DNA of 64,000 nt from Trichobilharzia regenti. Lineage: Eukaryota > Platyhelminthes > Trematoda > Strigeidida > Schistosomatidae. The notes below the pieces were generated by a model. The model was not told the DNA's origin. It saw nothing but the letters and a program-made list of their open reading frames with translations, and made no database searches. Shown here piece by piece: positions 1 through 64,000 of the stretch. The DNA lies in assembly GCA_944472135.2 (NCBI GenBank), contig CALYDD020000398.1:124001-188000 (forward strand), read 5' to 3'. Every line of letters starts with the position of its first letter. The stretch's first letter is position 1. A program made the position numbers and the translations under genes.

Positions 1-418
1 TATCAAATTGCAAACTATTTCTTCCACTGTACTGATGACTATTGAATACATTTTCAATTCTAGATTAGAAGCAAATGATGAGTGGATACATCGACAATTC
101 CAGGCCGCACACCCCCCTTTCTCAATAATAGACTACTGCAGGTCTACTGGTGAATATCAGTTGGTCTGTAAAGCCTATTAAAATGGCCTCAATGAGTAAG
201 AGAATTTTCTTGACTCAGGTGTCTTTCATTTACCTCCACAATAATTCCGCCTGTATTTAATTCTAGCAGTTGCATAGTCATGATAAAGCAGAAACAAAAA
301 ATTAAGCAGAATAAAATGGAACCATCATTTGTTCCGTTGGCTTCTCCAATCAGTCGCTTACTGATCTGAGTTATTGTGAAGTATCTCTACAGAAACATTC
401 GTAACATATTTGCACAGA
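1..418. repeat. X-Y repeat segment, third copy of inner-arm sequence
   Basis: Bases 1-190 (X) match the inner end of the left palindrome arm (31,717-31,925) in direct orientation, and the right arm at 33,835-34,040 in inverse. Bases 190-418 (Y) match 32,410-32,612 in inverse. X and Y lie side by side here; in the palindrome spacer a LINE separates them, so this copy looks like the empty-site form. Y resumes at 6,436 after a retroelement insertion. No gene is seen. Confidence 0.8.
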
Positions 419-552
419 TTATTTACTGGATGACACAGTTTCGATCAAAATTTATTACTGTTCATAATCAAATCAGTTGTAATCACACGACTTTGAAACT
501 TGAGTTTTTTTTAGTTTTCTTTGTCTCCTCCTATTTGTCGTAGGGGTGGGGG
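418..552 (-). repeat. Inverted terminal copy of the Penelope 3' end
   Basis: This stretch is the reverse complement of about 6,240-6,380, sharing for example the sequence around acacgactttgaaacttgag. Short inverted copies of the 3' region at the 5' end are a known feature of Penelope-like element insertions. It fixes the left boundary of the element next to the 10-bp target duplication. Confidence 0.8.
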
Positions 553-736
553 AAATAAATGTATCAGAAAAGGGACCACATTTCAATATATCAGGAGACA
601 AGCTGAAACCTGAGGATGTCATCCCTAAAATAGAAATAACACCAAGTGGGATAGACAAAACAACGGCTGGTGAAGTACGGGCACAATGTGCGCTTACATG
701 ATGACGACAAAAATATTGAAAGCCTAAGCTAACAAA

Positions 737-1339
737 ACCAGAGATAGAAGCCGTTAAACACTTTAAGAACAACAGGGATATACTGATCACAAAGTCAGAC
801 AAGGGAAATGCAACAGTAGTATTAGACAAATCAGACTATTTGGACAAGGTAAATACTCACATAGAAACAGGACCATATGAAGAAATTAATAAATCAATAG
901 ACACAGTTTTGAATAAAGATAAAAAACCCACAGCGGATCTTATACGTCAAATAAAGCCGTTTCTTAGTGAGTCCAAGTTATTTAATTTAGTGCGCGAAAC
1001 TAATAACCCCAGTAGGATATTTTTGATTTACAGCTTGATTCCACACTGTATTTTTGGTACAAGTATGGAATTTTCAGCATGGATATCGGTAGCCCAAATT
1101 TTGCAGGCCGACCATAGATATCAGATGTGCATCGGTGCGGGCTCGAAACCCGGACCATGTGCATGGTCGGCGAGAGTCCTAACCACTGTGTTGTTAAAAT
1201 TCATTAGTCAGTATACACTATTAGGCCTATGGTTGATTTTAGAAATTCACCTACTTATGCATTATCTAAATATGTAGCCATGGTATTAAATCCCCAAAAA
1301 AGCCACTCAAAATCTAGACTAACTAATTCTAATGAACTA
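737..1339 (+). pseudogene. Penelope reverse transcriptase, N-terminal part (broken)
   Basis: Translation gives the early RT motif ILITKSDKGNATVV (about 779-820), typical of Penelope-like RTs, followed by KSDYL and the open stretch from 840. A SINE then interrupts the frame at about 1,027-1,190. The next Penelope motif, VDFRNSPTYALSKY (about 1,232-1,275), follows in another frame. The RT is then cut by the RTE element at about 1,339. Upstream coding from about 545 has stops near 700. The normal protein would copy element RNA at nuclease-cut chromosomal sites; this copy cannot. Confidence 0.8.
1027..1192 (-). mobile_element. tRNA-derived SINE inside the Penelope RT
   Basis: The reverse complement matches the SINE at 32,973-33,172: the A-box-like start cacagtggttaggactc, the B-box-like ggtttcgagccc, then the shared body ending near gtgtggaatcaagctg. 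The first bases of the tRNA-like head are missing here. It supplies the last third of the open frame 840-1,277, so that ORF is a chimera and not a gene. Confidence 0.8.
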
Positions 1340-4300
1340 AAACATAAGTTATTATTATTATTATTATTGTATCCTTTAGTTCCTAGAGGAACATAGGGCT
1401 TCAGCTGCGCACCTCCATTGACTTCGGTTTTCTGACAACTTTTTCAACCTGCTCCAGGTCTGTCCACATGCTTTCATCTCCTCCTCGCATGACCTCCTCC
1501 AAGTCACCCTTGGACGACCAACTCGCCGCCTCCCTTTCGGGTTCCACTCGAGGGCTTGTCTAGTGATGTCACTTGATGGTTTCCTCAGCGTATGGCCAAT
1601 CCATCTCCATTTCTTTCTGCCTATTTGTTTCACAATCGGTTCCTGATTGGTTCGCTCCCAGAGATCCCTGTTGCTGATCTTTTCTGGCCATCTGATCTTG
1701 AGTATTGAGCGGAGACAGTTGTTAATGAAGGTTTGAAGTTTGTTTGAGATGCTCTTTATGACTCGCCAAGTCTCTGATCCGTATAGTAGCACTGACTTCA
1801 CATTGGAGTTGAAAATCCGGATCTTATTTTTGATGCTGATTGCTGTTGACCTCCACACAGATTTGAGAGTAATGAAAGCTTGTCTTGCTTTTCCGATTCT
1901 GGCTTTGATGTCTTCGTCAGTTCCGCCTGTAGTTGAGACGATGCTTCCCAGGTAGGTGAAGGAGGTTGTTTCTTTCAGGTTCTTCCCATTTATGCTTATT
2001 GTGGTCTGTTGTTGCTGTTGATGTTGGCAAGGAATCTTCATCATCTCTGTTTTATCTATGTTCACGTGAAGTCCTATCTTTGATGCTTCTTCTGCCAACT
2101 TGTTACTTTTCATTTGCATATCTTCCAGTTTATGGGAAATCAGACATATATCATCGGCGAAATCCAGATCCTCCAAGTCTTTTGTGTCAGTCCATTTTAT
2201 GCCTGTTCCCTCGTTGGTTGCCGTTGTCTGTCGCATTATCCAATCAATTGCAATCAGGAAGATCATTGGTGATAGTAGACAGCCTTGCCTCACTCCCGTC
2301 CTCACTTCGAAGGCTTCCGTAAGTTTCCCGTTGTGGATTACTTGGCATGCAGCATTGTCGTATAACTGTTGGATGAGGTGTATAATTGTCAATGGGACCC
2401 CGTAGTAGCGAAGTAGTTTCCAAATGACCTCTCGATCGACGCTGTCGAAGGCCTTTTCAAAGTCGATGAAGTTGAGATAGAGAGGTGACTGCCATTCCAA
2501 GCTTTGTTCAATGATGATCCGTAGAGTGGCGATTTGATCAATACATGATTTGTTTCTCCTGAATCCAGCCTGTTCCGGACGAAGTTTTTCATCTAGGGCT
2601 TGTTTGATTCTCTCCAGGATGATGCGACTTAGTATCTTGCTTGGAATGGACAGAAGCATAATTCCACGCCAGTTTTTACATTGACTTAAGTCTCCTTTCT
2701 TTGGAAGTTTGAATAAGTAACTGTTCTTCCAATCCTCGGGTACTTTGCCCTCTTTCCACACCTTCTCCAGTAGTGGTGTCATCAAGTCCGCTGTTGTCTC
2801 TGGGTCTATTTTCAAAGCCTCTGCTGGGATTCCATCTGGTCCCGGTGTTTTCCCAGTTTTAAGCATCTTGATTGCATTCAGGACTTCTGATTTCGTCGGG
2901 GGGTCAGTGTTCACTGGTAGTTCTGCTTCCGTTGTTGGTATTGCTGGACGTGTTGTAGGTGGCGGACGATTTAGAAGTCTTTTGAAGTGTTCAACCCAGT
3001 GCTTTCTCTGTTCCACCTCTTTGGTGATTGACTTTCCATTGTCGTCCTTTATTGGCTTAATCTGTGTCGAACGTTTGCCCGATAGGTGCCTAGTTGTTTG
3101 GTAGAGTGTGGCGAGGTCTCCTTTGCCTGCAGCTTGTTCTGCTTCGTTTGCCATGGTTTCATAATATTTTCTTTTGTCTTCCCTGGCGCTTTTCTTCACT
3201 CTTTTGTTCAGTGTATTGTAGCTTGCATTCAGCTCCTGTTTTTGTTGCTCGTCCGTGCACTGGATAATCTTTTGCTTCACTGTCCTTCTCTCTTCTATTA
3301 GTTTCCAAGTGTCCATAGTGAGCCACTGTTTGTCCTGTCTCTTTTTTCTGCCTAGAATTTCTATGCAGGTTTGGCTCCACACCGTTTTCAAGTTGTTCCA
3401 GTGCTTTTCAACGCCGACCTCTTCGCTAGTGTTGATTTGTGTCTCGACTTTGTCCTTTATGCTTGCAATGAAGATGTCCTTTGTAGCCTGGTCCTTCAGC
3501 TTTTGAGTGTTGAACTTGGCTTGTGGTCTATCTGCAGCTCCTGATTCCCTGAAAGCTTTTAATTTGATTTGGATTGTCCCTTGTACGAGATAGTGGTCTG
3601 AGCCAACGTCTGCTCCTCTTCTTGCTTTTGTGTCCAGTAGGCTGCGCCTCCACTTCCTTGAGATTGAGATGAAGTCGATTTGGTTTTTGGTTTGCCCGTC
3701 TGGTGACACCCATGTAGCCTTGTGGATATCTTTGTGCTTGTATACACTGCCACCAATCACCAGTTCGTTGAAGGCGCAGAAGTCGGCGAAGAGTTCTCCG
3801 TTTTCATTCATTTCTCCTAGAGCTTCTCTACCCATGATGAGTTCCCTTCCCGTATTGTCTGGTCCCAGTTTGGCGTTCATGTCTCCCATTAGTATTTTCA
3901 TGTCGCCAGCTGGAGTATTGTCCATTGTTGCCTGTAGTTGCCTGTAGAATTCTTCTTTCTTCTCGAGGTCTGCGTTGTTTGTGGGTGCATAACATTGTAT
4001 GATTGACACTTTCCTTCCTTTGGAGTTGAACCTGGCGGTCATTATCCTGGACGAAATCGCCTCCCATTGTATCAGGGCTTTCGTTGCCGTTGGTGACATC
4101 ATGATAGCCACGCCCTCGGTGTGCGTGTGGTTATCTTCTGGGTGACCGGAGTAGATCACTGACTCACCTGTTGACAATTTGGTGAGTCCACTCCCATTCC
4201 ATCTGCTCTCACATATTCCCAGCACTTGTATTCCGTATCTTTTCATCTCGTTGGCGATCTGGGCAGCTTTTCCAGTCTCGTACATAGTTCGAACGTTCCA

Positions 4301-4850
4301 TGTTCCTACACAGACTTTTTCTTTTGGTGCAAGGAGGTTCAGCATACTGAAGATTCTGTAGCAATTTTTGTTTACAGGGTGGGGTTGCTAGCCTCACGCC
4401 TGAGAAAAGAATGATTACATTAAGTAAAAGTTTAGAGAGAAGCAACTTTTTGGGTTGCTCCCCTCAAAATCAGAAAATAACGGACAAACAATGAGAACAA
4501 CGTCAACAAAGGAAACAGTTCACAGAAAAAAGGGCAAAAAGCGACGACAACTATACAATAAGACAACATGCAATATAGTTCAGTACATGTAACTAAAATG
4601 ATATCTTAACCATAAACTCACTGACTTGGAGCAACTTGAACATATAAATCCAACAATATATACAATTATAGATGTGTTTATGTTTAAAAATTCCACAAAT
4701 CCAAACAGTGAGTTATGTGTATTATCTGTCAATAAGATTGTATTTTTTGGATTCAGTGTTCGAAAGGTTAATAATTGTGATAATTTCCGCAAACACTTTG
4801 CATAAAATTTTAGAGTAATAAGATATTTTATTTATGACCAAAATGTAGCG
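1340..4850 (-). mobile_element. RTE-clade LINE (SR2/Perere-like), apparently full ORF
   Basis: One long minus-strand ORF codes an APE endonuclease and a reverse transcriptase. Its stop is followed by only about 7 bases and then an (AAT)n tail (plus strand 1,349-1,369), the short 3' end usual in RTE elements. Sequence from 4,346 to about 4,850 is probably its 5' untranslated part, since Penelope coding resumes by about 4,908. The exact 5' end and a target duplication could not be placed. It is inserted antisense in the Penelope RT. Confidence 0.85.
1376..4345 (-). CDS. RTE-type ORF2: APE endonuclease and reverse transcriptase
   Basis: A 989-residue ORF with no internal stop. The endonuclease domain (about 10-260) shows GTWNVRTM near residue 14, the catalytic E in ICESRWN (46), GDMN (154-157) and the closing SDHYLV (249-254). 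The RT domain (about 485-760) shows KTGKTPGPDGIP (496-507), FEKAFDSVD (629-637), GVRQGCLLSP (684-693) and the catalytic FADD (729-732). The C-terminal region runs through GSETW and a WRWIGH motif to the end. Known RTE proteins nick DNA and prime reverse transcription on the target. All listed catalytic residues are present, so it may be young or active; family-level naming (SR2 against Perere-3) needs a database comparison. The first Met is chosen just before the endonuclease start. Confidence 0.93.
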   Translation of the reverse strand: MLNLLAPKEKVCVGTWNVRTMYETGKAAQIANEMKRYGIQVLGICESRWNGSGLTKLSTGESVIYSGHPEDNHTHTEGVAIMMSPTATKALIQWEAISSRIMTARFNSKGRKVSIIQCYAPTNNADLEKKEEFYRQLQATMDNTPAGDMKILMGDMNAKLGPDNTGRELIMGREALGEMNENGELFADFCAFNELVIGGSVYKHKDIHKATWVSPDGQTKNQIDFISISRKWRRSLLDTKARRGADVGSDHYLVQGTIQIKLKAFRESGAADRPQAKFNTQKLKDQATKDIFIASIKDKVETQINTSEEVGVEKHWNNLKTVWSQTCIEILGRKKRQDKQWLTMDTWKLIEERRTVKQKIIQCTDEQQKQELNASYNTLNKRVKKSAREDKRKYYETMANEAEQAAGKGDLATLYQTTRHLSGKRSTQIKPIKDDNGKSITKEVEQRKHWVEHFKRLLNRPPPTTRPAIPTTEAELPVNTDPPTKSEVLNAIKMLKTGKTPGPDGIPAEALKIDPETTADLMTPLLEKVWKEGKVPEDWKNSYLFKLPKKGDLSQCKNWRGIMLLSIPSKILSRIILERIKQALDEKLRPEQAGFRRNKSCIDQIATLRIIIEQSLEWQSPLYLNFIDFEKAFDSVDREVIWKLLRYYGVPLTIIHLIQQLYDNAACQVIHNGKLTEAFEVRTGVRQGCLLSPMIFLIAIDWIMRQTTATNEGTGIKWTDTKDLEDLDFADDICLISHKLEDMQMKSNKLAEEASKIGLHVNIDKTEMMKIPCQHQQQQQTTISINGKNLKETTSFTYLGSIVSTTGGTDEDIKARIGKARQAFITLKSVWRSTAISIKNKIRIFNSNVKSVLLYGSETWRVIKSISNKLQTFINNCLRSILKIRWPEKISNRDLWERTNQEPIVKQIGRKKWRWIGHTLRKPSSDITRQALEWNPKGRRRVGRPRVTWRRSCEEEMKACGQTWSRLKKLSENRSQWRCAAEALCSSRN

Positions 4851-4879
4851 TAATAGTCGAAAAGCGCGCGTCGATGGTG

Positions 4880-5468
4880 AAAATTAGCTAATAGAGAGAA
4901 ACTGGTTAGGTTTGACATTACCAGTTTATATACACGTATACCAATAAATATGGCTATAGAGGCAGTCAAAAACGAACTCATTTCTGACCAAGAACATGGA
5001 TTTGGAACCAAAGGGCCACTCGAGGACATACAGCTACGAGTGAAGCTATGCCTGACTTCCACAGTATAGAAATTCAAAGGGAAAATACACAAACAAACTG
5101 CGTGAGTTGCCATTGGATCACCAATATACCTCATTGTAGCATATATATTCATGGATAGCTGGGAAAGCATAGCGATTGAAATGTTCACCTACACCCCATA
5201 TCGAAGTATGGTGGAGGTATGTAGGTGATACATTCACTGTACTCAGAACGCAAGATATAAATAGATTTTTCGAACACATCAACTCGAAGGTAGAGGCTAT
5301 TCAATTCATTTATGAATTGGAAATTCAGGCATGGGAGCTTCCAATGTTGGATTGGAACGTAAAAGGGAAAGAAGATGGGAATTTAAACACTAGTGTTTAC
5401 AGGAAACACACACATTCAAACAGATATTTGGACTTCCGATCATCCCATCCTATGTCAGTAAAATAGGA
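4880..5468 (+). pseudogene. Penelope reverse transcriptase, catalytic part (broken)
   Basis: Coding resumes after the RTE insertion with FDITSLYTRIPINMAIEAV (about 4,910-4,965), then GFGTKGPLEDIQLR, VAIGSPISPIVA (about 5,108-5,143) and, in another frame, WWRYVGDTFTV (about 5,209-5,240). The last is the Penelope YVDD catalytic box with the first D changed to G. It ends with SLNTSVYRK-like and RYLDFRSSHP motifs and a stop at 5,464-5,466. Stops, frameshifts and the changed catalytic Asp all mark a dead copy. Confidence 0.85.
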
Positions 5469-5882
5469 TTGGTGAAATGTTTAAGTGACAGAGCACAAAA
5501 ACTAAGTAGTACCAAGGAAAATCTAAGACAGGAAGTGATACACATAAAAGAAGCCTTGAAACGTGATAATTATCCGGATAAATTAGTCAAGAAATATGTA
5601 AGGAAATGTAAAAATAAAATAAATAATGATATTAGTGGTAGTGATAGCAATAATAATAACAACACTAATGCTGATAATAAGAATAATGATAATAATAGTG
5701 ACAATAATAAAATTAATGACGACACCAACAACAAGGAATCTAAATCACAATTAATAATCTACTACAAAGAAGGAACCTCGGAAACCACCTTACGCAGAAT
5801 TCTTAACAACGCAGGCAGGAATAAAAGTGACTGGCATTCAAACCACACACAAACTCAATTAGAAACAAGCTTTGTCAGCTAA
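5469..5882 (+). pseudogene. Penelope linker with expanded Asn tract
   Basis: Open frame of 137 residues between the RT and the nuclease of the same element. It begins with VKCLSDRAQKLSS, the usual Penelope sequence after the RT. At about 5,625-5,740 it carries an AAT/GAT microsatellite coding an Asn/Asp-rich run. It is out of frame with both neighbours: a one-base shift near 5,462 and another near 5,860. Confidence 0.75.
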
Positions 5883-6217
5883 AGGATCCTGTGGAGCCTT
5901 TAAAACAAAACAATTTTGTTTATCTAATACACTGCAATGATTGTGAGGTAAAATACATAGGTCGAACTAGTAGAACAGGGGCAGTCAAACTAGCTGAACA
6001 TAAAAGCCTAGCAAAATCTAGATTGGTTGACCCAAATAAGATAAGAAATCTAGGGAATATTTCAGCTATAGCACTACATGCAGTTACACACAACCATACA
6101 ATAGGATGGGATAGGATGACAGTTTTAAAATCTTATGTCACAGGGTGGAGGGAGAGATTGATAACAGAAGCTTTGTTTATTGAATCAACTGTGAAAACAT
6201 GTAATAGGAATGATTGA
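5862..6217 (+). pseudogene. Penelope GIY-YIG endonuclease domain
   Basis: Translation gives NFVYLIHCNDCEVKYIGRTS, with Y-L-I for GIY and Y-I-G for YIG, and Cys residues of the linker. A conserved Arg in GRTSRTG and Glu-His in LAEHKS follow, then WRERLITEALFI. GIY-YIG is the endonuclease fused to the RT in canonical Penelope elements, where it cuts the target DNA. No ATG opens this frame; it continues from QLKDPVEPL upstream, so it was part of a longer polyprotein. The stop at 6,215 is probably the natural end. Confidence 0.85.
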
Positions 6218-6239
6218 TCACCTGTCTCTGATATCTAGA

Positions 6240-6380
6240 AAATTCTACTAACCCTACGACAAATAGGAGAAATCAAGGAAAACTATAAAACTCAAGTTTC
6301 AAAGTCGTGTGATTACAGTTGATGAAATGATTATGAACAATAAATTTTCTTCGAGACGTCATCCAGTAAATAATACTGTT
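6240..6380 (+). repeat. Penelope 3' end matching the inverted 5' terminal copy
   Basis: Partner of 418-552 in reverse complement. About 45 further bases (6,381-6,425) lie between it and the target duplication. Confidence 0.75.
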
Positions 6381-6435
6381 TCACTCACTGTGTGATACAT
6401 CTAATAAACAAACCAATATGCAATCTTTGCACAGA

Positions 6436-6480
6436 GTTCGGTCTTAACCAAATCAGTCAAATCAATTAATGCATAAAATA

Positions 6481-6517
<37 letters not shown>

Positions 6518-6540
6518 GAACACTTTATCCCGAACAACCA
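6436..6540. repeat. Y repeat resumed, with (TA)n microsatellite
   Basis: Sequence after the right target duplication continues the Y repeat, matching the inverse of about 32,300-32,385, up to cactttatcccg. A pure TA run occupies about 6,482-6,514, where the other copy has a short AT-rich stretch. Confidence 0.75.
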
Positions 6541-8300
6541 CGATCTTGGGACGAGGAGGAGATGAGAGGTTATGTACAATCATGGACCAAGGTGAGGAGG
6601 ACGGCAGAAAACAGAACAAAGTAGATATGTGCTGGGAACCCGAATGAATAATAATGAGGAGAATGGCGAATACAAATTATGAAAAGTGTGAATAAATCAT
6701 TTTGGTTAGGCAAGAAGAAGAGGGAAAGAAACTCTTGGAGGAGAGCGAAACTGCAATCTAAGCTTAAGTGTAGCAGAAAAAACGCCAGAACAAGTTTCAC
6801 TTGAATACAAATTTCTTATTCAGTCAATCTTCCTGCAAACGCTTCGAATATGTGCAGAGGACGTAGACAAATTTTTTACCATAATGACTTCGGGAAATTA
6901 GTATACGTTTGAATTGTAGATGGAAGAATAGTGACGTTTTCTCTACCATTTCCAATTTATGTTTTCCACGGATGTCAATAATTCCATTTTTTATAAACTT
7001 CTTCGAATATCCGATTTAGATCAGAATACCACAGACTATTTAGGATTTCTCAACAAAAAGCTCATTTGCAACAGTGAAAGATGGTGGATCGGTATCACTC
7101 AAAGTTAAAAGTCAAAGATGTTAACCAGTGGATTTCGACTCGTTACTGACCACATGAAACAATGTAACAAATATATGGACTGGTCACAATTGAGTAATCA
7201 GTGCCATGGGCTTAGACTTCAGTGTTAACTGGCTACTACATGTGAGGATCACCAAACCAGGTGGTGTGGAATATTGGCTGAAAAAGTGTTGGTAATTTGA
7301 CAGTCAGGCATACATAGAACAGAGTGACAAATCCTCTGAAGGATAGTGACTATAAGTAAAGTACAGGAAGGGAACTGCATAGAACCTGAAATCAAGTATC
7401 CTTTGCTTCGGCTATTTAAGAAATGGGTGGGAACGTGCAATTCCTATAGGAACAACATCGATCAATGAAATATGTGAGTGAAACCAGATAAAGACAAACG
7501 AATAGAAGTACGTGAAAGAATCAGAGATAAACCTGCTAACTAAAATCCACAAAATCACTTCAAGTTATTCCTCAGACTTTGTTGAAGAGACGTTCATTTC
7601 GGTTCAGTCGATGCGATGAGTTGAGTCAACTGAAAAATCAAAATTCACTTGAAAACAAATAAGGAGTAACAAACAAATGATGTTAGTAGAGAAGAATTTC
7701 CAACTGTCGGTTGGCAGATATTGACTTCGTTGGATCGATATCAATGGAAGAATTCGAAGTTTCAACCCATGACCAGGGAAGTGGAAGTGTTTGGACCTGT
7801 TTCTTCTATACACAGAACAGTGGTTGTTTTAGGCGAATCATTCAATCGCCAGTATACAACCCTCACAAGAAACGGTAAATGATATTCTCATTGTACTGGT
7901 CAGATACACACAAATCACTGAACTTCAGTACGGATTTGTCTAACCTACGTCAATTAGTTTATCCAGATCCAATTGTGAAAGCTATTATTTTCAACTTAAA
8001 CATTTTTCATCTAGAGAACACAATGACAGCAAACTTTGCCTTTCGAGAAAATTGTACAAAGCATTTTGGCTACTCATACATTTATGAGCAGTTAAAATCT
8101 TCAAGCAAAATTTATAGCCACACACTACAATTTCGGATATGATATATGCAAGAAAGGGAGTCTTTTCAGTTACCATCAATTTATATGCTTTGGGAATTTT
8201 CCAAGGGAATGATTTTGTTGATGAGTGGCTTAAATATCTTTGGGTTACCCAATCACCTATCCATAATTATAAGTGTCGTGTATTCCGACTTCATATTATT
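6541..8300. repeat. Direct repeat A, copy 1, beginning with an RTE 3' end
   Basis: Matches 55,340-56,981 plus 58,035-58,190 in the same orientation over about 1.7 kb, with several small indels. The first about 110 bases match an RTE 3' coding end: the other copy translates to TAENRTKWRCAVEALCS, compare LSENRSQWRCAAEALCS in the intact RTE. The remainder has no recognisable coding. Short ORFs here are not conserved in frame between the copies. Confidence 0.75.
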
Positions 8301-11150
8301 TTATTGATTCGATTACATCTTTCTTTGAATTGTCCTTCAAACTTACGACTTGTTCAAATAAATTTCAGTCTAAACTGCTATACACATTTCGAAGGAGAAT
8401 TCAGAAGAAACATACTGCAGGAGTTTCTAAAACTTGATCTTCTTCGCAATGTCCGAATCACCTCATGATTCACAAATTACACAGTTCGAGGAGATTAAAT
8501 TTCACCATGGTTTCCATTTCACAATAAGTCATCTGCTTGATACGGCAAGAGGCCATCAAAAAACCACTCATCAATGCATGGTGGTATTATATATTACCAT
8601 CTGGAAGTTAGAAGTCAGTCTACGTCACCGTCATCAACCAGTAGTTCTCAGGAGTTATTTGTAGGGATTTGCATTGTCGCAAGTTTATCACGGATCGATA
8701 TCTGTTAGAGAAGCATTGAAAACCAATTGTGAGTATTAGACAGCTGTTTGGTCAGCCTAGTTAGGAACTTGTCGATGGCGTGCACCAACCGACGCTATTT
8801 GAACCCAGGACGTTCCGGTTACAAGGCGTGCTCGTAAACCAATCAGCCACTGGGACTCGGCTCAACGCCCTTCCACGAAATCGAAATTCTACCAGTTTGA
8901 GATTTCACCGCGACCACCACCAACCAGTGTCATCGGTGGGTATTTTTCCTCACTTCTGACTGAGTGAATCCAGTGAGATGAATGCTTTCCATCGCCTCAA
9001 GTGCACGTTTCACACTTGTTTAGAATTAGCGTCACGGTGTAGCTAAGTATGGTATCTCATTTGAGTAGGATTTGGTTCAGTTTGGATTAGGGTGAGGGTG
9101 GTTGTGAGAGTAGTGCGAAACTTACGGCGAAGATCATGGAAAGCATCCATTTAAAACGTTGAATGCTGTAGCTGTCATCACCAGGATGTATTCATTACAC
9201 GGCCAACCATTCATCAAGACTAATCGGTTTAATATCTGGCACTCATACAAGTTCTATCGAAAGATTTCTGACTCATCACAACACGTATTAGAACGGTCAG
9301 CATCTATGACAACTCCGATTGAGAATTCAAACCTCTCCCTGCGACATTTTAGAGACATGTAGTTGAATTTGATTTACCTATTGGTGTTTATTTCAGTTGA
9401 GGAAGCTTGTGTGGAGCTGCAACGAAGGAGTCTGATAGAGTGGGAGATGAATTTGTTCACATCGTTCTGTGGTCATTGTCATGGTTAAGCAACTCATGTC
9501 AAGGATATTCAAATAGTTTACATGATAGTACTTGAGAATGGATAGCGACAGAACAGTGGGCGCATCGCATGCATGACGAAGATTTTGGTCGTAATGGTAG
9601 TTCACCTCTCTCTTTCTCTCTCTGTCTCTCTCAGCAATACTGGGTCACCTATTAAGGAGTCACTGCTCTCTGATTTAATAACAACATTTGTTTTTCGTAA
9701 TTGAATTCGCACCACATTCCGAATACTCTATAGAACTCCTTTGTCAAGTACAGTGACTGCTGTCATGGTGTGTCATCTGCTACTGAAGAGACCTATGGAC
9801 AGTATGTAGATGCAGATATACCTATATGTGCATATCATCTGCGAGAATATTGAGTGGCGAAGAAATGGATTTACTGGATGATGCTTGTGAAACAGCATGG
9901 ATCACACGGAATGAAAATTAAGAAGCACAATACGGAAGAAAAAGGTAGCACAATGCCGAATATTTGAACAGATTGTTATTCTTTACCATGGTGGACGTAT
10001 TTTCGCCCAATGCCTGTTTCAATTTGCAAACATACAATTCCGTCACTAAATTCTCTTGTGTTTCGGTGTTACAGCAGGACTGTGAGATATACAGTCTGCA
10101 GTATTTATCAACAACCCATGAGACGCCAAAATGAAGTATTTCCTGGTTTAACGAGCACATTGCGGACATCATTGATGGGATTCAGATATCACTGAGAAAT
10201 TTGGCTGTAAAGGCGATTACTGCGTAGTGCTCAGTGAGCGTGACGGCTACCGCTAATTGCTGCCGGAAATGAGCGTATATGAATATCCGGGGTAGTTTAT
10301 AAAGGAGAATATGAAATACCACAGTCTCAAGCAGGAATCAACAGGGTGGGAGAGAAAGCTATTCGTTTGGTGTTAACAACTCAAAGGAGATACTTCTATG
10401 GAGAGTCTATCTCGAAATCTGATTATGACGGTGTAGAAGGCTTTCTACTCGTAGTGTATGCTCCCATCTTTCAGTAGACATGTAATGTTGACCTTGATAT
10501 CTAGAAATGTTTTACCTAATGTTAGCTCCTCAGCATGCACATATAGCGTCTCAACTGTTCCGGTGATTTGATTTTCATAAGGCTTCTGAAAGACAGGTTG
10601 GTTGTTTTAAATCAGCATCTCAGTATTCGCCATTCGGTCTACTTGTTGTTGACTATTTGATAGAATCTCCGCCACATTATTATTATTATTATTATGACTA
10701 GTATTATTAGCGAATCGGCTTATGTATAATTTCGTCATTGCTGTCAGGATGATATATGTCACTCATATCACTAAGCGACTCGGAGAATATGTGTAGCTTG
10801 TACAATGTTGGTAAATGAGATTTGTGATTTGCAGTTCACACGGTTCGACATGAAATTTCACCACGAATTCCCTGAGATTATTCAGGTAAGTTCGCACCTC
10901 GATCCGAAAACGAAAGAAACAGACATGCGATGGTTAGATACCCACTCACTGGGTAGCGAATGCAACCGGGTGATATGATAGGTGTAATCACCACAGTTCT
11001 AAATCAATAATTAGTATATGGCTTCATATTGGATGTTGCTGTTTGATGATTTCTAATGTGACTGTGCATGAAGTGAGGACTTTGAAAACAGGATACATAA
11101 AGTAGTCTTTCTATGCGGTAGTTCATCATACACAGAATTATCAACATTGT
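8300..11150. other. Gene-free repeat-rich stretch left of the palindrome
   Basis: No convincing coding sequence. It holds a decayed tRNA-like SINE (8,755-8,885), a short CT-rich run near 9,607-9,630 and a TTA run at about 10,677-10,696. Inverted homology to the right arm stops near 11,150. Confidence 0.5.
8755..8885 (-). mobile_element. Decayed tRNA-derived SINE
   Basis: On the minus strand the A-box-like cccagtggctgattggttta and the B-box-like gggttcaaatagc lie about 50 bases apart, as in a tRNA head. Related relics lie at 16,240-16,400 and 47,940-48,110. Confidence 0.5.
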
Positions 11151-11372
11151 TCTTCATTTACATTCTGAATTGGGTTTAGACCATCGAATGTATATCTTCA
11201 TTACACTTGACTCTCAGTCAACACATTCACCTAGCTTTGTATGCAAGCATTGTCGAGGCTCTATATTTACTGAATGAGACTTGTAACTCCTTTTTGTTGG
11301 ATATATACTCTGACACATTCCTTTTCAGCTGAGAGAATAAACCATAGAACACAGAATATTTACCAGAAATCC

Positions 11373-11382
11373 TTTATTTATT
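11373..11382 (-). terminator. Polyadenylation signals of left MEG copy
   Basis: The minus strand carries two overlapping AATAAA hexamers about 130 bases past the stop of the last exon. The 3' UTR between holds a TG-rich run. The right copy has only variant hexamers (around 54,045-54,060). Confidence 0.55.
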
Positions 11383-11509
11383 ATAATTTTACAAAGAGCA
11401 GTGTACAGTTTATTAACATAATCACCTTTAGTCAATTACACACACCTACACACACGAAGACACAGACACACAAACAGACAAAAGTACATATGTATGTATC
11501 CATTGCGAT

Positions 11510-14500
11510 TCAAACGTGCAATCTCTTTGTAATCAGTAATTGAAGGTCTTCACTTATGCTCGCCTACAGTGGAAGAATCCAAAAGAAAGTGGATAAGCAG
11601 AAGTATTTGTAGTGTGTATCTTCCCAATGAATCAAGGTTTAGAAAAGTTTTTGAGAAATGGTGTTAAACACAGCCTAATTCACGAACACAGTATGATTAG
11701 AGTACAGTAAATTCTGTAGTTTAAGTGAAGTGTGCCTGGGTGAGTGACAGATTGACTGTCTGGCTGACTGACTGATTCATATCCTGACATCTGACTGTAC
11801 TACTAGGCCACTCTTGCATCTGTTGTACTCATGATTGGCAGACTTTAAAAAGCAAGTTCATATTAGGTTAGATCATGAAGGGAGTTCAGTTAAAGAAACG
11901 TTTAATTCGGTAGGTACTCAGTTGTCATTTCTTCCTCCTCTGTGATACTTCTGAGGTTTGAGCACTTAGAATCAACACTTTTCTTGTTGATCCAAAGCTT
12001 TTTGGTAACTGACGGTGAAATGAAATCGCCAGTCGTTCAGCTATACAGCAGTCACCGGTGGTTTCTACCAAGTTAATTGAAAAGACAAACACTCGGCGAG
12101 GATGTCGGGTAGTGATGGGCATAAGTTGAAATTCTCAGGTCGTTGTTTCTGTCTCAGTGACTGAGTGGTTGGTGGGTTGACCTCATCACATGAAGGTCCT
12201 CGGTTCTATATTCAGTGTGTTCACCGCTACCTACTGGCAGGTAGTCCCAAAGTCGGGTGAAATAACTGACCACCATTCTATGACTTTCGATGATTCTCCA
12301 TAGCTGACATTCTATCATGATCTCACTTGAGATCGGTTAAATCTGTACACACCATCATTTGAGAATTCCAAGTTGCTTTGGTTTTTCAAAAAATAATGTA
12401 TGGGGTGGTGATAGAGTAGTATTCAGTAGATGGTGTATCTGACACAATGTGTAATCACTAGTCACAATTACAATGATGATTCGACTTTCATAGTCGCTCT
12501 TTTAGTTTCTGAATTATCCTGTCCCGTCAATTTTACTGTTGATGAAGTATTCCGAATAAGTTCAATGGTTATTTTTGCATGAAAGTCGTATTGATAGTAA
12601 TAATAGTGGTAATAATAATGGTAATGACTCACGGTAATCTCTGTGTGAAAATGAACCAGTTGTGTGTGCTTTAAAGTCAAAGTCTACTGATGCATTCTGC
12701 TCAGTGATAATGCCTCAACATCTTTATAATTTACAGAAGGAGCATTTTAATGATTATTGACTCAACCGATTACAAACTGTGGAGCAAACTTCTCGATGAA
12801 GAAGGGGTGTTGATAAAGTCTCCTTGATTCACATTTCACTTCTGCACATCACCTTAGGTAATCGTTAGTTCGCAGGTGTTTGACTGATCACAAACTAACA
12901 TTTGTTAGACTACCACTGGTAACGACGATGTAGTGAACAGCTTTTTCATCTCAGTTTGAATCTGTTTAACAAAGCGAATGCATGACTCCCACCCATTGCA
13001 GATTTAAGTCCGAAAATTCAAGTTAACCCACAAATCCCTTGGCCGACAATATTCATCAGCCAATGAACACAAAAGGGATATATTTCAGAGAAAGAAATCA
13101 ATGAATATGGTAAGAATATTGAATTGTCTCTCAAAAACCTCAATCACGCTAGGGCGAGACTATATAATACTGTTGATTGATTGATTGATTAATTGATATA
13201 TGAGTAACTTTCAGAAACCACTGACGTCGAACAGAAGTGACTTTGTATTTCTAAGTTTCACAGATTAGATTCTGTGCATCATCTGTTCGCAAAATTAGAT
13301 AGCCGGAATTCAGTTGCTGAAACTGGTCCTGCTGTTTGAGCTCAGTCGAACCAGGTTCACCGCTGCTGACGTCAAGCAGATCACACATTGTGATCTGAAT
13401 ATTCTTGATTTCTTAAGGAAACTGTGGCAACTTTTCAGCACCACGAACTGAGGAATTTTATCGAATGGGCGAATTTCAATGGCATTCCGTACCAAACATG
13501 CTACTGATTGATGTGAGTAGTGAGAGAATACTTGTCAGTTTATCACATTTCGACTAACGGCTCATCAGTTAAACATTAAAAAATTCAATAAGTCTTTCAC
13601 TGAAGTCATACTTCACTAATCGAAGTAATTGAATTGGTTTTACAGGATAATAAAATTACCCTTGTCTTAACATTAATAGTGATCAACTTACGGGAAGTCT
13701 GAAATTGTATGAAATCACATAATCAGGATGATCATCAGTAGTTGTCTTAGTCAATTTTGAATTGATTAATAGCTTGTTGTGACAGGTGTCTAAATGATCC
13801 CTGTTGGATTGGACAGAAGCTTAGGAGACCGTTGAACGACGAAACATTCGAGACTCTGAGAGGAACGTAGTAGTAAGGATGACAGATTTGAGGATTGCTC
13901 ATACTCTCTCTTGATTTCAGATAATCGTCATGGCTTGTTTGGCTTCCAAGTGGAACACACCACCTCATCTAGGTGCTTCCATTGCAATCGACTCTCTGAT
14001 ATTCCCCTCAACTGGCTACTACACCAATAACCCACCTGAGCACATAATCATCTGTGTGTCATACTCAGATGACCGACTCATCGCTTCCTCCATTCCGTTT
14101 CCACTCGACAATCTGACGAGTATTGTGACGTGAATGTCTCCCCAGCATCTGTGAATTTCAACTCTTTCTCTCCCTCCGTATTCCATTGATGAATGTCACT
14201 CGTTGAAGAAATCCGCATGTATGTTTACTCAACTGCAGGAAAGGTAAAATAGAACTCACCGAGGTTCGCGTCTTGTCACTGTTTCAGGCTGAATCGGAAG
14301 TGATTTTGTAGAAAGATTCATTAAAACTTATTGAATTACCAATAAAACAGTCACGTAAAAGGCTACCTTGTGAAGAAAACTCCACTCAACGGTAGTAAGA
14401 CTTGGCAATGGAACAGCTTACAAGACGAACACAAAGTTATCGGTCCTCAATCTAGTCGATAATCACGTAATCATCAATTTAACGGTTTGCTTTCACCACT

Positions 14501-17500
14501 GGCTGAGAAGCCACATGTGTCTCATTCGATCCCAATGGTTATCTATCTTTCCGGTTGGACAAAAGTATATATACCATGATTTGCAATAAATATCGGTCAT
14601 TTTCTGAACAGATTAGATATCATTCCTGAACATTCATGTTTTACTAGGTCTTCTGAATACTATCAGACTGGTATTTTAGAGGGAATCAACCAATAGGATA
14701 TTTTCAGTGGAAGTATTTCGATAGTAAATTGGCGATATCTACGATCATCATAGTCACTGGAGTTTGTGGAATTTGCAGTGAAGCAATAATTTGGAGAAAC
14801 TGTAGGTCTGCATGCCACTGTATACTACTGTCTGATTGATATTAGCCGATAATTTCGCCTTTCGAATTCCGCACAGTTCGAAGGGTAAAAGTATCACTTG
14901 CTTTACCTTTGGAAATCGAAACGATTCTGATAACAATATGCATGATCTTCTTGGTAACATAATTGGCTACACATGAATAACGTGAAACGTAGACTCTGAA
15001 AATTGTGGAATTTCGCGTTTTAGATCATTTTATGGAGTAAATAACTAGAGGAGAAGGCATTCACTTATATTAGGAATTGAAAAGCTGTGATGCATCTGAG
15101 AGTGAAATCAAGTGTTTCCGGTATACCGTATTTCCTATTCACATTAATTTGTGTGGACTAAACTCTAATCGATTGACGAAGCTTCTGAGCATTTAGGGAG
15201 CTTAATGATTGTTGAGGTCATTCAAGGCGTATATATATACCACTAGTAAGAACTGTTTTGATTGTTGTTTGAGGTATTGAAAGCACTTCCGTGAGGTGCT
15301 ATTCATATCTTTTAGTTTCGCCTGTCAACGGTATTATTAGTGTTGTTGTGGTTGAATCCACGATTAACTACTAGAGTAGTTTCCAAAGTTGGTCACGAAC
15401 CTTCTTCGTTAAGACAAACATTGGAGATGATGTAGATCTATAGTAATATCCCTTGGCGTCCCAGGTAGAACGCAGTCCTTCAGGCTGGAAGCCCTGTTGT
15501 TTCCTTACACATAGTAAGGCTAATAGTCACACGATCAGACTCTCATCTCTCCCTGGCCTACTATCGACCAGTGAGCTGAGAGATGTTAAGTAGTGAGTCA
15601 GCCAGCTTTCGAATTCCAGATGACGAGAGGTGGGGCTGGTGAGCATTCTGCCACTATAACACCGACACATGTGACAACCGGGAGGTACGTATCAGGAAAT
15701 ACCTCCTTATCTGTAACTCTCCAGTAACAGGCAGTAATTTGTCTAGTACACGCTCAGCTCTCATTGATTCTCTCACTGGAGTCAGTTCGTGGTCAACACT
15801 GAAATCAATGAAAAGACTATCGAACAACACGAGGATAGAGCATTTTCCATTCACTCATTGGATCCGTATAGTTTGAATTGCAACAGGCTGTAAGACTGGT
15901 GACATAGTTTAGTTGTAGTTGAAATTCGATATAACAAGGAAACAGTTATGATACTACTACTACTACTACTACTACTACTACCACTTACAGGACAGAGCTG
16001 AAATCAGAAGAAGAATTCAAATTGTATCAGGACATTTGTGTTAACCAGTGCATTTCACATCCAGTATAGACAAGCTCACAAACACATACAATGGGTAGGG
16101 AGCTGATGAAAATATGGCCAACTGGAAAGCTGACTGACTTCACTTGAAGATTCAACATTATTAATTGTCTATACAAACAAATCACCTTTTAGTTACGGGT
16201 GTGACTGCGAGCTGATCTTCGTTGGAGATTCAGCAAAAAACTGGCAAGAAATATCGGACAGCTGTTTGTTTCCTCATGGTTCGAGAACCTCAGGTCTCAC
16301 CAAACCAGTGCGTTTGTAACCCAGGATCTTTCAGTTACGAGACAGGCTAGTAGACCATCCAACCACTGACACTCGATCCAATGTCCAGTTCATTTTTCAC
16401 AACTCTTGACAATTAGCGAGATAAACGGGTCAACCCTCAGTCAATGTCATAGACAGTAACTCAAGTATAAGTGAAGACTTAGGCCAAAATAGCTGTCCTC
16501 GACAATGTTTCTCAAACTGATGTCACATCATGATCATACGTTTATTCAATGAAATCTCCGAGGACCACTAGTTGATAACGTTAATACTTCTGTCAGGTGT
16601 CTTCAAACCTCCTTCCACTTTCACCAATACAATCTAAGAAGTGCTAATCTTAAGCTTAGTATCCTGCTCAATTATCATCCATTGTTCCACATTCACACTT
16701 GACCCTCGATACAGTGGACTAATTCGAGATCTTACCAAACAGTTTCGTGCCGTTATATACGCCGAAGGTGTTTTGAAGTGATTAAAATCAACTAACGGCA
16801 TCACATCCACTCGACCATCAATTTCTGTCGATTTTCACATATCAAAAAGTATAATCAAACCCTCATACATCAATGCTTATTTACTTACACGTTTAAACTG
16901 AAGGCAATTCAAGATTACATATTTAGGGAGAGAAAGAGAAGCAACAAATTACTAATTTTATTAATATAAGAAGTATTTATTGAAGTCATTTTCAGTCAGA
17001 TTTCGACGGTAATGCCATCAATAATTGGGAGTGCGTAGGTATATTCAGGTGACAGGTCACAAACTTTGAGAAATCTGCCTCTCCCGAATTTCAGCTGAAC
17101 GAAGTCGTTGTATTGAGGTGAGTGAGTCTGTGGAACCAGTCTCTCCTATTGGTAAGTGACTTTCTTTTATTCAGTCAGCCAAACTGGTGGTTATTACGTT
17201 ATTGTCATCTGATTAGATCAAACTTTCCCGTGATTGATAGATAATCATCGTGAATTATAGTCCACTGAAATCAGCGTAATGGGAAGGATTCGGATTTTCA
17301 GAATTTGTATCAAGCTGGTAACTTCCTCAGTATGGTTGAGAGACTTGCTGTCAGCAACTGCGTTTGCACCACATTGTGGATCAGGTGCCCAGCTGGGAGG
17401 AATTATAAACGATGGACTCTGACTCACAAATACAGGTGGAAATATGGATGGATTGGACCTATGCTTGGGGGAGAGATGAATGAAATCACTCGTCAGGCGA

Positions 17501-20500
17501 ACCTCCGAGAGAAACCTGAATGTGGAGTGACAAGTTGGACGTCACCTCGAGATTAACACAGAGGAGATAAAAATTCTATGAGAAATCTTTTACTAACTGA
17601 AGAGAACAGAAGGAAATGGAGATATGCTCCTGAATTCCTGTGTTCTGCTCAAAAACCCTAACTATAATTACAGAATTATTCTTATTTGTTGTTACACGCA
17701 TTTGCGGTCGCCGTTGATTGATTCTCAAACTGAAATGAAATCCTTGGTCTCTTCTGACATGTTGATTTCCAGTAAACATGCTTCAACGGTGTCTGAATAT
17801 CAACACGAATCTACTTTTGTTGATTACGATCAGATGAAATTCTATGAAAAATAATTTAATAGATAAAGAGGACTTCATGATGAACATTTTGTCGTGTTCA
17901 CTACTTGTCAACTGGTCTTTTGGCCAATGATATGGTGTTTGAAACCTGGGTGTATGCTGCGGACGTGTTTCAGCTAGGACACCTCCACTCACTGTGAATG
18001 CGGATACTTCCATTCAACAGCTGCCGAGCAGGATAAATTGTACACATTCTACATTTCACTGCCAGTCGTTATCAACAGAATAGTATTCTTTTATCTCATG
18101 TTTGAAGATAGTCTATAAACAAGATGTGCAGGCAGTATGTGATCTCAATAAAACGAACAACATCCCAACTTAGGGTGAAATTTCATCACGACTTTCAAAT
18201 CAGATGTAGCTTTATTAATCACAGACAGGTATTTATTACTTTTGACCAAAACAAAACGTGCATACAATTGTCATTGTATGTTGGTCAGTACAGAGGTGTG
18301 TTTATCTCTTACCTTTGAGGACCTTACCTTTGAGAGAAGCAACAAATTACTAATTTTATTAATATAAGAAGTATTTATTGAAGTCATTTTCAGTCAGATT
18401 TCGACGGTAATGCCATCAATAATTGGGAGAGCGTAGGTATATTCAGGTGACAGGTCACAAACTTTACGAAATCTACCTCTCCCAAATTCCACTTCTAGAC
18501 AACAACAGCTGAACGAAGTCGTTGTATTGAGGTGAGTGAGTCTGTGGAACCAGTCTCTCCTATTGGTAAGTGACTTTCTTCTATTCAGTCAACCAAGCTG
18601 GTGGTTATTACGTTATTGTCGTCTCATTAGGTCATATTTTCCTGTCATTGATAGATAATCATCGTGAATTATAGTCCACTGAAATCAGCGTAATGGGAAG
18701 GATTCGGATTTTCAGAATTTGTGTCAAGCTGGTAACTTCTTCAGTATGGTTGAGAGACTTGATGTCAGCAACTGCTTTTCCACCACATAATGGATCAGAT
18801 GTCAAACTGGAAGGAATTAGCAGCAATGGACTCTGACAACGCACCAAACACGAACCTACGTTCTAACAGAAATGCATATGGAAATGGTGTTGGATTGGTC
18901 CTAAGATTAAGGTAGAGATGAATGACATCATTCGTCAGGCAAACCTCCGAAGGAAACCTGAACAGGAAGTGACAAGTCGGACGTCACCTCGAGAGTGACA
19001 TGGAGGAGATGAAATTCTATGAGAAGTCTTTTAGTAGCTGAAAAGAACTGGGGACAACAGAGGAAAATGCAGATGTGCTCCTGAATTCTTGTGTTCCACT
19101 CCGAACTCCAAGGGATAATAACTGAAATATTCTTATTTGTTGTTAGGCGTAATCGTAGTCTCCGTTGGCTGATTCCCTTACTGAGCTGGATTGGTTGATC
19201 TCTATCGACATGAATTCTCCCACTACAGATGCTTCAACTATGTCTGTGGATTGACACGATGTTATGTGAATAATGACGACCGGCAGTGGATGAGCATTTT
19301 GTCGAACCAACAACATCCGAACTCAGGGTGAAACTTCACCATGACTTTCAAATCAGATGTGACTTGATTATTTACAGACTAGCATTTATTACTTTTAACC
19401 AAAACAAAATGTGCATACAATTGTCATTGTGCGTTAGTCAGTACAGAGGTGTGTTTGGCTCTTACCCTTGAGGCCTTTCAAAAGATATAGAGAATTTGTT
19501 TAAGTGCTTGAGGGTGCTGTAACTTATAAACATTTAAAAATAAAGGCATGTAGATTCATCCGTTTTCATTTCATCCATTCACCTCTTGAAATCCTTGTAA
19601 ACGAGCTCCACACATCATCCCAGTATGCTTCTTCATTTGTGAATGATATTCCTCATTTCTAATCACTTACATCCCTGTTTTTAGTTGTTCTATCTGAGTG
19701 ACTAAGGTTATGCATCACTGAAGGAATTCAGGTCACACAAAACATCATTCATTCAGTGTTTCACAGTTTACCAGTTGCCTATATCTCATCTTATCGCACT
19801 GGGAGCATTTTTGTAGTATTGACTGTGTTACTGAAAGGCATAGTCGACGTCGATTTTACATTTTTTATGATCCAGTACAGAAATGCCATTTAACTGTACA
19901 GATTTGATGCGAAATCCAGCGAAAGTGTACTCCGTTTTGCTAGTTTCAGCCACTTATGATTCATATCAAATGAGCGTTCTTCATTCTCATATTGTGTCTT
20001 ATTTGTATATCGATAGATTAAATGAATATCTCGAACCAAGGATATGCAATATGAATGGATCAGTTATTCTCACCCGAGGCAGCTGTTGAAGTGAGCAAGA
20101 GGAAAGAACATCTGGTGAGTTTTGTACTATTTCTGGAGATGCTGTGTTTGATTCGATAAAAGGACAAAGGATGGACAACAAAATAATAAGATTTGGAGAA
20201 ATTCTGGCTATAGGAAATGTCCTTGCCCATGACAGGAACAGTGGTCAGCTGACAAGTCATACGGAGAACTCAATTCCTGCTACACAGCACTCGAAATTAT
20301 TGGGAGGATCGATCCACAGACACCTTGTGGATGAGGAGCATTTCGTTGACATATTCGAATCATTCAAAATAATAAATATACTCAGGATTCCGAATTTACC
20401 GTCAACTCCATAATTCGATCGTGATAAAAGCCGAGGACTCGTGTTTGTAGCGATATTAAACATGAACTACGATTCGGTCGATAAATGATAGATTGGTAGG

Positions 20501-23500
20501 CAGCAATGCGTGGGAGGTCCTAGGTTCGCATCCCAGGAAGTGCACTCGCTAACCATGTGTATTTCATTAGCTGGTAGAAGAATTATCTCGCTCTCCAGTT
20601 TCTGCTACCATCAAATATGTAGCGATAATCTGATTAGAGACAATGCAAGCATATTCACCTGGAGGGATCAGTCGTATCATCCAGTAGTCGTCTCAAGTTC
20701 CATAATTAGATTTCTCAAAAAAGATTATAAGTGTGTATTAGTACTGTTGTACGAAGACACCGGCCTAAAAAGACGCCGAGTGCACTATTGTTCTCACTCG
20801 TTTTCTGGATGAAATTATTTCTCTAAGCAACTTTATCATCAAATCGATTTGACCTTCGAAAATGCCCCAACGACTCCAGAAATTTCAGTTTAGGCAAGCC
20901 CAGGATGACTGTGTGTTACAGAATACAACAGGAAATGTGACTTACATTGCAGGCCTGTAATTGGTTCACAGAATCAGAAAAGCACATGAAAATAACTATT
21001 TTATACTCTTGACTCAATTCTCTATGACAATGAGATAGAAATTCTATTGATGCTCTAAAATAAAGTAAGAGTGTATGCAACAACGTGAGCGGAATTTGAA
21101 AATCAAAACCTCGAGGCTAGATTGATTGACTGCCCAAACCTGCCTGATTGATGGATGACTAAATGACAGTGACAAGTTATGTTAGGCGCCAAATCACTGT
21201 CATCACCACCATTGAAGGTGGGTGACACAGTTTCACACCTTCATGGGAGGGGAGGAACAAATAAGGCTGAAAATATTTTAGTGCATGTACGGATATGATC
21301 GATTTTAATTTGGGTTGTGACTTTAGTAGGGTTAAGGAATCAGTAGAAAACAGCATGTACTGTTTCGTCAAAGTTTGGTGTCCTTCGGAACTACATACCC
21401 TTGACCTGATCAACAGTGTTAACTAGAACCTATGTGTTACAAGTGAATTCTGTTGAACACTGGGGCACTCGGAAGGATCATAACAAAATATGATTTCTTA
21501 CTTCTGATGAATTGTGATGCATAATGCACCATCACTAACCAACGTAAGCGTTGAGCACTCCACACATTTGTCTTGGTGAAGCCCACATGTGATGAACAAC
21601 TGTGCAATTAGTTGTATATTGCCTAAGTAGGAGAGTAACAAAGTCCCACATAGAAAACAGATATGTCATTCCCTGCCAATATAGATTTTTGAATCATTAC
21701 CAAACGAGCATATCCTGTCTCCTGCATAATCCACGCAGTTTCAACTCAGCCTCAGACTCTTCGATTTCACACGCAAACACAGTATTCCATGCATTAGAGA
21801 TGAAACAGTGTCTCACTGCTGACCATTCATCTACTGGGTGGGGATATATGCATGGTTACATAATTCTTCAGCATTCTGAAGTGATCGGTTAAAATAAATA
21901 GAGAGAGAGAGGGAAGCTTGTATGAATAATGCTGCTCTCTGGGGAAAATTATCAGTCAAGAAGACCGTCAACGAGAACAGCCGACATTTGAATCAGCGCC
22001 AGTAGAGTTAAGCCGATCTTATGGATTAAATAAATAGACATTTCCACCCAAAGTAGTTTATAGGCGATTTAAGCAGTTTTGCAGTTCAATCAACTCCAGA
22101 CTGAAACTTATGAAACATATTATGAATCTTACTTGAAGTACTTAGTTAAAAACTGCCAGAATATCTCGTCAGATGTGAGAAAGTATTGTGTGGGATTCAC
22201 ATGACAGTTGACTGAACACTAAGACTGATAAGATTTCGATAGTGAAATGCATGATGAGACTCAATTGAACACTACTATTCACAGTGGTACACACTCTCGG
22301 TCTCTGAGATCACAGAAAGTTTTAGTAAACAAGATGGGTTTATGCCGGTGATATGCATATATCACCTACAACGAATGTGATTCGTTGTACAGTGTTCAGC
22401 GTCTCATGTTGTCTAATCAAGTTCGACATAAATTCCCAACTTCATCAGTCAATGTTTTAGGCAAGCATTATCTGCTCACTTCAAACGATGATTACAAATG
22501 TAAATGTCATCAACTTACTGTATTAGACTAGGAGATAAACAGAAAGAACATTGGTAAATTTATATTAGACTTGCGAAGTAAGGAATAAGAGTGTGAACTT
22601 CATTATGGGTGTTGTAAGATGTGAAGTTGGTTAGATTTCGGTGAGACGAATGTCGTGAACTGACAGTCTTCCACTTGTCAGAGGAACTTCTATAATCTTA
22701 TTTCAAGTTTTTTCGAAGATAACACAGTTCAGTGTGGACATGATTTACCTGTATGCGATGGCTTATTCTATCGAATAAAATATTGCATGTATGATCTGTA
22801 CATCACCAACTACACAGAATCCTACCCCTATAATGAACAAAAGATGCGTGGATCTGCATTATCTTGCCTGTATTTTCTGTTGTGATATGTTCATGTCAGT
22901 CACTGGTACTCATCACTAATTGAGTGTTTCGGGGTGGCCATGTATTACGGTGGAAATCGAAAACGTGCACAAACTCGACCGGGAGGATATCGGAAAATTC
23001 GATCTCTCTTAATTTCAAATCTTCCGAATAAATTAATCGAATTGGTTAGTAGTGATCAAAGTTTAATGTGATGGGAATATCACCGCTCATTTCAGCCAAC
23101 TTGTCAGTAGTATGTTTCGTGTCATTCATCTCTATACAACGCAGTAATATTTCTCATTCCAGTCTCAAAACGTAAAGAATATACTTGTTTCAGAGAGGAC
23201 TTCACCAAACATTGAAACAGTGATCGCATCAAAGGCAAACTTACTAATCTGACCGGATTTTCTTAGAATTGTAGGAAAAGACGAACAGAGGAAGAAAGAA
23301 ATTTACAAGATCTTCTCTTTCGGGTATGAAAATGATTGGGTGGAAGGCGTTAGCAACGACAGCCGATCAGTGACAACCGTCTCCCTATACCCGTGGTGTT
23401 ACTTTCCATCGCATTCATCGAGCTGAATGCACAAATGTAATACCCCAGTTAAACTTATCCACTGCGTTGAATGATATTAGTGGCTGTGATTATGACAACT

Positions 23501-26500
23501 TGTCTCTTCCGTCACCACCCTCTTTCGTGAAAAAGTGATTGTACATGAATGTTAGGGAGGGAAATGAATTCGCCGAACTGTTTGTCTTCTTCTTTTCATT
23601 ACTGCTTGAGTGGCGATTATTCAGGAATAATTATATTTGCTAATACTAAATAATACATGAGAAGGGATGAAAAGTGTAGTTATGTTTGATAGGCTTGTCA
23701 ATGAATCGCCGTGCATATTCATTTTGAATGAGGATAACCTACTGAAGATATAATAGTGCGCCTGGGGCATCAGACCCGCAGATGAGTGGGACAACAGCAG
23801 CGAAGGAGGGACTTCTTCAGTTACTAACAGCATCATGGTATTGACTTCTCCTAGCTCTTCTGCTTCTCTCAGACTATCACGTAATATCACATTTCCCCTC
23901 ATTTCTGTATGCGTCTCCATCGCCAACCAATTCACGTGTTCGCTTGATTTTCAGCTGATCTTAAGCCCGAGAGAAGGAGAAAGGTATTTCGTGGGCCAAC
24001 CAACCCTGCCTGAAAAGACACTCTAAATGTGTTTCTGAACACGTGGAAACTGGTTTCGTTTAGAGGTTTTTATATGGGACTAATAGACTACTACTAATGT
24101 AGGCGACGGGTGGCGACTGAAGATAAAGCGGAAGTATGAGTTTAGTTGGGATTCGAACAAATCGCTACTCGATCAGCTCAGCTACAAGACCGATCAACTG
24201 ACTATCACAAATTTGATGACTGGCTTTTCTCAGTGTGATGCTGAGAAGTTGTTATTGTTAGTACAGACTTGGAAAGGAATTTGACTTATAGTTATCATTC
24301 AACAACCTGACTCCGTCAGATGATTGACTCTTACACTTATAAAGCTCTTTAGTATATTTAGAGGCGCGAAAATCTCGATGTGATATTTCTCTTTGTTATG
24401 GAAAACCAAATAAATAGAAATGTGACTATTGGTGACGGTGTGGCAGCGTCTTTTGATATTAAATACTCCTTCGCCTTTCTTATTAACATCAATAATTTTG
24501 AGTCAGTGATATCCTATTGTGATTGTTGAGTATACCTTCAACCATATTCAAAGTGTAGATATATTTTTATCACTGTGAGTTAACTTTCTCGCTGAGTAAT
24601 TTTCATTCCGCCGAAATTATTCACTTTCAAGCACATCCATCAAAAATGAGAAACAATGACTACAACTTACCTATACGATCTGACAAAGTGCACAAAGTAT
24701 AATGCAGAATTTACAGTGTCATTACCTGAAGACATGCTGTTAGCGAGTTTTCAGGTGACCTAATTCAACTGACTTTAAGACAGATTTAGTCATCAACTGA
24801 CTTCACTTACAGAATAGATGGAAATATGTGGAGTTTACACAGGGATTTGTAACTTTCCTCAGTGAAAAGTCATAATTCACCAGGAGGGATCTTATCCAGT
24901 AACTTATTAATCAATCGACTCTCCCAGTAATTGTTGGTCAAGCTTTACATTCGCTGTGAGTGTGAACTGACATGAAGTCGAGAACATGTGTGAAACGGTT
25001 ATCCAGTGCTCTCTGATTTTCAACGGTTCCGTTAATGATATCACATTGTGGTGATATAACCTCTCATAAAATAATTGTGATGTCCCGTGACGGGTCTGGG
25101 TTTGATTCCTTGTCAACGCAGTCATCCAGTTTACTAGCCGATAGTTAGCCTGTAAAAGGTTGTTATGACGTCAAGTTGGTTGAATATAACAAGCACTTGA
25201 CAATTTCCCAGTTGGATATTCTCTGACGCGAAACCCTCAAATTCCATTAGAATCACAGAGTCGAGTTGGAAAAGTGTATTTCCAAAACAGTCAAGCGAGC
25301 AAGTGACCAAGACTACAAAAATGCATGACGCATAGTGATCAAGTCCCGAGGCTTGACCAGAAAGCTTTAAAAGCATGTGTGATTCTAATTGGTTGAAGTA
25401 CCTCTCATGAGACGATATACAGACAGACTAGCAGGTTGATGAGACGAATTGTGAGTACATATCAAAGATTATGCGTGGGACTTCCAGCATACTACGACGG
25501 CTGCCTTCATTCGATATTGAAGATTCAATGGCTAGCCGGTGAGAGTGGAAGAACAAGCAGCGCGAAATACTCTGCCACCCAGTACACAAGCAATGAGGAA
25601 TAATAGTAATAGTAATAACGCTTGGATAAATAATGCAAATATCAGCTAGGAGACTTAAAATGGTAAAAGAACACTCATTAAGTAACTGAAGTATTCGATC
25701 GGTCATCACTCCATTGAATGTCTGCTTAGAAATGGCAGAGGTACTCGAGCATATTTACACAGGTCTAAATTATCAAACACCTATGACATTACTGATATAC
25801 TCACATTTACAAGTATAATCATATGTTGGTGCGTGATCGAAAGGATGCACTATTATCCTCCATCGATAAGAGATGATTTAAGCACTGTTAGTCAAACTCA
25901 ACTAAGTTTAATCAAGATACTCGAAAGAATAATCATGATTTATCTATAAAAGCACGGACAGCTTATTACCGAACGCACAGAGACGTTCTCGAGTGTAAAC
26001 TGCTTGTGTAAGAAAATCCGCATCACATCAGGAGGAATATGAATCAAGTCTAGGGAAAAGAAAACATCTACTGATATCGCTCTCACAGATTTTAGTGTAG
26101 ATTCAAATATGATGAATGAAACAAAGCTACTCATAAACTTGAGAAGATGTGGAATCAAGAATACCCTGTTCAACTTAGAATTCTACTCCTGGTGAACGGT
26201 AGTGATTGGTGTACCACGAAGTATTGTGTTCACTCCATCAACTGTGTTTGTCCTTATATATCAACAGATTCTCTGGACTCATGAAATCTCCCAAGGTTCT
26301 CCACGTAAGTAACCTGAAAATCTGGATACAGTTCAAGGGTGAAACAAATGTGTCATCGTTTCAGGAAAATCTCCCTAATCTATCCTACCCACACAGGGAA
26401 TGGATACTCACCATTAACCTTGCGAAGTGCACGACCATGCATATCAAACATTCAAGTGTCAGTGCAAACGACATAAGAGGAATGCCACCATCTTCATCTC

Positions 26501-27144
26501 AAATATCAGTCATGGCCTAAGCTGAATGGAACAGTGTCATACAGTGTTAGTCCGCAGGTTTACATGCTCACTAACGATAAAGAAATAACTCAAGAGTGTG
26601 AGTGGAGTCAGCTATTCTCGTTATCGAACTATAGGCAGGGAGGAAGGGTGAGGAGATCTAACCACAATTTTCAAAATTCCAAGAAATAAACATAGCCCTG
26701 ATGCATCTCTTATTTCTCCTTCTGACAGGTTGAGGAATCTCCGAGGAGAGAGTAGGACAGTTCAGAGACCGAGAAAAAACAATACTTCAATGCAATAGTC
26801 ATTCTACCAGTGAGTCACAAATGATTGAGACAGACATCTAAAAGAAACAGTGTCTTCAAACTCCTTCCACTTCTTCAACTAAACGAATAGATACACAACA
26901 CCGATAGTTCTTCAAAAATGAATTAACATGGGTCTTCGGCGCTCTCTCCACAACCGAAATTTCCGCTGTGGATCTCAAAATACCAAAATCTTCACGAACA
27001 TGACAACGAAATGTTTAAATGTTCAACACAATCATATGGTAGAGGAAAAATCACATAAACAGTCTTTGTGTAGCACTTACGTGTTTCCGAATTTATCGTC
27101 AGGCTGATGAATATGAACAGAATGCAGCAGAAAACAGCCTTCAT
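11510..27144 (-). CDS. Putative secreted micro-exon gene (MEG), left copy
   Basis: Read on the minus strand. Exon 1 is 27,081-27,144; exon 2 is 25,970-26,049 (80 nt). Then come 25,135-25,149 (ANYRL), 22,519-22,527 (SNT), 20,946-20,954 (ACN), 20,074-20,082 (LPR), 19,466-19,474 (ASR), 18,477-18,494 (KWNLGE), 16,889-16,897 (FKR), 15,989-15,997 (LCP), 14,260-14,288 (29 nt) and 13,692-13,698 (7 nt). The last exon is 11,510-11,563. Each is flanked by AG and GT, mostly GTAAGT or close to it, and each has the same sites in the other arm. They join in one frame of about 106 codons. Symmetric micro-exons after a signal-peptide exon define schistosome MEGs, which code secreted, variably spliced proteins. 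I do not recognise the family number. The exon chain is predicted without transcripts; an optional 9-nt exon (24,671-24,679) would bring a stop. Confidence 0.72.
12100..12310 (+). repeat. tRNA-like repeat, copy shared with 59,560-59,770
   Basis: The blocks gtttctgtc-cagtgactg, gttgacctcatcacatga and atgactttc recur in the same order at 59,560-59,770. The spacing of ctgagtggttggtgggt and cggttctat resembles A and B boxes, so a decayed SINE is likely. Confidence 0.5.
15545..15665 (-). repeat. Decayed tRNA-like SINE, paired with 48,600-48,720
   Basis: On the minus strand, gtcggtgttatagtggcagaat and a degenerate B-box region match the plus-strand sequence at 48,601-48,720 (gcgtcggtggtttagtggca). 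It lies within an intron of the MEG model in both arms. Confidence 0.5.
16240..16400 (-). repeat. Decayed tRNA-like SINE, paired with 47,940-48,110
   Basis: The minus strand reads cagtggttggatggtcta followed about 50 bases on by a B-box-like gggttacaaacgc; the mirror copy lies in the right arm. It predates the palindrome. Confidence 0.5.
16937..19480. repeat. Tandem 1.4-kb duplication in the left arm only
   Basis: 16,941 onward and 18,339 onward start with the same sequence (gcaacaaattactaatttta), an offset of 1,398 bases, and stay similar to about 18,325 and 19,480. The right arm has a single unit (46,240-47,420). The unit spans two micro-exons (KWNLGE and ASR); their splice sites are intact in the inner unit (18,477-18,494; 19,466-19,474) and damaged in the outer unit. 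Confidence 0.85.
20144..20413 (+). pseudogene. Penelope nuclease-end relic, left arm
   Basis: The translation contains SIHRHLVDEEHFVDIFESFK, which resembles the end of Penelope GIY-YIG domains (compare RRLVDTGHSIEISKSFK at about 60,956-61,010). The YIG motif itself is gone. The right-arm copy is at 45,322-45,591 on the minus strand. It lies in an intron of the MEG model, antisense to it. Confidence 0.55.
20480..20560 (+). repeat. tRNA-like relic, paired with 45,185-45,265
   Basis: gatagattggtaggcagcaatgc followed by ctaggttcgcatcccagg has the spacing of A and B boxes of a tRNA-derived element. It is the same in the right arm in inverse. Confidence 0.45.
24130..24210 (-). repeat. tRNA-like relic, paired with 41,520-41,590
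   Basis: The minus strand reads ttgtagctgagctgatcgagta then ttcgaatcccaac, an A-box and B-box arrangement. The mirror copy in the right arm is nearly identical. Confidence 0.5.
25970..26049 (-). CDS. MEG exon 2 (80 nt), left copy
   Basis: The acceptor has a strong pyrimidine tract ending ttttccctag; the donor is gtaata. Joined to the one leftover base of exon 1 it reads open (HLIHIPPDVMRIFLHKQF onward) and ends on a codon boundary, so it shifts the phase to zero for the micro-exons that follow. Five of its 80 bases differ from the right copy, four of them changing the amino acid. Confidence 0.65.
27081..27144 (-). CDS. MEG exon 1 (signal peptide), left copy
   Basis: The ATG at 27,142-27,144 opens MKAVFCCILFIFISL, a short basic start and a hydrophobic core typical of a secretory signal. 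The exon ends after one base of a codon at a perfect GTAAGT donor (27,075-27,080). It is identical to the right-arm exon. The TATA box lies 52 bases upstream of the ATG. Confidence 0.85.
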
Positions 27145-27195
27145 GCTTGATTTTCCTGTGATGGATGGTTTATTCTACAGAAGAACACTGACTCC

Positions 27196-27202
27196 TTATA
27201 TA
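27196..27202 (-). promoter_or_regulatory. TATA box of left MEG copy
   Basis: The minus strand reads TATATAA about 52 bases before the ATG, leaving a 5' leader of roughly 20-25 bases if transcription starts about 30 bases downstream. The site is identical in the right arm. Confidence 0.65.
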
Positions 27203-28279
27203 CTTTTTCCGAATGACAGAATCGTATGAAAATGAAAGCCCCCGTGGTGTGTGTGTTCGTGTGTGAATATTTCATTGGTGAGAATAGTGTCAGTGTTCTG
27301 CCCTATTGAATGGTCGGAAATAAATTCAAATATACATCTGAAACTAATTATAAGAAGAAGAAGAAACCTTGGTGTCCCTATGTCGTTCGCCTGTCGTTTC
27401 TCTGTCAGTCTGTCTGTCTGTCCGTGACTACTCATAACTGTAATGTAATTCAGAGACAGTTACATTGAGCTGACCGGGTGCAGACGACACAACGTGAGGG
27501 AGACGAAGAAGGATGTGATTTGTCTATTCCACCATGTATGTGTAGTGTTGGTTATTCATAGGGAACAAGAATTGAGTAGCAGTTTGTGTTGAACAGGCAG
27601 AAGTTGAGAGTTACAGAATACTGAATGGTGCTGAGTGTCGACCTGAGATGGCATGTATGAAGAGCTTTAAAGTAGAGCAAAGCAAATACTAGATACTCTT
27701 AGAGTCCTGATAGTCCTACGTTCACTATCACCTCGTACATAGAAGAACCATATTAAACTCGATCAGCTCCAAAGCGAAAGTTAGGCTGATCTGGTTCTTT
27801 TAAAAATGAGGAACTGAATAGTATCATTGAAAAGTCACGAAAGCCAAGCAAATATTGTGGTAGGAAGTGGATCCACCTTAATTTGAATACAACACATCGT
27901 GCAGATACGCATCAATCCCAGAACTGTTTCCGACTCCCATGTTCAATATGTCAAAGTCAAGCGAAGTGCGATTCGAAATTGAGCTGAATGATGAATTTCA
28001 CAACGCAGCCAGCACACAATAGGATAAAATGGTGATGAGTGCTTTCGAAAGTATAATGAATCGAAATGTGATTGGATAAAGTATAAAGAAACGCGTGATA
28101 CAGGGGTGGAAGTAATTCTTATTGACTATTATCATTATCATCATTAGGATTCTTCATTTGCATCCGGAGTGAGACACAATAACTCACTGGCACATATTCA
28201 TTCAACCTGGTTCTCCGTTATCTTGTTCCAACAGGCTGTGCAACTGACTACAATCGCCTTTCACTCTCACTCTTCATAT

Positions 28280-28545
28280 CCTCTACTCTGTGTCACACTC
28301 AGACACAAAAACCCGTAGTTTTCCGCTCGGATTCCATTTAAGAGATAAACTGGCAGGTGATATGGCCTGAAGAGTCACTTAGCATGTGTCCAACCCATCT
28401 CAATTTCCCTGTGTATACATCTTAACAGGTTTTTGCCTGATAGAGTTTCCTATCGATTGCATATCATTTAAGGCTCTCCAGCCATCCGATCTTCAGTATT
28501 AAGTGAAGGCAGCCATTGACGGAATTAAAACAGCAACAAGTTCTT
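28280..28545 (-). pseudogene. Decayed RTE C-terminus, left arm
   Basis: Matches the 3' coding part of the intact RTE (about 1,500-1,740) in the same orientation: the ctgatagagt...tctccagccatccgatcttcagtatt block corresponds to the RTE sequence near 1,680-1,705. Frames are broken. It is mirrored at 37,190-37,460. Confidence 0.6.
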
Positions 28546-28710
28546 GTAGATAATTTTATCGACTCATAATGAAAAGCGTGATTCACGGATCAAGATAAGA
28601 ATTGTAATGAAACAATTTGATTCGGAAACGATGTGAATATGAATAGTGTATATTCGGATACCAGTCTCATAGGAAATATGATCATATCATGTAAAGAGGT
28701 AATCGAAATG

Positions 28711-28906
28711 CCGGATTGCACACACGATGAAAGATTCCGGTAGCGAATTTAGAGTCGATTTCTAGGATATCGGATTTCCCAATAAAATGAAGCGATAAAG
28801 CAGAATAATACTCAAAATATATAAATCCTAGTGGCGACTCATCTATCTCTGTGGAAAAACAGAAGGCTGAATTCTGTAAAGTCAGAGAGACATTTTTCCC
28901 TGTGTC
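28711..28906. repeat. Divergent island within near-identical arm (left allele)
   Basis: Flanks on both sides match the right arm almost base for base, but here identity to 36,852-37,036 drops to roughly 65-70 per cent by eye. No coding is seen in either version. Confidence 0.75.
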
Positions 28907-29319
28907 TCACCAAACACATTTACAAAGCCTCGACTTGAAGTGTGTGTTGACACATCATGAGTATTTGAAAGAGAATTTATCACGGGGAGAAATTAGTTAG
29001 AGAATCTCTGAATAACAACAATCATTTGCTCATAACTGTGTTGTGGTAGTTGTAAACAATTTAACATTGCTCGTCTCCAACCATTCAGAGGCTTTAGACA
29101 TTCATCAGCAACTGCCCTTGCTCCACCAAGGATAACAGACATGGAACTCAGACATGCAGCAAACCGAACAGCTGAAGGAAATCGAGTTGTGCTCTACCCC
29201 AGTTAAAGAGACCCCTAGAATAGATGCGTTTTCCAAGTATGAGTGAAACCTGAGTAGGAGTCGATTAGTTACAGAGACATAGGCTAGCATGAAGAGAATC
29301 ACGCTTGGAGAAGCCAATT

Positions 29320-31700
29320 GAAAATTTTGTTAGAGAAGCCAGTGCAATACAGATACCCAAATAGAGACCCCATATTTCACTCGGAACAGGAGAAATCAGA
29401 GCAAAGCAATTGTGGAGAAATATTGTTTTTCAATATCTGGACACACCTATCCACATATTAACTGTTCAATACCCGCTTGATGATGGCTCTCAGGGTAAGC
29501 TAGGATGGATGATTTCTCCTACTTGAGACTCCTGAACTGTATGCTAACTATGGACCTTCTAGAAGAAACATTACGTTTTATGCTGCGAAAATGAGTTCCA
29601 TAGATTCAATGAATGCATTTATTCGACGTCGTGCTCAGAAGGAGGTCTTTCCAACAAAACGTTAACTGTTTAACCCTCCTTCATTAGTACTGAAGCCTTA
29701 CTCATCACACGGAATCATTCCACCGGAATAACGCGACAGAATCAACATCATCCATAGAGACCAAAATGATGTGAATCTGAAAACTTTGAACTGAAATTCA
29801 TAAACCCGTAAAGGTTTAGAATCTGATCAGTAAATGCAGTGAATGAATCTCGATGTTTCTATAGGGAACTGAAGTATCTTGTGGCCTTAATCACACGGCA
29901 CCAAGATACCTTCAACATGAAGAGCAATCAGGCGTGGTAAACAGTCGTGTTCAATTTTCCAAGAAGAAATCTCACACGAACCAATCCAATCCAAATCCAA
30001 TGGCAGTAAACGTTTCGATGAAGACGAAAGCAAACAGTCAGCCACCACAAGCCACTACTGACTAAACACAACAAAGTTCCTTGTACAAAAGAAAATCAAA
30101 AACTGAATAATTTTTAACTAAATATATGGTTCGTCTGATAAATGACACCGCTGATGCCAGTAAAACCTATATAAAATATTTATATGCATTGTATATATTA
30201 TTCTTTGTTCTCTAATTAGCAAATCTGTGTATATTTTGTGAAATCTTTTGTGTAAACAACCAGAGGAATTTGTAAATTTGTGCATTTTTTCAAGTTTTTA
30301 TCAGTTTTTTTTAAAAATATTATAGAAAGGACAAAATATTGTCTAACTGACAAGACTGAGATAGAACAAGCAGGGTATTAGAGGTCAGTATGCTCTCTTT
30401 AAATATGCAGTCAAAAAATATGTATTCATCCGTTGTAACGACCAGAACAAACTGACTTGTTGTATTCAAGCAAGGGACCGATGCTTGCGTCCTACTGTTT
30501 AGCTCTCAGAAACTCCTTTGAAACATGTGCACTGATAAAACGCTCCAAAGACAACTAAAGGGTGATTGTTCATCTAGGAATCTATTTGTCGTTCTACTCA
30601 ACCGTAGTAACACTAAGTTAGCACAGAGCAAGTACTATAGAACAAAATTAGTTAACCGAAATTCAATTGTATGAATAAGCCTTAGAATCGAGTAGAAAAT
30701 TTCCAGCAAGGTAGCATCGAAAACGCTTTTCATAAGAATCGCGCAACAACGCTCTCCACACACAGTCCAATGTCAGAATGACATTGATTCACTTATACGA
30801 AATCACATCGTCAGGCAACATACTATCCATGTATTGCACAATCACAAAGAGAAGCATTCGAATCAGAGATTGAAGATCGACAGAGACAACTGACAAGGAT
30901 GAAGTCAACACGTTATGATACATATATCAGGACAATGAAACAGAGTCTAGGAGAGAAAAAAGGATGATAATCACTGAGCTATTTGAAACATCTTAATAGA
31001 GCATCGGCATTGTATTAGATCTCCCACGAGATATTTCTCAAACGGTTATTCCGTTACATCTGTAATCACCTCATGTAAACAGAAACCTATGCAAATATAT
31101 TTGAACATAGATAAAGTGAGGATAACCTACTTGATTCAGATTGATATTCCTGTACCAAACACCTCCTAAATGCTTGTAGTTATTTCTCAGTTGAATAGGA
31201 AATTAGACCAGCTTCTTCCATACAAAGACCTCTGTGAAATATTCACGAATTACCCGGGCCTCCACCACTTGCAATGTAATAAACTAAAGACCTGCTATGA
31301 CTTTCTATCTTGCCTTGTAGAGAATCTCATAGAATGAGTCTGATGGGATTGAGTGGCTTTAGTTCACTGAGTGGTGGTGAATTGAGCTACTACTAGTTTT
31401 ATATCGTACTCTTGCTAACTACGTCGGATAACGTTCAGAGTCGTGTTTTGAAAGTGTGTGCTTTATGTCGCACGGGTGATTCGTCAATACAAACTAATCT
31501 CTGAGTACAGAGAAAGTTCATTCAGTCTCGAGATCGACTATGAGTCTAATCTTTCGCCTATTCATTCGTATTTATCTCGAAATAACTGATTCAATGTTAC
31601 CAAACGTGCAAGGTCTTTGCGTACAATTTTCCACAATCTTCACACTAGTCAAGTGGACACTATTCTATCAACAACAACGAAAACAAAATTTTCCCCATTC
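29320..31700. other. Intergenic inner arm, no gene recognised
   Basis: Near-identical to 34,050-36,430 in inverse. It includes segment Z (about 30,310-30,670), which recurs at 63,490-64,000. Only short, unsupported ORFs are present; they appear twice merely because of the palindrome. Confidence 0.6.
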
Positions 31701-31921
31701 AGTAACAGTTTCAAACTTATCAAATTGAAAACTATTTCTTCCAGTGTACTGATGACTATGGCATACATTTTTAATTCTAGCTTAGAAGCCACTTATCAGT
31801 AGATACGTCGACAATTCCACTCCTCCGCTAATCCCGTACCGCATATTCCTCTTTCTCAATAAAAGACCACTGTAAATCTTCTGGTGGATATCTGTTGGTC
31901 TGTAAAGTCTATTAAAGTGGC

Positions 31922-32052
31922 TTTTTATTGGAAATCAGCCAGTGGTCCATGGAAAACTGTCTCACCTTAAACCCCTTCAAACGCAAAACAGTCAATTTCA
32001 CCTTTAGGCATAAATCTGACCTAAACAAACTGGTTAACACTCACGAGGTGTG
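31922..32052 (+). mobile_element. LINE 5' fragment duplicated in the left arm
   Basis: Translates to QWSMENCLTLNPFKRKTVNF and HKSDLNKLVNTHEVC, the RT region of CR1/jockey-like LINEs. It is the inverse duplicate of 33,700-33,830. Homology to the LINE and to the right arm stops abruptly at 32,052, the palindrome junction. Confidence 0.75.
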
Positions 32053-32299
32053 TAAGATAAATTTGACCGCTTGTCGTTATCTGGATTTCACAAGATCGTT
32101 GAAAATTATCAGTATACAAAAGATTTCATTTCTCCTCACGTTTTCCGAATCGATCTCTGTCAAGCACCAGAAACCCAATTTATGTGTTCAAGAATAAGTG
32201 ATTGTCATTCTTTCCTTGCCCTGCCTAGTACCAGAATGTTTTCACCGTCTATTTCATCTGGTTACATGAAGTTGAATGTTTCCATTGTGTATGATTAGG
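32053..32299. other. Unique spacer sequence next to the junction
   Basis: Not matched elsewhere in the window as far as I can see. It continues the Y repeat outward on the minus strand. No gene is recognised. Confidence 0.5.
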
Positions 32300-32614
32300 A
32301 TTGTGCGGGATAAAGTGCTCAAAAATATATACGTATAATTATTGTATGCATAAATTGATTTGATTGATTTTTGTTTAGAACGAACTCTGTGCAAATGTGT
32401 TAGAAATGTTTCTGTAGATATACTTTATCATGAGAGGCCAGTAAGCGGCTGATTGGAGAAGCCAACGGAATAAAGGATGGTTCCATTTTATTCTGCTAAA
32501 TATTTTGTTTCTGCTTTTTTCAGATTATGCAACTACTAGAATTAAATACAGGCGGAATTATTGTCGACGTAAAGAAAAGACAACTCGGCCAAGAAAATTT
32601 CCTTTCTCATTGAT
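32300..32614 (-). repeat. Y repeat, inverse of 190-418 plus 6,436-6,530
   Basis: The reverse complement aligns through window bases 190-418 and then continues at 6,436, skipping the whole Penelope element. This shows the empty target site of that insertion. Confidence 0.85.
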
Positions 32615-33830
32615 CTCTATTGCATCCAGTTAGTACATTTAGGTAATCTCAGTTCATTATGATAACAGCATATTGGCATGTTGGTAGCAAAACCAAAATT
32701 GAACAGAATGTTTGAAGGTGTTAGAGACGTAGATGCTAGCATATTTACTGACGTAAGCGGTAACAGATGGTCGAGATATACAGTGTGAGAGAACGAAGAA
32801 TTTTAATAGAGTTTGTAAGGAAGAAAGAAACAAAGCAGCACACAGCAGAAAAAAGAGAGAAAAGGAAAGAAAGAAAACGTTGAACCTATAAATTATATGA
32901 GTTGGAAGGACGAGATCCAGTTGTCCCACTGACTACTTCATAAGCTATATGTATCACGCCTAATGCTTTCTTTATGTGCGTCGGTGGCACAGTGGTTAGG
33001 ACTCTTTCCAACCATGCACATGTTCCGGGGTTCGAGCCCACGCCGACGCACACCTGATATCTATGTTCAGCCTGCGAAATTTGGGCTACCGATATCCACA
33101 CTGAAAATTCCATACACGTACCAAAAATACAGTGTGGAATCAAGCTGTAATCAAAAAAATAAAAAAAAATAAATATCGCACAGAACACGAGCTAAGCAGG
33201 GTATGGGTGAGTTTTTGTACTTGCTGGTGTGAGCATATGGTTTTCTATATCGGCTTCTGGTTCAGCCTGATGAGGTACAAGTGGAGAGTTGTGAATGAAG
33301 AGTGTGGTTTGAGTTAGATAAAATGGATTTAGACCATTTTTCACATCGGTTTAAGTGCTTATCAACCAGAATATTAACAAGCCGGTTAAGTGGCACGTTG
33401 CTTACCCTGCTGACAACCTTTAGCATCCTGCGTATTAAGGTATAGTATTTCTTCAGTAGCCCTGGAAAACCTAAGGCGGGGGACAATAGAGAATAATAAG
33501 CGGAATATGAGAGGTAACGAATTGTAAGAGTAAGGGTTAGCTTATACCAGAATATCTTAAAATCTTGATGCACATGTTAAGACAGAATACTTTCTTAGAA
33601 ATCATCAAGATATGAGACGACCAGGAGAGAACAGCAGTTAGAACGAGGCGTAAGTATTTAATTTCCGACTTGCTTTATGTATCAGTGGCATCTATGTTGC
33701 ACACCTCGTGAGTGTTAACCAGTTTGTTTAGGTCAGATTTATGCCTAAAGGTGAAATTGACTGTTTTGCGTTTGAAGGGGTTTAAGGTGAGACAGTTTTC
33801 CATGGACCACTGGCTGATTTCCAATAAAAA
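32615..33830 (-). mobile_element. CR1/jockey-like LINE 3' part in the palindrome spacer
   Basis: The minus strand codes, with breaks, HEVCNID, SWSSHIL, SPALGFPGLLKKYYTLIRRM (about 33,430-33,490) and SRVSNVPLNRLVNILVDKHL, matching the LINE at 56,982-58,015. The 3' part to about 32,623 also matches that copy, but the (TTATC)n tail is missing. A SINE interrupts it at 32,973-33,172. It separates X from Y, which are adjacent at the window start. No target duplication was found. Confidence 0.8.
32973..33172 (+). mobile_element. tRNA-derived SINE with intact tRNA-like head
   Basis: The head starts tgcgtcggtggcacagtgg and closes ccgacgca, so the acceptor-like stem pairs over 8 bases. The A box is tggcacagtggttagga and the B box is ggttcgagccc. 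A body of about 115 bases and an A-rich tail (aaaaaaataaaaaaaaataa) follow. The other LINE copy (57,436-57,480) shows the uninterrupted target. Related copy at 1,027-1,192. Confidence 0.88.
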
Positions 33831-36800
33831 GCCACTTTAATAGACTTTACAGACCAACAGATATCCACCAGAAGATTTACAGTGGTCTTTTATTGAGAAA
33901 GAGGAATATGCGGTACGGGATTAGCGGAGGAGTGGAATTGTCGACGTATCTACTGATAAGTGGCTTCTAAGCTAGAATTAAAAATGTATGCCATAGTCAT
34001 CAGTACACTGGAAGAAATAGTTTTCAATTTGATAAGTTTGAAACTGTTACTGAATGGGGAAAATTTTGTTTTCGTTGTTGTTGATAGAATAGTGTCCACT
34101 TGACTAGTGTGAAGATTGTGGAAAATTGTACGCAAAGACCTTGCACGTTTGGTAACATTGAATCAGTTATTTCGAGATAAATACGAATGAATAGGCGAAA
34201 GATTAGACTCATAGTCGATCTCGAGACTGAATGAACTTTCTCTGTACTCAGAGATTAGTTTGTATTGACGAATCACCCGTGCGACATAAAGCACACACTT
34301 TCAAAACACGACTCTGAACGTTATCCGACGTAGTTAGCAAGAGTACGATATAAAACTAGTAGTAGCTCAATTCACCACCACTCAGTGAACTAAAGCCACT
34401 CAATCCCATCAGACTCATTCTATGAGATTCTCTACAAGGCAAGATAGAAAGTCATAGCAGGTCTTTAGTTTATTACATTGCAAGTGGTGGAGGCCCGGGT
34501 AATTCGTGAATATTTCACAGAGGTCTTTGTATGGAAGAAGCTGGTCTAATTTCCTATTCAACTGAGAAATAACTACAAGCATTTAGGAGGTGTTTGGTAC
34601 AGGAATATCAATCTGAATCAAGTAGGTTATCCTCACTTTATCTATGTTCAAATATATTTGCATAGGTTTCTGTTTACATGAGGTGATTACAGATGTAACG
34701 GAATAACCGTTTGAGAAATATCTCGTGGGAGATCTAATACAATGCCGATGCTCTATTAAGATGTTTCAAATAGCTCAGTGATTATCATCCTTTTTTCTCT
34801 CCTAGACTCTGTTTCATTGTCCTGATATATGTATCATAACGTGTTGACTTCATCCTTGTCAGTTGTCTCTGTCGATCTTCAATCTCTGATTCGAATGCTT
34901 TTCTTTGTGATTGTGCAATACATGGATAGTATGTTGCCTGACGATGTGATTTCGTATAAGTGAATCAATGTCATTCTGACATTGGACTGTGTGTGGAGAG
35001 CGTTGTTGCGCGATTCTTATGAAAAGCGTTTTCGATGCTACCTTGCTGGAAATTTTCTACTCGATTCTAAGGCTTATTCATACAATTGAATTTCGGTTAA
35101 CTAATTTTGTTCTATAGTACTTGCTCTGTGCTAACTTAGTGTTACTACGGTTGAGTAGAACGACAAATAGATTCCTAGATGAACAATCACCCTTTAGTTG
35201 TCTTTGGAGCGTTTTATCAGTGCACATGTTTCAAAGGAGTTTCTGAGAGCTAAACAGTAGGACGCAAGCATCGGTCCCTTGCTTGAATACAACAAGTCAG
35301 TTTGTTCTGGTCGTTACAACGGATGAATACATATTTTTTGACTGCATATTTAAAGAGAGCATACTGACCTCTAATACCCTGCTTGTTCTATCTCAGTCTT
35401 GTCAGTTAGACAATATTTTGTCCTTTCTATAATATTTTTAAAAAAAACTGATAAAAACTTGAAAAAATGCACAAATTTACAAATTCCTCTGGTTGTTTAC
35501 ACAAAAGATTTCACAAAATATACACAGATTTGCTAATTAGAGAACAAAGAATAATATATACAATGCATATAAATATTTTATATAGGTTTTACTGGCATCA
35601 GCGGTGTCATTTATCAGACGAACCATATATTTAGTTAAAAATTATTCAGTTTTTGATTTTCTTTTGTACAAGGAACTTTGTTGTGTTTAGTCAGTAGTGG
35701 CTTGTGGTGGCTGACTGTTTGCTTTCGTCTTCATCGAAACGTTTACTGCCATTGGATTTGGATTGGATTGGTTCGTGTGAGATTTCTTCTTGGAAAATTG
35801 AACACGACTGTTTACCACGCCTGATTGCTCTTCATGTTGAAGGTATCTTGGTGCCGTGTGATTAAGGCCACAAGATACTTCAGTTCCCTATAGAAACATC
35901 GAGATTCATTCACTGCATTTACTGATCAGATTCTAAACCTTTACGGGTTTATGAATTTCAGTTCAAAGTTTTCAGATTCACATCATTTTGGTCTCTATGG
36001 ATGATGTTGATTCTGTCGCGTTATTCCGGTGGAATGATTCCGTGTGATGAGTAAGGCTTCAGTACTAATGAAGGAGGGTTAAACAGTTAACGTTTTGTTG
36101 GAAAGACCTCCTTCTGAGCACGACGTCGAATAAATGCATTCATTGAATCTATGGAACTCATTTTCGCAGCATAAAACGTAATGTTTCTTCTAGAAGGTCC
36201 ATAGTTAGCATACAGTTCAGGAGTCTCAAGTAGGAGAAATCATCCATCCTAGCTTACCCTGAGAGCCATCATCAAGCGGGTATTGAACAGTTAATATGTG
36301 GATAGGTGTGTCCAGATATTGAAAAACAATATTTCTCCACAATTGCTTTGCTCTGATTTCTCCTGTTCCGAGTGAAATATGGGGTCTCTATTTGGGTATC
36401 TGTATTGCACTGGCTTCTCTAACAAAATTTTCAATTGGCTTCTCCAAGCGTGATTCTCTTCATGCTAGCCTATGTCTCTGTAACTAATCGACTCCTACTC
36501 AGGTTTCACTCAATACTTGGAAAACGCATCTATTCTAGGGGTCTCTTTAACTGGGGTAGAGCACAACTCGATTTCCTTCAGCTGTTCGGTTTGCTGCATG
36601 TCTGAGTTCCATGTCTGTTATCCTTGGTGGAGCAAGGGCAGTTGCTGATGAATGTCTAAAGCCTCTGAATGGTTGGAGACGAGCAATGCTAAATTGTTTA
36701 CAACTACCACAACACAGTTATGAGCAAATGATTGTTGTTATTCAGAGATTCTCTAACTAATTTCTCCCCGTGATAAATTCTCTTTCAAATACTCATGATG

Positions 36801-36851
36801 TGTCAACACACACTTCAAGTCGAGGCTTTGTAAATGTGTTTGGTGAGGCAT

Positions 36852-37036
36852 GTCTAAATTTGACTTCCTGATCTTATAGAATTCATGCTTTTGTTTTTCC
36901 ACTTGGAGTTTTATATGTTGTGTATTTTGTGTCTTATCGCTTCAATTTATTGAAAAATTCGATATCCTAGAAATCGACTCTGAATTCGACACTTGATTGC
37001 TCTATTGTATGTTGTTTTCGGCAGTTCGATTACCTC
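36852..37036. repeat. Divergent island within near-identical arm (right allele)
   Basis: Partner of 28,711-28,906. The boundaries are sharp on both sides. Confidence 0.75.
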
Positions 37037-37189
37037 TTTACATGATATGATCATATTTCCTATGAGACTGGTATCCGAATATACACTATTCATATTCACA
37101 TCGTTTCCGAATCAAATTGTTTCATTACAATTCTTATCTTGATCCGTGAATCACGCTTTTCATTATGAGTCGATAAAATTATCTACAAG

Positions 37190-37460
37190 AACTTGTTGCT
37201 GTTTTAATTCCGTCAATGGCTGCCTTCACTTAATACTGAAGATCGGATGGCTGGAGAGCCTTAAATGATATGCAATCGATAGGAAACTCTATCAGGCAAA
37301 AACCTGTTAAGATGTATACACAGGGAAATTGAGATGGGTTGGACACATGCTAAGTGACTCTTCAGGCCATATCACCTGCCAGTTTATCTCTTAAATGGAA
37401 TCCGAGCGGAAAACTACGGGTTTTTGTGTCTGAGTGTGACACAGAGTAGAGGATATGAAG
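37190..37460 (+). pseudogene. Decayed RTE C-terminus, right arm
   Basis: Mirror of 28,280-28,545. Same similarity to the RTE 3' coding end and the same broken frames, so the insertion predates the arm duplication or has been homogenised. Confidence 0.6.
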
Positions 37461-38529
37461 AGTGAGAGTGAAAGGCGATTGTAGTCAGTTGCACAGCCTG
37501 TTGGAACAAGATAACGGAGAACCAGGTTGAATGAATATGTGCCAGTGAGTTATTGTGTCTCACTCCGGATGCAAATGAAGAATCCTAATGATGATAATGA
37601 TAATAGTCAATAAGAATTACTTCCACCCCTGTATCACGCGTTTCTTTATACTTTATCCAATCACATTTCGATTCATTATACTTTCGAAAGCACTCATCAC
37701 CATTTTATCCTATTGTGTGCTGGCTGCGTTGTGAAATTCATCATTCAGCTCAATTTCGAATCGCACTTCGCTTGACTTTGACATATTGAACATGGGAGTC
37801 GGAAACAGTTCTGGGATTGATGCGTATCTGCACGATGTGTTGTATTCAAATTAAGGTGGATCCACTTCCTACCACAATATTTGCTTGGCTTTCGTGACTT
37901 TTCAATGATACTATTCAGTTCCTCATTTTTAAAAGAACCAGATCAGCCTAACTTTCGCTTTGGAGCTGATCGAGTTTAATATGGTTCTTCTATGTACGAG
38001 GTGATAGTGAACGTAGGACTATCAGGACTCTAAGAGTATCTAGTATTTGCTTTGCTCTACTTTAAAGCTCTTCATACATGCCATCTCAGGTCGACACTCA
38101 GCACCATTCAGTATTCTGTAACTCTCAACTTCTGCCTGTTCAACACAAACTGCTACTCAATTCTTGTTCCCTATGAATAACCAACACTACACATACATGG
38201 TGGAATAGACAAATCACATCCTTCTTCGTCTCCCTCACGTTGTGTCGTCTGCACCCGGTCAGCTCAATGTAACTGTCTCTGAATTACATTACAGTTATGA
38301 GTAGTCACGGACAGACAGACAGACTGACAGAGAAACGACAGGCGAACGACATAGGGACACCAAGGTTTCTTCTTCTTCTTATAATTAGTTTCAGATGTAT
38401 ATTTGAATTTATTTCCGACCATTCAATAGGGCAGAACACTGACACTATTCTCACCAATGAAATATTCACACACGAACACACACACCACGGGGGCTTTCAT
38501 TTTCATACGATTCTGTCATTCGGAAAAAG

Positions 38530-38536
38530 TATATAA
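38530..38536 (+). promoter_or_regulatory. TATA box of right MEG copy
   Basis: TATATAA 52 bases before the ATG at 38,588. A leader containing gaataaaccatccatcacag follows. Sequence and spacing are identical to the left copy. Confidence 0.65.
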
Positions 38537-38587
38537 GGAGTCAGTGTTCTTCTGTAGAATAAACCATCCATCACAGGAAAATCAAGC

Positions 38588-38651
38588 ATGAAGGCTGTTT
38601 TCTGCTGCATTCTGTTCATATTCATCAGCCTGACGATAAATTCGGAAACAC
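38588..38651 (+). CDS. MEG exon 1 (signal peptide), right copy
   Basis: Identical to the left exon 1. It starts MKAVFCCILFIF and ends with NSET plus one base before GTAAGT (38,652-38,657). It is the only ATG between the TATA box and the donor. Confidence 0.85.
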
Positions 38652-41600
38652 GTAAGTGCTACACAAAGACTGTTTATGTGATTTTTCCTCTACCATATGA
38701 TTGTGTTGAACATTTAAACATTTCGTTGTCATGTTCGTGAAGATTTTGGTATTTTGAGATCCACAGCGGAAATTTCGGTTGTGGAGAGAGCGCCGAAGAC
38801 CCATGTTAATTCATTTTTGAAGAACTATCGGTGTTGTGTATCTATTCGTTTAGTTGAAGAAGAGGAAGGAGTTTGAAGACACTGTTTCTTTTAGATGTCT
38901 GTCTCAATCATTTGTGACTCACTGGTAGAATGACTATTGCATTGAAGTATTGTTTTTTCTCGGTCTCTGAACTGTCCTACTCTCTCCTCGGAGATTCCTC
39001 AACCTGTCAGAAGGAGAAATAAGAGATGCATCAGGGCTATGTTTATTTCTTGGAATTTTGAAAATTGTGGTTAGATCTCCTCACCCTTCCTCCCTGCCTA
39101 TAGTTCGATAACGAGAATAGCTGACTCCACTCACACTCTTGAGTTATTTCTTTATCGTTAGTGAGCATGTAAACCTGCGGACTAACACTGTATGACACTG
39201 TTCCATTCAGCTTAGGCCATGACTGATATTTGAGATGAAGATGGTGGCATTCCTCTTATGTCGTTTGCACTGACACTTGAATGTTTGATATGCATGGTCG
39301 TGCACTTCGCAAGGTTAATGGTGAGTATCCATTCCCTGTGTGGGTAGGATAGATTAGGGAGATTTTCCTGAAACGATGACACATTTGTTTCACCCTTGAA
39401 CTGTATCCAGATTTTCAGGTTACTTACGTGGAGAACCTTGGGAGATTTCATGAGTCCAGAGAATCTGTTGATATATAAGGACAAACACAGTTGATGGAGT
39501 GAACACAATACTTCGTGGTACACCAATCACTATCGTTCACCAGCAGTAGAATTCTAAGTTGAACAGGGTATTCTTGATTCCACATCTTCTCAAGTTTGAG
39601 TAGCTTTGTTTCATTCATCATATTTGAATCTACACTAAAATCTGTGAGAGCGATATCAGTAGGTGTTTTCTTTTCCCTAGACTTGATCCATATTCCTCTT
39701 GATGTGATGTGGCTTTTCTTACACAAGCAGTTTCCACTCGAGAACGTCTCTGTGCGTTCGGTAATAAGCTGTCCGTGCTTTTATAGATACATCATGATTA
39801 TTCTTTCGAGTATCTTGAGTAAACTTTGTTGAGTTTGAATAACAGTGCTTAAATCATCTCTTATCGATGGAGGATAATAGTGCATCCTTTCGATCACGCA
39901 CCAACATATGATTATACTTGTAAATGTGAGTATATCAGTAATGTCATAGGTGTTTGATAATTTAGACCTGTGTAAATATGCTCGAGTACCTCTGCCATTT
40001 CTAAGCAGACATTCAATGGAGTGATGACCGATCGAATACTTCAGTTACTTAATGAGTGTTCTTTTACCATTTTAAGTCTCCTAGCTGATATTTGCATTAT
40101 TTATCCAAGCGTTATTACTATTACTATTATTCGTCATTGCTTGTGTACTGGGTGGCAGAGTATTTCGCGCTGCTTGTTCTTCCACTCTCACCGGCTAGCC
40201 ATTGAATCTTCAGTATCGAATGAAGGCAGCCGTCGTAGTATGCTGGAAGTCCCACGCATAATCTTTGATATGTACTCACAATTCGTCTCATCAACCTGCT
40301 AGTCTGTCTGTATATCGTCTCATGAGAGGTACTTCAACCAATTAGAATCACACATGCTTTTAAAGCTTTCTGGTCAAGCCTCGGGACTTGATCACTATGC
40401 GTCATGCATTTTTGTAGTCTTGGTCACTTGCTCGCTTGACTGTTTTGGAAATACACTTTTCCAACTCGACTCTGTGATTCTAATGGAATTTGAGGGTTTC
40501 GCGTCAGAGAATATCCAACTGGGAAATTGTCAAGTGCTTGTTATATTCAACCAACTTGACGTCATAACAACCTTTTACAGGCTAACTATCGGCTAGTAAA
40601 CTGGATGACTGCGTTGACAAGGAATCAAACCCAGACCCGTCACGGGACATCACAATTATTTTATGAGAGGTTATATCACCACAATGTGATATCATTAACG
40701 GAACCGTTGAAAATCAGAGAGCACTGGATAACCGTTTCACACATGTTCTCGACTTCATGTCAGTTCACACTCACAGCGAATGTAAAGCTTGACCAACAAT
40801 TACTGGGAGAGTCGATTGATTAATAAGTTACTGGATAAGATCCCTCCTGGTGAATTATGACTTTTCACTGAGGAAAGTTACAAATCCCTGTGTAAACTCC
40901 ACATATTTCCATCTATTCTGTAAGTGAAGTCAGTTGATGACTAAATCTGTCTTAAAGTCAGTTGAATTAGGTCACCTGAAAACTCGCTAACAGCATGTCT
41001 TCAGGTAATGACACTGTAAATTCTGCATTATACTTTGTGCACTTTGTCAGATCGTATAGGTAAGTTGTAGTCATTGTTTCTCATTTTTGATGGATGTGCT
41101 TGAAAGTGAATAATTTCGGCGGAATGAAAATTACTCAGCGAGAAAGTTAACTCACAGTGATAAAAATATATCTACACTTTGAATATGGTTGAAGGTATAC
41201 TCAACAATCACAATAGGATATCACTGACTCAAAATTATTGATGTTAATAAGAAAGGCGAAGGAGTATTTAATATCAAAAGACGCTGCCACACCGTCACCA
41301 ATAGTCACATTTCTATTTATTTGGTTTTCCATAACAAAGAGAAATATCACATCGAGATTTTCGCGCCTCTAAATATACTAAAGAGCTTTATAAGTGTAAG
41401 AGTCAATCATCTGACGGAGTCAGGTTGTTGAATGATAACTATAAGTCAAATTCCTTTCCAAGTCTGTACTAACAATAACAACTTCTCAGCATCACACTGA
41501 GAAAAGCCAGTCATCAAATTTGTGATAGTCAGTTGATCGGTCTTGTAGCTGAGCTGATCGAGTAGCGATTTGTTCGAATCCCAACTAAACTCATACTTCC

Positions 41601-44600
41601 GCTTTATCTTCAGTCGCCACCCGTCGCCTACATTAGTAGTAGTCTATTAGTCCCATATAAAAACCTCTAAACGAAACCAGTTTCCACGTGTTCAGAAACA
41701 CATTTAGAGTGTCTTTTCAGGCAGGGTTGGTTGGCCCACGAAATACCTTTCTCCTTCTCTCGGGCTTAAGATCAGCTGAAAATCAAGCGAACACGTGAAT
41801 TGGTTGGCGATGGAGACGCATACAGAAATGAGGGGAAATGTGATATTACGTGATAGTCTGAGAGAAGCAGAAGAGCTAGGAGAAGTCAATACCATGATGC
41901 TGTTAGTAACTGAAGAAGTCCCTCCTTCGCTGCTGTTGTCCCACTCATCTGCGGGTCTGATGCCCCAGGCGCACTATTATATCTTCAGTAGGTTATCCTC
42001 ATTCAAAATGAATATGCACGGCGATTCATTGACAAGCCTATCAAACATAACTACACTTTTCATCCCTTCTCATGTATTATTTAGTATTAGCAAATATAAT
42101 TATTCCTGAATAATCGCCACTCAAGCAGTAATGAAAAGAAGAAGACAAACAGTTCGGCGAATTCATTTCCCTCCCTAACATTCATGTACAATCACTTTTT
42201 CACGAAAGAGGGTGGTGACGGAAGAGACAAGTTGTCATAATCACAGCCACTAATATCATTCAACGCAGTGGATAAGTTTAACTGGGGTATTACATTTGTG
42301 CATTCAGCTCGATGAATGCGATGGAAAGTAACACCACGGGTATAGGGAGACGGTTGTCACTGATCGGCTGTCGTTGCTAACGCCTTCCACCCAATCATTT
42401 TCATACCCGAAAGAGAAGATCTTGTAAATTTCTTTCTTCCTCTGTTCGTCTTTTCCTACAATTCTAAGAAAATCCGGTCAGATTAGTAAGTTTGCCTTTG
42501 ATGCGATCACTGTTTCAATGTTTGGTGAAGTCCTCTCTGAAACAAGTATATTCTTTACGTTTTGAGACTGGAATGAGAAATATTACTGCGTTGTATAGAG
42601 ATGAATGACACGAAACATACTACTGACAAGTTGGCTGAAATGAGCGGTGATATTCCCATCACATTAAACTTTGATCACTACTAACCAATTCGATTAATTT
42701 ATTCGGAAGATTTGAAATTAAGAGAGATCGAATTTTCCGATATCCTCCCGGTCGAGTTTGTGCACGTTTTCGATTTCCACCGTAATACATGGCCACCCCG
42801 AAACACTCAATTAGTGATGAGTACCAGTGACTGACATGAACATATCACAACAGAAAATACAGGCAAGATAATGCAGATCCACGCATCTTTTGTTCATTAT
42901 AGGGGTAGGATTCTGTGTAGTTGGTGATGTACAGATCATACATGCAATATTTTATTCGATAGAATAAGCCATCGCATACAGGTAAATCATGTCCACACTG
43001 AACTGTGTTATCTTCGAAAAAACTTGAAATAAGATTATAGAAGTTCCTCTGACAAGTGGAAGACTGTCAGTTCACGACATTCGTCTCACCGAAATCTAAC
43101 CAACTTCACATCTTACAACACCCATAATGAAGTTCACACTCTTATTCCTTACTTCGCAAGTCTAATATAAATTTACCAATGTTCTTTCTGTTTATCTCCT
43201 AGTCTAATACAGTAAGTTGATGACATTTACATTTGTAATCATCGTTTGAAGTGAGCAGATAATGCTTGCCTAAAACATTGACTGATGAAGTTGGGAATTT
43301 ATGTCGAACTTGATTAGACAACATGAGACGCTGAACACTGTACAACGAATCACATTCGTTGTAGGTGATATATGCATATCACCGGCATAAACCCATCTTG
43401 TTTACTAAAACTTTCTGTGATCTCAGAGACCGAGAGTGTGTACCACTGTGAATAGTAGTGTTCAATTGAGTCTCATCATGCATTTCACTATCGAAATCTT
43501 ATCAGTCTTAGTGTTCAGTCAACTGTCATGTGAATCCCACACAATACTTTCTCACATCTGACGAGATATTCTGGCAGTTTTTAACTAAGTACTTCAAGTA
43601 AGATTCATAATATGTTTCATAAGTTTCAGTCTGGAGTTGATTGAACTGCAAAACTGCTTAAATCGCCTATAAACTACTTTGGGTGGAAATGTCTATTTAT
43701 TTAATCCATAAGATCGGCTTAACTCTACTGGCGCTGATTCAAATGTCGGCTGTTCTCGTTGACGGTCTTCTTGACTGATAATTTTCCCCAGAGAGCAGCA
43801 TTATTCATACAAGCTTCCCTCTCTCTCTCTCTATTTATTTTAACCGATCACTTCAGAATGCTGAAGAATTATGTAACCATGCATATATCCCCACCCAGTA
43901 GATGAATGGTCAGCAGTGAGACACTGTTTCATCTCTAATGCATGGAATACTGTGTTTGCGTGTGAAATCGAAGAGTCTGAGGCTGAGTTGAAACTGCGTG
44001 GATTATGCAGGAGACAGGATATGCTCGTTTGGTAATGATTCAAAAATCTATATTGGCAGGGAATGACATATCTGTTTTCTATGTGGGACTTTGTTACTCT
44101 CCTACTTAGGCAATATACAACTAATTGCACAGTTGTTCATCACATGTGGGCTTCACCAAGACAAATGTGTGGAGTGCTCAACGCTTACGTTGGTTAGTGA
44201 TGGTGCATTATGCATCACAATTCATCAGAAGTAAGAAATCATATTTTGTTATGATCCTTCCGAGTGCCCCAGTGTTCAACAGAATTCACTTGTAACACAT
44301 AGGTTCTAGTTAACACTGTTGATCAGGTCAAGGGTATGTAGTTCCGAAGGACACCAAACTTTGACGAAACAGTACATGCTGTTTTCTACTGATTCCTTAA
44401 CCCTACTAAAGTCACAACCCAAATTAAAATCGATCATATCCGTACATGCACTAAAATATTTTCAGCCTTATTTGTTCCTCCCCTCCCATGAAGGTGTGAA
44501 ACTGTGTCACACAGCTTCAATGGTGGTGATGACAGTGATTTGGCGCCTAACATAACTTGTCACTGTCATTTAGTCATCCATCAATCAGGCAGGTTTGGGG

Positions 44601-47600
44601 CAGTCAATCAATCTAGCCTCGAGGTTTTGATTTTCAAATTCCGCTCACGTTGTTGCATACACTCTTACTTTATTTTAGAGCATCAATAGAATTTCTATCT
44701 CATTGTCATAGAGAATTGAGTCAAGAGTATAAAATAGTTATTTTCATGTGCTTTTCTGATTCTGTGAACCAATTACAGGCCTGCAATGTAAGTCACATTT
44801 CCTGTTGTATTCTGTAACACACAGTCATCCTGGGCTTGCCTAAACTGAAATTTCTGGAGTCGTTGGAGCATTTTCGAAGGTCAAACTGATTTGATGATAA
44901 AAGATGCATGGAGAAAATAATTTCATCCAGAAAACGAGTGAGAACAATAGTGCACTCGGCGTCTTTTTAGGCCGGTGTCTTCGTACAACAGTACTAATAC
45001 ACACTTATAATCTTTTTTGAGAAATCTAATTATGGAACTTGAGACGACTACTGGATGATACGACTGATCCCTCCAGGTGAATATGCTTGCATTGTCTCTA
45101 ATCAGATTATCGCTACATATTTGATGGTAGCAGAAACTGGAGAGCGAGATAATTCTTCTACCAGCTAATGAAATACACATGGTTAGCGAGTGCACTTCCT
45201 GGGATGCGAACCTAGGACCTCCCACGCATTGCTGCCTACCAATCTATCATTTATCGACCGAATCGTAGTTCATGTTTAATATCGCTACAAACACGAGTCC
45301 TCGGCTTTTATCACGATCGAATTATGGAGTTGACGGTAAATTCGGAATCCTGAGTATATTTATTATTTTGAATGATTCGAATATGTCAACGAAATGCTCC
45401 TCATCCACAAGGTGTCTGTGGATCGATCTTCCCCATAATTTCGAGTGCTGTGTAGCAGGAATTGAGTTCTCCGTATGACTTGTCAGCTGACCACTGTTCC
45501 TGTCATGGGCAAGGACATTTCCTATAGCCAGACTTTCTCCAACTCTTATCATTTTGTTGTCCATCCTTTGTCTTTTTATCGAATCAAACACAGCATCTCC
45601 AGAAATAGTACAAAACTCACCAGATGTTCTTTCCTCTTGCTCACTTCAACAGCTGCCTCGGGTGAGAATAACTGATCCATTCATATTGCATATCCTTGGT
45701 TCGAGATATTCATTTAATCTATCGATATACAAATAAGACACAATATGAGAATGAAGAACGCTCATTTGATATGAATCATAAGTGGCTGAAACTAGCAAAA
45801 CGGAGTACACTTTCGCTGGATTTCGCATCAAATCTGTACAGTTAAATGGCATTTCTGTACTGGATCATAAAAAATGTAAAATCGACGTCGACTATGCCTT
45901 TCAGTAACACAGTCAATACTACAAAAATGCTCCCAGTGCGATAAGATGAGATATAGGCAACTGGTAAACTGTGAAACACTGAATGAATGATGTTTTGTGT
46001 GACCTGAATTCCTTCAGTGATGCATAACCTTAGTCACTCAGATAGAACAACTAAAAACAGGGATGTAAGTGATTAGAAATGAGGAATATCATTCACAAAT
46101 GAAGAAGCATACTGGGATGATGTGTGGAGCTCGTTTACAAGGACTTCAAGAGGTGAATGGATGAAATGAAAACGGATGAATCTACATGCCTTTATTTTTA
46201 AATGTTTATAAGTTACAGCACCCTCAAGCACTTAAACAAATTCTCTATATCTTTTGAAAGGCCTCAAGGGTAAGAGCCAAACACACCTCTGTACTGACTA
46301 ACGCACAATGACAATTGTATGCACATTTTGTTTTGGTTAAAAGTAATAAATCTAGTCTGTGAATAATCAAGTCACATCTGATTTGAAAGTCATGGTGAAG
46401 TTTCACCCTGAGTTCGGATGTTGTTGGTTCGACAAAATGCTCATCCACTGCCGGTCGTCATTATTCACATAACATCGTGTCAATCCACAGACATAGTTGA
46501 AGCATCTGTAGTGGGAGAATTCATGTCGATAGAGATCAACCAATCCAGCTCAGTAAGGGAATCAGCCAACGGAGACTACGATTACGCCTAACAACAAATA
46601 AGAATATTTCAGTTATTATCCCTTGGAGTTCGGAGTGGAACACAAGAATTCAGGAGCACATCTGCATTTTCCTCTGTTGTCCCCAGTTCTTTTCAGCTAC
46701 TAAAAGACTTCTCATAGAATTTCATCTCCTCCATGTCACTCTCGAGATGACGTCCAACTTGTCACTTCCTGTTCAAAATTCCTTCGGAGTGTCGCCTGAC
46801 GAATGATGTCATTCATCTCTACCTTAATCTTAGGACCAATCCGACTCCATTTCCATATGCATTTCTGTTAGACCATAGGTTCGTGTTTGGTGCGTTGTCA
46901 GAGTCCATTGCTGCTAATTCCTTCCAGTTTGACATCTGATCCATTATGTGGTGGAAAAGCAGCTGCTGACATCAAGTCTCTCAACCATACTGAAGAAGTT
47001 ACCAGCTTGACACAAATCCTGAAATTTCGAATCTTTCCACTACGCTGACTTCAGTGGATTTGAATTTATGGTGATTATCTATAAATGACATGAAAATATG
47101 ACCTAATCAGATGACAATAACGTATTAACCACCAGTTTGGTTGACTGAATAGAAGAAAGTCACTCGCCAGTAGGAGAGACTGGTTCCACAGACTCACTCA
47201 CCTCAATACAATGACTTCATTTAGCTGATGTTGTCTAGAAGTGGAATTTGGGAGAGGTAGATTTCGTAAAGTTTGTGACCTGTCACCTGAATAGACGTAC
47301 GCACTCTCAATTATTGATGACATTACCATTGAAACTTGACTGAAAATGACTTTATTATTCATAAATAACCCTAATATTAATAAAATCAGTAATTTGTTGC
47401 TTCTCTTTCTCTCCCTATATATTTTCATGAATTACCTTCAGTTTAAACGTGTAAGTAAATAACCATTGGTATATGCGGGTTTGATTATTCATTCATATCT
47501 GAAGTGAGACAGAAATTGATGGTCGAGGGGACGAGATGTCGTCAGTTGGTTTCAATCAATTTGACACCCTTTTGGCGTATTTAACAGCACGAAACTGTTT

Positions 47601-50600
47601 GGGGAAGATCTCGAATTAGTCGACTGTCTCGAGAGTCAAGTGTCAATGTGGAAAATAGATGATGACCGAACATAATACTAATCTTACGATCAGCACTTCT
47701 TAGATTGTTTTGGTGAAAGTGAAAGGAGTTTTGAAGACCCCTGACTGAAGTAATAATATCAGCAACTAGTGGTTCTCAGGGATTTCATTGAATAAAGGTA
47801 TGATCATGATATGACATCAGTTTGAGAAACATTGTCGTAGGCAGCTATTTCGGCTAAATTCCTTACTTATAGGTGAGTTCCTGGCCCATGAAATTGACTA
47901 AGGATTGGGTCATATATCTCACTTAATAGCAGGAAGTTTCAATAATGTACCGGACATTGGATCGAATGTCAGTGGTTGGTTGGTTTACTAGCCTGTGTCG
48001 TAACTGACAGATCCTAGTTTAGAAACGCACCGGTTTTGTAAGGCCTGAGGTTTTCGAACTATGAGAAAACAGCTGTCCGATACATACTGCTAGTTTCCTG
48101 CTGGTTCTTCAAAGAAAATCAGCTCGTAGTCAAACCCGTAACTAAAGGACAATTTGTTTGTATAGATAAATAATAATTTTGAATCCTCAAGTGAAGTCAG
48201 TCAGCTTTCCAGTTGGCCACGTTTTCATCACCTACCTGCCCACTGTATGTGTTTGTGAGATTGTCTATATTTGATGTGAAATTCACTGGTTAAGACAAGT
48301 GTCGTAATACAATTTGAATTCTTCTCATTTCAGCTCTGTCCTGTAAGTGGTAGTAGTAGTATCATTTCTGTTTCCTTGTTATAATGAATTTCAACTACAA
48401 CTAAACTATTAACTAATAAAGTATAATTATATTTTAATAGTTTACACACAATGATAAGTTTTGTTATTGGTAATATTTCGAGCATTAACTATTAACTGTT
48501 TAATAATACTTTGAGAAAGCTTTTAGCATTAAATAGCGAAACGTCGGTAAAAACAATCTCGTTGAGAGGTATTTCCTGATAAGTACTTCCTGGTTGTCAC
48601 ATGCGTCGGTGGTTTAGTGGCAGCATGCTAACCAAGCACACCTTCGATTTCTGGCTCACTGACTCCTTAACATCTCCCTGCTCACTGGTCAAAAGTAGGC
48701 CAGGGAGAGATGAGAGTTTGTTCGTGTGGATATAAACCTCACTATGTGTAAGGAAACAAAAATGCTTCCAGCCTGAAGGACTGCGTTCTACCTGGGACGA
48801 CAAGGAATATAACAATAGATCTACATCATCTCCAATGTTTGTCATAACGAAGAAGGTTCGTGATCAACTTTGGAAACCACTCTGGTAGTTAATCGCGAAG
48901 TCAACCACAACAACACTTGTAATACCGTTGACGAGTGAAATAAAAAGAGATGACTAGCACCTCACGAAAGTGCTTTCAATGCTTCAAACATTAATCACAA
49001 CAGTTCCTAGTAGTGGTATATATATACGTTTTGAATGACTTCAACAATCGTTAAGTTCGTATACAATTGGTGGATGGTGGCTAGCAGTGGAATCCAGGAT
49101 GCGCATTTCGTCCTATTTGGGACTCGTCAGCTGGATGTACCTGCATTTCTCAGTGAGTGATGATGTTCCCACCGAGGCTCGAACCCAGTACCAATAGTTT
49201 CAAACGCCAAAGCGTTATCCACTAGACCACTTGGGCCACGAGAGCCACCTCTTGCGCAACGGGTCATATTAATTATTGAATTGAATTCTTGATTTTCCCA
49301 TTCGATTCGTTGCACAAGAGGTGGCTGTCGTGGCCCAAATGGTTAGTGGATAACGCTTTGGCGTTTGAAACTATGGGTACTGGGTTCGAGCCTCGGTGGG
49401 AAATTCATCACTCAGGTACATCCAGCTGACGAGTCCCAAATAGGACGAATTGCGCATCCTGGATTCCACTGCTAGCCACCATCCACCAATTGTATACTAA
49501 CTAAATGCCCGGACATCGTCAAAGCATTTGTACAAGAAGCCGACATGTCAACCTGAGACCGAGCACTTCGGTCCAATCAATTGACGGGAAAATCAAGAAT
49601 TCAATTCAATCGTTAAGTTCCCTAATTGCTCAGAAGCCCCGTCAACCGATTACAGTTTAGTCCACACAAATGAGTGGGACTAGGAAATACGATATACCGA
49701 AAACACTAGATTTCACGCTCATATATATCACAGCTTTCTAATTCTTAATATAAGTGAATGCATTCTCCTACAGTGATTTACTCCATAAAATGATCTACAA
49801 ACCGAAATTCCTCAATTTTCAGAGTCTACGTTTCACGTTATTCATGTGTTGCAATTTATATTTTCAAGAAAATGATGCATATTGTGACCAGTGTAGTTTC
49901 CATTTCCGAAGGTAGAGCAGGTTATATTTTTACCCTTCGAACTGTGCGAAATTCGAAAGGCGAATTCATCAGCATATATCAATCAGACAGTAGTATACAG
50001 TAGCATTCAGACCTGCAGTTTCTCCAAATTATTGCTTCACTGTAAATTACACAAGCGCCAGTGGCTACGATGAAAATATCCTAGTGGTTGATTCCCTCAA
50101 AAATACAAAACAGATGGTAATCAGAAGACCTAGTTAAACATGAATGTTGAGGAATGATATCTAATCTGTTCAGAGAATGACCGATATTTATTGCAAATCA
50201 TGGTATTTATATTTTTGTTCAACCGGAACGATAGATAACCATTGAGATCGAATGAGACAAATGTGGCTTCTCAGCCAGTGGTGAAAGTAAACCAATAAAT
50301 TGATGATTACGTGATTATCGACCAGAGTGAGGACCGACATCCTAGTGTCCGGTTTCTTAACTGTGGCATTGTTAAGTCTTACCACCGTTGAGTGGAGGTT
50401 TCTTCAAAAATTCGCCTTTTATTTGACGGTTTTATTGGTATTTTAATAAGTTTCAATGAATATTTCTACAAAATCACTAACAATTCAGCCCGAAACAATG
50501 ACAAGACGCGAACCTCGGTGAGTTCCTTTTTACCTTTACTGCAACTGAGTCAATTTTCATGTGAATTTCTTCAACCACTGGCATTCATCAGTGAAATATT

Positions 50601-53600
50601 GAGGGAGAGAGATACAGACAGTTGAAATTCACAGATGCTCGGGAGACATTCACGTTACAATACTCGTCAGATTTTCGATTTGAATACGAATGGAGGGAAC
50701 AATCATTAGGTCATCTGAGTATGACAGATAGATGATCCTGTGATCATGTGGCTTATTGATGTGGTAGCCAGTTGAGGGCAGTGTCAGAGAGTCGATTGAA
50801 ATGAAGGCGATTCAATGAGTTGGTGTTTTCCACTCCGAGAGCAAACATGACATGATGATGGTCTGAAATCCAGCGAGAGTTGGAGCAGTCCACAAATCTG
50901 TCATCCTTACTTTTATTAGTGTTAATAGCAGTATTTGAAGTTGAAGGATTAAAGCCCGTCTGTTTAGGAAAATTGATTCTCCTCAGAACTACTGATGTGT
51001 CTAATTTGAAACTATTGATTTTGATTTCCATTGATTACCATGGTAATTTTCTTGGAAACACCTCCATGACAATGTGTTCTCCAAAGTCCTCGTTGCTATC
51101 TGGCTCCATGACTGCCAGTAAGCTTCTAGTTCCTCCTCACACCACGATGTCTCCCATGTCACCCTAAGATGTTTTTAAATGTCGTCATTTTGTGTTTGTT
51201 CTGTCCGGTCCAACAGGGATCATTTAGGCACCTCACACAACAAGCTACTAATCATTTCAGATTATATGATTTCATACAATTTCAGACTTCCCGTAAGTTG
51301 ATCATTATTAATGTTAAGCCATCTTGTAATACCCATTCGATTTCGTCGAACATTGAAGTCTGACGTCAGCGAGAGACTTTCTGGATTGAATTGATGGATA
51401 CCATTCCCGTTAAGCAGCTCACTGAACACGTTCCTCAATGCAAAACTGTTTATGTAGCTGACCAATCCCTGCATAGCACAAAACATGAGTAGTGAATTTT
51501 TATGTTAACCGCCATCACATGTGTAACTCCTAATCAACAATACATTCAGCATTTATTCGTGTATATTTGTCAAAAAATTCATCAACTCTCTTGATATCAC
51601 ACTTCATGAAATGATATCAATTAGGGAATCAATGGAAGCGGGAAGTACTGGAAAACTGCTCCATGTCAGCAAAGGACTCACTGCAAATACAGACTCATGA
51701 AGCCATCCAACAGCCATAGACAACACAATGCGTAAATTAAAAGATATGCCATTTTTGTGTGTACACTGGCTGATGAAAATTGTCGAAGTTTCTTGTAGTG
51801 TTGAAACGATTGACGGACTTGTAGGTTAGTTGAAGTTTCTGGCTTAAAATCGCAGTGGATGGGAGTCATGCATCCACACTGTCAGACAGTTTCAAACTGA
51901 TCCGAAACAGCTGTTGACTACATCGTCGTTAGCAGTGATTGTCTAACAGATGTCATTTTGTGACCAGTCAGACACCTGCGAACTGACGATTACCTCAGGT
52001 AGTATGCAGTAGTGCACTGTGAATCAAAGGGAATTTATCAATTCGCTTTTTTCATCCAGAAGCTTCCTGCACAAGTTGCAATCAGTTGAGTAAATAATCA
52101 TCAAAATACCCATCCTGTGAATTATAAGAATACTGAGGTGTTATCACTGAGCAGAATGCATTAGCAGAATTTGACTTTAAAGTACACACAACTGGTTCAT
52201 TTTCACACAGAGATTACCGTGAGTCATTATCATTATTATTACCACAGTTATTACTATGAATACTACTTGTATGCAAAAATATGAATAGTTTAAACGATAT
52301 GCCATGATTCAATTGAGAAGCACTAACAACTTCTCGAGATCACTAATGCTTCTGCCATTATCGAATGTATGTCTCTCACTCGATTTGACTGCCTTCATAA
52401 TAATGTCTATAGAGTTTTGAAAAATTCCTCGAACGAAGCAAAGCACACAATGAGTTTATGAGGTACTCCGTTGTCGAAGTAAGGGCAGACTTCCATTCCT
52501 CCTTAGCCCATCAGGCTAGATAATATTCACTAGCACGTTTCACAAGTGGACTGATGCTATGAGTCATGCATGTATTAGGCTCTACAGGACCACGTGGACC
52601 TATTTGGATGTTGGTGTTGCCCAATACATCAACCTATGAAGTCATGACACTTGATCATCATTATTTTAGGAATCCCTTAAAAGCCTCTACACAAAGTCAC
52701 GTCAGAGGCAATGAGAATCTTAAAGTCTACATTTATCTCGATTTTCCAGTTCAGTGTTATTGACTACAGTTGACTGGTCCACTTATGTACCTAACCACTC
52801 AGTCATAAGAGAATGAAGTCAGTGGGGTAGTTAGTGTACAGGCTTTCGTAAAAAATATCAACACATCCTCATAACGACTGAGGTTTTGTCTCCCTTCATT
52901 TCAAATCTTGGATATCTTGTCCCATAAAATGTGTAGATAAGGACTATCTGGGCATATTTATGGGGTGACATACAGCCTTGATGGATGTTATATCACTGAT
53001 TAATTCCGATTCGTCCAGTTTCAGACAAAATATCAACTGCCACATGAAACGAAATCTGTAACTATAAGTATTCTAGTGAATTCCTGAAATACACACATAT
53101 TAACGCCCAAAAGTTGGATAATTTTCAGGTAGATAAGATACACTTCCAAGCCACTCTCCTGTCATCATGTAAAATAAACTTAAGGTGAAATTCACTTCAG
53201 TATTTGAGATAGCAGATGGGATGTAAACCTATGAACTAACTTAAAAAGAAGCTGTGTATGTTTTTATACATAGTATTGTGACTCGGAGGTAGAGATGGAG
53301 GAAGATAGAGCGAGTGAGCGAGTGAATGTGTGATCTATTGACTTTCCAGTCTTCTTCATTTGAATAAACACCAAATGTGTGTAAACGGGGTGGTTGAATA
53401 ATCACTGAACATATTCGGAATAATTCATCACCAGTAGAATGACAAGGTAAGAGAAAACCCAACCTGAAATAGTGACTCTGAATGTCATATCGTTATTGCC
53501 GTTGTGACTAGTTGTTACCAACTGTGCCTGATACGTCATCTACTGAATAATACTGTCTCACTGCCCCATACATTATTGTTCGTAAACAAAGCGACATGGC

Positions 53601-53885
53601 ATTTTCAAGCCGTTGATTGTAGATGTTTGGGTGGTCTCAAGTTCGATTCTGTAATCGCATCATTTATGGAGAATTATCCAAAGTGATCGAGTGGCAGGTA
53701 GTTATTGCAGCAAACTTTGGAACACCTGGGCATTCGGTGTTGGTGAACGCCTGCAATCGATGCCCTTTTTCAATGCTATTTCCAACATTCATTCATTGGG
53801 AAGATGCACACTACAAATATTTCTTCTTATCCACTGTTTTTTGCTTCTTTCACTGTAGGCGAGAATAAGTGAAGACCTTCAATAA
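38588..53885 (+). CDS. Putative secreted micro-exon gene (MEG), right copy
   Basis: Exons on the plus strand: 38,588-38,651 (signal peptide), 39,681-39,760 (80 nt), 40,581-40,595 (ANYRL), 43,203-43,211 (SNT), 44,779-44,787 (ACN), 45,653-45,661 (LPR), 46,261-46,269 (ASR), 47,239-47,256 (KWNLGE), 47,440-47,448 (FKR), 48,334-48,342 (LCP), 50,489-50,517 (29 nt), 51,286-51,292 (7 nt) and 53,859-53,885 (last). Together they give one open frame of about 97 codons. Micro-exons from 40,581 to 48,342 are all multiples of three in phase zero; the 29- and 7-nt exons sum to 36 and restore the phase. Acceptors are mostly pyrimidine-rich. A conserved 8-nt candidate (52,211-52,218, AGATTACC) would change the end to a shorter tail. 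The architecture is that of schistosome MEGs; the protein is probably secreted. The family is not recognised and no transcript was consulted. Confidence 0.72.
39681..39760 (+). CDS. MEG exon 2 (80 nt), right copy
   Basis: Acceptor gtgttttcttttccctag, donor gtaata. Reads HLIHIPLDVMWLFLHKQF onward with no stop in the phase set by exon 1. Compared with the left copy: L/P, W/R, L/I and P/T changes and one silent change. Confidence 0.65.
41051..41059 (+). other. Candidate cassette micro-exon with in-frame stop
   Basis: ATCGTATAG lies between tttgtcag and gtaagt and is conserved at 24,671-24,679 on the minus strand. In the phase of its neighbours it reads I-V-stop. It is either a truncating alternative exon or a chance splice pair. 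Confidence 0.35.
45322..45591 (-). pseudogene. Penelope nuclease-end relic, right arm
   Basis: Mirror of 20,144-20,413, with a few substitutions (KLWGRSIHRHLVD against KLLGGSIHRHLVD). Confidence 0.55.
47940..48110 (+). repeat. Decayed tRNA-like SINE, right arm
   Basis: Mirror of 16,240-16,400: cagtggttggttggtttactag with a degenerate B-box region downstream. Confidence 0.5.
48415..48565 (+). repeat. Right-arm-only segment with a Penelope-like end motif
   Basis: Not matched by the left arm (15,720-15,900 differs). Near its end it reads agcgaaacgtcggtaaaaac. The GCGAAACGTCGG string resembles the GAAAC part of hammerhead-type ends seen in Penelope-like elements; the rest of a ribozyme core is not evident. 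Confidence 0.35.
49070..49145 (-). ncRNA. Hammerhead ribozyme, minus strand, intact core
   Basis: On the minus strand stem I is atccag/ctggat. The core CTGACGA corresponds to plus 49,124-49,130; stem II is GTCC/GGAC; GAA is followed by the stem III bases ATGC/GCAT and the cleavage-site C. All invariant core bases of a CUGANGA...GAAA hammerhead are present. The very short stem III is typical of the schistosome type. Confidence 0.88.
49412..49475 (+). ncRNA. Hammerhead ribozyme, plus strand, stem III base changed
   Basis: Core CTGACGA at 49,426-49,432, stem II GTCC/GGAC, GAA at 49,447-49,449, cleavage expected after C 49,458. Base 49,450 is T where the other copy has A, so the closing pair of stem III (15.1-16.1) becomes T-T. 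Activity is probably reduced. Confidence 0.85.
49620..50488. other. Right-arm intron sequence, no further gene seen
   Basis: Matches about 14,290-15,190 in inverse at roughly 85 per cent by eye. Short ORFs differ in frame and length between the arms and are not supported. Confidence 0.5.
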
Positions 53886-54060
53886 CTGATTACAAAGAGA
53901 CTGCACATTTGAATCGCACTCCATATATACAAATGCAGTTTTGTTTTTTGTGTGTCTGTGCGTGTCTCTGTGTGTCTTCATGTGTGTGAGTGTAGGTGAC
54001 TAAACGTAATTATATTAATGAACTGTACACTGCTCTTTGTAAAATCATAATACATAAAGC
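53859..54060 (+). CDS. MEG last exon and 3' UTR, right copy
   Basis: Acceptor ttgcttctttcactgtag. In phase zero it codes ARISEDLQ and stops at 53,883-53,885; the left copy codes ASISEDLQ and runs on for nine more residues before its stop. A TG-rich 3' UTR and an A-rich variant polyadenylation region follow, with similarity to the left arm throughout. Confidence 0.55.
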
Positions 54061-54559
54061 ATTTCTGGTCAATATTCTGTGTTCTACGGTTCATTCTCTC
54101 AGTAGAATAGGATGATTTCAGAGTATATATCCAACAAAAAGTAGTCACAAGTCTCATTCAGTAATATAAAGCCCCGGCGATGCTTGCTTACAATCTGCAC
54201 CTTACACCTGTCACACTGAACACATTCATCACTGGTAATTAGCCGTTTAATTGAACAAGACATGACAGCGCAAAATCTAATATTTTCCTCAATTTCAGAT
54301 GATTCTGCATTTTGACACACCTCAACACGGATCAACTCCAAAAGTCAAACACAATCTCTTATCTCTATGACGAGGGATTGGAGACTTTAGGGAAACTCTC
54401 AAATGAGCTCACTCACGAGACACTGCAGTGAGGCCAGTTATGTCTGCAAAAATGACTTGTAATTAAAAATCTGTGAGTAGCTACAAAGCCAGATGAATGA
54501 TTTGATTGGGAATCAACTGTAATGAAGATATACAACCAATGGACTATACTCAATTCAGA

Positions 54560-55510
54560 ATGCAAATAACGAACAGAGATGATATCCGGGCAGATGTTGA
54601 ACTAAAGAAAACACACGTGACACTGTGGCCAAGAAGAGGATTTTGAAGTCAATATAGAAGTAGGACAAGGCTGGCTGACTGTTATCACTGATGATATTTA
54701 TTTTGGTAGACTGGGTTATGTACCAGGCTGTTCATGGGAGTGAGAAGACATGGACTTCAGGAGTGGATGATTTATGTTTCTTCTCTCACAAACTGGAAGA
54801 CTTGCAGGCAGGAGCGGACCGACAAACTGACAGAATAAGCGAGCACGAAGGCAGGACCCCTGGCGAACATAGAGAAGACGGAGTTAGCGAAAATAACTAA
54901 CTAAACAACAACAACAACCAGTACCATCAACGGGAGAGATTTTATGGAGGCTACTTCCTGCCTCCACTTATCTGCCTAGGAAGCATCGTTAAAACCACAG
55001 GCACTTGGACAACACCGATGAGGATATCCAGATCAGCCCAAATCGGAAAGGCGAGATACGCCTTCATCAATCTGACGCACGAGTAGAAATTTTCTGCTTC
55101 ACTCAGCCACATAAAATACAACTTTGAGATTTTCAAAACAAATCAGAAGTAAGTCAGTTTTTCTATATGAGTAAGAAAATTTCTCAGCTTGTGATGAAAT
55201 GAATTTCCAGCAACATTCGATAGAATTTAACACCAGCTGCCTTCGCTACCTGCATATTGAACATCAAATGGTCAGAAAGAATAAGCAACAAGAAACTCTG
55301 AGAACACGTGACGAGGGAGTAATCGGTGCACGAGTAACATAGGGGAAATCTTGGGACGAGGAGGAGGAGGAGGAGGAGGAGGAGGAGATGAGATTTAATG
55401 TACAATTATGGACCAAGGTAAAGAGGACAGCAGAAAACAGAACAAAGTGGAGGTGTGCTGTTGAAGCCTTGTGCTCCACTGGGAACACAAATAGATAATT
55501 ATGAGAAGAA
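54560..55510 (+). pseudogene. Decayed RTE-type LINE, 3' half
   Basis: In several frames it gives DWVMYQAVH, CFFSHKLEDLQ, LGSIVKTTG, IGKARYAFINL, NTSCLRYLHIEHQ and TAENRTKWRCAVEALCS, in the same order as the RT and C-terminal part of the intact RTE ORF. A GGA run (about 55,360-55,388) interrupts it. The insertion ends the right-arm homology. Confidence 0.8.
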
Positions 55511-56981
55511 TGAAGAATATAAATTATGAAAATGTGTGAATGAATTCTTTTTGGTCAGGGAAGAAGAAGAAGAAGTGAGAAAGGAAGTGTTGGACGAGAG
55601 GAACAATTGTAGTCTAAGTTTAACTGTGGTAGAAACAACGTCAGAATAAGTTTCTTTTGAATACGAAGTTTTTATTTTGTCAATCTTCCCACAAACGCTT
55701 TGAATATGCATAGAAGATGTGGACAAATTATGTGCTACCATGACTTCGGTAAAGTAGGATACGTTTGAATTGTAGATGGAAAGATGGTGACTTTTCCTGT
55801 ACCGTCCCAATTTATGTTTTCAATGGATGTCAGTAACTTCGGTTATTATAAACTTCTTCGAATATTCGATTTTGATCAGAATACCCCAGACTATTTATGA
55901 TTCTTTACCAAAAAGGCTTATTTGCCACACTGAGTGATGTGAAATCTTCTCGGATGGTGGATAGATATCACACTGAATTATAAGTCAAAGATGTTAACCG
56001 GCGAGCTTATTGACATGCTACTGACCACATGGAACAATGTAACACATATATGGACTGGTCACACTTGAGTAATCAGTGCCATGTGAGGTTCAACAAACCA
56101 GGTGTTGTGTTATACTGGTTGATTAAGTGATAGTAATTCGGCGGTCAGGTATTCATAGAAAGAAGGGAAAATGCTTCGAGGGATATGGACTATAAGTGAA
56201 ATCCAGGAAGGGAACTGAATAAAAACTTGAACCAAGTATCCATTACTTTGGCTACATAAGAGATCGGTGGGAACGTGCAATCCATCTAGGAACATCATCA
56301 ATCAATGAAACATTCGAGTGAACACAGGAAAAGGGAATCAAATAGATATTAGTGTACAGATCAGAGATTCACCAGCTAGCGAAAATTCAAAAGATGACAT
56401 CACGTTGTTCCTCATATTTTTCGAAGAGACTTACATTTCAGTTCAGTCAATGGGCTGAGCTAACTGGAAAATCGAAATTCACTTGAAAACAAATGAGAAG
56501 CAACAAACAAATGATGTTAGTAGAGAAAGATTTCCAGCTGTCAGCTCACAGTAAACTAATTGGTTTGATTTATATCAATGGGAGAATTCGAAGTCCCAAC
56601 CCATGACCAGGGAAGTCACAGTGATTCGACCTGTTTCTTCTATACACAGAACAGTGGGTTTTTTAGGCGAATCATTCATTCAGAAGCATAAAACTTTCAT
56701 AAAAACAGTAAATGATATTTGAGTTGTGCTTGTCTGATGCACATAAATCATTGAACGTCACTACAGATTTTGTCTAGCCTACATCAGTTAGTTTATCCGG
56801 ATCTGATTCTGAAAGCTATCATTTTCGGCTACATATTTTTCACACAATGACAGCAAACTTTGCTTTTCGAGAAAAGTGTACAAGTTACTTTGGCTACTTA
56901 TATGTTAAGCAGTAAGAAAGAGTTTTCGGCAGCATTTATAGCCACAGTATATACTTCGGATATGATATGTACAACAACATT
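55340..56981. repeat. Direct repeat A, copy 2 (5' part)
   Basis: Same order and strand as 6,541-8,140. It continues at 58,035 after a LINE insertion. No gene is recognised. Confidence 0.8.
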
Positions 56982-58015
56982 TAAGATAAGATAAGATAAG
57001 CTTTATTCCAAATCAGTACTTGTGATGCAGAATGGAATTCTCAGCATTTTACTACAATATTGCATCCAGTTAGTACATTCACAATAAATATAGTTCTACA
57101 TAGATTAAGTTTATCTCAGTCATTTCAGACAACAACATATTCGCATTTCGGTAGCAAAGTCAAAATTTAAACAGAGTGTTTGAAGGTGTTAGAAAAGTAG
57201 ATACTACTAGTATATTTACTGGCGTAAGCGGTAACAAAAAAATCGAGATATACAGAGTGCGAAAGAACGAAGAAGACTGTTTTAAGTAGAGTTTGTAAGG
57301 AAGAAAGAAACAAAACAGCACATAACAAAAATAAGTACATAAAGAGAAAAAAAAGGTAGAGAGAAAACGTTGTACCTGTAAATGATGTGACTTGGAAAGA
57401 CGAGATTCATTGGTTCTACTGACTATTTAATAAGTTAAAGGTTTCATGCCTGATGCATTCTTTATCGCACAGAACACGGGCTAGGTAGGGTATGGATGAG
57501 TTTTTGTACTTGCTAGTGCGGGCATATAGTTTCCTACATAGGCTTCTGGTTTTTCCTAAAGAGATACATGGGGAGAGTTTTGAATGTAGAGGGTGTTGTG
57601 AGTCAGATAAAATGGTTTTTGCCCATTTTTCACATGAGTCCATGTGCCTGTCCACCAGAATATTAACGAGCTGGCTAAGTGGCTAACTGCTTACCCTGCT
57701 GACAACCTTTAACATCCTACGTAATAAGGTAAAGTCTTCTTTCAATAGCCCAGGAAAGATAAAGGGGTAACAATAGAGAATAGTAGGCAGAATATGGAAG
57801 TTAACCAATTGTAGGAGTAAAGGTTGGGTTACACCAGAAAGTCTCAACTTCTTGATGTAGAAGGGAAGACGGAATATTTTCTTGGAAATCGTCAAGATAT
57901 GAGAAGACCAGGAAATATCAGAAGATAGAGCGACGCCTAGATATTTAACTTCCGACTTGGTTTCAATTTCAGTGCCATCTATGTTGCACATCTCGTGAGT
58001 ACATGATATGTATGA
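56982..58015 (-). mobile_element. 5'-truncated CR1/jockey-like LINE
   Basis: The 19-bp target duplication tgatatgtacaacaacatt lies at 56,963-56,981 and 58,016-58,034. The 3' end carries a TTATC microsatellite tail (plus strand taagataagataagataag). The copy of repeat A at 6,541-8,300 shows the empty site. Confidence 0.9.
57416..58015 (-). pseudogene. LINE RT C-terminal coding fragment
   Basis: Two minus-strand frames: HEMCNIDGTEIETKSEVKYL, SWSSHILTISKK and YPFIFPGLLKEDFTLLRRM end at about 57,683. The frame then shifts and continues MDRHMDSCEKWAKTIL through YLARVLCDKE to a stop at 57,416. This is the end of a LINE ORF2 after the catalytic RT. The 5' truncation removes the active site, so it was dead on arrival. 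Confidence 0.8.
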
Positions 58016-58034
58016 TGATATGTACAACAACATT

Positions 58035-58190
58035 GTTTTATTTTACCATGAATTTATATGCTTTTGGAAACTTCCAACGGAATAATTTTGTTCATGAGTC
58101 GCCTGAATTATTCGGTCACCGTGGTTTCATCATTGTTTTTACGTCACCTTTATACCGACTTTATTTTTTCATTCGTTAAGTTAGTTGAAA
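58035..58190. repeat. Direct repeat A, copy 2 (3' part)
   Basis: Continues the match to 8,150-8,300 (tttatatgctttgg, aattttgttgatgag) beyond the LINE. Confidence 0.7.
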
Positions 58191-58194
58191 TCTA

Positions 58195-58630
58195 AATAAT
58201 GTCTAAATGCCGATTCAGGTATATTGGGCGTACAATAAGGCAGGTTCATCTTCGTATTTCGGAACATCATCCAACATGGTTAGGCATGGGACAAAAAGGA
58301 TTTATTGGTAGCTCAATTTTACCACACCTTGTAGATAGTGAGCATAAGTATTACTGATATATGTATAAAACTTGGGCACTGTGGTAGAGTATAACTGCAT
58401 TATGGATAAGATTTTATTTCGATAAATCACACACTGTGTGGGCATAAAGTTGATGTTAATACAGCATTTAAAAGTATCTATCGCATTCCTACTAATCTTA
58501 ATTTTGCTCTACGAAACCGTATTCTACGGACAGCTGTAGCAATAGGAATCCACCTGAAGCAGCCGAACTTGTGTGTTTGGAAGAAATTTGTACATCCAGG
58601 AGTTTTTTGCTTGTCAATCGTTATATGAAT
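58195..58630 (+). pseudogene. Penelope-like GIY-YIG nuclease end, second element
   Basis: The translation gives RYIGRTIRQVHLRISEHHP, then GSSILPHLVDSEH, and after breaks FALRNRILRTAVAIGIHLKQ and LCVWKKFVHPG. These are the YIG motif, the conserved EHH region and the terminal AxAI.L..P.LC motif of Penelope nucleases. Stops lie between the blocks. It is a different family from the element at 419-6,425. Confidence 0.75.
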
Positions 58631-60820
58631 GTATAAACCGATCTACTTCACCCCCTTCCCAAAACCTTTAAAATTATAGTTGTCGAAGTTATTTAATTTT
58701 TCTGATTACTTCATCTTTAATTACGTGTTACCCTTGTAAAAGTAATTTATTCTAACCATTTCTACCTTTTCAATGTGTATTGATTTTCTTCGTTCATTGT
58801 CAACCAATTGACATTTTGACACTGACCAATTATTGTTAACAAACACATCAGTGTCACTTGATGGTAAACTAATGTGTATTGTAATAAAAAGCCTATTTAT
58901 ACATTAGAGTAGAGCTAAAGATGAGGATCTAATTGAAGGTAAATATTTCTTCGCTCAATCTTTCTGGTTTCTAAATGTCTAAATGAAGATTTTTCTATAC
59001 TGATATCTGAAATCACTAATCTAAACACTTTTCTCAGACTATCATTCCCAGGCTGTCTCAGGTAGATTCACCAAGTGTTATTTTTGTTGTGATTATCCTG
59101 TGATCGCTTTTATGACTTATTTTGTATCCATATTTCAGTAAATATAATCACTGAAATTCGAATCCTGTTATTCTTATAACTGACCGAGTCTGAGAGACTC
59201 CGAAATTTCGCGTAATCTTAAAATAGCTATGTTAAACCAGAGAAGGCTAAAACCGGTTTGAATGACCGTCTATTGAGGAGACTGAGCTAAAGCGAATGTG
59301 ATTAAGAAGTGGAAGAGTCTGACCATATGAAGTCAATTTGATATGCTATTCACTGACTTAACTTTCTTAGATTCTTTGGATTTGTTTACCTAATACATAT
59401 TAGTCTGCTTTATTTATATATTTATTCGCAATGTTTCTGGTTGTCAAAAGTGAGTGCTTTCCAGTGAGTTATGTATCGCCTTCTTTTATCGAACCATTGT
59501 CATCGTAGTATTATTCGTTCTTGTCACATTACCGCATGACAAAATTTTGGTAATTACCCGATTCCGATTAGGTAGTGATGCGCATAACTTTAAAATCCGA
59601 GGCCGTTGTTTCTGTCCCAGTGACTGCATGGTTAGTGGGTTGACCTCATCACATGAACATCCTCGGTACTATCTTTAGTGTGTTAACCGTAACCAGGTGC
59701 ACAAGAGTCTCAAACTCAGGTGAAATATTTGTCAGCCACCCTATGACTTTCTGTCCTGCTCCATAACTGATGTTTGTTGCTTCTTATTTGTTTTGAGGTG
59801 AATTTTGATTTTCCATTTAACTCAGCCCATTGACTGAACCGAAATACAAGTCTCTTCGACTAAGTGTGAGGATTAACTTGAAGTAATTTTATGGATGGTG
59901 GTAAGCAGCATGCATTGATTGGGATTCGAGTTCAGGAAAATAATTACCTAACTCTCTGGTCGATGGATGCATTAAACATCGGGAATGAAAAGAAGTTAGA
60001 ATTCATGGGCTATTGAATCTAACTCACATGTCCTTGGTTCATACCCTGTCATTCGAACACGTTCAGAGTGTTCCAAACTAGGACGCAACAACTCTAACTC
60101 ACTTTCTGGATTTCATTTATTATTATTACAAATAGTTCTCTGATTTGTGTTAATTCATGATCAGGCATGCGTTAATAATAAGCAGTGTTTGGCTTCAAAA
60201 TAATTGGACCTGCACATCATTCATTGTCATCGTCATCTTATGATTACACTGTACTCAACACACATGTTTGCCTTACACCGCACCAACTTCAAAACCCAGA
60301 TTACTTGGACAGCTTTCGATTCACTTCTTATGTTGAACCATCACTGAAATATAACACTCAGTTACTTTGGGCCTAACCTCCACACTCCATTATTTAGTGC
60401 TACTGAATTAAATCACCATGGCAAAATCACATATCACTTTTCTCAATTTTATTGCAAATACTGGGCGAACACATGTCTAAACCCACTCCAGTGTTAGACA
60501 CATATTTCACAAAGGTTCAGTTGGTTTTCTAAAATCTTACGACTTCAGTACGACTTCATATCTCACTTCACTTCATGCAATATATAGTAGTGTTTGTCAC
60601 AATATTTATTTCATTATAGCATCTGGATTTGTGTAGGCGATAGAAATCAGACTGGATGTGTATATTTTCTTGTTAAATGTGATGCTTACGGGGTTAGATA
60701 ATTCAACTGCACTTGTAAATCCAGTGACACTGATTCTATAACTAGACCACTTTAGCAATCGAAACTGGATAAGTACCCTGCTGATGTACCCTACTCGACC
60801 GGTACAAAACAATCTCCAAC
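58630..60820. other. Penelope 3' region and repeat sequence, no gene
   Basis: 58,630 to about 59,180 is AT-rich and probably the 3' part of the second Penelope relic. 59,560-59,770 repeats 12,100-12,310 in direct orientation, and 59,790-59,880 resembles 7,560-7,640 in inverse. No coding is supported. Confidence 0.45.
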
Positions 60821-61131
60821 TGCATTTATAAATTTACGTGTACCTGAGGCAGCAAGTACATAGGAAGGACAGAAAGAAGGCCTTCTATCCGGTTTTTAGA
60901 GCATATTCCAAGAAACTTATGCCTAAAAGGAAGCAGATATTTACAAAGTGCAATTACCAGACGCCTTGTGGATACCGGTCATTCTATCGAGATTTCTAAA
61001 TCTTTCAAAATATTAAACATACAAAGTACGGCGAATCTACTTCGGTTTGCTGAAGCAATAGCAATCAAACGTGACAGACCAAACTTACGTATACAGAAAG
61101 AGAGTGTGGTCAATCTCTCACTCCCTTGGTA
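60820..61131 (+). pseudogene. Penelope-like GIY-YIG nuclease end, third element
   Basis: Frame GSKYIGRTERRPSIRFLEHI, then AITRRLVDTGHSIEISKSFK and LLRFAEAIAIKRDRPNLR, stopping naturally at 61,129-61,131. This is the complete C-terminal half of a Penelope GIY-YIG nuclease. One TGA sits where the family has Cys, just before the YIG motif (about 60,844), and the upstream RT is missing. The frame is otherwise clean, so it is younger than the other relics. Confidence 0.8.
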
Positions 61132-61406
61132 AACATATCACTTTTATTACACTGATTAGTTATTCACACCAGTGAGTCCAACTCAGTATTCAAGTTTTCA
61201 AACTGATGAACTTTGACCTTCTTGAGTTGCCATGTTGACACTGTTTACTAGATTTGTTCTGTCTTCTCTCATCCCTCTTTATTTCTTCTTCATAGTTTGA
61301 GAGTTTATAAATTGATGATGCGTCCACCTTATAATGTTTTTTCTATTACCCTTCAAACAATGAATTACGAAATGTAAATATTTATAACCATTGTATTTTC
61401 AGGTAG

Positions 61407-61459
61407 TTTGCAGCTGATGAGAACCTGTGAAATAGAATGATATCATTTTATACTGCAAA
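61407..61459 (+). ncRNA. Hammerhead-like motif downstream of Penelope nuclease end
   Basis: Stem I is tttgcag (61,407-61,413) with ctgcaaa (61,453-61,459). The core CTGATGA is 61,414-61,420 and GAA is 61,429-61,431. Stem III is a 10-pair hairpin (61,432-61,441 with 61,442-61,451, one G-T pair). The predicted cleavage site is after A 61,452 (AUA triplet). Stem II (61,421-61,428) pairs poorly. Hammerheads are known in the terminal repeats of Penelope-like elements. Confidence 0.7.
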
Positions 61460-62860
61460 TCTGGTCTTTTTTTCTACATCGAAATTTATCAAGCGAACCA
61501 TATGTATGAAATTGTTATTATAATTACATGCCTTATATCTTTAACGAGCTTTCTTAACTTCATCATGTTTCTGTTTACAGTCGTTTCATTATTATTATTA
61601 TCATTATTATTCCTGTCCTAAATTTTGCTTATGTACATATTTGTTAAAGGAGTTAAACTGTCACAGTATATATGGAAACGCCAAATATTCCATTCTGTAT
61701 AGTTATTATAGTTTGGATCAAAGTGACTATTATTATTATTATATTATGAATATTGATTTCGTCTAAGACACAAATCAAGGTTTTACTTTATGAGAGCAGT
61801 TGAGTATCTGACAAGGCAGAGACGGAGCATCCACAAGCACTCAGTAGAAAGACAGAACATCGCCTTAAATTTACATAAATCAGTATCTTCATACATGAGT
61901 TGACATTGCATTGCCTATTCAACAGAAGGCAAATCATAATTGTCATTTATTGTAGACAGACTACTGAGTGATTGAGTCATCTCAGCTGAGTACTGTTGTT
62001 TTCGTTTGTGCAACCAATTCAGTGTCTTGAATAAGTATGAAAAATTCATGTCAATGATTGCATCTATTCAGCGGCCGATTCACATACCTCAAAATGGCAT
62101 CATTCAGTGTTTGATTTTTACTTATTTGGGTTATAAATGAAATTAAGATGGGAAGTGGCAGTTTAACTGATAAGGAATAATTTTCATTCGAGTGGGCATT
62201 AGTCAACGCTGAGATCTATGAAGTCTACAGATGATGAATATGTTTTCAACTGGACGTATTTCTGCAACCTGTTCAAGATAATTTGACTCCCTACTATTAT
62301 TTATATTGAACAGTTACTGAGATCACTATTACTATGTTAAGTATAGAAGTGATATTCTGTTCTACGACTAATCTTCATGTAATCATGGAGATATTGTAGG
62401 AATAATATCTGTGTGAAGCCAATACAATATTTCGCGGAGATGTTTACTTGCATTTAATTTTCACTTCTCTTCGCCTTTTGTATTTGTAAATCAAGTGTAT
62501 TTAATTTGTGCAACTGGTAGAAGACTAAAGGTAATCAAGTTTGCGTGAATTTTCGAATAGGTAATTAGAAATGTCAAACTGTTTCGGTAATTTAGACTTT
62601 AAGGGAGAAAACAGTTTTGTTCAGCGTTTCTCCCCAACGATTTTATTTCGACGAGGTGTATTCGTATTTGTATTTCTGATAAGTGTGTTGTATTAGTGAC
62701 ACTGAGAATCGCTCACTGTGCACAATACACACTGGACAAAATTAAATATAATCGAAATTAGAACGAACAGTTCAAAGAGGAGTGTCATTTCGGTGAACTC
62801 ACTCATACTCGCCTTTTATCAATCGCAATCGTGTGCAACATAATCTTGTATGTGTGTATT
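61460..62860. other. AT-rich stretch, no gene recognised
   Basis: Contains ATT runs near 61,590-61,610 and 61,728-61,745. No conserved coding and no match to the palindrome arms was noticed. Confidence 0.4.
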
Positions 62861-62865
62861 TTCAG

Positions 62866-62994
62866 TCTGCTCCATTTAGCACAAGAATAAAATTCGTTTC
62901 GAGGAATGATGATATCATCAGAATATTTCAAAACACTGATGAACAATCCCACTGTGACTGGATTGGAGGTGTGAAGAATGCAAGCTTTAGACTA
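62866..62994 (+). CDS. Candidate internal exon of an unknown gene
   Basis: 129 nt (43 codons) between acceptor tgtgtgtattttcag and donor gtaagt. It is open only in phase zero (SAPFSTRIKFVSRNDDIIRI through FRL) and contains one Cys. The other two phases have early stops. No domain is recognised and no partner exons were found. It could be a chance ORF. Confidence 0.35.
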
Positions 62995-62999
62995 GTAAG

Positions 63000-63490
63000 T
63001 TTGAATGATGCTTTCAAGCCTTAACTCGTCAGGATTATATCTGTATCAAGTTTTACTTTAGACTGATTCGAATTAGACGGCCGTCGAAAACAATGGATTA
63101 CTGGTAAGCTGCTTAGACGTAGTTTGAAATACTTCAATGCTACGCATCCAAGTTGTCAAATACAAGACAGTCGGAAAAATTAATTGAAGGGTAATTGGAC
63201 AATATGGGGACAAATACCAGAATGAATCCGAAAGCACGTGATCTCTAATACAATTTGATAATGCATCACTGTTTTGAAGGATCTATGATGAAGTGAACAC
63301 TTCTCAAATCGGAACTTTATTCTTCTGGTACGTTGAACACAGTAAATGCGGGCCCACACACATGTATAATAAAACAAGTGCACATACTGTCGATTGAATT
63401 CAACATGAAGAGACACTTTGCTGAACTGTCTGTTCCTACTTCTATGTCGGAATGGGTATTTTTCATGAATGAAGATAATTCACACGATTT
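63000..63490. other. No gene seen
   Basis: Short ORFs on both strands overlap here; none shows a known motif. The plus frame ending at 63,554 runs into segment Z and is probably chance. Confidence 0.4.
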
Positions 63491-64000
63491 GGAATTAGTC
63501 TTTCCCGAGGCTAGCCCTACAGTTGAATCTCGGTTAACCGATTTCGTTCAATAGTACTAGCTCTTTGCTTACTTAGTTGGTCACGTTTTTTAAGTGTAGC
63601 TGCCTCACAGCACTCTTGAGACAATTTTGAATTCATAGTGTTTCTACGCTTGAGCAGAACGACAAATAGATTCTTCAGTGAACAATCATGTTTCAGTTAT
63701 CTTCGGAGCGTTTTGTCATTGTGCATGTTTGAGGGGAATTTCTGACAGGTAAACAGCAGGAGTCAAATGTCAGTTCTCTGCTTGAAGACAACAATTCCGT
63801 TGCTTTTCATCCTTACCATAGACGAACTCAAAATTTCTCACGGTCTCTCTCAAGAAATGCTGCTGATCTGTATTACCTTACTTGCTTTACCCCAGTCCAA
63901 TCAGCTACAAAATATTTTTTTCTTAATTTTTCAGTTATAGGAAAACAATTGACCAGCACACATTGATAGATTACAAGAATATTTTTCAGAAAGCACCAAA
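63490..64000. repeat. Segment Z, extra copy of inner-arm sequence
   Basis: Matches 35,070-35,440 in direct orientation (for example cagaacgacaaatagattc and the ggagcgttttgtca/atca block) and the left arm in inverse, at roughly 80 per cent. It is interrupted by about 55 extra bases near 63,580-63,635. It runs off the window end. Confidence 0.75.

What the first reader, a model, noticed from the sequence alone, without database searches (positions are those of the whole stretch)
11510..53885. Head-to-head pair of micro-exon genes carried by the palindrome arms
Each arm has a TATA box, a signal-peptide exon ending in GTAAGT, and the same ordered set of tiny exons over about 15.5 kb, facing outward. 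MEGs are a schistosome-specific class of secreted proteins. A palindromic, gene-converting MEG locus would be a new arrangement.
Basis: partly seen in the sequence, partly recalled or inferred. Interest (0 to 1): 0.9.

Follow-up and report, generated by a model that had tools for sequence, protein, structure and literature searches.

The report
Mirror-image pair of fluke micro-exon genes
A blood-fluke genome, probably of the bird parasite Trichobilharzia regenti, carries two facing-away copies of what looks like a secreted-protein gene cut into tiny exons, on the arms of a large DNA palindrome whose inner part appears to be kept nearly identical by gene conversion.

Summary
Window 11.1-54.6 kb is an inverted duplication. 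Its inner arms (18,333-32,062 and 33,690-47,406) are 98.7% identical; outer blocks are about 69-87%. Both arms carry a TATA box, an identical signal-peptide exon ending at GTAAGT, an 80-base second exon and an outward series of tiny exons. Two tests support the series. Seven acceptor-exon-donor units of exactly 9 bases lie on the right arm's gene strand, against 0 on its other strand, 0 in the outer flanks and about 0.3 expected. In the diverged outer arms six chosen units are 95% identical against 77% overall. A reverse transcriptase in the window is 99% identical to one of Trichobilharzia regenti, a bird schistosome, so a micro-exon gene (MEG) is plausible there. Differences between the inner arms are clustered (variance/mean 14), which fits patchy gene conversion. 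Exon 2 lies in an unconverted island (5 of 80 bases differ). Not shown: transcription, the reading frame (using every 9-base exon gives a stop), the MEG family, the assembly. My searches found no report of a palindromic MEG locus. New variant of a known kind.

The parts
33690..47406 (+). Right inner arm, 98.7% identical to the left inner arm
18333..32062 (-). Left inner arm
32063..33689 (.). Spacer at the axis; much of it is similar to repeated DNA elsewhere in the window
47388..54584 (+). Right outer arm, diverged (about 77% over 5263 aligned columns)
11139..16953 (-). Left outer arm, diverged
38530..38538 (+). TATA-like box, right copy
27194..27202 (-). TATA-like box, left copy
38588..38651 (+). 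Exon 1 coding part (signal peptide by eye), right copy, donor GTAAGT
27081..27144 (-). Exon 1 coding part, left copy, identical
39681..39760 (+). Exon 2 (80 bases), right copy
25970..26049 (-). Exon 2, left copy; 5 of 80 bases differ
41051..41059 (+). Predicted 9-base exon a (left 24,679-24,671); ends in a stop if read in the frame that leaves exon 2
43203..43211 (+). Predicted 9-base exon b (left 22,527-22,519)
44779..44787 (+). Predicted 9-base exon c (left 20,954-20,946)
45653..45661 (+). Predicted 9-base exon d (left 20,082-20,074)
46261..46269 (+). Predicted 9-base exon e (left 19,474-19,466), weak acceptor
47442..47450 (+). 9-base micro-exon f, exon unchanged in the diverged outer arm
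16889..16897 (-). Left counterpart of exon f
48334..48342 (+). 9-base micro-exon g, exon unchanged in the diverged outer arm; a length change of a short repeat begins 7 bases after it
15989..15997 (-). Left counterpart of exon g
50489..50517 (+). 29-base micro-exon, 2 differences from left; acceptor below my scan's cut-off in the right arm
14260..14288 (-). Left counterpart of the 29-base exon
51286..51292 (+). 7-base micro-exon inside a 38-base identical stretch
13692..13698 (-). Left counterpart of the 7-base exon
52211..52218 (+). 8-base micro-exon inside a 46-base identical stretch
12633..12640 (-). Left counterpart of the 8-base exon
53859..53885 (+). Start of the predicted last exon, right copy (short end of coding sequence, then untranslated region)
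11537..11563 (-). Start of the predicted last exon, left copy

Best explanation
The locus is an old inverted duplication of one micro-exon gene, standing head to head (divergent) around a repeat-derived spacer. Each copy has its own TATA promoter and a signal-peptide exon, then a chain of 9-base and other tiny exons spread over about 15 kb. It most likely makes a small secreted protein whose isoforms depend on which micro-exons are spliced in. After the duplication, gene conversion between the arms reset most of the inner 13.7 kb (promoter, exon 1, the first five 9-base exons) to near identity. It left short unconverted islands, one of them covering exon 2, and stopped where the arms lose colinearity, at a 1.4-kb extra block in the left arm. 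Shown from sequence: the duplication, the mosaic of differences, the exon units and the conservation of several of them. Inferred: splicing, secretion, conversion as the cause, and function.
For: Inverted arms. Exon 1 and promoter box identical in both arms. Seven 9-base splice units on the right arm's gene strand, 0 on its other strand, 0 in four flank scans; none of 1500 random sequences exceeded 4 at any one length. Six outer-arm units differ at 9 of 195 aligned columns, against 30.1 expected from random windows, P 5e-5 (30.2 and the same P with one unit misplaced). These units were partly chosen for their conservation, so that P is optimistic. Of the 8 gene-strand units that the scan alone finds in the right outer arm, 3 differ at 0-1 columns from the left arm; the 3 antisense units differ at 19-21%. 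Mosaic: 121 substitutions in 13,533 inner columns, 49 of 67 windows with none against 13 expected, variance/mean 14, identical runs of 3605, 1838, 1610 and 1201 columns. Reverse transcriptase 99% identical to T. regenti. MEG anatomy as described in PMC4671649 (section 20 read).
Against: No transcript. Splicing in every predicted exon gives a stop at 9-base exon a, in the frame set by exons 1 and 2. Exon 2's donor is weak. Exon 2 and the two flanking exons make up more than half of the predicted coding length. Four of the 8 gene-strand units found by the scan in the right outer arm are not ones that I call exons, and three of these four are poorly conserved (41-64% of columns differ). No protein relative was found, nor a Pfam or solved-structure match for the exon 1 and exon 2 pieces. 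One assembly only.
Confidence: 0.78

Rival explanations
1. A recent inverted duplication with no gene conversion: near-identity simply reflects youth.
For: Most inner windows have no differences (49 of 67).
Against: Differences are strongly clustered (variance/mean 14). A sharp island with 47 substitutions in 177 aligned columns lies inside identical DNA. Outer blocks are 13-31% diverged. One age does not give all three.
Confidence: 0.07
2. Assembly artefact: two alleles or a folded read placed head to head, or polishing that levelled real differences.
For: No reads could be checked. Very long identical runs are what a fold-back would give.
Against: A 1.6-kb unpaired spacer, a one-sided insertion with a target-site duplication, a one-sided tandem duplication and diverged outer arms are not expected of a fold-back.
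Confidence: 0.08
3. A pair of decayed or unexpressed micro-exon gene copies.
For: Stop in 9-base exon a in the default frame; weak exon 2 donor; PMC6362228 (passages) reports MEG transcription in T. regenti at markedly lower levels than in T. szidati.
Against: Several micro-exon units and their splice sites are conserved in the diverged outer arms. Exons 1 and 2 are open in both arms.
Confidence: 0.15
4. Splice-like motifs by chance, with no gene.
For: Scores come from my own approximate matrices; at the loosest threshold (10) the left arm's other strand also has two 9-base units.
Against: Strand, length and conservation controls.
Confidence: 0.03

Closest known systems
Schistosoma mansoni MEG-3 (Grail) cluster
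   Same: Secreted micro-exon genes in neighbouring copies; a 9-base micro-exon; a duplicated micro-exon beside an SM-alpha-like element (PMC8293314, passages), compared with a hammerhead-bearing insertion and a one-sided tandem duplication here.
   Different: No palindrome or gene conversion is mentioned in the passages I saw. No sequence relationship was shown here.
Schistosoma mansoni MEG-2 (ESP15) cluster, chromosome 3
   Same: Many neighbouring copies, short disordered secreted products (PMC10526429, passages and sections 7 and 19).
   Different: Described as clustered consecutively on the leading strand, not head to head.
MEGs reported from Trichobilharzia (MEG-4, -8, -9, -26 relatives; some apparently specific to bird schistosomes)
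   Same: Same genus; PMC6362228 reports MEG transcripts not close to known S. mansoni MEGs (passages); PMC5825161 reports MEG-4, -8, -9 and -26 relatives.
   Different: I could not compare sequences with them.
Gene-bearing palindromes of sex chromosomes (recalled)
   Same: Arms kept alike by arm-to-arm gene conversion.
   Different: Here a host-interface gene class of a fluke, with conversion confined to the inner part. Chromosome unknown.

Membership tests
Micro-exon gene (MEG) | Signal peptide mostly or entirely in the 5' exon | tested here: met
   Exon 1 codes a short basic start, a hydrophobic core and a small polar end, judged by eye; no signal-peptide program was run
Micro-exon gene (MEG) | Central coding part mostly of exons of 36 bases or less between two longer flanking exons | tested here: inconclusive
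   10 of 11 predicted internal exons are 7-29 bases (107 of 187 internal bases), but exon 2 has 80; predictions only
Micro-exon gene (MEG) | Micro-exons mostly of length divisible by 3 (79% in MEG-26 to -32) | tested here: met
   7 of 10 predicted micro-exons
Micro-exon gene (MEG) | Found in schistosomes | tested here: met
   Reverse transcriptase at 1,376-4,387 is 99% identical to a Trichobilharzia regenti record; the species of the window itself is inferred from this one element
Micro-exon gene (MEG) | Transcribed, spliced and secreted | not testable with these tools
   No RNA reads or proteomes on hand
A named MEG family (1, 2, 3, 4, 8, 9, 26 ...) | Sequence relationship to a named member | tested here: inconclusive
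   Exon 1 and exon 2 pieces found no candidate; four of the five published red-clade motifs were looked for by pattern in six frames and no complete one was seen, but a motif split by an intron would be missed
Gene-converting palindrome | Inverted arms with clustered, not uniform, differences | tested here: met
Gene-converting palindrome | Copies within a species more alike than each is to its orthologue | not testable with these tools
   No second fluke genome was reached; the genome search did not complete

The most novel reading that the evidence does not exclude
The palindrome is a half-converting diversity device. Arm-to-arm conversion keeps the promoter, the signal peptide and the first micro-exons of the two copies the same, while exon 2 (4 amino-acid changes, 1 silent) and the last exons escape it. 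The pair would then deliver two versions of a host-facing peptide from one shared delivery module, with selection acting against conversion at exon 2.
Probability: 0.17. Interest if true: 0.7.

Novelty: new variant of a known kind. Interest (0 to 1): 0.52.

Why it matters
MEGs are fast-evolving, repeatedly duplicated secreted genes of schistosomes, and transposons are suspected of driving their duplication (PMC4350168 section 9 read; PMC8293314 passages). If real, a mirror-image pair shows a further process, arm-to-arm conversion, that can both erase and spare differences between copies. The diverged outer arms also serve as an internal comparison that points to exons of 7-9 bases without any RNA.

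Tried and rejected
Exon search by published red-clade motifs found no complete motif; the fourth motif was not searched. Pfam and solved-structure searches of the exon 1 and exon 2 pieces found nothing; weak Pfam rows for other frames were taken as chance. NCBIfam, PHROGs and PADLOC were not searched. Two protein searches with single-exon pieces found no candidate; the database does hold T. regenti proteins, but the pieces are short and the search needs three shared 5-residue words. The 110-residue antisense open frame at 39,448-39,780 overlaps exon 2 and was not taken as a gene. I looked for a further exon that would put every 9-base exon in one open frame: an 11-base unit at 40,994-41,004 would do so, but its acceptor is weak, so I do not claim it. 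Four other gene-strand units of the scan in the right outer arm (at 47,780, 51,261, 53,350 and 53,435) were dropped: three are poorly conserved, and the 18-base one at 47,780 (4 of 38 columns differ) has an in-frame stop in two of three frames by eye and stays open as a candidate. Selection on exon 2 is not claimed: the island's flanks differ at a similar rate (10 differences in 177 columns, 5 of them in the 80-base exon), and by my rough estimate an 80-base exon would touch an island by chance about one time in ten.

Print: full-text searches of the open PMC library for palindrome, inverted repeat, gene conversion, inverted duplication or head-to-head with micro-exon and schistosome terms (1, 10, 4 and 20 of 21 papers listed) showed no paper on a palindromic MEG locus, judged from titles, the shown starts of abstracts and the papers I opened. 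Within PMC10526429 'palindrom', 'inverted' and 'head-to-head' occur 0 times; within PMC4350168 'gene conversion' and 'inverted' occur 0 times. Many subscription papers and preprints are not covered.

Full report
What is there. The window holds a large inverted duplication. From the axis outward, left 32,062-18,333 pairs with right 33,690-47,406 at 98.7-98.8% over 13.7 kb. Beyond that, aligned blocks of about 69-87% identity continue to about left 11,139 and right 54,584. The 1.6-kb spacer (32,063-33,689) is not paired; much of it is similar to repeated DNA elsewhere in the window.

Organism. A 1003-residue open frame at 1,376-4,387 (minus strand) has endonuclease and reverse transcriptase domains. 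Its best match is 99% identical to a UniRef record of Trichobilharzia regenti over 96% of the 541 residues compared, a schistosomatid. Two hammerhead ribozymes lie in the right arm, as in schistosome SM-alpha elements (recalled). A congener, or a transferred element, is not excluded.

The gene. On each arm, facing outward, there is TATATAAGG and a 64-base coding stretch that starts with ATG, has a hydrophobic core and ends before GTAAGT; these are identical in both arms. In the frame set by exon 1 both copies are open, and they differ at 5 of 80 bases; read by eye, four change an amino acid and one does not.

Micro-exons, test one: number, length and strand. A scan with approximate metazoan splice matrices (threshold 12) found 16 acceptor-exon-donor units of 3-36 bases on the gene strand of the right arm downstream of exon 2; 7 of the 16 are exactly 9 bases. 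On the other strand there were 6, none of 9 bases. Four scans of the outer flanks had no 9-base unit, and the centre had one on each strand. Order-2 Markov sequences averaged 0.34 nine-base units in 300 trials, at most 4. In 1500 further trials no single length reached more than 4, which allows for my having picked 9 after seeing it. At thresholds 10, 11, 12, 13 and 14 the right arm has 7, 7, 7, 6 and 4 nine-base units on the gene strand and 0 on the other at each. The left arm's gene strand has 9, 7, 7, 7 and 4, and its other strand 2 at threshold 10 and 0 above it. The left inner part is a copy and not independent evidence.

Micro-exons, test two: conservation. The outer arms have drifted to 77% identity over 5263 aligned columns. 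Six units there (9, 9, 29, 7 and 8 bases and the last exon's start, with 12 bases before and 8 after) differ at 9 of 195 aligned columns, where random windows of like size in well-aligned parts give 30.1 on average, P 5e-5 (in one search the 29-base unit was placed 7 bases off, with nearly the same result). Gap columns are left out there. I first saw these units in a list of shared words, so they were partly chosen for conservation and the P is optimistic. A fairer look takes all units that the scan alone finds in the right outer arm. Of 8 on the gene strand, 3 (47,442; 51,286; 52,211) differ at 1, 0 and 0 columns. The unit at 48,334 has an unchanged exon and splice sites, but a repeat length change starts just after its donor (22 of 50 columns differ, gaps counted). 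The one at 47,780 differs at 4 of 38, and three differ at 41-64%. The 3 on the other strand differ at 19-21%. The 9-, 9-, 7- and 8-base exons are unchanged between arms and the 29-base exon has 2 differences. The 7- and 8-base exons lie in identical stretches of 38 and 46 bases, the longest of 26 stretches of 20 bases or more; 5 of those 26 hold a unit that I call, 21 do not.

Reading frame: unsettled. Exons 1 and 2 leave the frame at zero. There, six of the seven 9-base exons are open and the first (41,051-41,059) ends in a stop. With two bases carried over, all seven are open but the 29-base exon has a stop at the same place in both arms. With zero carried into the 29-base exon, both arms run to the same stop early in the last exon. 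So skipping exon a, or a further exon such as the weak 11-base unit at 40,994, gives an open frame. This is by eye; only RNA can choose.

Gene conversion. Between right 33,690 and 47,228 there are 121 substitutions in 13,533 aligned columns. They are not spread evenly: of 67 windows of 200 columns, 49 have none (13 expected), variance/mean is 14, and runs of 3605, 1838, 1610 and 1201 columns are identical. The differences sit in islands: 68 differing columns in a 198-column island at right 36,848-37,024 (47 substitutions in 177 aligned columns); 10 in 177 columns around exon 2; and a rising density from right 46,747 to the end of the inner arm. The end coincides with a block present once on the right and as a tandem pair on the left (16,935-18,325 and 18,333-19,477; two aligned pieces, 80.8 and 86.8% alike), so loss of colinearity may stop conversion (inference). 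A young duplication would not leave such islands; an old one without conversion would not leave kilobases without a difference.

How it most likely works. Each copy makes a small secreted peptide whose isoforms depend on the micro-exons used, as in MEGs of Schistosoma. Conversion keeps the inner modules alike, while exon 2 and the end of the gene differ between copies. Shown: sequence anatomy. Inferred: splicing, secretion, function, conversion.

Compared with what is known. MEGs have a signal peptide in the 5' exon, central exons mostly below 36 bases, and mostly lengths divisible by three (PMC4671649, section 20 read). The predicted gene fits, except that exon 2 is longer than a micro-exon. 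MEGs duplicate often (PMC4350168, section 9 read) and sit near SM-alpha and other elements; in MEG-3.1 a 9-base micro-exon was duplicated beside such an element (PMC8293314, passages). MEG relatives, some not close to known S. mansoni families, are reported in T. regenti (PMC5825161, sections 17 and 19 read and other passages; PMC6362228, passages). No palindromic MEG locus came up in my searches. I file it as MEG-like, family unassigned, in a new arrangement.

Noticed in passing
window 49,059-49,606: Insertion present only in the right arm, self-complementary, with a hammerhead ribozyme in each half in opposite directions and a 14-base repeat of the target at both ends.
   Followed up: partly
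window 28,708-28,905 and 36,848-37,024: A sharply bounded island (47 substitutions in 177 aligned columns) inside otherwise identical arms, about 1.7 kb upstream of each gene start; nature unknown.
   Followed up: partly
window 16,935-19,477: Tandem pair of about 1.1-1.4-kb blocks in the left arm; the right arm has one block. It marks the end of the near-identical arm.
   Followed up: partly
window 1,376-4,387 (-): 1003-residue open frame with endonuclease and reverse transcriptase domains, 99% identical to a T. regenti record over the part compared.
   Followed up: yes
window 6,549-8,154 and 55,375-56,977: Same-strand repeats of 76% identity on either side of the palindrome; possibly copies of one element.
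   Followed up: no
window 5,394-6,217 (+): Two overlapping open frames that look by eye like parts of a Penelope-type element; this is recalled resemblance, and the one frame scanned had no match above Pfam's cut-off.
   Followed up: no
window 27,300-38,400: One further 9-base splice-like unit on each strand between the two gene starts, perhaps mirror copies.
   Followed up: no
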